Source: an uncultured Clostridia bacterium (GTDB lineage: Bacteria > Bacillota > Clostridia > Oscillospirales > Ruminococcaceae). Taken from it: DNA of 39,539 bases. This document shows, one piece after another, positions 1 to 39,539 of this stretch; the first letter of the stretch is position 1, and each line of letters starts with the position of its first letter. The notes beneath the pieces are model-generated. The model made no database searches. It was not told the DNA's origin and worked only from the letters and a program-made list of their open reading frames with translations. Location: NCBI GenBank assembly GCA_947623585.1, contig CANQHA010000018.1:1-39539 (forward strand). The letters run 5' to 3'. Position numbers and translations under genes: made by a program.

Positions 1-65
1 CTTTGCCCGATTTTAGATGTCCATTGTTGAAAATTTCTTATCATCGCACTATTGACATCACACCA

Positions 66-1022
66 TTAGACTTTCAGAAGTTTTAATGCGTTCTCTTGAT
101 AAATCTTTTTAATTAAATTTGTATACTTTTGATTCCCCTCAAAATGCCTTTTCTTCGCGATGATTACCCTCGCGGGCGAATGCGGAAAATCGCTCCCGAA
201 TACGATTTTATCATCGTCTGCAACCGCCCGAAGCATATCCAGCGCGACGGGCTCGGGGTCGCCTGCTATGTCAAAATAAAGGTGCTTAAATTCTTCCTTC
301 GCGTCCACCGTTTCCATCATGCCGAGCTGCGATAGGATCCCCGAAACGCCGACGAACCGCTGGAGCATATACGGCAGTAACGAACCCGTATGCGGCACGA
401 CGAATCTGATGTTCGGAAACCTCGTCATTACGCGGTTTGCGATCATATTCAGCACCGCTCGCGTCGTGTCGGCGGGGTATTCATAGAGCGCGGCGACCTT
501 GCCCGTGATGACGTTTTCGGGGCGAAGCCTTGCGCGGCAGGGGTGAATGATGACGAGCGCGCGACGGCGGTCCAGCTCCTCCATAAGCGGGTCAAAGCTC
601 GGGTCGCCGAGGTAAACGCCGTTCGAGTTGGTCACGACCTTGACCCCGACCGCACCCAAATTGTCCATCGCGTAGGCAGCTTCCCTGATCGCGCCGTCAA
701 CGCAGGGCAGAGGCAGGACTGCCGCAAACGCGAATTTATCTGGGTTTTCCGCGCATATTTTCGCGGTTGATTCGTTGATTTTTCGTGCGGCCGCGCACGC
801 TTTTTCATCGTCGCCGTTGTGGATATGAGGCGTGGGGACGGTGAGCACCGCGAAGTCGATTCCCGCCTCCGCCATAAAATCAAGCTGCGATTTTACGCTC
901 CAATCGGGCAGCGGGAAGCCGTCCTCGGCGAGCACGTCTATGCCTAAATTTTCGATTTCACGGCGAAAAACCTCGTCTACGGGGTGCGCGTGGAAATCGA
1001 CGGTTTTGTTAATTAGATTCAT
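66..1022 (-). CDS. Amidohydrolase (amidohydrolase-2 / ACMSD-like TIM barrel)
   Basis: A 318-residue metal-dependent hydrolase or decarboxylase of the amidohydrolase-2 family, which includes aminocarboxymuconate-semialdehyde decarboxylase and resorcylate decarboxylases. Visible motifs are the N-terminal metal-binding HAH (VDFHAHP), a mid-protein histidine in IIHPCRAR, VPHTGSLLPYM, and the C-terminal metal/catalytic aspartate in VFGSDFPHSP. The length is typical and no signal peptide is seen, so it should be cytosolic. ATG is preceded by AAAGGAG. It is divergent from the acetyltransferase at 1151, with about 130 bp between them. The substrate cannot be read from the sequence; a small aromatic or lactone-type carboxylic acid is usual for the family. 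Confidence 0.85.
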   Translation of the reverse strand: MNLINKTVDFHAHPVDEVFRREIENLGIDVLAEDGFPLPDWSVKSQLDFMAEAGIDFAVLTVPTPHIHNGDDEKACAAARKINESTAKICAENPDKFAFAAVLPLPCVDGAIREAAYAMDNLGAVGVKVVTNSNGVYLGDPSFDPLMEELDRRRALVIIHPCRARLRPENVITGKVAALYEYPADTTRAVLNMIANRVMTRFPNIRFVVPHTGSLLPYMLQRFVGVSGILSQLGMMETVDAKEEFKHLYFDIAGDPEPVALDMLRAVADDDKIVFGSDFPHSPARVIIAKKRHFEGNQKYTNLIKKIYQENALKLLKV

Positions 1023-1086
1023 AAGTTACTCCTTTGTTTTTAGGACGTTAAGCAGTTAAAACCGAGGGCTATAACTGCGGCGGGGA

Positions 1087-1114
1087 TTGACTTTTTTCAA
1101 TAGTTTGGTATAAT
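1087..1114 (+). promoter_or_regulatory. Sigma-A type promoter for the acetyltransferase
   Basis: TTGACT at 1087-1092 and TATAAT at 1109-1114 are separated by 16 bp. They lie 36 bp upstream of the ATG at 1151, which has a GGAGGT site just before it. Confidence 0.7.
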
Positions 1115-1150
1115 TTTTTATAATGTAAATCTGGATTTGCGGAGGTATCT

Positions 1151-1654
1151 ATGGCTGAAATTTCATTTTGCAGTTTCGATGAAATCAAATCGGACATTCT
1201 TTTACCGCAGATGTTTGAAATACTTTCAACAAATATGAGCAAAATTGCGCCTACGGGCAACAGCTATGAAGAAGATAAAAAAATTTGGCTGTCATATATG
1301 GAACCGAATTTGAAAAGAAAGCAAATAATACTCATGTATGTTGGTGAAGTCTTAGCGGGATATTTTCAGTACAGCTTGGGAGAATGCACTGTGCTAATCG
1401 AGGAGGTTGAAATTTTACCCGCTTATCAGCGGACGCTGCTTTTTTACCGTTTCCTTAAATACATGAGCAGAATCATTCCGGAAAATATTAAGTACGCCGA
1501 AGCCTATATAAATAAAGGAAACTCTAATTCACAGCGTATCGCTCAAAAGCTCGGATTAAAAATAGTGGGAGAAAATCCAAACGGACATAGCTTCCGTTAT
1601 CATGGGGATTTTTCTTCTTTCAAAAAATACTTCTCGACATTTCCGCTTATCTAA
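1151..1654 (+). CDS. GNAT-family N-acetyltransferase
   Basis: A 167-residue protein with the general shape of a GNAT acetyltransferase. It has a beta-strand region with YVGEVLAGYFQY, then VEILPAYQRTLLFYRFL in place of the usual acetyl-CoA pyrophosphate loop. The C-terminal signature INKGNSNSQRIAQKLGLKIVGENP is the classic GNAT strand-helix (side residues N-x-x-S/A-x-x-x-x-x-x-x-G-F/L). The normal R/Q-x-x-G-x-A/G loop is degenerate, so the fold call is safer than activity. The start is supported by GGAGGT eight bases upstream. The gene is visibly more AT-rich than the genes around it, which may point to transfer. A terminator hairpin follows. Confidence 0.7.
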   Translation: MAEISFCSFDEIKSDILLPQMFEILSTNMSKIAPTGNSYEEDKKIWLSYMEPNLKRKQIILMYVGEVLAGYFQYSLGECTVLIEEVEILPAYQRTLLFYRFLKYMSRIIPENIKYAEAYINKGNSNSQRIAQKLGLKIVGENPNGHSFRYHGDFSSFKKYFSTFPLI

Positions 1655-1668
1655 CCGCTCATAATCCT

Positions 1669-1701
1669 CGCGCCCCGTCGTTATGGCAGGGCGCGGTTTT
1701 C
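1669..1701 (+). terminator. Rho-independent terminator after the acetyltransferase
   Basis: CGCGCCC (1669-1675) pairs with GGGCGCG (1689-1695), followed by GTTTTC. It lies between the plus-strand acetyltransferase and the convergent CMD/cupin gene. Confidence 0.6.
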
Positions 1702-1730
1702 ATACAACAGTCATGATTACAAAGATTTTC

Positions 1731-2480
1731 TCATTTCAGGCCTCCGTATTGCACCTCATCGACAGGCTCCAGCCATTCGTTAGAACCGTTTTCTCCGGGG
1801 ACTTCAATAGCGAGATGGCTAAACCAGCTGTCCGGCGACGCGCCGTGCCAGTGCTTAACTCCCTCTGGAATGTTGATGCAGTCGCCCGGATTCATCTCGA
1901 CCGCCGGTTTGCCCCATTCCTGATAGTACCCGCGCCCGCCGACGCAAATCAGAATCTGCCCGCCGCCCTTGGTCGCGTGGTGAATGTGCCAGTTGTTGCG
2001 GCAGCCCGGTTCAAAGGTCACATTGAAAATGCCGACCTGTTCCTTCGATACCGGCGCAAGGTAGCTCTGCCCGATGAAATATTTCGCGAAGCCGTCGTTC
2101 GGCGCACCAATCGGGAAGAAAATACTGTTTTGGTACTTATCTTTTTCGGTGAGTTCATCGTCCTTCCAGACGTCCTTCGCCATGCGAAAAACCGCCCACG
2201 CCTTGGGCCAGCCGACGTAAAATCCGACGTGTGTGACTATCGCCGCAATTTCCTCGCGGGTCACGCCGTGAGCTTTGGCGTTCTCGAGATGATAGACGAG
2301 CGAGCTGTCTGTAATGCCCGATGACATCAGCGCGACGACGGTTATAATGCACCGCGTTTTCAGGTCGATGTCGCGGTTGTTCCAGTTTTCACCGAAAAGC
2401 ACGTCGTCGTTGTAATGCGCGAAATCCGGCGCGAAGTCGCCTAACTGTTTTCTTCCTGCTGATTGTGAGATTTTTTCCAT
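1731..2480 (-). CDS. Carboxymuconolactone decarboxylase-domain / cupin fusion protein
   Basis: A 249-residue fusion. The first half (about residues 15-115) is a carboxymuconolactone decarboxylase-like helical domain (LKTRCIITVVALMSSG, HLENAKAHGVTREEIAAIVTHVGFYVGWPKAW). The second half (about 120-240) is a cupin barrel with the metal-binding sets NVTFEPGCRNNWHIHHA and CINIPEGVKHWHGA. The CxxC pair of AhpD-type peroxidases is absent, so a peroxidase role is not supported. Such CMD-cupin proteins commonly accompany quinone or aldo/keto reductase genes. Here it is the last gene of the minus-strand operon, 20 bp after the acetyltransferase. The ATG has TAGGAGG upstream. The exact reaction is unknown. 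Confidence 0.85.
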   Translation of the reverse strand: MEKISQSAGRKQLGDFAPDFAHYNDDVLFGENWNNRDIDLKTRCIITVVALMSSGITDSSLVYHLENAKAHGVTREEIAAIVTHVGFYVGWPKAWAVFRMAKDVWKDDELTEKDKYQNSIFFPIGAPNDGFAKYFIGQSYLAPVSKEQVGIFNVTFEPGCRNNWHIHHATKGGGQILICVGGRGYYQEWGKPAVEMNPGDCINIPEGVKHWHGASPDSWFSHLAIEVPGENGSNEWLEPVDEVQYGGLK

Positions 2481-2500
2481 TTGATAATCCTCCTAAATTA

Positions 2501-2956
2501 TTATAAGTCATTTATTGATTTAACAAAAAGTTGATCTGTGACATCATATATCGTCTTGCAATCGCCCAGCTTAACAAAGCCGTATTTCTCATACAGCCCT
2601 CTTTCGCCACTCATGATATATATCTTTTGATATCCGAGTTCGCGTGCATACAAAACTGCATTATTTATCAATAATTGAGATAATCTTTTGCCGCGATACT
2701 TCTCATCAACAAAAACAAAGCCTATAAACGGAGTGAAATCGTATTTTTCGGGGAACTCATCCTTTGCGGTCAGAGTGCAGAAGCCGACCACATCGCCGTT
2801 TTCGACGGCACAGAAAACTCTTTCCCATTCTTCAAAGTCATTTTTTGACATTTTTTGAGACAGAACAGGACCGGCTCTCCATGAGCATTTTGCCGCCATT
2901 TGCAGCGTTTCCTCCCAAAATTTATGCCCTTGGGTCATGGCGTATATCTCGGTCAT
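2501..2956 (-). CDS. GNAT-family N-acetyltransferase
   Basis: A 151-residue GNAT protein. The acetyl-CoA loop is visible as FVDEKYRGKRLSQLLINNAVLYARELG (pattern R/K-G-K-R), and the C-terminal GERGLYEKYGFVKLGD matches the family's last strand. The start at 2956 is chosen because AAGGAGG lies seven bases upstream; a longer reading frame that begins seven codons earlier lacks a site. It sits third in the operon, 10 bp after the aldo/keto reductase stop. The substrate is unknown. It is more AT-rich than its operon partners. Confidence 0.85.
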   Translation of the reverse strand: MTEIYAMTQGHKFWEETLQMAAKCSWRAGPVLSQKMSKNDFEEWERVFCAVENGDVVGFCTLTAKDEFPEKYDFTPFIGFVFVDEKYRGKRLSQLLINNAVLYARELGYQKIYIMSGERGLYEKYGFVKLGDCKTIYDVTDQLFVKSINDL

Positions 2957-2966
2957 AAGCTCCTCC

Positions 2967-3977
2967 TTAAACCACATTTCCTGCTTTTTGCTTGCCGTTC
3001 TGCGCCATCACTCCGACCAGTGCGTGAGGCACATAAAGTTCTTCAAGATAGTTAATTTCTTCGCCGGTCAGCGCGAGGGCGACCGCCCTTGCCGCGCCCT
3101 CGATATGCGATATTTTCGTCGCACCCACAACAGGCGCAGTCACCTTTGTGAGCAGCCACGCGAGCGCGACCTCGGTCATCGAAACGCCGCGATTTTCCGC
3201 AATTTCAGCCACCCGCGCGATGATTTTTCCGTCGACTTCGGCGGTGGAATCGTACTTGAATTTCGCGTAAGAATCCTCCTCGAGCCGCTTCGACGTCTCG
3301 CCCGGGCGCTTCGAGAGCCGCCCGCCCGCAAGCGCACTGTACGGGGTCATCGCGATGTTCTGATCGCGGCAGAACGGCGCCATTTCGCGCTCCTCCTCGC
3401 GGGCGATTAGGTTGTAATGCCCTTGAATCGAGACAAATTCGGTCAGATGATGCTCCCGCGCATAGAAATTTGCTTTCGCAAGCTGCCACGCGAAGCAGTT
3501 CGAGATGCCGATATACCTCGCCTTGCCCGCCTTGACGACGGCGTTCAGCCCCTCCATTATCTCCTCCATCGGCGTGTGGTAATCCCACATATGGTAGATG
3601 TAGAGGTCTACGTACTCCATATTTAGATTTTTAAGGCTTTGGTTGATGTAGTTTTCGATGTGCTGCTGCCCCGTAATGCCGCCGTCGATTTCCTCCTGCG
3701 TGCGCGGGGTGAATTTCGTCGCGACGACGACTTCATCGCGCTTTGCGAAGTCGCGGAGCGCACGCCCCAAAAACTGCTCGCTGGTGCCGTTCTGGTAGAC
3801 GATTGCAGTGTCGAAAAAGTTGATGCCGAGTTCAAGTCCGCGCTTGATGATCTCGCGGCTTTGCGCCTCGTCCACCGTCCAGCTATGCTGTCCTGTCGCG
3901 GCGTTTCCGAAGCCCATGCAACCCATGCAGATCCGCGAAACATTTAGGTCGGAATTGCCCAATTTTGTGTACTTCAT
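2967..3977 (-). CDS. Aldo/keto reductase
   Basis: A 336-residue NADPH-dependent aldo/keto reductase of the YghZ/general stress type. The catalytic tetrad can be placed: Asp and Tyr in INFFDTAIVYQNG, Lys in VVVATKF, His in DLYIYHMWD. The cofactor-binding C-terminal part (VGATKISHIEGAARA) is complete. It reduces carbonyl compounds in the cytosol; the physiological substrate is not evident. The start has TTAAGGAGG upstream. It begins 9 bp after the tetR stop, so the two are almost certainly cotranscribed, suggesting that the regulator responds to a reactive carbonyl, quinone or similar compound. Confidence 0.93.
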   Translation of the reverse strand: MKYTKLGNSDLNVSRICMGCMGFGNAATGQHSWTVDEAQSREIIKRGLELGINFFDTAIVYQNGTSEQFLGRALRDFAKRDEVVVATKFTPRTQEEIDGGITGQQHIENYINQSLKNLNMEYVDLYIYHMWDYHTPMEEIMEGLNAVVKAGKARYIGISNCFAWQLAKANFYAREHHLTEFVSIQGHYNLIAREEEREMAPFCRDQNIAMTPYSALAGGRLSKRPGETSKRLEEDSYAKFKYDSTAEVDGKIIARVAEIAENRGVSMTEVALAWLLTKVTAPVVGATKISHIEGAARAVALALTGEEINYLEELYVPHALVGVMAQNGKQKAGNVV

Positions 3978-3986
3978 ATAGCCTCC

Positions 3987-4607
3987 TTAACTTTTCAGCA
4001 AGCCTATAACGCAGTTATAAGTTATCTCATAAATCGTCAGAAATACATAGTTCACGCCGGCTTCTTCCATCGCCGCGCGCTGCTTTTCGGTGACGAACGT
4101 GTAGGGGTATATCCCGAACATGAACGGGAAAAAGTTGTAGATGAAATCGTCAACTTTTTTAGCTGTCATCTCGGGGAAGAATTTATTTAGGCAGTCCCGA
4201 ACCGCACTTATAGAGCGTCCGTAGGCGATTTTCATCTCAGCCAAATTCTCCGGACGGCTGTTTTCCTCCATATCGTAGTGATTCATCGACATGATTTTGA
4301 GAAGCTGCGCGCGGTTCTCCAAAGAGTGAGCGATAGCCTCTGCAAACTCCTCGCGGGTCATTTTTTCATGCTCTGAAATAGATGACAATTCATCAATCCA
4401 GCGATTGTATTCTCGGGTCAGGAGAGCTAAGAAAATCTCCTCTTTTGTCTGAAAATAGTTGTAAATTGACGTGCGTGTGAAACTCGTCGCGCCCGCGATG
4501 TCGCGAAACGTAATCTCCTTGAAACTCATCGTCTGGTAGAGCTTTTCGCAGGCGTTGATGATTTCCTCGCGCCTTGCCTCGGTAAGCTCGGGTGAACCTT
4601 TCGGCAT
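3987..4607 (-). CDS. TetR/AcrR-family transcriptional regulator
   Basis: A 206-residue TetR regulator. The N-terminal helix-turn-helix is clear (FKEITFRDIAGATSFTRTSIYNYFQTKEEIFLALLTREY, about residues 28-67). The C-terminal half is a divergent helical ligand-binding domain ending in an aromatic-rich stretch (FIYNFFPFMFGIYPYTF), consistent with a hydrophobic inducer. ATG is preceded by AAAGGAGG. As first secure gene of the tetR - reductase - acetyltransferase - CMD/cupin operon, it probably autoregulates it. No palindrome convincing enough to call its operator was seen directly upstream. Confidence 0.92.
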   Translation of the reverse strand: MPKGSPELTEARREEIINACEKLYQTMSFKEITFRDIAGATSFTRTSIYNYFQTKEEIFLALLTREYNRWIDELSSISEHEKMTREEFAEAIAHSLENRAQLLKIMSMNHYDMEENSRPENLAEMKIAYGRSISAVRDCLNKFFPEMTAKKVDDFIYNFFPFMFGIYPYTFVTEKQRAAMEEAGVNYVFLTIYEITYNCVIGLLKS

Positions 4608-4622
4608 GTTTGTGCCTCCTTT

Positions 4623-4757
4623 TTAAATAATTATGTTTACAATTATCCCCGCCGCGAAGGAAAACGCCATCACGAACAGAAGATAAATTATAAACTTCTT
4701 GATCCCCAGCACGATTTTCAGCGCGCCGCTTTTTATATCGTTTTCCTCTGCGAACAT
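4623..4757 (-). CDS. Possible small membrane protein
   Basis: A short minus-strand frame of 44 codons from an ATG at 4757; a TTG at 4808 in the same frame is an alternative. The encoded peptide has one convincing membrane helix near its C-terminus (FIIYLLFVMAFSFAAGIIVNII) preceded by a basic patch (GIKKF). It stops only 15 bp before tetR, as an operon partner would. There is no good ribosome binding site at either start, and no family is recognised. Existence as a gene is uncertain. Confidence 0.3.
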   Translation of the reverse strand: MFAEENDIKSGALKIVLGIKKFIIYLLFVMAFSFAAGIIVNIII

Positions 4758-4769
4758 CAACCGCGCGGT

Positions 4770-4800
4770 TATTGCGCCGCCGCCTACTATGTGATATACT
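4770..4800 (+). promoter_or_regulatory. Promoter of the XRE regulator
   Basis: TTGCGC, then 17 bp, then TATACT ends 22 bp upstream of the ATG at 4823. Because the promoter lies downstream of the alternative in-frame start at 4772, it also argues for the shorter protein. Confidence 0.55.
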
Positions 4801-4822
4801 GTTCGCAAAAGGAGGGCTTGGA

Positions 4823-5488
4823 ATGGCTCATTTACAGGATTTTTGCAACATTATCTCACTTCTTCGACGTGAAAAGGGTTGGTCGCAGACGGCATTTGCG
4901 GAGAAGCTGTGCATTTCTCCGCAGGCAATCTCCAAGTGGGAATGCGGCATAGGACTGCCCGACGTCACATTATTTCCCATGATTGCAAAGACGCTGGACG
5001 TGCCGATTGGCGTTCTCTTCGGAGAAAAAAGCGAGGAAAAGAGGCAGATGATTGAAATGACAAAAACGAAGCGGGAAATCGCAGACGAGCCGACAGGCGG
5101 GTGCGCAGCGACGGTGCTCCAGCGGGAATGGGAGCCGTGCAGGCGCATCGACGTGGCGGCGGGCAACATATGCAGGATTTTGTTTTATGACGGAGCACGG
5201 AACAGGTCGCTGATTCAAGCAGTGGGGAATCCCACGTTTATCAGGTATTTTTCGGTTGAAAAAGAGGACGGCAGACTGCTCATCGAAGTAAAAAATCCGT
5301 CCGGATCGGCGGAAAAATGGACCCCTTACGACCGCGACGGCCTGAACGCGGAAAATCTCGTGCGGGTGTTCACGGGCATGGAGCAGACGGACATTTTAGT
5401 GACAAATTATCTCGACCTTTGCTGTCAATCCTCGACGGCGGAAGGTCAAAATGTGTATGAAGTAAACGTCACACCGCCGAAATTATAG
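4823..5488 (+). CDS. XRE-family helix-turn-helix regulator with C-terminal beta-rich domain
   Basis: A 221-residue protein. Residues about 10-65 are a Cro/CI-type HTH (LRREKGWSQTAFAEKLCISPQAISKWECGIGLPDVTLFPMIAKTLDVPIGVLF). After a charged linker comes a C-terminal region of alternating strands (RIDVAAGNICRILFYDG and TDILVTNYLDLCC) that loosely resembles the start of DUF4097-type beta-helix sensors; this resemblance is weak. The ATG at 4823 is chosen over the frame's earlier start because AAAGGAGG precedes it and the promoter lies between the two. It is a stand-alone gene convergent with the truncated DUF362 gene. Target unknown. Confidence 0.85.
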   Translation: MAHLQDFCNIISLLRREKGWSQTAFAEKLCISPQAISKWECGIGLPDVTLFPMIAKTLDVPIGVLFGEKSEEKRQMIEMTKTKREIADEPTGGCAATVLQREWEPCRRIDVAAGNICRILFYDGARNRSLIQAVGNPTFIRYFSVEKEDGRLLIEVKNPSGSAEKWTPYDRDGLNAENLVRVFTGMEQTDILVTNYLDLCCQSSTAEGQNVYEVNVTPPKL

Positions 5489-5500
5489 TGCGTAAATGAG

Positions 5501-5528
5501 AGAGCATTGGCCCCGCGCCGGTGCTCTT
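5501..5528 (+). terminator. Terminator between XRE gene and truncated DUF362 gene
   Basis: AGAGCA and TGCTCT flank a GC-rich loop with an inner GG/CC pairing, followed by TTAATT. It lies 12 bp after the regulator stop and may serve both convergent genes. Confidence 0.5.
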
Positions 5529-5537
5529 TAATTATCA

Positions 5538-6239
5538 TCAGAACCTGCCACTCATGTGCGATAAGCCTGCCGCGTTCTTGATCGCACCGCCGAAACACGC
5601 CATCGCGTGACCCTTGAAGTGCGAGAGAACGACGAAGTAATCGTAGTTTGCGAAGTGCGAGCCGACATAATTTTCGGTGAGATTGCTGCCGCTCTCGACC
5701 GTAAGAGCCATCGAGCCGTCCTCGTCCATAATGTCAACGTCGGCGATGTCGGTGTAGCCGTGGTCCTTCGCAAGCTGATAGTGCAATGCAGTGTTGGCGC
5801 GCTGCCCTCCGTAAGCGGTGTTGCACTCGACGATGGTGCCGCCAAGCGACTGCACAAGTTCGCCGATCAGGTCGGTGCGAAGATAGTTGCTGCCGGGCTC
5901 GCCCGTCGAGAGCTTGACCGCGATTTTCCCCTCGGGATCAGCGCCCAAAGCCTCATAAACCGCCATAAGACCGTCGGAACTGATGTCGGAGGTCATGTAG
6001 ACGATAGGAAGCGAGTTATCCGTGGGCTCCTGCTCGCTGTCGGGCAGTGAATCAGTGGTGCTTTGCGTTTCATTAGTCGGCGCAGTTTCGGTTTCAACCA
6101 TTTGAGCTTGTGTTTGCACTTCGGCAGGTTCCGTCGTGTTTTCGTCGTTTGGTTTCGTTTTGGAATCATTTCCGACTCCCGCAGCCCCGCAGCCGACGAG
6201 CATCAAAGCCGCTAAAAATGCGAGAAATAGGCGTTTCAT
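5538..6239 (-). pseudogene. DUF362 lipoprotein, C-terminally truncated
   Basis: A 233-residue frame. The N-terminus is a lipoprotein signal peptide with lipobox LVGC (Cys17), followed by a low-complexity Thr/Glu/Asn linker to about residue 80. A DUF362 domain then starts (PIVYMTSDISSDGLMAVYEALGADPEGKIAVKLSTGEPG, SHFANYDYFVVLSHFKGHAMACFGGAIKN). Family members continue well beyond GGAIKN with a second half that often carries ferredoxin-like cysteine motifs. Here the frame stops 12 residues later (AAGLSHMSGRF) next to the XRE terminator, so the 3' half appears deleted. The start, ribosome site and promoter are intact. Function of the family is not established; a residual secreted product is possible. 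Confidence 0.75.
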
Positions 6240-6288
6240 GGGCGTTCTCTTTTCAGATTTATACGGTAGATAAAGGTGTAAATTTATT

Positions 6289-6339
6289 CTGACATCTTGT
6301 CAGCATAATCAGTATAGCACCATTCTGACACAATGTCAA
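6289..6339 (-). promoter_or_regulatory. Promoter with two operator-like palindromes
   Basis: On the minus strand TTGACA (6334-6339) and TATACT (6311-6316) have a perfect 17-bp spacer. Two similar palindromes bracket it: CTGACACAATGTCAA at 6325-6339 covers the -35 box, and CTGACATCTTGTCAG at 6289-6303 lies just downstream of the -10 box. Their centres are 36 bp apart. The layout is that of a repressor operator pair controlling the DUF362 lipoprotein gene; the repressor is unknown. Confidence 0.7.
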
Positions 6340-6498
6340 TAGCTTTTTGAAAAAATTTGATTTTAGGTTATGGGGACAAGATGGGTGATGAAATGAAAGG
6401 GGGGTACAGCGTATTTTGAAATATAAAAATTCAGGCTTGGGGGAAAATACACTTGACAAATTGAGGCTCAAAGTTCGAAGCTGAGGATAGGCGCCATG
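6340..6498. other. Intergenic stretch without recognised feature
   Basis: No gene is supported between the DUF362 promoter and the repeat at 6499. A TTGACA occurs near 6462 but no matching -10 hexamer follows at the proper distance. Confidence 0.4.
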
Positions 6499-6841
6499 AG
6501 AGGGTAAAAGGTATTCAATCTTTCCCTCTGCCGAGGTAAAGATTTCATGCTATTTTAAGTCACCCCACCCCCGCCGCACGTTTGTCCAAAAGGCAGCAAA
6601 GCGAACGCCCCGCCCCTCGATGGCAACAGAAGCTGGTTTTGTATCCAATTGGGCTTCGCCGCCATGCCGAATTGGCGGCTCGTCCTCTTGGACAAAACCC
6701 CGCGTCTGTGGCACAACGCCCCTGCGGGGCTTTTGTGCGCATGGAGCGTTTTGTAACATAGCGAGCGGGGGGTGGGGTGATGAGCGATAGCATTCTTCTT
6801 ACCCGCGTGAGCGGGGAAGATGAATACCTTTTACACCCTCG
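6499..6841. repeat. Paired inverted repeat element, copy R1 (BIME-like)
   Basis: The left arm (about 6501-6572) and right arm (about 6767-6839) are inverted copies of the same module: AAAAGGTATTC, a hairpin, then CACCCCACCCCC. The left arm belongs to a variant also seen at the right end of copy R5, and the right arm to the variant at R5's left end, so R1 and R5 are the same composite in opposite orientations. Between the arms are an inverted pair TTTGTCCAA/TTGGACAAA and a GCCCC-TGC-GGGGC hairpin. Short open frames here are not coding-like. Confidence 0.75.
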
Positions 6842-7007
6842 CCCGCAATTCTCCGCCCAGCAGCCCTTCGGCTCGGAGCGTTTTCTCTCAACTTATGCAA
6901 GCCCGCACTCAGTTCAGGGCGAAGCGCATTCGCCCAAAATAGCGGCAACACACCGTTCGCCGGACGGATTATTTCGCCCCACGTTTCCACAACCCTTTTC
7001 AACCCCC
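6842..7007. other. Intergenic stretch without recognised feature
   Basis: Between repeat R1 and the thiT promoter no coding frame with a ribosome site or family likeness is visible. Confidence 0.4.
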
Positions 7008-7036
7008 TTGACAACCGGCACGGATTGTGATAATAT
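7008..7036 (+). promoter_or_regulatory. Promoter of the thiamine-riboswitch transcript
   Basis: TTGACA at 7008-7013 and TAATAT at 7031-7036 with a 17-bp spacer, directly before the TPP aptamer. Confidence 0.8.
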
Positions 7037-7045
7037 AAGCAACGT

Positions 7046-7138
7046 CAAAACAGGGGGGCTTGTGTTACAAGCTGAGATAGAGCTGTTAGTTCTGACCCTT
7101 TACCTGATTCGGTTAGTACCGACGTAGGGAGCTTTTGC
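7046..7138 (+). promoter_or_regulatory. TPP riboswitch (THI element)
   Basis: All hallmark segments are present in order: a GGGG block (AGGGGGGCTTGTG), the pyrimidine-sensing GCTGAGA, ACCCTTTACCTGAT, GGTTAGTACCGACGTAGGGA, and closing stem P1 pairing CAAAAC with GCTTTTG. It binds thiamine pyrophosphate. The terminator downstream shows control by transcription attenuation: high TPP shuts off thiT. Confidence 0.95.
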
Positions 7139-7154
7139 TTTATTATGTTGATTT

Positions 7155-7193
7155 GCCCTCAGGAATGACAAAAATCATTTTGGGGGCTTTTTC
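7155..7193 (+). terminator. Riboswitch-controlled terminator
   Basis: GCCCTCAGGAATGA pairs imperfectly with TCATTTTGGGGGC around a CAAAAA loop and is followed by TTTTTC. It sits between the TPP aptamer and the thiT ribosome site, as expected for the expression platform. Confidence 0.75.
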
Positions 7194-7224
7194 ATTTGCC
7201 CCGCCCTTAAAGGAGGAAAATAAA

Positions 7225-7806
7225 ATGAAAAACAAAAAACTTCTCACCCTCGTCGAGGGCGCCGTCATGGTCGCCCTTGCAACCGTTCTCTGCTTCATAA
7301 GGATCGTCAGATTCCCTTGGGGCGGCTCGGTCACGCTGCTTTCGATGCTTCCTATAACGATTTACAGCATTCGCCGCGGCGTGAAATGCGGACTGCTTGC
7401 TTCGTTCGTCTTCTCGCTGATTCAGTTTTTGCAGGGCGTTATGGACGGTCTTTTCGGCTGGGGGCTTACCGGTGGTATGCTCATTGCCTGCATTCTCTTT
7501 GACTACATAGTCGCTTTCACGGTTTTAGGTTTTGCCGGAGTTTTCGGCAACAAGAGCTTTGGCAGAATGATTGCCGGCACCGTTCTTGCGATATTCCTCC
7601 GCTATGTCAGCCATGTTATCAGCGGAGCAGCGGTCTGGCACTCGATCGGCAACATCTGGGAGGCGTTCTATACCGAGAACGAGTGGGTTTACAGCATCGT
7701 TTACAACGGCGTTTATATGGGCATTGAGCTTGTCCTGACCGTCGCCGTGACGGTAGCGCTTCTGAAGCTGCCGCAGACCAAGCAGTTCGTCTCGCCGAAG
7801 GATTGA
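7225..7806 (+). CDS. thiT: Thiamine transporter S-component, ECF type (ThiT)
   Basis: A 193-residue integral membrane protein with about six hydrophobic helices, the usual size for ThiT. It captures thiamine and works with the shared ECF energising module (EcfA1, EcfA2, EcfT), which is not in this window. Supporting motifs are the N-terminal LVEGAVMVALATVL, common in ECF S-components, and RYVSHVISGAAVWHS, matching the ThiT substrate-site signature (R-Y-x-x-H-x-x-x-G). The start at 7225 follows AAAGGAGG; the same frame is open upstream through the terminator but this part is untranslated leader. Identity is strongly supported by the TPP riboswitch. Confidence 0.95.
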   Translation: MKNKKLLTLVEGAVMVALATVLCFIRIVRFPWGGSVTLLSMLPITIYSIRRGVKCGLLASFVFSLIQFLQGVMDGLFGWGLTGGMLIACILFDYIVAFTVLGFAGVFGNKSFGRMIAGTVLAIFLRYVSHVISGAAVWHSIGNIWEAFYTENEWVYSIVYNGVYMGIELVLTVAVTVALLKLPQTKQFVSPKD

Positions 7807-7808
7807 GA

Positions 7809-7937
7809 GGTAAAAGGTATTCCCATTTTCCTTGCGGAAAATGGGAATGCTATCGCTCATCACCCCACCCCTGCCAAGTTGCCTGCGGGCGGAAAAATAT
7901 CGAAGCCCCCTCCCCTTTGAGGGGCGGGGGCGGGGGC
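7809..7937 (+). repeat. Three-hairpin repeat, copy R2
   Basis: GGTAAAAGGTATTC begins it, followed by hairpin H1 (15-bp stem built on CCCATTTTCC/GGAAAATGGG), the constant block ATGCTATCGCTCATCACCCCACCCC, a short hairpin around GCC-TGC-GGGC, and a GC-rich hairpin (CCCCCTCCCCT/AGGGGCGGGGG). It lies just after the thiT stop. Confidence 0.8.
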
Positions 7938-7964
7938 AGCGTATCTCAAAACACCCGCCATCTC

Positions 7965-7998
7965 AAAAACCGTTCGCATTTCTGCGAACGGTTTTTTC
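7965..7998. terminator. Bidirectional terminator between thiT and the small helical protein gene
   Basis: AAAACCGTTCGCA and TGCGAACGGTTTTTT form a near-perfect stem with a short TTTC loop, with T-runs on both strands. It separates two convergent genes. Confidence 0.9.
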
Positions 7999-8016
7999 AC
8001 GTATTCCGGTCCTGCC

Positions 8017-8253
8017 TTACTTTTTCCCGAACAGGTTTTTCAGGCCGCCCAGCTTGTCGCCGATGTCGTCGAGCGCGACCTTTGCCTTGATGCCGTCAAC
8101 TACCTTCTGAAGCTGATCGTCCGGCAGATCGACGCCCGCAAGCTCCTCGACGGTCTTGACAGGCTCCTTTTTGAACTGTTCGAGCAGCTTGTCGTCGTTC
8201 TGAATCTTCGCAACGACCTCCTCGACCTTGTCCTTGATCTCCTTGATGTCCAT
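8017..8253 (-). CDS. Small helical protein with leader-peptide-like sequence (unknown function)
   Basis: A 78-residue charged protein from the ATG at 8253, which has GGAGGTG eight bases upstream; a GTG three codons earlier overlaps that site and is less likely. The sequence is almost all amphipathic helix: KIQNDDKLLEQFKKEP, then VKTVEELAGVDLPDDQLQKVVDGIKAKV and a Gly/Lys-rich tail. The pattern F-x-x-x-P-x-x-x-x-x-x-L-x-G-x-x-L-P-D-D resembles NHLP/Nif11-type precursor leaders, but there is no obvious core peptide and no modification enzyme nearby. It may equally be a stand-alone abundant small protein. It has its own near-consensus promoter. No function is assigned. Confidence 0.8.
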   Translation of the reverse strand: MDIKEIKDKVEEVVAKIQNDDKLLEQFKKEPVKTVEELAGVDLPDDQLQKVVDGIKAKVALDDIGDKLGGLKNLFGKK

Positions 8254-8285
8254 AATTTGCACCTCCGCAGAAATTTTATGATAAA

Positions 8286-8314
8286 AGTATATACCCGAGC
8301 GAAGATTTTGTCAA
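8286..8314 (-). promoter_or_regulatory. Strong promoter for the small helical protein
   Basis: On the minus strand TTGACA (8309-8314), 17 bp, TATACT (8286-8291), about 33 bp before the start codon. A near-consensus match implies high expression. Confidence 0.8.
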
Positions 8315-8451
8315 TATTTTTCCCTGCGCACCTCCGCCCTTGCCCTTTGCTTTTATTCTCATTTCAAGAGAAACCGCGCGATATGTGCAAAATATACAAA
8401 TTTATGACTTAAACTTCTCCGAAATTCACGGCAGAGAATTTTTAAAACCCC

Positions 8452-8516
8452 TTGCAATTTTGATATGCGGGTGGTATAATCTTGGTACTAAGTGGTAATT
8501 AGTGCATTTTAGCGGT
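8452..8516 (+). promoter_or_regulatory. dcw operon promoter with MraZ-type operator repeats
   Basis: TTGCAA (8452-8457), 17 bp, TATAAT (8475-8480). Overlapping and following it are GTGGT (8471), TTGGT (8482), GTGGT (8492), GTGCA (8502) and GCGGT (8512), spaced 10-11 bp. Known MraZ proteins bind short G-rich direct repeats at helical-turn spacing in their own promoter, so autoregulation of the operon by MraZ is the likely reading. Confidence 0.7.
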
Positions 8517-8545
8517 AAAATTCTCAGGAAAGGGGATGAAATCTG

Positions 8546-8995
8546 TTGCAGAGCACGGTTGACGCTTCAAAAATGATGAGCGGCGAGCTGCCGTACACTA
8601 TCGACTCAAAGGGAAGAATGAGCTTTCCGCAGCGCTTCCGCGACGTTTTGGGCGACAGATTCATTCTCACGCGAGGAGCGGATCACCGCCTTGTCGCATA
8701 TTCGGAGGAAAGCTGGAACTCCCTTATGCTTCGCATTTCGCAGATGCGAGAGGGCAGGGAGAAGGAGATTTTAAAGCAGATCTATATCAAAGGCGCGATA
8801 CCGGTCGAGGCCGACAAGCTGGGAAGGATACTCGTTCCGCAGGCGCTTCGCGAATACGCCCGCCTTTTGAAGGACGTCTATGTCGTCGGCGCGATGGATA
8901 CCGCCGAGATCTGGGACAAAGACGCCTATGAGAGCTTTACTCAATCGATAGCTCCCGAGGAGCTTTACGGAGCGCTTTCGGCTTTGGAGATTTGA
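8546..8995 (+). CDS. mraZ: Transcriptional regulator MraZ
   Basis: A 149-residue MraZ protein with two AbrB-like SpoVT repeats. The first repeat has the diagnostic YTIDSKGRMSFPQRFRD, the second IPVEADKLGRILVPQALREYARL. It forms rings and represses the dcw operon through direct repeats upstream. The TTG start is supported by AGGAAAGGGG ten bases before it; an ATG nine codons on (8573) would give the more usual length of about 140 but has no ribosome site. First gene of the cluster, 4 bp before rsmH. Confidence 0.96.
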   Translation: MQSTVDASKMMSGELPYTIDSKGRMSFPQRFRDVLGDRFILTRGADHRLVAYSEESWNSLMLRISQMREGREKEILKQIYIKGAIPVEADKLGRILVPQALREYARLLKDVYVVGAMDTAEIWDKDAYESFTQSIAPEELYGALSALEI

Positions 8996-8999
8996 TTTT

Positions 9000-9935
9000 G
9001 TGGAATTCAAACATCTTCCCGTCCTTTTGGACGAATGTATAGACGGTCTTAACATAAGACCGGACGGAATATATGTAGACGGCACCGCGGGCGGCGGAGG
9101 GCATTCTTATGAGATAGCAAGGCGTCTCGAAAAAGGGCTGCTCATCGCCATTGACCGCGATCCCGACGCCGTTAAAGCCGCAGGGGAAAGGCTTTTCGGG
9201 CTGAACGCGAGGGTTGTCAACTCAAACTACTGCGAAATGGACAGAGTTGTGCGCGGGCTCGGATTCGGCGGGGCCGACGGTATTCTTTTGGATCTCGGGG
9301 TATCGAGCTGGCAGCTCGACAACCGCGAAAGGGGCTTTTCCTATCACGACGACGCGCCTCTCGATATGCGCATGAGCCGCGAGGGAATGAGCGCCCGCGA
9401 CGTCGTCAACAATTATTCCTTTGAAGAGCTCAGCCGTATAATTTACGAATACGGCGAAGAAAGATACGCCAAAAACATTGCCTCCAATATAGTAAAGTTG
9501 CGTGAATCAAATCCCATCGAATCTACTGCGGAGCTGGCTGAGATAATCAGGCAGTCGGTTCCGCAGAAGGCTCGGCGGGATCGCAACCCGTCAAGAAAGA
9601 CCTTTCAGGCCATAAGAATTGAAGTAAACAACGAGCTCGGATTTCTTTCCGAGGCGCTCGATCGGGCGTTCGACCTTTTGAACGTCGGCGGGCGGTTTGC
9701 AATAATAACGTTTCATTCGCTTGAGGACAGGCTGGTGAAGCAGCGCTTCGCCGATTTTTGCCGAGGCTGCACCTGTCCGCCCGAATTTCCGGTCTGCGTT
9801 TGCGGAAAAACCCCGAGCGCAAGGCTTATCACCAAAAAACCTATCGAGCCGAGCGAAGAAGAGCAGCGAATAAACCCGCGCTCGCGTTCGGCAAAGCTGA
9901 GGATAATAGAAAAAATCAAGGACAGAGACATCTGA
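9000..9935 (+). CDS. rsmH: 16S rRNA (cytosine-1402 N4)-methyltransferase RsmH
   Basis: A 311-residue SAM-dependent methyltransferase that modifies C1402 in the ribosomal P site. Seen directly: the N-terminal FKHLPVLLDECIDGL, the SAM-binding YVDGTAGGGGHSYEIA, the DGILLDLGVSSWQLD motif, and the C-terminal TFHSLEDRLVKQRF. Length is normal. The GTG start lies 4 bp after mraZ, with GGAG inside the end of mraZ, which suggests translational coupling. Confidence 0.97.
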   Translation: MEFKHLPVLLDECIDGLNIRPDGIYVDGTAGGGGHSYEIARRLEKGLLIAIDRDPDAVKAAGERLFGLNARVVNSNYCEMDRVVRGLGFGGADGILLDLGVSSWQLDNRERGFSYHDDAPLDMRMSREGMSARDVVNNYSFEELSRIIYEYGEERYAKNIASNIVKLRESNPIESTAELAEIIRQSVPQKARRDRNPSRKTFQAIRIEVNNELGFLSEALDRAFDLLNVGGRFAIITFHSLEDRLVKQRFADFCRGCTCPPEFPVCVCGKTPSARLITKKPIEPSEEEQRINPRSRSAKLRIIEKIKDRDI

Positions 9936-9955
9936 CTTTTTGGGAGGGCTGAAAA

Positions 9956-10444
9956 ATGGCGTCACGCGGCAATCTTGCTTACGACCTTTCGGTATACGAG
10001 CCGAAAAAAGCGCCCAACCCCGCCGAGGAAAAGCGAAGCGACATCAAGGTTAAGAAAAATCCCGTGCCGGTGGTTCGACGCGAAAGCGCCTTCAAGTTCA
10101 CGGTCAGAGCGTTCTTTATCCTTGCAGTCATGTGCGCGGTTTTATACGGCAAGGTCGAATCCAACGCGCTTTTCAACGAGATAAGCGACCTTGAGGATCA
10201 GCTCGCAAGCCTTCAGAGCGAAAACATAACCCTCGCCGCCGAATACGAGGCGAGAACGTCTCTTAAAAACGTCGAGGATTACGCCGAGAACGTTTTGGGG
10301 CTCAAAAAGCTCGACAAGGCGCAGATCGAGTATGTCGAGATACCGGGCGACACGGTGATAGAGAAAGTCGAGATCGAGAACAAGAACATATTTATCCGCA
10401 TCAGAAGCTGGTTCAACGAGATAAAGGAGCATCTTGGTGCGTAA
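9956..10444 (+). CDS. ftsL: Cell division protein FtsL
   Basis: A 162-residue bitopic protein with the FtsL layout: a basic cytoplasmic N-terminus (about 50 residues), one membrane helix (AFFILAVMCAVLYG, about 50-65), and an extracytoplasmic coiled coil (ISDLEDQLASLQSENITLAAEYEARTSLKNVEDYAENVLGLKKLD). Sequence conservation is always low in this family, so position between rsmH and the class B PBP is important evidence. It partners with FtsQ/DivIB and DivIC in the divisome. ATG preceded by GGGAGG. Confidence 0.88.
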   Translation: MASRGNLAYDLSVYEPKKAPNPAEEKRSDIKVKKNPVPVVRRESAFKFTVRAFFILAVMCAVLYGKVESNALFNEISDLEDQLASLQSENITLAAEYEARTSLKNVEDYAENVLGLKKLDKAQIEYVEIPGDTVIEKVEIENKNIFIRIRSWFNEIKEHLGA

Positions 10445-10572
10445 GCGGAATATAAACGCCGCGTTGTTAATAAGATAATACGGACAGGAAAAAAGTTGAG
10501 CTTTGCAAATATATCAGCGCGGCGGGCTTGACTTTTTGCTTATAATCAAACTTTCCCGGGAGGGTCGAGGTC

Positions 10573-12810
10573 TTGGAAAAGGCAGTTTCGCCGATGAAAT
10601 CAAAATTCTGGCTCGTCGTCGTTTTCGCGGTAATGGTCGCGATAATGGCGTATATTTCCTATACGATGTATAACGTCGCGGTCCGTGAGAGCGGAAAATA
10701 TCAGGCGATGGCGAACGACCAGCAGTTCAAGACCATGACCGTGACCGCGAACCGCGGCTCGATTTACGACCGAAACGGTCAGGTGCTCGCTCAGAGCATA
10801 ACCGTCTATACCATCTATGTCGATCCTATCGTATATCAGGAGCGCGACCGCGACAACGAAAATCTCATCGTCGGCACTCTCGTCCAAAATCTCGGAGTTA
10901 CCGACAGTGAGGTCAGGGAAAAACTCTATCAGAACAACCGCTATCAGGTCATAGCAAGAAATATCGACAAAGCCACCGCGGTCGCCATTTCAAACGTAAT
11001 GGCGGACGCCGGCATAACTTCTGTCGTCGCTTCTCCGACGGCAAAGCGCTATTACCCCAACAACGACCTCGCCGCAAACGTCATAGGGCATCTTCACTAT
11101 GACGGCTACGGCATTTACGGCCTTGAGAGCTATTACGATGACTATCTCACCGGCGTTGACGGAAAGATCATCACCGCGATAGACGCTTTCGGAAAAGAGA
11201 TTCAGTATCGCTATAAGCAGAGCTATGACGCTCAGGACGGCGACTCGATTTATACAAATATCGACACTACTATCCAGTATTATGTAGAGAAGGAGCTCAA
11301 AGCGGCGGTAGATTCAAACCACGCGAAAGAAAAGGGCTGCGCGATAGTCATGGAGGCAAAGACCGGCAAGATTCTTGCAATGGCTACCGAGCCGGACTAT
11401 GACCTCAACAACCCCGCCGAGATATACGACGCCGAGACTGCGGAGCAGCTTGCAGAGATCTTAAGCACTCAGGGCGAGGAGGCGTATAACGCCGCGCGCT
11501 CGGACGCTTGGAACCGCCAGTGGACAAACAAAGCGATATCAACGCTTTACTTCCCGGGGTCGGTCTTCAAGGTCGTGACCGGTTCGGCGGCGCTTGAAGA
11601 GCACGCCATTTCGCCTTTAAGCGACACGTTTTACTGCAACGGCTCGGTCACCGTCGTCAAGGGCGTTCCGCCAATCCACTGCTGGACCACGAGCGGCGGC
11701 CACGGCGAGCAGAATTTCGTTCAGGCGATGACCAATTCCTGCAACCCGGCGTTCATAGCCATCGGGCAAAAGCTCGGCGCAAAGGCTTTTACCGACTATT
11801 TCAAAGCGTTCGGGCTCACCGAAAAGACCGGCATCGATCTTCCCGCCGAGACCGACAGCATCTATGTTCCCTATTCGAGGATAACCACCCTCGACCTTGC
11901 GACGAGCTCGTTCGGCCAGACCAACAAAATAACCCCGCTTCAGATGATAACCGCCTATGCCGCGGTAATAAACGGCGGCTATCTCGTCACGCCTTATATC
12001 GTCAACAAAATCGTTGACGCCGACGGCAACATCGTCAAGCAGTTCGAGCCGACTATCAAGCGTCAGGTCATCTCCGAGGAGACCTCGGCGATAATGCGGA
12101 GCACCCTTGAGACCGTCGTTACGACGAATCAGGGCTCGAACGTTTATATCAAGGGCTACAACATCGGAGGAAAATCCGGCACCTCTCAGAAGCTCGACCT
12201 TCCGGGCGGAGAGACCCGCTATGTTTCCTCATACTGCGCGTTTTACCCCGCCGACGACCCCGAGATAATCATGCTCGTTATGATAGACGAGCCGACCGCC
12301 GGAAGATATTACGGCTCGGCAGTCGCGGCGCCGGTCGTTTCAAACTCTCTTACGGAGATTCTTCCCTATCTCGGATATTATGCGGAATACAGCGAGGAGG
12401 ACCTTGAAAACCTCGACGTGAACGTCCCCGATCTGATAAATTCCGACGTTTCCTCCGCCGTTTCGACCCTTGAGGCGCTCGGTCTTTCGGCCGAGACCGT
12501 CGGCTCGGGCGAAAAGGTCGTCCGTCAGGTCCCCGCGACGGGAAATTCTATGCCCAAGGGCTGCACGGTGGTGCTTTATACCGAAAGCGACGTCGAGCCG
12601 GAATACGTCTATGTTCCCGATCTGACCGGAAAAACGCTTGAATACGCGAACAAAAAGCTCGCCGATCTCGGGCTGAATTTAAAGCCTCTCGGCGGAGCCG
12701 CAAGAAAAGCCGGAGCGACCTGCTCGGGCGTAATGAACTATAAAGACGAATACGTCGAGGTCGGCACCGTCATCGAGGCTTACTTCATCGTAAACGACGA
12801 GACGGGCTGA
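10573..12810 (+). CDS. Class B penicillin-binding protein (SpoVD/PbpB type) with PASTA domains
   Basis: A 745-residue transpeptidase that cross-links septal or spore-cortex peptidoglycan. It has an N-terminal membrane anchor (about residues 11-35), a dimerisation domain starting at NRGSIYDRNGQVLA, and a transpeptidase domain with S330-V-F-K, S389-C-N and K534-S-G-T. Two C-terminal PASTA repeats cover about 617-675 and 679-740 (VPDLINSDVSSAV, VPDLTGKTLEYANKKL). PASTA repeats and gene order fit SpoVD or PbpB; the two cannot be told apart here. The TTG start has GGGAGGG nine bases upstream; an ATG seven codons later is the alternative. A 128-bp gap separates it from ftsL, containing an isolated TATAAT. 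Confidence 0.95.
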   Translation: MEKAVSPMKSKFWLVVVFAVMVAIMAYISYTMYNVAVRESGKYQAMANDQQFKTMTVTANRGSIYDRNGQVLAQSITVYTIYVDPIVYQERDRDNENLIVGTLVQNLGVTDSEVREKLYQNNRYQVIARNIDKATAVAISNVMADAGITSVVASPTAKRYYPNNDLAANVIGHLHYDGYGIYGLESYYDDYLTGVDGKIITAIDAFGKEIQYRYKQSYDAQDGDSIYTNIDTTIQYYVEKELKAAVDSNHAKEKGCAIVMEAKTGKILAMATEPDYDLNNPAEIYDAETAEQLAEILSTQGEEAYNAARSDAWNRQWTNKAISTLYFPGSVFKVVTGSAALEEHAISPLSDTFYCNGSVTVVKGVPPIHCWTTSGGHGEQNFVQAMTNSCNPAFIAIGQKLGAKAFTDYFKAFGLTEKTGIDLPAETDSIYVPYSRITTLDLATSSFGQTNKITPLQMITAYAAVINGGYLVTPYIVNKIVDADGNIVKQFEPTIKRQVISEETSAIMRSTLETVVTTNQGSNVYIKGYNIGGKSGTSQKLDLPGGETRYVSSYCAFYPADDPEIIMLVMIDEPTAGRYYGSAVAAPVVSNSLTEILPYLGYYAEYSEEDLENLDVNVPDLINSDVSSAVSTLEALGLSAETVGSGEKVVRQVPATGNSMPKGCTVVLYTESDVEPEYVYVPDLTGKTLEYANKKLADLGLNLKPLGGAARKAGATCSGVMNYKDEYVEVGTVIEAYFIVNDETG

Positions 12811-12850
12811 TCAAGGCCGCAATTTGTCATCAGGATATAAGAGGTATATT

Positions 12851-14296
12851 ATGAGACTTTCAGAACTTTTGAAGGGCGTTGCCGAAACAAATCTTCCGGA
12901 TATTGAAATAACGGGACTTTTCTCCGATTCCAGAAAGGAAATGGGGGAGGGAAGTCTCTTTGTCTGTCTTTCGGGCAGAAATTTCGACGCTCACCTTGCC
13001 GTTCCCGAGCTTTCAAAAAAAGGGGTGTCGGTTTTTGTCGTCGAGCGCGACTGCGGCATAAAAAATCAGGTGATAGTGCCCGACACCCGCGAGGCGCTTT
13101 CGCTTCTGTGGGCTAACTTCTGCGGCAACCCTCAGCGCGAGATGAAAATGGTCGCCGTTACCGGCACAAACGGAAAAACCACCATAACGACGGTCATAAA
13201 GAAAATGCTTAGCGCGCTCGGGCATAAGGTCGGGCTTATAGGCACCTGCGGCGACGAGATAGGCGACGAGTTTTTGCACTCGGAGCGCCTTGCGCCGTCA
13301 ACTCCCGAGCCTGCCGACTTTTATCCTCTTCTGAGAAAAATGGCGGACGCCGGCTGCGAATACTGCGTTATGGAAGCAACTTCGCAGGGCCTTGTACAAA
13401 AAAGGCTCGCCGGGGTAAGGTTTGAGGTCGCGGCGTTCACCAACCTCACTCAGGACCACCTTGACGTGCACGGGACGATGGAGAACTACTATCAGGCGAA
13501 AAAGACGCTGTTTTATCAGTGCGGCAAGGCGCTTATAAATATCGACGACCCCTACGGCGAGAGGCTTTTTGGCGAGGCGGAGTGCGAAAAGTACAGCTTT
13601 TCAATTGATAAAGAAGCAGATTTTTCCGCCGACGCCGCCTGTTTAAGGCCCCACGGCTCGATTTATTGGTACTGTCACGGTCATAAGGCATATAAGACCG
13701 AGATACGCCTGCCCGGCGGCTACAACGTTTCAAACACCCTCTGCGCGCTCGCCTGTCTTCAGCTTTTGGGCTTTTCGCCCGAGGACGCCGTGCCGATAAT
13801 AAAAGATATCGATGGCGTTCGCGGGCGGTGCGAGGTCGTTCCGACCGGCAGGGATTTCACCGTCATTCTCGACTATGCACATTCGCCCGACGCGCTTGAA
13901 AACATTCTCGGAAGCGTAAAGGAGTGCGCTTCGGGCAGGGTCGTATGTCTTTTCGGCTGCGGAGGAAACCGCGACCCGATAAAGCGCCCGATAATGGCGC
14001 GGGCTGCGGCAAAATACGCCGATTTTCTGATAATCACCTCCGACAATCCCCGAAACGAAGACCCTCACGCGATAATAACAGATATCCTCGAAGGTCTTAT
14101 CGGGACAAAAACCGAGTATATTGAAATAGACAACCGCCGCGAAGCGATCTTCTGGGCGATAAAAAACGCCCGCACCGACGACACCATCGTGCTCGCCGGA
14201 AAGGGTCACGAGGATTATCAGATACTCGCCGGCGGGGTGAAGATACATTTCGACGAGCGCGAAATAGTCAAAGAAGCGCTTGAAAGTCTCGACTGA
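12851..14296 (+). CDS. murE: UDP-MurNAc-tripeptide synthetase MurE (meso-diaminopimelate type)
   Basis: A 481-residue ATP-dependent ligase adding the third amino acid to UDP-MurNAc-L-Ala-D-Glu. Motifs: VTGTNGKT (residues 103-110), the carbamylated-lysine region (EATSQGL), NLTQDHLDVHG, YAHSPDALE, and D398-N-P-R. The DNPR motif marks meso-diaminopimelate specificity rather than lysine. The ATG at 12851 with AGAGGT upstream is chosen; an upstream TTG in frame at 12824 lacks a site. murF and murD, which usually flank mraY, are absent. Confidence 0.96.
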   Translation: MRLSELLKGVAETNLPDIEITGLFSDSRKEMGEGSLFVCLSGRNFDAHLAVPELSKKGVSVFVVERDCGIKNQVIVPDTREALSLLWANFCGNPQREMKMVAVTGTNGKTTITTVIKKMLSALGHKVGLIGTCGDEIGDEFLHSERLAPSTPEPADFYPLLRKMADAGCEYCVMEATSQGLVQKRLAGVRFEVAAFTNLTQDHLDVHGTMENYYQAKKTLFYQCGKALINIDDPYGERLFGEAECEKYSFSIDKEADFSADAACLRPHGSIYWYCHGHKAYKTEIRLPGGYNVSNTLCALACLQLLGFSPEDAVPIIKDIDGVRGRCEVVPTGRDFTVILDYAHSPDALENILGSVKECASGRVVCLFGCGGNRDPIKRPIMARAAAKYADFLIITSDNPRNEDPHAIITDILEGLIGTKTEYIEIDNRREAIFWAIKNARTDDTIVLAGKGHEDYQILAGGVKIHFDEREIVKEALESLD

Positions 14297-14316
14297 AAGC
14301 AAGGGAAGGAAAAGCT

Positions 14317-15333
14317 ATGCCGTTTTGGATAAATCTGATAGCAGCAGTTGTTTCGGCGGTCGTCTCCGCGGGCTTCGGCGCAATATTGATACCCTATCTC
14401 AAAAAGCTGAAGGTCGGCGCTCACATTCTTGAAATAGGCCCCCGCTGGCAGAAGGACAAAGAGGGCACCCCGCTGATGGGCGGTTTCATGTTTATTCTTT
14501 CAACGGTTGCCGTCTCGCTCCTCGTCTATTTTATTATTTTTAAATACCGCGAGCAGAATCTCATCGAGCAGCCGAAAAACGCGCTTTGGCAGCTTCTTGC
14601 GGGGCTCGGCTCGTCGCTGCTTTTCATGCTTATCGGATTTGCGGACGATTACATAAAGGTCGTCAAAAAAAGAAATCAGGGCTTCAACGCAAAGGCCAAA
14701 AGCCTTTGTCAGGCAGTAGTGGTCGTTTTGACGCTCGTCGCAAGATATTTCCTCGGCGGAAAAACGACGGTCGTTATACCCTTTGCCGGCGAGGTCGATT
14801 TCGGAGTTTTCTATTACATAATAATGGCGATAGCGATCTACGGCTTTGTGAACGCCGTAAATCTCACCGACGGAGTAGACGGTCTTTGCGCCTCGGTGAC
14901 GCTTGTATATTCCGCTGCGTTCACGCTGATATTCGCGGTGCTCGGCAACTGGGAATATTCTGCCTTTGCGACGGCGCTTGCCGGCGGCTGTCTCGGATTT
15001 TTGGTCTGGAATCTGCACCCCGCTAAGGTCTTTATGGGCGACACCGGCTCGATGTTTTTGGGAGGGTGCGTCGTTGCGTTCGGCCTTGCAAGCGGGCTTG
15101 AGCTTTTGATACCGCTCGTCGGAATAATTTATTTCGCCGAGGCCATGAGCGACGTCATTCAGATAGGAAGCTATAAGCTGAGGCACAAAAGGGTCTTCAA
15201 GATGGCCCCGATACACCATCATTTCGAGCTTTCGGGCTGGAGCGAATATAAAATAGTATTTGTATTTTCCGGAATAACTCTCGTCGCGGGATTTTTGGGA
15301 ATACTCGCCGCGGTGATATATTCGGCGCAATAA
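14317..15333 (+). CDS. mraY: Phospho-N-acetylmuramoyl-pentapeptide transferase MraY
   Basis: A 338-residue polytopic enzyme with about ten membrane helices that makes lipid I on undecaprenyl phosphate. Conserved catalytic segments are visible: GTPLMGGFMFI, IGFADDYIKVVKKRNQGF (the Asp pair), NLTDGVDGLCASVT, LVWNLHPAKVFMGDTGSMFLGG, and the late MAPIHHHFELSGWSE. Twenty bases after murE, with AAGGAAA before ATG. Confidence 0.97.
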   Translation: MPFWINLIAAVVSAVVSAGFGAILIPYLKKLKVGAHILEIGPRWQKDKEGTPLMGGFMFILSTVAVSLLVYFIIFKYREQNLIEQPKNALWQLLAGLGSSLLFMLIGFADDYIKVVKKRNQGFNAKAKSLCQAVVVVLTLVARYFLGGKTTVVIPFAGEVDFGVFYYIIMAIAIYGFVNAVNLTDGVDGLCASVTLVYSAAFTLIFAVLGNWEYSAFATALAGGCLGFLVWNLHPAKVFMGDTGSMFLGGCVVAFGLASGLELLIPLVGIIYFAEAMSDVIQIGSYKLRHKRVFKMAPIHHHFELSGWSEYKIVFVFSGITLVAGFLGILAAVIYSAQ

Positions 15334-15363
15334 CAAACGCTTGCTGAAAGGGGGGCTGCCGCC

Positions 15364-16644
15364 ATGGCGGGGCAGAGATATAATTACATACTCAGCCATG
15401 AGGGCGAGGGCGGCTCCGAAGCTGCCGCAAGCGTTTCAAAGCCCGTCTCGGCCGAGAAGAACGCTAAAAAAGAGAAAAAGAAGACAAAAGAGCCGGGGCT
15501 TAGGTTTTACGACGGCAATCTCGACATGGTGTTCTTTGCGGTCGTCATCGTTCTTTTGGTCTACGGCATAATCATGATGTTCTCCGCAAGTTACATCGCG
15601 GGGCTTTCCTCTCCCGCCCACGACGGTTATATGTATGTCCGCACTCAGGGCATAGCGGCCGTCGCCGGCGTTGTGATGATGGTCATAATCTCGTTTTTTG
15701 ACTATCACATTCTGATGAATTCAAAGCTGGTCCTCATCGGCTTTTTGGGAGGTCTCGGGCTTCTGACATATACCTCGTTCTTCGGAGATGCAGTTGCGGG
15801 AGCGAGGCGCTGGATAACGATAGGCGGCTCTCCTGAGGGCGGCGGTCTTTCGATTCAGCCGTCAGAGCTGATGAAGCCGATAATGATAATCTTTTTGGCG
15901 TTTTTACTTTCAAAGGTCCAAAGCGCCGGCTTCGGCAAAAAGGATATCTGGCGCTATGTCTTCGTATTCTCGGCGATATGCCTGAACATGGTTTTGCAGC
16001 GCCATATGTCGGGCCTGCTTTTAATGGTCGTCATAGGTTTCATGGTGCTTTTCATCGGCGGAATGCCGATAAAAGAGATAGTGCGCCTCGGGGTGATACT
16101 CGGCGTGCTCGGAATAGTCGGAATAGCGGTGATAAGCGCGCTTGGAATAGTCGATCTTTCCTATGTTCTTGACCGCTTCACAAGTATGTCCACCGCCGAC
16201 AGCGGCGAGATGACCGCCGAAAACTGGCAGACCGCCCAATCGCTGATAGCGATAGGCTCGGGCGGGTGGTTCGGTCTCGGCTTCGGCGAATCGAAGCAAA
16301 AATACAACTGGCTGCCCGAATCGCAAAACGACTTCATCATCTCGGTCATAGTCGAAGAGCTCGGCTATCTCGGCGGGCTTGTAGTAATAATCCTCTTCGG
16401 GCTTTTGATCTACCGCGGATTTTACATCGCAAAAAAAGCGCCCGACAAATTCGGGATGTTGATAACCGCGGGCATAACCTTCCACATAGGTATTCAGGCG
16501 CTTTTGAACATCGGAGTCGCCTGCAACGCTTTCCCGAACACCGGGATCTCGCTTCCGTTTTTCAGCTCGGGCGGAACCGCGCTTTTGATACAGCTTGCGG
16601 AGATGGGCGTTGTTTTAGCAGTGTCAAGACAGTGTGAAATATAA
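15364..16644 (+). CDS. ftsW: Lipid II polymerase FtsW (SEDS family)
   Basis: A 426-residue SEDS glycosyltransferase with about ten membrane helices. Position after mraY and before murG favours FtsW/SpoVE over RodA. Visible signatures are GARRWITIGG, IQPSELMKP, LPESQNDFIISVIVEELGYLGG, and the C-terminal NTGISLPFFSSGGTALL. It has a long lysine-rich cytosolic N-terminus (about 55 residues, EKNAKKEKKKTKE). The ATG follows AAAGGGGGG. Works with the class B PBP encoded upstream. Confidence 0.95.
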   Translation: MAGQRYNYILSHEGEGGSEAAASVSKPVSAEKNAKKEKKKTKEPGLRFYDGNLDMVFFAVVIVLLVYGIIMMFSASYIAGLSSPAHDGYMYVRTQGIAAVAGVVMMVIISFFDYHILMNSKLVLIGFLGGLGLLTYTSFFGDAVAGARRWITIGGSPEGGGLSIQPSELMKPIMIIFLAFLLSKVQSAGFGKKDIWRYVFVFSAICLNMVLQRHMSGLLLMVVIGFMVLFIGGMPIKEIVRLGVILGVLGIVGIAVISALGIVDLSYVLDRFTSMSTADSGEMTAENWQTAQSLIAIGSGGWFGLGFGESKQKYNWLPESQNDFIISVIVEELGYLGGLVVIILFGLLIYRGFYIAKKAPDKFGMLITAGITFHIGIQALLNIGVACNAFPNTGISLPFFSSGGTALLIQLAEMGVVLAVSRQCEI

Positions 16645-16650
16645 ATGGCG

Positions 16651-16692
16651 CGCCGCAAAACCGCTTTTTTCGAGGCGGCTTTTGCGGCTTCG
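16651..16692 (+). promoter_or_regulatory. Hairpin between ftsW and murG
   Basis: CGCCGCAAAACCGC and GGCGGCTTTTGCGGC pair around TTTTTTCGA. It sits in the 73-bp spacer; there is no T-run after it, so an RNA processing or stability role is more likely than termination. Confidence 0.4.
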
Positions 16693-16717
16693 CCGAAAAT
16701 TTTGACGGGAGAATTTT

Positions 16718-17854
16718 ATGTTAAGAGTCATTCTTTCCGGCGGAGGGTCGGCGGGTCACGTCAACCCCGCCCTTGCGATCGCCGAAATAATTCGCGAAAA
16801 CCGCCCCGACGCCGAATTTCTCTATGTCGGCACGCCGAACGGAATGGAGCACAGGCTCGTCGAGAGCGAGGGCTTTCGCTTTGCGCCGATGAAGGTGGCC
16901 GGGTTTCAGAGAAAGCTGACGCCGAAAAACATCGCAAGAAACATCAAAGCGGCGTCATATCTTCTGACCGCCGACGGCAGGGCGAAGAAGATAATCCGCG
17001 ATTTTAAGCCCGATATCGTCATCGGAACGGGCGGCTACGTCTGCGGGCCGATCGTGCGAAAAGCCGCAAAAATGGGCGTAAAAACGCTCATTCACGAGCA
17101 GAACGCCTTTCCGGGGCTGACCACCAAGCTGCTTTCCGCGGACGTTGACAGAATAATGTTGACCGTCGGGAAAGCCGCCGAGCGCCTTGACGAGGGCGTT
17201 CGCGAAAAATGCGTGGTGACCGGGCTCCCGGTGCGAAAGGGCTTTTCCGAGGAGAAAATGTCAAAATCCGAGGCTAAACGCGCCCTCGGGCTCGACGATT
17301 CGGTCTGCGTTCTCTCGACCGGCGGAAGCCTCGGCGCAAGGGCCATAAACGAGGCGGCGCTCGAGCTTATGGAGTGGTATATCCGCGACGGAGTAAAGGT
17401 CAATCATATACACTCGTTCGGAAAAAACAACCGCGAGGAATTTGAAAGACGGCTCGCCGAAAGGGGCATCGACCTTTCTTCGCACCCGAATTTCATCGTC
17501 AAAGAGTATATCGACAATATGTCGACCTGCATGGCGGCGGCAGACCTTATTATAAGCCGCTGCGGCATGGGCGCGCTCACCGAGATCGAGGCCGAGGGCA
17601 AGGCTTCGATTCTGATACCGTCGCCCTATCTTGCCGAAAATCATCAATATTACAACGGCCTTGTGCTTCAAAGCGCGGGCGCGGCCGTTTTATACGAGCA
17701 AAAGGACATCACTCCCGGGCTTATAACCGAAACGGTGCGGGGGCTTATCAACGACCCCCATGCGCTCAACGAGATGTCGGCTCATGCCGGCGAGCAGTTC
17801 ATAAAAGACACGCCCGAGAGGATCTGGAAAGCAATTGAGGAAACGCTCGGATAA
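16718..17854 (+). CDS. murG: UDP-GlcNAc:lipid I N-acetylglucosaminyltransferase MurG
   Basis: A 378-residue GT28 enzyme making lipid II at the inner face of the membrane. The N-terminal glycine-rich loop GGGSAGHVNPALAIAE, IVIGTGGYVCGP, LIHEQNAFPGLTTK, STGGSLGARAINE, ISRCGMGALTEIEAEGKASILIPSP and AENHQYYN are all present. Full length. ATG preceded by GGGAG. Standard position downstream of ftsW. Confidence 0.97.
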   Translation: MLRVILSGGGSAGHVNPALAIAEIIRENRPDAEFLYVGTPNGMEHRLVESEGFRFAPMKVAGFQRKLTPKNIARNIKAASYLLTADGRAKKIIRDFKPDIVIGTGGYVCGPIVRKAAKMGVKTLIHEQNAFPGLTTKLLSADVDRIMLTVGKAAERLDEGVREKCVVTGLPVRKGFSEEKMSKSEAKRALGLDDSVCVLSTGGSLGARAINEAALELMEWYIRDGVKVNHIHSFGKNNREEFERRLAERGIDLSSHPNFIVKEYIDNMSTCMAAADLIISRCGMGALTEIEAEGKASILIPSPYLAENHQYYNGLVLQSAGAAVLYEQKDITPGLITETVRGLINDPHALNEMSAHAGEQFIKDTPERIWKAIEETLG

Positions 17855-17881
17855 AAAGTAGCAATCTTCTCCCCCGAAACA

Positions 17882-17912
17882 TATTATGCAACGAAGAAAA
17901 AGTCGCATAATA
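17882..17912 (+). promoter_or_regulatory. Hairpin upstream of murA
   Basis: TATTATGC (17882-17889) and GCATAATA (17905-17912) form a perfect 8-bp AT-rich stem with a 15-nt purine-rich loop, 21 bp before the murA start. It could affect murA translation or be a protein site; no U-run follows. Confidence 0.35.
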
Positions 17913-17933
17913 CGTTGAAAAGGGGATATTGCG

Positions 17934-19193
17934 GTGACTGAGTCAAGGCTTTACATAGAGGGCGGCAGAAAAATTCAGGGCGAGATAAGCGTTCACGGAG
18001 CCAAAAACAGCGTTTTGCCGGTTTTGGCGGCTACGCTTCTTTCGGGAAGCGTCTGCGTGATACATAACTGTCCGGCGCTGTCCGACGTTTTTTCCTCCTG
18101 CCGAATACTCCGTTCGCTCGGCTGCAAGTGTCGGCGCGAGGGCTCGACCGTTGAGATCGACGCCAAAACGATTTCCGACTATGAGATCAGCGAGAATCTT
18201 ATGAGGGAGATGCGCTCGTCGATAGTTTTTCTCGGGGCGATACTCGGCAGGCTGCGAAGGTGCAGGCTGTCCTTTCCCGGTGGCTGCGAGCTCGGGCCGA
18301 GACCGATTGACATTCACCTTGCCGGTTTAAGAAAGCTCGGCGCGAAGATATATGAAGACCACGGAGTTTTGGACTGTTCTTTCGGCGGAACGGTTTTGGG
18401 AGCCGACATAACGCTGCCGCTTCCCTCGGTCGGCGCGACCGAAAATATCATGCTCGCGGCGGTTTTGGGCTCGGGCGAAACGGTGATAAGAAACTCCGCC
18501 CGCGAGCCAGAGATAGTCGATCTTGCGGGGTTTTTGAACGCCTGCGGAGCCGAGATATCGGGGCAGGGGAGCTCAACTGTGACGATAAAGGGGGTCTCCT
18601 CGCTTCACGGGTCGGAATATACCGTAATGCCCGACCGCATCGTCGCGGCGACATATATGGGAGCGGCGGCCATCACCGGCGGCGAGCTTATGCTCAAGGG
18701 CGTAAGACCCTCGGATATGTATTCGACCGTTTCGGTTTTCGAGCAGATGGGCGCAAACGTCTATCCCTATGCCGACCGAATATACATCAGCGCAAAAAAG
18801 CATCTCTCGGCGATAAAAACCGTCCGAACTATGCCTTATCCGGGCTTTCCGACCGACTGTCAGCCGATAGTCATGGCGGTTTTGACGAAAGCGCGGGGGA
18901 CCTCGATGATAGTAGAGAACATTTTTGAGAACCGTTTCCGCGCCGCCGCCGAGCTCAGAAGAATGGGCGCGGACATCAAAGCCGAGGGCAAGGTCGCGGT
19001 GATAGAGGGCGTTCCGAGGCTTTCGGGCGCGGCGACCGTCGCCACCGATCTTCGGGCGGGCGCGGCGCTTGTAATCGCGGGTCTTGCCGCCGAGGGCACC
19101 ACCACCGTAACGAACATACACTATATCGACCGAGGCTACGAGTCGATCGAGACCGCGCTTCGATCTGTCGGCGCAAAGATAAGGCGCGCTTAG
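17934..19193 (+). CDS. murA: UDP-N-acetylglucosamine 1-carboxyvinyltransferase MurA
   Basis: A 419-residue enolpyruvyl transferase catalysing the first committed step of peptidoglycan synthesis and the fosfomycin target. Substrate residues appear in GAKNSVLPVLAATLL. The catalytic cysteine is Cys118 in PGGCELGPRPIDIH, so the enzyme is of the fosfomycin-sensitive Cys type. Later motifs: PDRIVAATYMGAAA, PYPGFPTDCQPIVMAVL, ENRFRAAAELRRMGA. The GTG start has AGGGG upstream. Its placement inside the dcw cluster between murG and ftsQ is common in Clostridia. Confidence 0.97.
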   Translation: MTESRLYIEGGRKIQGEISVHGAKNSVLPVLAATLLSGSVCVIHNCPALSDVFSSCRILRSLGCKCRREGSTVEIDAKTISDYEISENLMREMRSSIVFLGAILGRLRRCRLSFPGGCELGPRPIDIHLAGLRKLGAKIYEDHGVLDCSFGGTVLGADITLPLPSVGATENIMLAAVLGSGETVIRNSAREPEIVDLAGFLNACGAEISGQGSSTVTIKGVSSLHGSEYTVMPDRIVAATYMGAAAITGGELMLKGVRPSDMYSTVSVFEQMGANVYPYADRIYISAKKHLSAIKTVRTMPYPGFPTDCQPIVMAVLTKARGTSMIVENIFENRFRAAAELRRMGADIKAEGKVAVIEGVPRLSGAATVATDLRAGAALVIAGLAAEGTTTVTNIHYIDRGYESIETALRSVGAKIRRA

Positions 19194-19203
19194 CCGCCGC
19201 GAG

Positions 19204-19296
19204 CGCCCCTTTTTGCGAACGGCTCCGCCGTCCGCGTCCCGCGGGGGGCTTCGCCCCCCGCGGGCCCGCCCCCTTTCGGGGGCGGAAAAAGGGGCG
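19204..19296. repeat. GC-rich multi-hairpin inverted repeat S1
   Basis: Outer arms CGCCCCTTTTT (19204-19214) and AAAAAGGGGCG (19286-19296) enclose three hairpins: ACGGC/GCCGT, CCCGCGGGGGGC/GCCCCCCGCGGG (12 bp, perfect) and CCGCCCCC/GGGGGCGG. It lies in the murA-ftsQ spacer within the dcw operon, starting 11 bp after the murA stop. Confidence 0.8.
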
Positions 19297-19343
19297 CGAG
19301 CGGCTCCGAAGGCGCGGGGAAAACAATAAAAGGTCGTGAAAAA

Positions 19344-20210
19344 ATGAAAGACGTCGTAAAGGTATCAAAACCCGCCTCGGGCTCGGGCAGGCCCCGCCGC
19401 CGCAGGCGCAATATGTCGCTTTATTATCTCATGCTCGTGGCGGTATGCGTCGTCATCTTTCTGATACTTTCCCGCACGATACTTTTCAACATCGACGAAT
19501 ACATAGTAAGCGGCAACAGCATCTATTCCGTCGATCAGATCCTTTCCGCGGGCGGTCTTCGCTACGGCAAAAATATGTACGGCATAAATCTCGACCGCAC
19601 CGCCGACCGGATCAAGAACAATTTGATTTATATTGAGGACGTAAAACTTTCGCGCAAACTTCCCGACAAGTTTATAATCGAGGTCTCCGAGGCGACCGCC
19701 TATGCCTGCTGCGAATACGAGGGCTCGCGCTATGCGATAATAACCCGAAGCGGCAGATATCTTGAGACCGAGCAGCTCGGCGCGCGCGCGGGGCTCATTC
19801 AGATAACCGGCATGGAGCTCAAAAACGTCGCGCTCGGCGAAGATTTTGAGTCGGCCGACGAGGCGAAAAAGACGATAATCCTATCGCTTCTTGATTCTAT
19901 CGACGAGATATGCCCCGGAAAGATAACGGCTATCGACATGACCGACCGCACCAACATCATCATGACCTATGACGACAGGATAACCGTCGATTTCGGAAGC
20001 TCGCTCGATTATGAGTATAAGCTGAAGTATATCCACGCGCTTATCGAGGAAAATCTCGAACCCGAGGCCGAGGGAACGGTGATATATCACAGCTCGGCGG
20101 CGGGCGCGTCGTTCATCAGAAAAGAGGATATCGAGCTTGCCGAGCAGGAGAGAAAGGCGGCGGCAGACGCTCAGACCAGCGCCCCCGAGACGGAAGAAAA
20201 CCCCGAATAA
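19344..20210 (+). CDS. ftsQ: Cell division protein FtsQ/DivIB
   Basis: A 288-residue bitopic protein. An arginine-rich cytosolic tail (RPRRRRR) precedes one membrane helix (about residues 25-44). A POTRA domain follows (ILFNIDEYIVSGNSIYSVDQILSAGGLRYGKNMY), then the FtsQ beta domain (LPDKFIIEVSEATAYACCEYEGSRYAIITRSGRYLE). The C-terminus is a charged tail ending in Ala/Glu/Pro-rich sequence. It scaffolds FtsL and DivIC at the septum. Location directly before ftsZ, without ftsA between, supports the call. Confidence 0.9.
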   Translation: MKDVVKVSKPASGSGRPRRRRRNMSLYYLMLVAVCVVIFLILSRTILFNIDEYIVSGNSIYSVDQILSAGGLRYGKNMYGINLDRTADRIKNNLIYIEDVKLSRKLPDKFIIEVSEATAYACCEYEGSRYAIITRSGRYLETEQLGARAGLIQITGMELKNVALGEDFESADEAKKTIILSLLDSIDEICPGKITAIDMTDRTNIIMTYDDRITVDFGSSLDYEYKLKYIHALIEENLEPEAEGTVIYHSSAAGASFIRKEDIELAEQERKAAADAQTSAPETEENPE

Positions 20211-20263
20211 TGACCTCGGACAGAATTTGATAAAACTTTCCTGAAAATTATTTCAAAAAACTA

Positions 20264-20292
20264 TTGCCAAGCGCAAAGTTTTGTGGTAGTAT
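20264..20292 (+). promoter_or_regulatory. ftsZ promoter
   Basis: TTGCCA (20264-20269), 17 bp, TAGTAT (20287-20292), with an overlapping TATAAT at 20290. It gives ftsZ a start of its own within the operon and lies 65 bp upstream of its ATG. Confidence 0.6.
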
Positions 20293-20356
20293 AATACTAT
20301 ATTTAGTTTTGAACCGCGAGATTTATGATTATATATGGATATTGGAGGAAGTCGAA

Positions 20357-21427
20357 ATGGGATTCATTATGGAAAACGAAGGAATTGATTTGGCCAAGAT
20401 CAAAGTAGTCGGCGTTGGCGGAGGCGGCGGAAACGCCCTTAACTGTATTGTTTCCACCGGAATCCAGAATGTCGAGTATATCGCGGTCAACACCGACGCT
20501 CAGGCGTTGAAGAACTCCAAAGCCACCGTCAAGATCCAGATAGGTCAGAAGCTGACCCACGGTCTCGGCGCAGGGGGAAGACCCGAAGTGGGCGAGGGAG
20601 CCGCTCAGGAGAGCAAAGACGAAATATGCGACGCGCTCAAAGGCGCCGACATGATATTCATAACCGCCGGAATGGGCGGCGGCACCGGAACCGGCGCGGC
20701 GCCCGTTGTTGCCGAGATAGCGCGCGACATGGGCATTCTCACCGTTGCGGTCGTCACAAAACCCTTCCAGTTTGAGGGCGCAAAGAAAATGGCTCAGGCC
20801 GAGCGGGGCATCGACGCGCTTTTGAAAAACGTCGATTCGCTCGTCGTGATACCCAACCAGAAGCTGCTCACCGGCAAAGAGAATCTGACCATGCGTCAGT
20901 CGTTCGCCCTTGCCGACGATATACTTAAAACCGCCGTGCTTTCGGTCACCGAGCTGATTCTCCGCCACGGCGAGATCAACGTCGATTTTGCCGACGTTCA
21001 GACTATAATGAAAGACGCCGGCTACGCTCACATGGCCATCGGTCACGGCGAGGGCAAGGACAAGGTCACCGACGCCGTTCAGCAGGTCATCTCCAGCCCG
21101 CTGCTTGAGACTTCGATCAAGGGCGCAAGGCGGCTGCTCATCAACATCACGATGTCCGAGGATATCGTTGCGGGCGAGATTGCGGAGCTCACCGACACCA
21201 TCACCAAGGCTGCCGCCGAGGACGTCAACCTCATCTTCGGCGCCGACTTCAAGGAAGACCTTAACGACGCTATCGACCTTATCGTCATCGCGGCCGACTT
21301 CGACGAGTATCAGCCCGAGCCCGAAACCCCGGAGGGCGACGAGCAGAGCGCCGACGGCGACGATCCCGCAAAGCCCTCGGGCGACCCGTTCTATGACGGC
21401 CTCTGGAGCTTTTTGAACAACAAGTAA
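20357..21427 (+). CDS. ftsZ: Cell division GTPase FtsZ
   Basis: A 356-residue tubulin homologue forming the Z ring. The GTP-binding signature [10 protein letters not shown] is at residues 107-116; the N-terminal [18 protein letters not shown] and the T7-loop region [21 protein letters not shown] are intact. The ATG at 20357 with GGAGG upstream is used; a longer in-frame start at 20264 falls on the promoter. The linker is short and acidic, and the C-terminal peptide is [10 protein letters not shown] rather than the common D-I-P-x-F-L-R/K pattern, which may alter partner binding. ftsA is not adjacent. Confidence 0.97.
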
Positions 21428-21440
21428 AAACACAGCCAAA

Positions 21441-21468
21441 GGCGGTTGCGAAAAGCAGCCGCTTTTTG
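21441..21468 (+). terminator. Terminator of the dcw operon
   Basis: GCGGTTGC and GCAGCCGC pair around GAAAA, followed by TTTTT. It lies 13 bp after the ftsZ stop. Confidence 0.85.
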
Positions 21469-21487
21469 ATTTTGAGGAAAGGTCGAT

Positions 21488-21616
21488 GGTTAAAAGGTAT
21501 TCATCTTCCCCATGCGCGAGGGGAAGATGAATGCTATCGCTCAGCACCCCACCCCCGCTACGTTGCCTGCGGGCAGGCTGGTTTTGTGAAGCCCCCTCCC
21601 CTCGAGGGGAGGGGGC
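21488..21616 (+). repeat. Three-hairpin repeat, copy R3
   Basis: It has the same order as R2: TTAAAAGGTATTC, stem ATCTTCCCC/GGGGAAGAT (H1), CTATCGCTCAGCACCCCACCC, short hairpin TGCC/GGCA, then CCCCCTCCCCT/AGGGGAGGGGG. It fills most of the spacer between the dcw terminator and the glmM promoter. Confidence 0.85.
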
Positions 21617-21663
21617 TGTGAAAGAATAGCACACCTCCCCTCACCAATCCCCTCATTTTCCGG

Positions 21664-21692
21664 TTGACATTTTCTCAAAATTATAATATACT
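21664..21692 (+). promoter_or_regulatory. glmM-glmS promoter
   Basis: TTGACA (21664-21669), 17 bp, TATACT (21687-21692). The 67-nt leader carries a small hairpin GCGCC/GGCGC followed by TTTAAAA. No glmS ribozyme features are seen. Confidence 0.75.
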
Positions 21693-21759
21693 GTCTATAA
21701 GATGTCGCAGAATGCGCCGATGCGGGCGCTTTAAAACACACGAAAGGAAATGAGAATTT

Positions 21760-23145
21760 ATGGGCAAATATTTCGGAACCGACGGTTTTCGCGGCGAGGC
21801 GAACGTCGGGCTGACCGCAGACCACGCGTACAAGGTCGGAAGATTTCTCGGCTGGTATTACGGCGAGATAAAGCGCCTTTCCGGCTCGGATGAGCCCGCA
21901 AGGATCGTCATCGGAAAGGATACGCGCCGTTCAAGCTATATGTTTGAATACGCCCTCGTCGGGGGTCTCACCGCCTCGGGAGCCGACGCCTATCTTCTTC
22001 ATGTGACCACCACGCCCTCCGTCGCTTACATAACCAAGGTCGATGATTTCGATTGCGGAATAATGATCTCGGCGAGCCACAATCCGTTTTATGACAACGG
22101 TATCAAGCTGATAAACAAAAGCGGCGAGAAGATGGACGAAGAGACTATTCTTCTCATCGAGGATTATATCGACGGCAAGCTGCGCGCTTTCGGCAAGAAT
22201 CTCTCCGAGATACCCTATGCCCGCCGCGAGAAGATCGGAAGCACCGTCGATTACGTCGCGGGAAGAAACCGTTATATAGGTTATCTTATTTCCCTCGGAA
22301 TATATTCTTTCAAGGGAGTAAAGGTCGGGCTCGACTGCGCTAACGGTTCAAGCTGGAACATCGCGAAAGCGGTTTTTGACGCTTTGGGAGCAAAGACCTA
22401 CGTCATGGGCGCCGAGCCTAACGGACTCAACATAAATCAGGACGTCGGATCCACCCATATCGACGCGCTCAGAAAATTCGTCGTCGATAACGGGCTTGAC
22501 GTCGGTTTTGCCTATGACGGCGACGCCGACCGCTGCCTTTGCGTTGACGAAAACGGAAACGTCGTCACCGGCGATCACATTCTTTATATCTATGCGAAAT
22601 ACATGAAGAGCCGCGGCAAGCTGCTCACAAACACCGTCGTCACAACGGTGATGTCTAATTTCGGGCTTTACAAGGCGTTCGACGAGCTCGGGATCGGCTA
22701 TGCAAAAACCGCCGTGGGCGACAAATACGTCTATGAATATATGCAGAAAAACGGCTGCCGCATCGGCGGCGAGCAGTCGGGGCATATAATCTTCTCGAAA
22801 TACGCCTCTACCGGCGACGGCATTCTGACGAGCCTCAAGCTGATGGAAGTCATGCTCGCCTCGAAAAAGAAGATGAGCCAGCTTTGCGAGGGCCTCACAA
22901 TCTATCCTCAGCTTCTCAAAAACGTCAAGGTGAAAGACAAGGCCGAGGCGCTTTCCGACCCCGACGTTGTCAAGGCGGTCGAGGACGCCGAAAAGTCGAT
23001 AGGCGAGCGCGGAAGAATACTCGTTCGCGAGAGCGGCACCGAGCCTCTTATAAGGGTCATGGCCGAGGCCGAGACCGAGGAGCTTTGCCGCGAATATGTT
23101 GACGGAATCGTAAGCGTGATAATCTCGAAAGGGCACGCGGTCTGA
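21760..23145 (+). CDS. glmM: Phosphoglucosamine mutase GlmM
   Basis: A 461-residue alpha-D-phosphohexomutase converting glucosamine-6-P to glucosamine-1-P. The N-terminal KYFGTDGFRGEAN, the phosphoserine loop ISASHNPFYDNGIKL (Ser106), the metal loop YDGDADRCL, the sugar loop GGEQSGHIIF and the phosphate-binding RESGTEPLIRVMAE are all seen, in the family's order. TDGFRG with ASHNPFYDNG favours GlmM over PgcA or ManB. The gene precedes glmS by 29 bp, so two consecutive steps of UDP-GlcNAc synthesis are cotranscribed, feeding MurA and MurG encoded just upstream. Confidence 0.96.
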   Translation: MGKYFGTDGFRGEANVGLTADHAYKVGRFLGWYYGEIKRLSGSDEPARIVIGKDTRRSSYMFEYALVGGLTASGADAYLLHVTTTPSVAYITKVDDFDCGIMISASHNPFYDNGIKLINKSGEKMDEETILLIEDYIDGKLRAFGKNLSEIPYARREKIGSTVDYVAGRNRYIGYLISLGIYSFKGVKVGLDCANGSSWNIAKAVFDALGAKTYVMGAEPNGLNINQDVGSTHIDALRKFVVDNGLDVGFAYDGDADRCLCVDENGNVVTGDHILYIYAKYMKSRGKLLTNTVVTTVMSNFGLYKAFDELGIGYAKTAVGDKYVYEYMQKNGCRIGGEQSGHIIFSKYASTGDGILTSLKLMEVMLASKKKMSQLCEGLTIYPQLLKNVKVKDKAEALSDPDVVKAVEDAEKSIGERGRILVRESGTEPLIRVMAEAETEELCREYVDGIVSVIISKGHAV

Positions 23146-23174
23146 AAAATTTTAACTGAAACGAGGTTTTAAAT

Positions 23175-25013
23175 ATGTGCGGAATAGTTGGTTTTACCGG
23201 TCACAGGCAGGCGGCGCCCGTTCTTTTGGACGGTCTTGCAAAGCTCGAATACCGCGGCTATGATTCCGCGGGAATAGCCGTGAGAAACGGTGCCGATCCC
23301 GTTGAAACGGTCAAGGCAAAGGGCAAGCTGAAAATTTTGAGAGAGATGACCGACGAGGGCAGAGCCGTATCCGGCACCTGCGGCATAGGTCACACCCGTT
23401 GGGCGACCCACGGCGAGCCGTCGGTCACAAACGCCCACCCGCTCGCTTCCGACGATAACAACGTCGTCGGCGTTCACAACGGAATAATCGAGAACTATCA
23501 GGAGCTCAAAGACAAGCTGCTGAAAAGCGGCTATTCCTTCAAAAGCCAGACCGATACCGAGGTCGCGGTGAAGCTGGTGGATTACTACTATAAAAAGTAC
23601 AACGGCGGCCCCATCGACGCGCTCGCAAGGGCAATGCAGAGGATTCGCGGAAGCTATGCGCTCGTCATGATGTTCGCCGACTTCCCCGAGGAGGTCTACG
23701 CGATTCGCAAAGACAGCCCGATGATCGTCGGCGTTTCCGACGGCGAGAGCTTTTTGGCCTCCGACGTTCCCGCGATACTGAAATATACAAGAAGCGTATA
23801 TTATGTCGGCGACCTTGAGATTGCCAAGCTGACAAAGGGCGGAGTTACTTTTTACAACATCGACCGCGAGGAGATCAAAAAGGATCCGACCGAGATAAAG
23901 TGGGACGCCGAAGCCGCCGAAAAATCCGGCTACGAGCACTTCATGCTCAAAGAGATACACGAGCAGCCGAAAGCCGTCCGCGACACGATAAATTCCGTCT
24001 TAAAGGGCAAAAAGATCGACCTTTCCGACGTCGGTCTCAGCGACGAGGACATAAAATCGTTAAAGCAGATATATATCGTCGCCTGCGGTTCGGCATATTA
24101 CGCCGGCGTCGCGGTGCAGTATGTCATCGAAGAGCTCACCTCGCTTTCCGTGAGGGTCGAGCTTGCCTCCGAGTTCAGATACAGAAAAATGACCCTTGCA
24201 AAGGACAGCCTCGTCGTTATAATAAGCCAGTCGGGCGAGACTGCCGACAGCCTTGCCGCGCTTAAAATGGCAAAGGCGAGCGGAGTAAAGACCCTCGGCA
24301 TCGTCAACGTCGTCGGTTCGAGCATCGCGCGTGAAGCCGACAACGTTTTCTATACTCTCGCGGGACCCGAAATTTCCGTCGCGACCACAAAGGCTTACAG
24401 CTGCCAGCTCGCCGCGGGCTATCTTTTGGCGATACAGTTCGCCTATGCGAGGGGAGAGCTTGAGCAGAGCGAATACGAGCGTCTTTTGGGCGAACTTGAA
24501 GCACTCCCGAAAAAAATCGAGAAGGCGCTTGAAGACAAGGAGCGCATCCAGTGGTTCGCCGCTAAATTCTCCTCTGTCAAAGACGCGTTCTTCATCGGCA
24601 GGGGGATCGACTATGCGGTCAGCCTCGAGGGCAGCCTCAAGATGAAAGAGATAAGCTACGTTCACTCCGAGGCTCACGCGGCGGGCGAGCTTAAGCACGG
24701 CCCGATAAGCCTTATCGAGCAGGGAACGCTTGTCGTCGGAATAATAACTCAGGGCTCGCTTTTCGAGAAGACCGTCTCGAACATGGTCGAGGTCAGAAGC
24801 CGCGGCGGATATCTCATGGGGCTTACCAGCTACGGAAATTACAGCGTAGAGGACCTTGCCGACTTCACGGTCTATATCCCCAACACCGACCATCTTTTCT
24901 CGGCAAGCCTCGCGGTGATACCCTTGCAGCTCATGGCGTATTATCTTAGCTGCGCCAAGGGTCTTGACGTTGACAAGCCGAGAAACCTTGCAAAAAGCGT
25001 CACCGTCGAATAA
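23175..25013 (+). CDS. glmS: Glutamine-fructose-6-phosphate aminotransferase GlmS
   Basis: A 612-residue two-domain enzyme making glucosamine-6-P from fructose-6-P and glutamine. The glutaminase domain starts with MCGIVGF, so Cys2 is the nucleophile, and contains LEYRGYDSAGIAV and GHTRWATHG. Two SIS isomerase domains follow (ACGSAYYAG, VVIISQSGETADSLAAL, AHAAGELKHGPISLIE), and the C-terminus DVDKPRNLAKSVTVE is typical. ATG preceded by CGAGG. No glmS ribozyme can fit in the 29-bp spacer, so feedback by that route is not supported here. Confidence 0.97.
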   Translation: MCGIVGFTGHRQAAPVLLDGLAKLEYRGYDSAGIAVRNGADPVETVKAKGKLKILREMTDEGRAVSGTCGIGHTRWATHGEPSVTNAHPLASDDNNVVGVHNGIIENYQELKDKLLKSGYSFKSQTDTEVAVKLVDYYYKKYNGGPIDALARAMQRIRGSYALVMMFADFPEEVYAIRKDSPMIVGVSDGESFLASDVPAILKYTRSVYYVGDLEIAKLTKGGVTFYNIDREEIKKDPTEIKWDAEAAEKSGYEHFMLKEIHEQPKAVRDTINSVLKGKKIDLSDVGLSDEDIKSLKQIYIVACGSAYYAGVAVQYVIEELTSLSVRVELASEFRYRKMTLAKDSLVVIISQSGETADSLAALKMAKASGVKTLGIVNVVGSSIAREADNVFYTLAGPEISVATTKAYSCQLAAGYLLAIQFAYARGELEQSEYERLLGELEALPKKIEKALEDKERIQWFAAKFSSVKDAFFIGRGIDYAVSLEGSLKMKEISYVHSEAHAAGELKHGPISLIEQGTLVVGIITQGSLFEKTVSNMVEVRSRGGYLMGLTSYGNYSVEDLADFTVYIPNTDHLFSASLAVIPLQLMAYYLSCAKGLDVDKPRNLAKSVTVE

Positions 25014-25204
25014 AAAAGCCCCTCTTCCACAAGAAAACAAAACCGCATAATCTAACTCAAAGCCGCCATCTTCGTCGTTGGCGGCTCTTGCATTCCACAA
25101 AGGAGTGCGTGCAAGCCGCCGCCTTGAATCTGTCGGTTTTGAGCGACTATGCGGCGCTTCGCGGTACCCGCAGGGTACTTTTGTTTTCTTATGTCAGAGG
25201 GGCT
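25012..25204 (-). ncRNA. Probable structured RNA between glmS and the dipeptidase gene
   Basis: Read on the minus strand, about 190 nt fold into one long rod. AGCCCCTCT pairs with AGAGGGGCT; AAGAAAACAAAA with TTTTGTTTTCTT; CCGCATAGTC with GATTATGCGG; CTCAAA/TTTGAG; and an apical stem GGCGGC, CTTGCA, ACTCC with their complements around TTTGT. An asymmetric bulge holds hairpins GTACCC/GGGTAC and CGC-GAA-GCG. The closing stem is followed by six T's on the minus strand only, which fixes the orientation and looks like an intrinsic terminator. The rod with a side bulge recalls 6S RNA in shape and size, but no 6S sequence signature was recognised. A mobile palindromic repeat or a 3' UTR of the dipeptidase mRNA are alternatives. 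Confidence 0.5.
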
Positions 25205-25240
25205 AAAATGTTAAAATCTGTAAAATCTCCCGCAGATCTT

Positions 25241-26632
25241 TTATTTAAGCTCGGGGTTGTTGCAAACGCGGCAGACGGCCTCGGCGAAAATCTTTGCGTT
25301 TTCAACGAGGGCGTCGGTGCGAATAAATTCGTCCGCGCCGTGGATTCGGTTGTCCTCGCCGTCTATTTCGCAGCCGAAAGCAACGCCGCCCGGGGTGCCG
25401 TGAACATAGGTGCCGCCGCCGATAGCGAGGCATTTGCCCTCTTTTTTGGTGACCGCTTCATACGCCCCGAGCAGCGACTTGACGAATTCGCTGTCCGCCG
25501 GCACGCAGTGCGGCTCGCTTCCGCCGATTTTATGCGAAAACCCCGCTTCCTCAAGCGCCTTTCCGAGACCATCTGAGACCGCCTTAACGCTTGTGCAGAC
25601 CGGAAATCTTATGTCGATGCCGCCGTCAAAGCGGCCGTTTTCAAAGTCGAGAATGCTTAAAACAAGCGTCAGCGCGCCCGATACCTCGTCGCAGGCGGCG
25701 ACTCCGGCGCTTTTTCCGTCGGTCTCCTTATAGGGGAATTTCTCCGCAAGGCCCCTAAGCAGCGAGCCGCACGGCTCGTCCGAAACGAGCGGCGCCAAGA
25801 CTTTTATAAGCGCGGTGAGGGCGTTGTCGCCCATGTCGGGCGTCGAGGCGTGCGCGCTTACTCCGCAGACCTCCAACTTCACTCCCGTTTCCGTCTCGGT
25901 AATATTGAATTTTGCCGAGCACCCCGCGCTTTCAACGGCGCTTGCGGCTTCTTTTGCGCTAACGCCCGAAAGGACCGCCTCGGCCGAAGCGGGGACTGCG
26001 TTTATCGTTTTGCCTCCGTGCATCGAAACAAGAACGCCTCTTTTTGCCTCTTTAAAGAATTTCGCGTTGATATGCCCCTTTTCGATGTTTATGAGAGGGT
26101 AGTTCGCGTCGGGCGTGAAAAGCCATTTCGGCATTTTTGCGTGCTCCTTAAAATATGCTATATCCGAAGAACCGCACTCCTCGTCGGTGCCGAGGATAAG
26201 CTCGAAGCTGTTTTGAAGCGGCACGCCGAGGTCTTTCAGCGCTTTCATGGCATAGATGACCGATACCGCGGGTCCCTTGTCGTCCATAGCTCCGCGGCCG
26301 AAAAGTTTTCCGTCTATGACTTTAGCGTCAAATGGGTCGAGCGTCCAGCCGTCGCCGGCGGGAACGACGTCAAGGTGAGCAAGGATCCCGAGCGAGGGTT
26401 CGCCCTCGGTGAATTTTGCGGTGCCCACCATGTCTCCGACGGTTTTGGTCTCAAAGCCCAAGTCCTCGCAAATTTCAAGCGCGCGCCTTAAACATTCTCT
26501 TGCGGGTCTGCCGTAAGGCGCTCCGTCCTCGGGCTGCTGCCTGAAGCTCGGATAGGAAATAAGCTGCCCGAGCGTTTTTATCATGTCGGGTTTAAGCTGT
26601 TCGATTCTCTCAAAAACCTTTGTCATATCCAT
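25241..26632 (-). CDS. M20-family dipeptidase (PepV/Sapep-like)
   Basis: A 463-residue zinc dipeptidase. Visible are the first metal histidine in LGILAHLDVVPAGDGW, the bridging Asp and neighbours in LFGRGAMDDKGPAV, the catalytic glutamates in LILGTDEECGSSDI, and the C-terminal metal histidine in GGGTYVHGTPGGVAFG. The length and the insertion within the central lid domain match PepV rather than the shorter M20 deacylases. It acts in the cytosol on small peptides with an N-terminal hydrophobic or D-residue; the exact preference is unknown. ATG preceded by AAGGAGG, 21 bp after the pullulanase stop, so cotranscribed. Confidence 0.9.
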   Translation of the reverse strand: MDMTKVFERIEQLKPDMIKTLGQLISYPSFRQQPEDGAPYGRPARECLRRALEICEDLGFETKTVGDMVGTAKFTEGEPSLGILAHLDVVPAGDGWTLDPFDAKVIDGKLFGRGAMDDKGPAVSVIYAMKALKDLGVPLQNSFELILGTDEECGSSDIAYFKEHAKMPKWLFTPDANYPLINIEKGHINAKFFKEAKRGVLVSMHGGKTINAVPASAEAVLSGVSAKEAASAVESAGCSAKFNITETETGVKLEVCGVSAHASTPDMGDNALTALIKVLAPLVSDEPCGSLLRGLAEKFPYKETDGKSAGVAACDEVSGALTLVLSILDFENGRFDGGIDIRFPVCTSVKAVSDGLGKALEEAGFSHKIGGSEPHCVPADSEFVKSLLGAYEAVTKKEGKCLAIGGGTYVHGTPGGVAFGCEIDGEDNRIHGADEFIRTDALVENAKIFAEAVCRVCNNPELK

Positions 26633-26653
26633 AAAAAAGCCTCCTTAAAGCCT

Positions 26654-28528
26654 TTAAGCCGTTTTTTTCACAAGCACCATAGCCGATATCGGCGGCACGA
26701 TGACCCCTTCGCAGAACGTCGCGAGCGGTTTTTCCGAGGCGTAAACGTCGCTGACGTGCAGATACCATTCACCCTCGGGAAGAATGAACATTTTCGCCCT
26801 CGGTATCGGGTTTATAAGAATGAGCATCTCCTCGTCGCCCGAAAGTTTGAGGGCTGCCGTTCCGTCGGGAGAGGAAAGCGTCTCGGCGGCGTGTTCGATG
26901 TCCCAGAAGCTGCGCATTCTCAAAAGCGGGTGATTTTTCCTAAAAGCGATAAGCCCTCGGCAATAATCCGATTCGCGCTGATTCTGATCCAACAGATACC
27001 ATTTCAGAGAGTTCACGCTGTCGGGCGAGCGATAGCTGTTGTGGTCGAAGCCGTTTTCAAGGGGCTTCGAGCGCAAAAATTCCTGCCCCGCGTGGATAAA
27101 GGGTATTCCCTGCGCAAGCATAACGAGCGCCATAGCGAGCCGCGACATTTTTTTGCGGTCGTCCGCGCTGAACCCTCCCGCCGAAAGACAGAGCTTGTCC
27201 CAAAGGGTGAGGTTGTCGTGCGCCTCGCAGTAATTTATTATCTGGCAGGGCGAGCCGGCCCAGTTTGCCGAGCCGAGAAGTCCGGTGACTATCGACTGGC
27301 GATAGTGATAATTTCCGCTGATATATCCGAGGTCGTAATCGTTAAAGGTGTCGCCCTTGATGGCGTCGCGATAGCCGTCGTTGAAAAACGCGTATTCCGG
27401 CGCGTATCTCGCGTTATATTTCGAGGCGGATTTTTCAAATGGCAGAGCTATTCCGCCGCCGGTCCACCCCTCGCCGTAAAGTATCACCGAGGGATTTATT
27501 TTTTTGAGCTTCACCGCAATCTCGTTGAGGGTGTCGATGTCTAAGATCGCCATCAGGTCGAATCTGAACCCGTCGATCTTATATTCACGCGCCCACCAGC
27601 AAAGCGAGTCGATGATATATTTTCTGACCATGAAGCGCTCCGAGGCTATTTCGTTTCCGCAGCCCGAGCCGTTCGAGAAATGTCCGTCAAATGTCTTGCG
27701 ATAGTAGTAGTCGGGATAGGTAAGGTTAAGGCATGAGTCCTCAGTACGATAGGTGTGGTTATAAACAACGTCCATTACGACGCCTATGCCCTCGGCATGA
27801 AGCGCCGAGATAAGCGCTTTGAGCTCCTTTATGCGAAGCTCGGGGTTCGAGGGATCTCGTGAAAAAGAGCCGTCGGGGATATTGTAATTCGCAGGGTTAT
27901 AGCCCCAGTTATATTCGCGCCTCGGGTCGGTCTCGTCGACCCCCTCGAAGTCAAAGAGCGGCATAAGCTGAACGTGCGTAATTCCGAGGTCTTTAAGATA
28001 TGAAAGGCAGGTCGGTTTTCCCGAGAGCAGCTTCGTTCCCTTTTCGCAGAACGCTTTAAACTTCCCTCGGTTTTGCGCCGATACCCCGCTGCTCGGGTCG
28101 GCCGAGAAATCCCTTACCGAAAGCTCATATAAAACCGCGTCGGCGGGGCTTTTCAGCTTAACGAAGCCGTTTTCGTCCCAGTCGTAAGGGTTTGTGCGCG
28201 AAAAGTCGGCGATATATCCCTTGCAGCCGTTGGCGCCGCAGGCTTTGGCATAAATGTCGATAGTCTCTCGGGTCTTTTCGCCGTAAGTAAAAGCGTAGGT
28301 ATAATAAAATCCGTCGAGGCGCTTCGGATAGCGGCAGCTCCAGACTCCGAACTGATCCTTTTCGAGCAGAACCGTCTCGCACGGGCTGTCGTTTTGCGAG
28401 CGATAAAGCCTCAGCTCGACCATTTCTGCCTCGGGCGCCCAAACGGAGAATTCCGTGGCGTCCTCAAAAAGCACGGCCCCGAACTGTTTTTCGCTCAGTG
28501 TTTTAACGTCGATCTCTTTAAAATTCAT
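26654..28528 (-). CDS. pulA: Type I pullulanase / glycogen debranching enzyme (GH13)
   Basis: A 624-residue GH13 enzyme hydrolysing alpha-1,6 links in pullulan, limit dextrin or glycogen. The N-terminal CBM48-like domain (FSVWAPEAEMVELRLY) precedes a catalytic barrel with the type I pullulanase signature YNWGYNPANY, then DVVYNHTY, GFRFDLMA (nucleophile Asp), LYGEGW (acid/base Glu) and CEAHDNLTLWDKL. No signal peptide, so it is intracellular and probably used in glycogen or imported maltodextrin turnover. It heads a minus-strand operon with the dipeptidase and has its own promoter. Confidence 0.95.
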   Translation of the reverse strand: MNFKEIDVKTLSEKQFGAVLFEDATEFSVWAPEAEMVELRLYRSQNDSPCETVLLEKDQFGVWSCRYPKRLDGFYYTYAFTYGEKTRETIDIYAKACGANGCKGYIADFSRTNPYDWDENGFVKLKSPADAVLYELSVRDFSADPSSGVSAQNRGKFKAFCEKGTKLLSGKPTCLSYLKDLGITHVQLMPLFDFEGVDETDPRREYNWGYNPANYNIPDGSFSRDPSNPELRIKELKALISALHAEGIGVVMDVVYNHTYRTEDSCLNLTYPDYYYRKTFDGHFSNGSGCGNEIASERFMVRKYIIDSLCWWAREYKIDGFRFDLMAILDIDTLNEIAVKLKKINPSVILYGEGWTGGGIALPFEKSASKYNARYAPEYAFFNDGYRDAIKGDTFNDYDLGYISGNYHYRQSIVTGLLGSANWAGSPCQIINYCEAHDNLTLWDKLCLSAGGFSADDRKKMSRLAMALVMLAQGIPFIHAGQEFLRSKPLENGFDHNSYRSPDSVNSLKWYLLDQNQRESDYCRGLIAFRKNHPLLRMRSFWDIEHAAETLSSPDGTAALKLSGDEEMLILINPIPRAKMFILPEGEWYLHVSDVYASEKPLATFCEGVIVPPISAMVLVKKTA

Positions 28529-28566
28529 TATATCCTTTCCTTTTCGGAGATTTTTTCAGCATAGAT

Positions 28567-28595
28567 ATTATATATCCTCGGCGGAATTATTTCAA
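28567..28595 (-). promoter_or_regulatory. Pullulanase promoter
   Basis: On the minus strand TTGAAA (28590-28595), 17 bp, TATAAT (28567-28572). It is divergent from the esterase promoter 32 bp away. Confidence 0.75.
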
Positions 28596-28626
28596 TAGCA
28601 AATTTTCATCAAATTTCAAATTTATG

Positions 28627-28655
28627 TTGAAAAATATAAAAGCATTTGTTATAAT
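28627..28655 (+). promoter_or_regulatory. Promoter of the CE2-like esterase
   Basis: TTGAAA (28627-28632), 17 bp, TATAAT (28650-28655). Both boxes and the spacing are the same as in the divergent pullulanase promoter. Confidence 0.75.
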
Positions 28656-28703
28656 GATATAAAAGATGAGATTTAATCAATTTGCGATACGGAGGCTCGA
28701 AAA

Positions 28704-29741
28704 ATGGTCTTAAAAATCACAAAGGGCGACCCACGCGTTTCTCTCACCGGAAGGATCGACGTCGATCCTTTGGGAGCGACGCTTTGCTGGTGCGGCTCAA
28801 AAATAACCCTTCGCTTTTTCGGAACTAATCTTAAAATAAAGGGTCAGAACGACAATTTCGGCCCCGAAAGCTATATCGGAGCGGTCGTCGACGGCGAGGA
28901 GCTTTGCTTCAAGCTGGGCGGAAGCCGGCCGTTCGAGTTGACCCTTTGCGAAAACCTTGCAAAAAAAGAGCACGCTGCTACGATATATAAGCGCATGGAA
29001 GGGCATTATTTCACCGTCAGCGAAATTTCAACCGACGGCGAATTCCTCACAGCGCCGCCAAAGCCTCGAAAGAGGATTGAGGTCTACGGCGATTCGGTCT
29101 CGGCGGGCTCGGTCGTTGACGCGCTCGATTACGTCGGAAAAAGCGACCCCGACGGGAATATGGGACAGTGGGATAATTCGCTTCACGCCTATCCTCAGCT
29201 TATCGCCGATATGCTCCCCGCCGAGGTATACGACACCTCTCAGGGCGGCATAGCGATTTTTGACGGCACAGGATATTTTGAAATGCCCTCTACCCGGGGT
29301 GTAGAATCCTGCTATGACAAAACGAGATATTCGTCATACCGCGAGATGAGCGATTGGGATTTTGACTTCAAGCCCCATGTTATCGTCATGGCGGTCGGTC
29401 AGAACGATTCTCACCCCGACCCCGACTGCCTCAAAAAGCCGGAATACTATGAAAAATGGGTCTCAAAGTATATCGAGATAATAAACTCGATTAGGTCTCA
29501 TTCTCCGAAAGCTGCGGTGGTTTTGGCGCTGACCGTTTTAATGCACGACCCCGCGTGGGACGACGCGCTCGAAGACATCAAAAATCGCCTCGGCGGAGAG
29601 AGCGGGCGGGCCTATCACTTCATGTATACCCGCTGCGGAAAGGCCACCCCCGGGCATCCGAGAGTGCCGGAGCAAAAGGAAATGGCGAACGAGCTTACGG
29701 CGTTTTTGAACTCGCTTCCCGCCGAAATTTGGGAAGACTGA
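28704..29741 (+). CDS. SGNH esterase, carbohydrate esterase family 2-like
   Basis: A 345-residue protein with an N-terminal jelly-roll-like domain (about residues 1-115) and an SGNH hydrolase domain. The nucleophile is in IEVYGDSVSAGS, the oxyanion-hole Asn in VMAVGQNDSHPD, and the catalytic His in TPGHPRVPEQKEMA. This two-domain order is that of CE2 deacetylases, which remove acetyl groups from xylan or glucomannan. There is no secretion signal, so it may act on imported oligosaccharides. ATG preceded by GGAGG, with its own promoter. Confidence 0.85.
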   Translation: MVLKITKGDPRVSLTGRIDVDPLGATLCWCGSKITLRFFGTNLKIKGQNDNFGPESYIGAVVDGEELCFKLGGSRPFELTLCENLAKKEHAATIYKRMEGHYFTVSEISTDGEFLTAPPKPRKRIEVYGDSVSAGSVVDALDYVGKSDPDGNMGQWDNSLHAYPQLIADMLPAEVYDTSQGGIAIFDGTGYFEMPSTRGVESCYDKTRYSSYREMSDWDFDFKPHVIVMAVGQNDSHPDPDCLKKPEYYEKWVSKYIEIINSIRSHSPKAAVVLALTVLMHDPAWDDALEDIKNRLGGESGRAYHFMYTRCGKATPGHPRVPEQKEMANELTAFLNSLPAEIWED

Positions 29742-29794
29742 AAATGTAACCGAATTTTAATGTTTTTTCTCTTTTCTTATTTCCGCCTATCGGA

Positions 29795-29800
29795 TATAAT
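29795..29800 (+). promoter_or_regulatory. Likely -10 box of the D,D-carboxypeptidase gene
   Basis: TATAAT 30 bp before the ATG; the -35 hexamer 17 bp upstream (TTTTCT) is weak. Confidence 0.45.
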
Positions 29801-29830
29801 AAAGATAACACCCGAAAGAGAGGTTTGAAT

Positions 29831-31216
29831 ATGCGCGTTATAAAGAGGCTTCTTTGTTTTTTAACGGCGCTCGCCTTTTCGCTTCCGCTTTTTTGCGAGA
29901 ACGTTCATGCGGCGGTCAGCTTTTCGCCCGACTTTGACGTATACTCCGAGGCTGCGCTTCTGATAAATCTTGACACCAACGACGTTATGTATCAGAAAAA
30001 CGCCGACAAGCAGATGGTGCCGGCCTCGCTAACAAAAATAATGACCGCGGTGTTGCTTCTTGAGCAGTACCGAAACGACGTTGCCGCGCTTTCGACTACA
30101 TATGTTTCGGGCGGATACGAGTGCTTCGACGAGCTTTACATGACCGGCGCTTCGACCGCCGATATCCGCAGGGGCGAGATGGTATCGTATAAAGACCTTT
30201 TATACGCTCTTATGCTGCGCTCGGCATGCGAGGCCGCAAATATAATCGCGGTAAACATCGGCGGAAGCCTTTCGGGCTTTGCCGAGATGATGAATTTAAA
30301 AGCAAAGCAGCTCGGAATGAACGACACTCATTTCACAAACGCCCACGGCCTTTTCTGGGAGAATCATTATACCACCGCGAACGACCTTGCGAAGCTGACT
30401 ATTTATGCTATGTCGCTCCCTCTGTTTTATGAGATCGCCTGCACCGAGGTATATGAAATGGAGGAGACGGAATATCACGAAGCAAGAAGCATCAGCCACA
30501 CAAACGTCATGATGTCAAAGGGCAACGGCGGCGAGTATTACTATGAATACGTCAAAGGCATAAAGACAGGAACTCTCGACGAAGCCGGCCGCTGCCTTAT
30601 ATCCACCGCATATAAAGACGGCTACCGTTATTTATTGATAACTCTCGGCGCACCTCAGCAGGATGAAAACGGCAACAACGTGATGTATAACATGATCGAC
30701 CACAAAAACATCTATGAATGGGCGTTCAACACCTTTGAATACACCACCGTCATCAGCGGAACAGAGGAGATCGCCGAGGTCGGCGTCGAATACGGCGACG
30801 GCGTAGATTATGTTATAGTCCGCCCGAGCGAGGAATACTCAAGAATCTGGAGCCGCAGGGTGCCGACGGATTCGGTGCACCGAAGCATAACTCTTTCCGA
30901 AAACGTCATAGCGCCGGTCTCCGAGGGCGACGTGCTCGGCAAAATGGAACTTCAATACGGCGGCGAAACGCTTGCGACGATAGACCTTATCGCCACGAAG
31001 GGCGTTCAGCGCTCGAAGCAAAAAGAGATGATTGCCATCGCGCAGAGTTTTATCGGTTCGGAGCAGTTTTTTAAGGCGGTGCGCTGGTCTTTGGCGTTCA
31101 TCATTATCTACACGCTTTTAGTCATTATTTTGAAGATAGTTTTTGCGCGCATCAACAAAAAGCGCGCTCGGCTTTACAGCCCGCCGCGCAGCACCCCCCG
31201 CAAAGGCGGCTGGTGA
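29831..31216 (+). CDS. D-alanyl-D-alanine carboxypeptidase (S11 family, DacF/PBP5-like)
   Basis: A 461-residue penicillin-binding protein trimming the terminal D-Ala from peptidoglycan stem peptides. A signal peptide ends near ENVHAAV. The active site is S66-L-T-K69, and K245-T-G is present; the middle motif reads S131-A-C instead of the common S-x-N. The C-terminus has a beta-rich PBP5-like domain, then a membrane helix (SLAFIIIYTLLVIILKIVF) and a basic tail, so it is anchored outside the membrane. The ATG at 29831 after AGAGAGGT is preferred over a TTG two codons upstream. Single-gene unit. Confidence 0.92.
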   Translation: MRVIKRLLCFLTALAFSLPLFCENVHAAVSFSPDFDVYSEAALLINLDTNDVMYQKNADKQMVPASLTKIMTAVLLLEQYRNDVAALSTTYVSGGYECFDELYMTGASTADIRRGEMVSYKDLLYALMLRSACEAANIIAVNIGGSLSGFAEMMNLKAKQLGMNDTHFTNAHGLFWENHYTTANDLAKLTIYAMSLPLFYEIACTEVYEMEETEYHEARSISHTNVMMSKGNGGEYYYEYVKGIKTGTLDEAGRCLISTAYKDGYRYLLITLGAPQQDENGNNVMYNMIDHKNIYEWAFNTFEYTTVISGTEEIAEVGVEYGDGVDYVIVRPSEEYSRIWSRRVPTDSVHRSITLSENVIAPVSEGDVLGKMELQYGGETLATIDLIATKGVQRSKQKEMIAIAQSFIGSEQFFKAVRWSLAFIIIYTLLVIILKIVFARINKKRARLYSPPRSTPRKGGW

Positions 31217-31268
31217 GGCGAATCTTTAGCTGCTTTAAATCGTCCGCGCTATTTTTCGGCGGGCTGCG

Positions 31269-31391
31269 GGGTAAAAAGGTATTCATCTTCCCTGAGGGAA
31301 GATGAATACTATTGGGAGTCACCCCACCCCCGCTACACTTCCTACGGAACAGAAAAATTGAGCCGCCCCCTCCCCTCAAAGGGGAGGGGGC
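31269..31391 (+). repeat. Three-hairpin repeat, copy R4
   Basis: H1 is a perfect 14-bp stem, GTATTCATCTTCCC / GGGAAGATGAATAC, with a TGA loop. Then come ATTGGGAGTCACCCCACCC, a small hairpin TTCC-TAC-GGAA, and CCCCCTCCCCT/AGGGGAGGGGG. It lies between the convergent carboxypeptidase and GH127 genes and fills most of their 200-bp spacer. Confidence 0.85.
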
Positions 31392-31418
31392 TTACTGCAT
31401 TCTGCTTTCCTAAAACCT

Positions 31419-33269
31419 TCACTCCGCTTCCCAGTATATCCCATACCTCTCCTCGACGAGGTAATACGGAATAAACCTCAGCCCGCCGAGCTCGAACTCG
31501 GTGTCGCCGACGCGCCTGACATATTTTTCCGGCGCGCTTTCGAGCTGCTTTTTGGCGCAGTCAAGTTTCAGCTTGCCGTCCGAGACGCTTTTCTCGGGAA
31601 TGGCGACATGAACGCCGGTGCGGGTTTCGGTCATGTTCTCGCGGCCGAGCTTTGCGGCCAAAAGCCAAGGCCCGAACTTGAGCGCAAAGACGTTTTCGTT
31701 GTCTTTAAGAGAGAGGACGCCGAGCCTCGGCGAGAGCTTCAAAACAACGCTGTCGCCGCGCTTTACGGATATTTTTGCAAAGCCGTTTCGCTCGACAAAT
31801 TCGGTTTTCTCACCGCTCACGAGCACCTCGAATTTGTCCGACCAGTCGGGAATTCTCAGCGAAAGTTTGAGCTGATCGGGGGATTCTATCGAAATTGTCA
31901 CCTCGCCGCTTTTTGCAATATCCTCGTTCACTGTGAGCAAAACGCCGTTCGCTTCAAGCCGAGAGGAGAGATATTCGACTATATAGACTTCGTTTTCCGA
32001 GCCGAAGAACATCGAATCGCCGAGCTTTGTGAAGTTTTCCATGCCGCTTCCGGTGCAGCACCAAAAATCCTCCCAAGGGCTTGAAAACACCTTGAAATAG
32101 CCGGTCGCCATCGACTGGAAATAGGTGGTCATGCCGGTCTCGGGGTTCTGCGAAGCGAGAATGTGGTTCAAAAACGCCTCTTCAAGATAGTCGGCATATT
32201 TTTTCTCGCCGGTCGCCTCAAAAAGACCCTTAGTCAGCTTGAGCATATTATAGACGTTGCAGGTCTCGCAGTTGGCGTTGGTGCGGTTTTTGTCGAGGCT
32301 GTCGTCCTCGCGGAAGTGCTCCCACTCGCTGTTTCCGCCGGTATGATAGGTGTGGTGCTCCATAACGTTTTCCCAGAATATCTCGGCGACTTTAAGATAA
32401 CCCGACGCCTCGACCTTGTAAGGGTGCTTTGCGTTTATCGTTTTTCCGTGGCAGATCTGATAGCGCATGAGAAAACCGATAATCTTCGGAATGGTGGTGT
32501 TTGCATGGCGGTCGGTCAGAAGGTTATGGCGGTTTGTGAGAATGTCGCCGAAAAGTTTCTCCTCGTCAAAGGCATGAGCAGCCTCGGCATAGCGGTCGCA
32601 GCCGGTCACGGAATAAAGCTGATACATAACGTCGTTCATGCCGCCGTATTCGGTGTCAAGAACGGTCTCGCGGGTCTTCTGATCCCAGCTTTCGGTTCGC
32701 GAGCATACCCAGTCGCCGAGTTTTTTCGCTATCTCGAGAGCCTCGCTTACTCCGGCGACGGTATATGCGGCGATGAGCCCCGCAAGGATCTTATGCATGG
32801 TATACCACGGCACCCACGCGACCTTTATGATGTCTTCGTTGCCGCGCCCCTGCTCGACAAGATCGAACTGTATCTCGACGTTATCGGGGTCGGAGATCTT
32901 TCCCGCCCACAAAAAGCCGTTTTCGAGCTGACATTCTTTCAGCCCCGAGATTATCTCGCGGAGTTTTTTTTCAATCTCCTCGCGGCGGCTTTTTTCGAGC
33001 CCCGGGTTGACCGCAGCCTGCGAAAGGGCCGAGAAATAGTGCCCCATCGCGTGTCCGCCGATAAGGTGCCGCTCCCAACCGCCGTAAGGCTCGGCCTCGG
33101 TTTTAAGCCCCGCGTTCAGTCTGAATCCCGCAAGGACCCGAGCGTTGTCGAACGACAAAAGATATTTTGCTTCCTTTTCAAGCGCGTTTGCGCAGTAGCC
33201 GTCGGTCAGTTTAACGCTTCCGAGGGGGAATTCTCTGACCGTCGGGATATATGCCGCAGTTTCGGACAT
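31419..33269 (-). CDS. Beta-L-arabinofuranosidase family protein (GH127/GH146, DUF1680)
   Basis: A 616-residue glycoside hydrolase. The (alpha/alpha)6 barrel domain has GGWERHLIGGHAMGHYFSAL and the zinc-cysteine active site: NCETCNVYNMLKL supplies the Glu and first cysteines, and FWCCTGSGMENFTKLGDSMFF the following pair. Beta-sandwich domains occupy roughly the last third. The family removes beta-linked L-arabinofuranose from plant cell-wall glycans or hydroxyproline glycoproteins. No signal peptide, so substrates should be imported oligosaccharides. ATG is preceded by AAGGAGG. Confidence 0.92.
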   Translation of the reverse strand: MSETAAYIPTVREFPLGSVKLTDGYCANALEKEAKYLLSFDNARVLAGFRLNAGLKTEAEPYGGWERHLIGGHAMGHYFSALSQAAVNPGLEKSRREEIEKKLREIISGLKECQLENGFLWAGKISDPDNVEIQFDLVEQGRGNEDIIKVAWVPWYTMHKILAGLIAAYTVAGVSEALEIAKKLGDWVCSRTESWDQKTRETVLDTEYGGMNDVMYQLYSVTGCDRYAEAAHAFDEEKLFGDILTNRHNLLTDRHANTTIPKIIGFLMRYQICHGKTINAKHPYKVEASGYLKVAEIFWENVMEHHTYHTGGNSEWEHFREDDSLDKNRTNANCETCNVYNMLKLTKGLFEATGEKKYADYLEEAFLNHILASQNPETGMTTYFQSMATGYFKVFSSPWEDFWCCTGSGMENFTKLGDSMFFGSENEVYIVEYLSSRLEANGVLLTVNEDIAKSGEVTISIESPDQLKLSLRIPDWSDKFEVLVSGEKTEFVERNGFAKISVKRGDSVVLKLSPRLGVLSLKDNENVFALKFGPWLLAAKLGRENMTETRTGVHVAIPEKSVSDGKLKLDCAKKQLESAPEKYVRRVGDTEFELGGLRFIPYYLVEERYGIYWEAE

Positions 33270-33308
33270 ATGACGACCTCCTTGATAAAAAATAATCTGT
33301 CAAGAAAT

Positions 33309-33337
33309 ATAGTATCACATATCCCGTGCAATTTCAA
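33309..33337 (-). promoter_or_regulatory. Promoter of the GH127 gene
   Basis: On the minus strand TTGAAA (33332-33337), 17 bp, TACTAT (33309-33314), about 40 bp upstream of the start. Confidence 0.6.
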
Positions 33338-33372
33338 GGTTTTGCGCAAAATATTTTTTGCAAAAACTCCGC

Positions 33373-33401
33373 TTGACATGACCCGCATACTGTGATAAAA
33401 T
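33373..33401 (+). promoter_or_regulatory. tRNA-Arg promoter
   Basis: TTGACA (33373-33378), 17 bp, TAAAAT (33396-33401), 15 bp before the tRNA. Confidence 0.85.
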
Positions 33402-33416
33402 AAATAGCGCAAAGAT

Positions 33417-33493
33417 GTCGTTGTAGCTCAGCAGGATAGAGCGGCCGCCTCCTAAGCGGCAGGCCGGAGGTTCGAATCCCCTCAGCGACGCCA
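33417..33493 (+). tRNA. tRNA-Arg (anticodon CCT)
   Basis: A full cloverleaf: acceptor GTCGTTG/CAGCGAC, D arm GCTC/GAGC, anticodon stem GCCGC/GCGGC with loop CTCCTAA, T loop TTCGAAT, discriminator G and encoded CCA. It reads AGG codons. The T stem GGAGG/CCCCT contains one A-C mismatch (positions 51-63) and a G-T pair. Confidence 0.95.
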
Positions 33494-33545
33494 CGCCGTC
33501 GCGGCGAGCCGGAAGTGCTCGCCGCGGTTTGCATAAAACAACGAA

Positions 33546-33572
33546 AGCAGACTTTTTGAGGTCTGCTTTTTT
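33546..33572 (+). terminator. tRNA-Arg terminator
   Basis: AGCAGAC and GTCTGCT pair, followed by TTTTT. A second hairpin (CGCGGCGAGC/GCTCGCCGCG, 33499-33529) lies between it and the tRNA. Confidence 0.85.
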
Positions 33573-33590
33573 GGTCGGTTCGTGCGGTGA

Positions 33591-33824
33591 GGGGGTAAAA
33601 GGTATTCATCTTCCCCGTTCACGCGGGTAAGAAGAATGCTATCGGGAGTCACCCCACCCCCACTATACTTCCTACGGAACGGCTAAGTTAGAGAGCCCCC
33701 GCCCCTCGAGGGGCGGGGGCATTGCCATGTAGTGCATCACTACAAAACTTTGATGGGGGTGGGGTGTCTTAAAATAGTATGAAATCATTACCTCGGCAGA
33801 GGGAATGATTGAATACCTTTTAGC
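33591..33824. repeat. Paired inverted repeat element, copy R5 (BIME-like)
   Basis: The left half is a complete three-hairpin repeat: H1 at about 33604-33643, TTCC-TAC-GGAA, and a perfect 26-nt palindrome at 33695-33720 (stem CCCCCGCCCCTC). The right arm (about 33755-33824) is an inverted copy of the variant at the left end of R1, with GGGGGTGGGGTG and a hairpin on AATCATT/AATGATT. The element lies between the tRNA terminator and the 3' end of the thioesterase gene. Confidence 0.8.
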
Positions 33825-33880
33825 AGCTCGGTTCGGTTTCCGCCAAACATAGGTCTAAAGCGCAAATATGCGCCGTTTCC

Positions 33881-34600
33881 CTACCCCTCAAACCTCACCA
33901 CCGCTTTGATCTCGCTCGTATCGCGGGATTTCACGGTGACGAATCTGCCCGAGGCGTCCTCGGAGTAGACGCAGTTCACGGTCTCGGCATAGGCGGTCGC
34001 CTTGCGATAGGTGATGTCGAACGCGTTAGCCTCGCCGAGGCGATAGACCTCTTCGGGGAGGGTTCTGACGGCGAGGTCGAGGTAGCAGACGTTGTTCATA
34101 TGGCCGTTCGGGTCGATGAGGTTTCGGTCAACATAAAATTCGCGGGCGGTTCCCGAGGTCTCGGGGTCTCTGAGCTTTTGTATCCACGGGTCGTCGAAGT
34201 TATGGCGGTCGGGCTCGCTTTCATATTTTGCGAAGGCTTCGGGCGACATTCTTTCCAATTTTTTGGTCTGAATGTTCATGCGCGCCCAGTTCGAGAGCGC
34301 GGCCGCGCAGAGCTGACCGTCAAGGCTTCTGATTTCGAATTCTCTTGAAGCCGCGACGCCCTTCATGCAGCGGCTCCATGTAGACGCGATAATGCGGTCG
34401 TTATATGCCGGCCTCTTGAAGATCCTGACGCGGTATGCGGTCAAAAACCATCTGCCGTCGCTGTCCGAAATACCATCTCCGACCGATTCGCCCTGCATAC
34501 AGCAGACGTTTTCAAACGCCCTCAAAATGGCGGTATTGGTCATTTCAAGGCTTGCGCCGACGTCGGAAAAGCCGACGTACATTTTATCGGAATAAACCAT
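33881..34600 (-). CDS. Acyl-ACP thioesterase (FatA/FatB-like)
   Basis: A 239-residue protein made of two hotdog domains. The first has FSDVGASLEMTNTAILRAFENV and TAYRVRIFKRPAYNDRIIASTW; the second starts with REFYVDRNLIDPNGHMNNVCYLDLA, whose D-x-N-x-H-x-N-N set is the bacterial and plant acyl-ACP thioesterase active-site signature. It releases free fatty acids from acyl carrier protein in the cytosol; chain-length preference is not readable. It follows asnA by 59 bp on the same strand and is probably cotranscribed. AAAGGAG lies 12 bases before ATG. Confidence 0.9.
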   Translation of the reverse strand: MVYSDKMYVGFSDVGASLEMTNTAILRAFENVCCMQGESVGDGISDSDGRWFLTAYRVRIFKRPAYNDRIIASTWSRCMKGVAASREFEIRSLDGQLCAAALSNWARMNIQTKKLERMSPEAFAKYESEPDRHNFDDPWIQKLRDPETSGTAREFYVDRNLIDPNGHMNNVCYLDLAVRTLPEEVYRLGEANAFDITYRKATAYAETVNCVYSEDASGRFVTVKSRDTSEIKAVVRFEG

Positions 34601-34659
34601 TTTAGTGAAAGTCTCCTTTTGTTTTCAAAGAGCAGCGTGCGCACGCTTGGCGGCGCTTT

Positions 34660-35667
34660 TTAAAGCAGCGGGATACCCGCTTTTTTGCACTCCGCCTTTG
34701 TGTTTTCGTCCCACACCGAGACCTGAACCTCGCCGATGTGCGCTTTTCCGAGAAGCAGCATACAAAGTCTCGACTGTCCTATGCCGCCGCCGATGGTGAG
34801 TGGAAGTTCTCCCGCTAAAAGTTTTTTATGGAATTCAAGGCCCGAGCGCCATTCGCACTCGGCTTTTTTAAGCTGAGCTTTCAGCGATTCGGCGTTGACC
34901 CTTATTCCCATCGAGCTGAGCTCAAATGCGCAGCCGAGCGTTTCGTTCCACATCAGAAGATCGCCGTTCAAAGCCCAGTCGTCATAGTCGGGCGCCCTGC
35001 CGTCGTGCTTTTCGCCCGATTTCAGAACGTCGCCGATGCCGATGATAAAGGCGGTTTTGTGTTCTTTGATGTATTCGTTTTCGCGTTCTTTCGGCGAAAA
35101 CCCGGGATAGAGATCCTCAAGCTGCTGCGCCGAAACAAAGCTGACCTCGCGGACAAGGCTCGAGCCGACGTTCGGATATATCCTCGCCACGACCTCGGAG
35201 GTGTCGCAGACAGCGTTTGCGATCTTTATGACGATCTCTTTGAGAAAATCAAGGTTTCGCTCCTCGGGGGTGATGATCCTCTCCCAGTCCCACTGATCGA
35301 CGTATATCGAATGGAGGTTGTCGAGCTCCTCGTCTCGGCGAATGGCGTTCATGTCGGTATAAATTCCCTCGCCGGCGTGGAAGCCGTATTCTTTGAGGGC
35401 CATGCGCTTCCACTTTGCGAGCGAGTGAACGACCTCGGCAGTTTTTCCGGTCTCCTTGACGTCAAAGACGACCGGCCGCTCGACGCCGTTTAAATCGTCG
35501 TTGAGTCCGCGCCCGCCGTCAACGAAAAGCGGAGCCGATGCGCGTTTGAGGTTCAGCGCGCGGCAGAGATTAAGCTCGAAGGTGTGCTTGATGAGACCTA
35601 TCGCGGTCTGCGTTTCATAAGGCCCGAGGCGGGGAGAATACCCCGCGGGGATAATTGTTTTGCTCAT
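34660..35667 (-). CDS. asnA: Aspartate-ammonia ligase AsnA
   Basis: A 335-residue ammonia-dependent asparagine synthetase, related to class II aminoacyl-tRNA synthetases. Family segments are present throughout: TQTAIGLIKHTFELNLCRALNLKRASAPLF, VVHSLAKWKRMAL, GIYTDMNAIRRDEELDNLHSIYVDQWDWE, and the C-terminal LPLTIGGGIGQSRLCMLLLGKAHIGEVQVSVW. The ATG at 35667 with GGAGAG nine bases upstream is chosen; six extra codons upstream have no site. Length equals other AsnA proteins. Its promoter overlaps the arm of inverted repeat S2. Confidence 0.96.
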   Translation of the reverse strand: MSKTIIPAGYSPRLGPYETQTAIGLIKHTFELNLCRALNLKRASAPLFVDGGRGLNDDLNGVERPVVFDVKETGKTAEVVHSLAKWKRMALKEYGFHAGEGIYTDMNAIRRDEELDNLHSIYVDQWDWERIITPEERNLDFLKEIVIKIANAVCDTSEVVARIYPNVGSSLVREVSFVSAQQLEDLYPGFSPKERENEYIKEHKTAFIIGIGDVLKSGEKHDGRAPDYDDWALNGDLLMWNETLGCAFELSSMGIRVNAESLKAQLKKAECEWRSGLEFHKKLLAGELPLTIGGGIGQSRLCMLLLGKAHIGEVQVSVWDENTKAECKKAGIPLL

Positions 35668-35712
35668 GGTGTCACTCTCCAACATTTTTTCGATTTAACG
35701 CAATATAAGGTC

Positions 35713-35741
35713 ATTATACAACCGCGGGGCGAAAATGTCAA
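35713..35741 (-). promoter_or_regulatory. asnA promoter, -35 box within a repeat arm
   Basis: On the minus strand TTGACA (35736-35741), 17 bp, TATAAT (35713-35718). The -35 box and most of the spacer lie in the left arm of inverted repeat S2. Confidence 0.8.
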
Positions 35742-35883
35742 GGATACATTGCGCCTTGAAGGCGAACCCCGCCGCAGCTTCGCTGCGCCCTCCCGCCCCC
35801 GCAAGGGGGGCGGGAGGCGCCGCGCGCTTCGCGCGCGGTCGGGGTTCGCCCGCGCCTTTGCCGCCTTGACATTTTCCCCGCGG
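35722..35883. repeat. GC-rich multi-hairpin inverted repeat S2
   Basis: Outer arms 35722-35743 and 35864-35883 match over 20 bp (CCGCGGGG, two extra bases in the left arm, AAAATGTCAAGG; inverted on the right). Inside, GGCGAACCCCG pairs with CGGGGTTCGCC and encloses three hairpins: CGCAGC/GCTGCG, CCTCCCGCCCCC with its complement around GCAA, and CGCGCGC/GCGCGCG. The architecture resembles S1 but the sequence differs. Confidence 0.85.
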
Positions 35884-35919
35884 CCTCACGTCTTTTTCAG
35901 GTTCGGCGATATGCGCCGC

Positions 35920-36552
35920 CTAAAGCTCCTTTCTCATAACGACTGTCTTCCCGGTCCTTGAGACCTCCGAAAATCCCGCGCCGAGATAAAGTCCCATCGG
36001 TCCGGTAAAGTCGAGCGCAGAAAAACCGTCCTTAGCTTTCGGATATCCCTCAAAGTATTTGTAGCCCTCAGCCTCGGCGTCTTTCAAAGCGCGCAAAAGC
36101 ATTGCTTTTGCTATTCCTTTTCCGCGGTATTCGGGCGCGACTTCAAAGCAGATAGCGCAAAATGTTTCGCCCGGAACAATGTTTTCAAAGTAAATGTCGT
36201 CTTTACTGCGGCGCGCAGGATTAAGGTCTCCCGCGCGGGTATATTTCGACTTATCTCCCGCGTTGCACCAGCCGACCGCCAAATCGCCGTCATAAGCAAG
36301 ATATCCCTGCATTATTCCGCTGTCGATAAGCCTTTCTGCCGATTCTCGGAGTGCAAGCCGAAGACCCTCTTTTCCGCCGCCGAAAAATTTCGCGCGTTTG
36401 CCGGTGCCGTTTAAAACCTCGTCCGGGGTGAGATAATAGGCGTCGCAGTAGCAGGGGTAGTAGGGCGAATCATCTCCGAACGCGCGATTGTCGAAGAAGT
36501 CGAAGAAATCGGCTTTCAGTTCGGGCGAGAATCTTTTGATTATAAGCTGCAT
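35920..36552 (-). CDS. GNAT-family N-acetyltransferase
   Basis: A 210-residue acetyltransferase. The acetyl-CoA-binding region FEVAPEYRGKGIAKAMLLRALKDAEAEGYKYFEGYPK carries the R-G-K-G-I-A loop. An N-terminal cysteine/tyrosine-rich stretch (SPYYPCYCDAYYLTPDEV) is seen in an uncharacterised GNAT subgroup. ATG preceded by CGGAGG. It lies alone between repeat S2 and a divergent lipoprotein gene. The substrate is unknown. Confidence 0.88.
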   Translation of the reverse strand: MQLIIKRFSPELKADFFDFFDNRAFGDDSPYYPCYCDAYYLTPDEVLNGTGKRAKFFGGGKEGLRLALRESAERLIDSGIMQGYLAYDGDLAVGWCNAGDKSKYTRAGDLNPARRSKDDIYFENIVPGETFCAICFEVAPEYRGKGIAKAMLLRALKDAEAEGYKYFEGYPKAKDGFSALDFTGPMGLYLGAGFSEVSRTGKTVVMRKEL

Positions 36553-36592
36553 CTGAGCCTCCGAAATTAAGAAAAACTTAAGAATTATCCGA

Positions 36593-36622
36593 TTGACTTT
36601 GCTTTTTGGCAGATGTTATAAT
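36593..36622 (+). promoter_or_regulatory. Promoter of the small lipoprotein gene
   Basis: TTGACT (36593-36598), 18 bp, TATAAT (36617-36622), 19 bp before the TTG start. Confidence 0.65.
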
Positions 36623-36641
36623 TTAAGCGGGAGGTGTTGAT

Positions 36642-36992
36642 TTGAAAAAATATATACGATTTGCCGGGATTATTGTCGCCGTCGCGATGATTCTATGCTC
36701 CTGCGGTTCAAGCATAAAAAGCGCCGAAAATACCGTGCGGCGAGAGTTCTTTTGGAAATGGACCTTGAGGGGCTATGAGCTTATTGATATTGAATACGAC
36801 GCCGAAATGTCTCGGAAAATGCTGTATGATCTCGAGGACGGCGAAGATATTGCGGTCTTCAAAACGTCTTTCAGGACCCCGCACAATGTCAGGGGCAGCC
36901 TAAGCCCCGACCACGTTTACACGGGCTGGTCGTGGGAGCTCAAACGCACCAAGCACTCAGGCTGGAAAATCGTAAACTACGGCTACGGATAA
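36642..36992 (+). CDS. Small putative lipoprotein of unknown function
   Basis: A 116-residue secreted protein. It has a basic start, a hydrophobic core (IIVAVAMILC) and a lipobox-like LCSC around residues 18-21, so it is probably lipid-anchored outside the membrane. The mature part is short, with aromatic and charged residues (FFWKWTLRGYELIDIEY, GWSWELKRTKHSGWKIVNYGYG), a pattern seen in small NTF2-like or DUF-type lipoproteins, but no family is recognised. The TTG start has GGGAGGTG upstream. Its stop is 1 bp from the stop of convergent pyruvate kinase. Confidence 0.75.
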   Translation: MKKYIRFAGIIVAVAMILCSCGSSIKSAENTVRREFFWKWTLRGYELIDIEYDAEMSRKMLYDLEDGEDIAVFKTSFRTPHNVRGSLSPDHVYTGWSWELKRTKHSGWKIVNYGYG

Positions 36993-36993
36993 T

Positions 36994-38406
36994 CTATATC
37001 CTGTCTATTTTGATAAGGTTCGTGTTGCCCGAGGTGCCGTTGGTCATTCCGCCGGTGGTGACGATGGTATCGCCCTTTTTGAGGTCAAAGGTCTCGCGGG
37101 CGTTTTGCTTTGCGGCATAGAACAGAACGTCGGTCGAATCGAATTTCTCACATATCTTAGGCGTAACTCCCCATGAAAGTGCCAGCTTGCGCCTTGTTTT
37201 TTCGCTCGTCGTAAGCCCGAGGATATCGACGGGGCATCTGAATCGCGACACCATTCTGACCGTTGCGCCCGAAAGCGAGCAGACCGCCATCGCCTTTGCG
37301 CCGACGTCTATCGCCATGCCGCAGGTCGCGTGAGAAATAGCGTCAACGGTGTTGTGAATCCTGAAGTCATAGGTGCGGAAAAGTGTGGCGTAATCTATTC
37401 CGCGCTCGGTCTCCTCGGCGATCTTCGCCATTGTTTTAAGAGCAAGCACCGGGTACTGCCCCGCGGCGGTCTCGCCCGAGAGCATTATCGCGCTGGTGCC
37501 GTCATAGATAGCGTTTGCAACGTCTGAGGTCTCGGCTCTTGTCGGACGCGGGTTGTGAATCATCGACTCGAGCATTTCTGTCGCGGTGATAACTCTTTTG
37601 CCCAAAAGGCGGCACTTTGTTATGAGGTTTTTCTGAATAGCCGGCAGCTTTTCAAAGGCGATCTCAACGCCCATGTCGCCTCGGCCTATCATTATTCCTC
37701 CGCAAAGCTCGACTATCTCCTCGATGTTGTCGATTCCCGACTGATTCTCGATTTTTGCGATTATGTCGATATCGCTTCCGCCGTTTGCGTTCAGAAATTC
37801 GTGAACGTCAACGAGATCCTGTCTGACCGAAACGAACGAGCAGGCGATGAAATCGACGTCGTTTTCTATCCCGAAGAGGATATCCGATTTATCCTGCTCG
37901 GAGAGAAAAACCTGCTTTAAGACCTTGCCGGGAAAAGCCATCGACTTGTTGTTTGAAAGCTCGCCGCCCTCGCGAACGACAGAGCGTATCTCGCCGCCCG
38001 ATATCGAGGTGACCTCGAACCGCAAAAGACCGTTGTTCAAAAGAATGGTGTCGCCGACCTCGAGGTCCTTGTCGAGGTCCTTATAGCTCACCGAGACGTG
38101 CTTTTCGTCGCCGACGGTCTCCTCGGTGGTGAAGGTGAATTCGTCGCCGGGGTTAAGAAACACCTTGTCGTTTTTGAACTTGCGTATGCGATATTCCGGG
38201 CCCTTGGTATCAAGCATGATAGCCACCGGCAGGTCGAGCTCCTCGCGCAGACGCTTAATCAGTTTGATTTTTTCAAGGTGATCCTCGTGCGTTCCGTGCG
38301 AGAAGTTAAGGCGGGCAACGTTCATTCCCGCAAGCATCATTTCGCGCAGGGTCTGCTCGTCCGAGCAGGAGGGGCCTATCGTGCAGATGATTTTTGTCTT
38401 TCTCAT
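36994..38406 (-). CDS. pyk: Pyruvate kinase
   Basis: A 470-residue enzyme making pyruvate and ATP from phosphoenolpyruvate, the last step of glycolysis. Signature parts: TKIICTIGPSCSDEQ, GMNVARLNFSHGTHEDH, IIAKIENQSGIDNIEEI with the catalytic lysine, GIMIGRGDMGVEI, and ITATEMLESMIHNPRPTRAE. The C-terminal allosteric domain is present, but the extra PEP-utiliser domain found in bacilli is missing, giving the short form. ATG with AAAGGACGG upstream. Confidence 0.97.
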   Translation of the reverse strand: MRKTKIICTIGPSCSDEQTLREMMLAGMNVARLNFSHGTHEDHLEKIKLIKRLREELDLPVAIMLDTKGPEYRIRKFKNDKVFLNPGDEFTFTTEETVGDEKHVSVSYKDLDKDLEVGDTILLNNGLLRFEVTSISGGEIRSVVREGGELSNNKSMAFPGKVLKQVFLSEQDKSDILFGIENDVDFIACSFVSVRQDLVDVHEFLNANGGSDIDIIAKIENQSGIDNIEEIVELCGGIMIGRGDMGVEIAFEKLPAIQKNLITKCRLLGKRVITATEMLESMIHNPRPTRAETSDVANAIYDGTSAIMLSGETAAGQYPVLALKTMAKIAEETERGIDYATLFRTYDFRIHNTVDAISHATCGMAIDVGAKAMAVCSLSGATVRMVSRFRCPVDILGLTTSEKTRRKLALSWGVTPKICEKFDSTDVLFYAAKQNARETFDLKKGDTIVTTGGMTNGTSGNTNLIKIDRI

Positions 38407-38439
38407 GTTGATACCGTCCTTTCGGAATTAGTCAAAACG

Positions 38440-38468
38440 ATTATACCACATTTAAAAGATATTGTGAA
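38440..38468 (-). promoter_or_regulatory. Pyruvate kinase promoter
   Basis: On the minus strand TTCACA (38463-38468), 17 bp, TATAAT (38440-38445). Confidence 0.65.
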
Positions 38469-38547
38469 GAGATTTGAGAAAAATTCGGAAATTTTTCTTC
38501 GATAACGCCTGTCCACGATTCATAGACGGCGTTCTTTCGCCGATAGG

Positions 38548-38576
38548 TTGACACCTTGCTTTTGCCGCGCTATTAT
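38548..38576 (+). promoter_or_regulatory. Promoter of the broken XRE gene
   Basis: TTGACA (38548-38553), 17 bp, TATTAT (38571-38576), 25 bp before the ATG. Confidence 0.75.
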
Positions 38577-38601
38577 GGTGGTACAGGAGGTGTTATTATA
38601 T

Positions 38602-38748
38602 ATGGACAGCAAGAAATTCGGCGAGTTTGTCGCCGAGACAAGAAAAGAGCTCGGTCTTACTCAGAGCGAGCTTGCGAAAAAACTTTCGGTGACAAATAAA
38701 GCGGTCAGCCGCTGGGAGACCGGAGTATACTTTCAAAAAGGCGACTGA
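38602..38748 (+). pseudogene. XRE-family regulator, broken after the HTH
   Basis: Promoter, AGGAGGTG and the first 41 codons are intact and encode a Cro/CI HTH (FVAETRKELGLTQSELAKKLSVTNKAVSRWETG). After WETG, where relatives continue with a G-x-P-D-x-x-x-L helix, the frame runs into unrelated VYFQKGD and stops. The break point at about 38726 precedes an IS256-type transposase, so insertion or a related rearrangement probably removed the rest. The product would be a 48-residue DNA-binding fragment. Confidence 0.75.
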
Positions 38749-38904
38749 AATCTGCACCCATGTTAATCACAAGAACATGCCTTTTAGAAAACGCTGAAAG
38801 GCTTATTTTATGGGCTTTTACAGTAATCTTCCGAGTCCATCCCAAATATTGTGTAAACCTCAGGAATGGTGTAAAATAAAAAAGCCAAAACGGAGGAAAA
38901 CGCA
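38726..38904 (+). mobile_element. Probable left flank of an IS256-family element
   Basis: The 180 bp between the XRE break and the transposase start encode nothing and carry small hairpins (TGTT/AACA; CCTTT/AAAGG). A segment near 38846-38856 (ATTGTGTAAAC) is like the TTTACACAA-type ends common in this family. The exact terminal repeat and target duplication cannot be fixed because the right end lies outside the window. Confidence 0.4.
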
Positions 38905-39539
38905 ATGGGAAGAAAGAAGCTTACGCCGGAGGAGACGGCACGGAGAGAAAAGATCCGCGCACTGTTGCAAGAAGAAGGAATCAGCAGTATGGAGGATATC
39001 CAGAATCTCTTCAAAGAAACGATAGCCGAATTCATGGGAAACGGACTTGAAGCTGAACTTGAGGATGAACTCGGATACAGCAAATACGACTACAGTAACA
39101 ATAATACCGACAACAGCCGCAACGGTTACAGCGGCAAGACGCTGCGAACGAGCTTCGGCGATGTAGATGTAGCCGTGCCGCGTGACCGAAAAAGCGAATT
39201 CGAGCCGCAGCTGCTGAAGAAAAATCAGACGAGTATTGCACAGGATGTGGAAGAAAAAATCCTCTCCATGTACGCGAAAGGCATGACTACCTCCGACATC
39301 GAGGCGCATATACGGGACATCTACGGCATTGAGGTGCCGGACACAACGGTCAGCCGGATCACGGATAAAATATTGCCGGCAGCGAAGGAGTGGCAGCAAA
39401 GGCCGCTTGATAGCATCTACGCCGTGGTATTCATGGACGCAATCCACTATCACGTTCGCAGCGAAGGACAAATCGTCAAAAAAGCAGTATACATAGCCAT
39501 CGGCATCGATCTTGACGGCAAAAAGGACGTCCTCGGAAT
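38905..39539 (+). CDS. IS256-family (mutator) transposase, 5' part
   Basis: An open frame of 211 codons that leaves the window without a stop. ATG preceded by CGGAGG. The N-terminus has FKETIAEFMGNGLEAELEDELGYSKYD, followed by RNGYSGKTLRTSFGDVDVAVPRDRKSEFEPQLL, then MYAKGMTTSDIEAHIRDIYG and VSRITDKILPAAKEWQ. The first catalytic Asp is in VVFMDAIHYHVRSEGQIVKKAVYIAIGIDLDGKKDVLG. These are hallmarks of the DDE mutator family. About half of the usual length of about 400 is seen. Confidence 0.95.
   Translation, partial: MGRKKLTPEETARREKIRALLQEEGISSMEDIQNLFKETIAEFMGNGLEAELEDELGYSKYDYSNNNTDNSRNGYSGKTLRTSFGDVDVAVPRDRKSEFEPQLLKKNQTSIAQDVEEKILSMYAKGMTTSDIEAHIRDIYGIEVPDTTVSRITDKILPAAKEWQQRPLDSIYAVVFMDAIHYHVRSEGQIVKKAVYIAIGIDLDGKKDVLG

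Follow-up and report, generated by a model that had tools for sequence, protein, structure and literature searches.

IS200/IS605 elements carry subterminal hairpins with unpaired guide letters, and BIMEs differ from the repeat described here in both their units and their size. BIMEs (PMC2817692) are mosaics of alternately oriented units with linkers, an arrangement that our repeat shares. REPs are defined by GTAG or CGTC tags, and the available excerpts of PMC3733652 list REP-type repeats for Proteobacteria and several other phyla, without Firmicutes; the same excerpts describe G-T pairs as frequent in the GTAG and CGTC superfamilies and CGTC repeats as having no dedicated transposase. REPINs, in the portion of PMC3116915 at hand, are REP doublets that form hairpins. 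Here we describe a dispersed repeat for which REP/REPIN repeats are the closest kind, although its tag, enzyme and host differ. The first-pass annotation knew of no named family with this consensus, and Rfam 15 (the window and 17 loci) and the open-access literature agree: a search limited to open-access text found no paper on this repeat family, and excerpts of PMC6006769 and PMC2267715 contribute nothing on it. In kind, the repeat is not without match, as its place is beside the REP/REPIN repeats.

The window, the whole stretch of 39,539 nucleotides analysed here, belongs to a genome (G000) of 2.07 Mb in 43 contigs. It holds seven full-length matches to a covariance model of the H1 core, namely the single units R2, R3 and R4 and both arms of the pairs R5 and R1 (Table 1). 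The first-pass annotation had described R2, R3, R4 and the left half of R5. Their places and order of elements are correct, as are the H1 stems quoted for R3 and R4 and for R2, and the exchange of T-A in H3 of R3 and R4 for G-C in R5. The left half of R5 is present as part of a whole 225-bp pair of facing units, the second facing pair R1, with its swapped centre, had been omitted, and so had the uncompensated T/C mismatch in H3 of R2.

Table 1. Copies of the repeat in the window, with the positions of their parts.
Copy	Coordinates	Strand	Parts and basis
R1, two facing arms	6505..6833	.	cores 6506-6553 + and 6787-6832 -; nhmmer pair, core model, sequence
R2, single unit	7811..7931	+	H1 7819-7848, H3 about 7905-7931 with T/C mismatch
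R3, single unit	21491..21617	+	H1 21499-21532, H3 21590-21617
R4, single unit	31273..31391	+	H1 31279-31309, H3 31365-31391; seed of core model
R5, whole pair of units	33596..33822	.	cores 33597-33642 + and 33774-33821 -, around H3 33695-33720

The core model (13 pairs) was built from 12 sequences that include the R2 and R4 cores, so these two match it by construction. It recovers R2-R5 at E <= 1.9e-8 together with three further arms, the two arms of R1 having E-values of 1.4e-4 and 1.9e-8, and it gives two additional partial reverse matches on the palindromic hairpins of R3 and R4. Compared with shuffles, each of the four halves from R2-R5 folds with a z of -4.4 to -8.2, and the R5 region (33585-33835) with -9.8 as DNA and -9.4 as RNA. 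R3 lies between ftsZ (20264-21427) and a phosphoglucosamine-mutase-like gene (21760-23145). In the centre of R1, another hairpin module (about 6620-6757; GGACAAAACC .. GCCCCTGCGGGGC) takes the place of H3; this module also adjoins several units elsewhere in the genome.

All copies share the core AAAAG-GTAT-hairpin-ATRC-TAT. The unit consists of the unpaired tag AAAAG, a hairpin with the fixed base GTAT/ATRC and a top that pairs but is free in sequence, TAT, a spacer that often contains CACC(CC), and usually a second hairpin. The exact string TAAAAGGTATTC occurs 80 times in G000 and its reversed control not once. An arm profile run over the window and 56 stretches of this genome found 73 facing arm pairs and 36 other arms, the latter including partial ones and at least one reverse match within a pair (L112:5136-5194). 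Most units of G000 are paired, with their tags outward and H3 central, and have lengths of 216-232 bp in 69 of the 73 pairs. Across 68 aligned pairs the near-constant blocks AAAAGGTAT, ATRCTAT, CACCCCACCCCC and H3 frame H1, where hairpin cassettes are exchangeable, and H2, where the text varies. Arms of unlike type (divided at 80 bits) meet in 51 of the 73 pairs, against 36 expected at random (p 4e-4), and L arms score 101.5 in pairs (65 arms) and 102.8 as singles (11), in a comparison of arms above 80 bits that cuts off decayed ones. Three consecutive pairs in L106 exemplify the mosaic arrangement. The text outside the tag is itself repeated in L058-L113, for example CTGCGTTTGGCGGAAGCCG..GAGCGGGT before AAAAGG.

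A facing end lies within 350 bases of 119 of 155 units in G000, compared with none of 24 in a second genus (g129), none of 15 in G017 and 0-2 of 8 in G004, where the two depend on a relaxed match; single units prevail in the relatives examined. The inverted palindromic doublet with fixed spacing that characterizes REPINs is accordingly found in G000, and not in g129, G017 or most of G004. Measured against the available portion of PMC3116915, the repeat resembles REPINs in its inverted doublets with conserved ends, a fixed-length spacer that pairs through compensatory changes, tandem clusters and, probably, non-coding position; it differs in that G000 has no RAYT gene, the units are several times longer and singles prevail in relatives. 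With the GTAG and CGTC REPs, as far as the excerpts of PMC3733652 go, it shares a palindrome that bears an unpaired tag on one side, dimers arranged head to head and alternative stem letters that still pair, and with the CGTC class also the absence of a dedicated transposase, whereas its tag is AAAAG (and TAT), its host belongs to the Firmicutes and G-T pairs are not frequent. No GTAG (or GTGG) or CGTC tag stands beside H1 in the 68 aligned pairs, where H1 is bounded by AAAAG (TAAAG in a few) and TAT; in the genome-wide searches the patterns themselves prescribe these letters and so are no test of the tags.

The repeat is frequent in members of two genera of the family. Unit starts, defined as AAAAGGTAT-N6..36-ATRCTAT, number 208 in G000 (reversed-pattern control, 1), 152 in G020 and 64, 62, 42, 31, 10 and 6 in six other members of the genus, whereas the remaining 23 of 31 genomes have 0-1 (reversed control, 0-2 per genome); the repeat is thus frequent in 8 of the 31. 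Genus g129 has 18, 17 and 11 matches in three of its 11 genomes and 0-4 in the rest (control, 0-3). Among 297 genomes sampled from the family, 53 have at least one match, mostly one or two, about the frequency of the reversed control; the only clear carriers outside the own genus are G164 (18) and G357 (11), both g129, and G360 of g141 has two matches whose hairpins make them look genuine. We also sampled 394 genomes from the order under strict filters, scoring no more than 16 candidates in each; G000 and G022 alone had clear matches, and five others had one borderline match apiece. Since the g129 carriers are missing from the matches listed, this sample does not demonstrate absence. Lapin-023 bin62 and Lapin-013 bin13 contain recognisable units too. 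R5 had no match in plasmids and phages, nor did the one pattern searched in viral contigs, and three Allobacillus matches of the first pattern were rejected as unrelated sequence without H1.

The hairpin letters differ between the carrier genera and the frame is common to both. The g129 unit is single and about 60 nt long. Of 24 such units, 18 continue 3' of ATRCTAT with GCTGCC-NNN-GGCAGC, which is mismatched in two of the 18; another two have a TGCACC/GGTGCA hairpin there, and four have neither. Several relatives (L169, L206, L216) use the H1 top TCGCTTCGCTC, the complement of which contains GCGAAGC, an unusually stable DNA mini-hairpin.

The best support for conservation of the H1 fold comes from other species, since in a second genus unrelated stems still pair within the same frame. 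Twelve cores (eight from g129, four from G000) were chosen for clean alignment, comprising ten of 18 typed cores and two added ones; the other eight typed cores had short or badly aligned stems. In this set, 99.4% of 156 stem cells pair, compared with 69.6% after shuffling, and 43 cells have changed on both sides, compared with 12.2, neither figure being reached in 500 shuffles; sliding the alignment abolishes pairing. The 9 double-change pairs and 18 pair types are reached by 34 and 55 of the 500 shuffles, respectively.

A second test took distinct H1 tops and compared the share of pairing positions, counted without gaps, with that after exchange of halves (maximum of 500 in brackets). The 18 tops of g129 pair at 98.5 vs 58.7% (75), the 80 of G000 at 85.2 vs 54.7% (62.2), 17 from mixed other loci of the genus at 73.7 vs 45.8% (62.2) and the 26 of G020 at 65.9 vs 55.7% (62.9). 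There is hardly any excess for the five tops of G004, at 64.3 vs 52.0% (64.3), and none for the 13 of G017, at 58.5 vs 57.6% (61.6); in these two genomes the tops resemble one another, and counting without gaps mishandles a TC/TC mismatch close to the base. A six-row alignment of g129 tops agrees in its pairing, with one mismatched cell. For the R-arm class of G000, 92.6% of positions pair over 27 distinct tops, compared with a shuffled mean of 84.9 and maximum of 87.7, and the five double-changed pairs are a number that some shuffles reach. H3 covaries as well, with 51 G-C, 15 T-A and 2 mismatched cases (66 of 68 pair). For H2 the excess is modest: a perfect 4-bp hairpin occurs in 32 of 123 distinct segments, against a mean of 16.6 and a maximum of 30 in 200 mononucleotide shuffles. 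The earlier proposal that the fold of each local hairpin is conserved thus has support for H1 and H3 and is weak for H2.

Much of what appears as compensation within G000 is the exchange of whole hairpin cassettes. This exchange inflates covariation, and non-pairing columns covary as strongly as pairing ones. A tree-null test on 68 of the 73 pairs (four long pairs and one at a contig end omitted) returned 29 column pairs at E <0.05, among which many link columns that do not pair but lie within the same cassettes; cassette linkage swamps the test, which is therefore no proof of a fold. Long-range pairing between arms, examined in 62 of these pairs, shows no covariation (Fisher p 1.0, n 62). A cruciform of the whole element was therefore rejected as the conserved fold, and the single unit is the folding unit.

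Template switching in short quasi-palindromes perfects hairpins, and such palindrome correction yields paired changes without selection for the fold. It can act on any repeat, a REP/REPIN-like one included, and we regard it as a serious possibility that falls short of an even chance. It would account for the fact that only the short local palindromes H1 and H3 stay matched while the long-range arms do not, and for the nearly perfect free-sequence stems of g129. The units of G164 and G684, preceded by 63 identical bases and with differing 3' flanks, look like the same unit in two g129 genomes; between the two, a single base is missing from either side of the stem and two loop bases differ, a paired loss that fits the same process as well as it fits a conserved fold. 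Stem pairs were counted in distinct tops, which are not independent of one another; some of the loci overlap, and two of those counted as relatives (L158, L168) come from G000 itself. With the T-R pair of the base excluded, 19 G-T pairs stand against 28 A-C mismatches and there is no G-T excess (p 0.24), again in line with correction. Yet the second pair of the H1 base is T-G in 215 and T-A in 91 cases among the loci examined, some of which overlap, and a correcting process should have removed T-G; the fixed base and tag across genera also need another explanation.

The absence of a G-T excess bears equally on whether the fold is kept as RNA or as single-stranded DNA, between which the first-pass annotation made no choice; it does not favour RNA. 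A transcribed element (a terminator, mRNA stabiliser or regulator) would be in keeping with the strong folds, with the CTTTT that follows H1 on the reverse strand, and with the first-pass observation that most copies follow gene 3' ends. For the singles of the window, which follow genes in the sense direction, this observation holds, and in g129 the nearest called 5'-side ORF points towards the unit in 17 of 24 cases, a bias that stems partly from paralogous genes. Genome-wide in G000 it fails. By a rough longest-ORF caller, gaps with an element are divergent in 24, codirectional in 33 and convergent in 20 cases, and gaps without one in 18, 64 and 20, so that divergent gaps are not avoided and, at 24 of 77, are slightly enriched (p 0.049). 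The same caller finds no orientation preference, the 5'-side gene pointing towards 14 of 28 single units and 27 of 58 pairs (arms below 45 bits and pairs with an arm difference below 15 bits omitted). Four T residues also make a poor terminator, and in the window and the 17 loci searched no Rfam match on a unit exceeds its gathering score. We consider an RNA element unlikely; the absent G-T excess and the absent orientation preference in G000 lean away from RNA. The units are likely mostly intergenic, since an ORF is overlapped by more than 60 bp in 4, 10 and 30 of 109 elements at thresholds of at least 200, 150 and 90 aa, respectively, and the short ORFs may be spurious.

At gathering scores, Rfam 15 finds only a TPP riboswitch and tRNA in the window, the riboswitch (7042-7147) being located where a gene for a ThiT-type thiamine transporter (7135-7806) begins. 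When 17 loci and window positions 31200-33900 were searched at an E-value limit, the matches that overlap units were all below their gathering scores (for example SR1, 25.4 of 45 bits, and BSR1073, 16 of 241). A drum RNA (RF02958, above gathering score) lies upstream of a unit in G164 (L185:445-553). Several g129 units have as neighbours genes ending in what we take to be a dockerin-like domain; these are the paralogous genes noted above, just 5' of the unit at L182, L192, L193 and L201, and they suggest a Ruminococcus-like group for g129.

Dispersal, the pairing of units, local covariation and presence or absence at one orthologous gene gap are direct observations, and we read the repeat as a REP/REPIN-like, non-autonomous dispersed family of Ruminococcaceae-like Clostridia, an evenly balanced judgement. 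Copies would have spread as a folded single DNA strand, with an enzyme acting in trans that would recognise the tag together with the base of the hairpin, the role proposed for RAYT enzymes in REPINs, and that may have been lost from G000. Against this reading, the Y1 transposase PF01797 is absent from G000, G020, G022, G357 and G360. It occurs in 5 of 8 carrier genomes and in 3 of the 23 remaining members of the genus, a difference that could simply come from a larger content of mobile DNA. The arrangement usual for GTAG REPs, a RAYT/Y1 gene with the repeat on both sides, was not found; among nine IS200-type loci of relatives, two (L224, L225) have AAAAGGTAT nearby and none has it at both ends. 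The likeness to IS200/IS605 elements lies in a hairpin with unpaired letters, and some carrier genomes hold IS200-type genes; the difference is that relatives' IS200 ends are AACCCCCGGC..GCCGGGGGTT-type hairpins without the core and that the unit has no transposase. An IS200/RAYT element acting through shared ends was rejected as mobiliser on this ground. At L224 (G016), an IS200-type element lies directly at the CCTTTT end of a unit.

The genes ftsZ and glmM lie side by side in 8 of 30 fetched loci, and the gap between them contains a unit in G000, a related element in G022, one end in G016 and no motif in five; G004 and G017 have units elsewhere and none here, so this site alone cannot tell insertion from loss. 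The comparison across species gave no clean empty site at base level, and a search at one g129 locus found a conserved unit instead. In the 72 of 73 pairs used, no target duplication reached p 0.05 (9 offsets x 6 lengths), a test whose power is limited by repeat flanks. REP-type movement need not leave a duplication. A classical MITE, with AAAAGGTATTC as terminal inverted repeats moved by a DDE transposase, was rejected in its form with target duplication. We hold a classical MITE to be very unlikely: many dispersed copies and constant-length pairs with inverted ends speak for it, and the one-ended units of relatives and arms that do not covary with each other speak against it. Shared flanks weigh against the REP/REPIN-like reading too. 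Beside a unit, at least 30 bp of flank is common to another locus in 11 of 22 g129 loci, and in G000 an in-register match to another flank exists for 138 of 181 outward flanks. Many copies may therefore have moved as passengers of larger duplicated pieces, and segmental duplication may account for some of the copy number.

Within the REP/REPIN-like reading, we tentatively propose, as a possibility that we rate somewhat below even, a further REP-like superfamily native to Ruminococcaceae-like Clostridia, with a fixed tag and hairpin base and a top of free sequence, which would spread through an enzyme that is not one of the known Y1 REP transposases. A family of gut Clostridia with the same design, other tags and a richest host that lacks a Y1 transposase would show the design to arise, or to persist, in the absence of the enzyme presumed to drive it. 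Its free-sequence stem would furthermore provide a natural data set for separating selection for the fold from palindrome correction.
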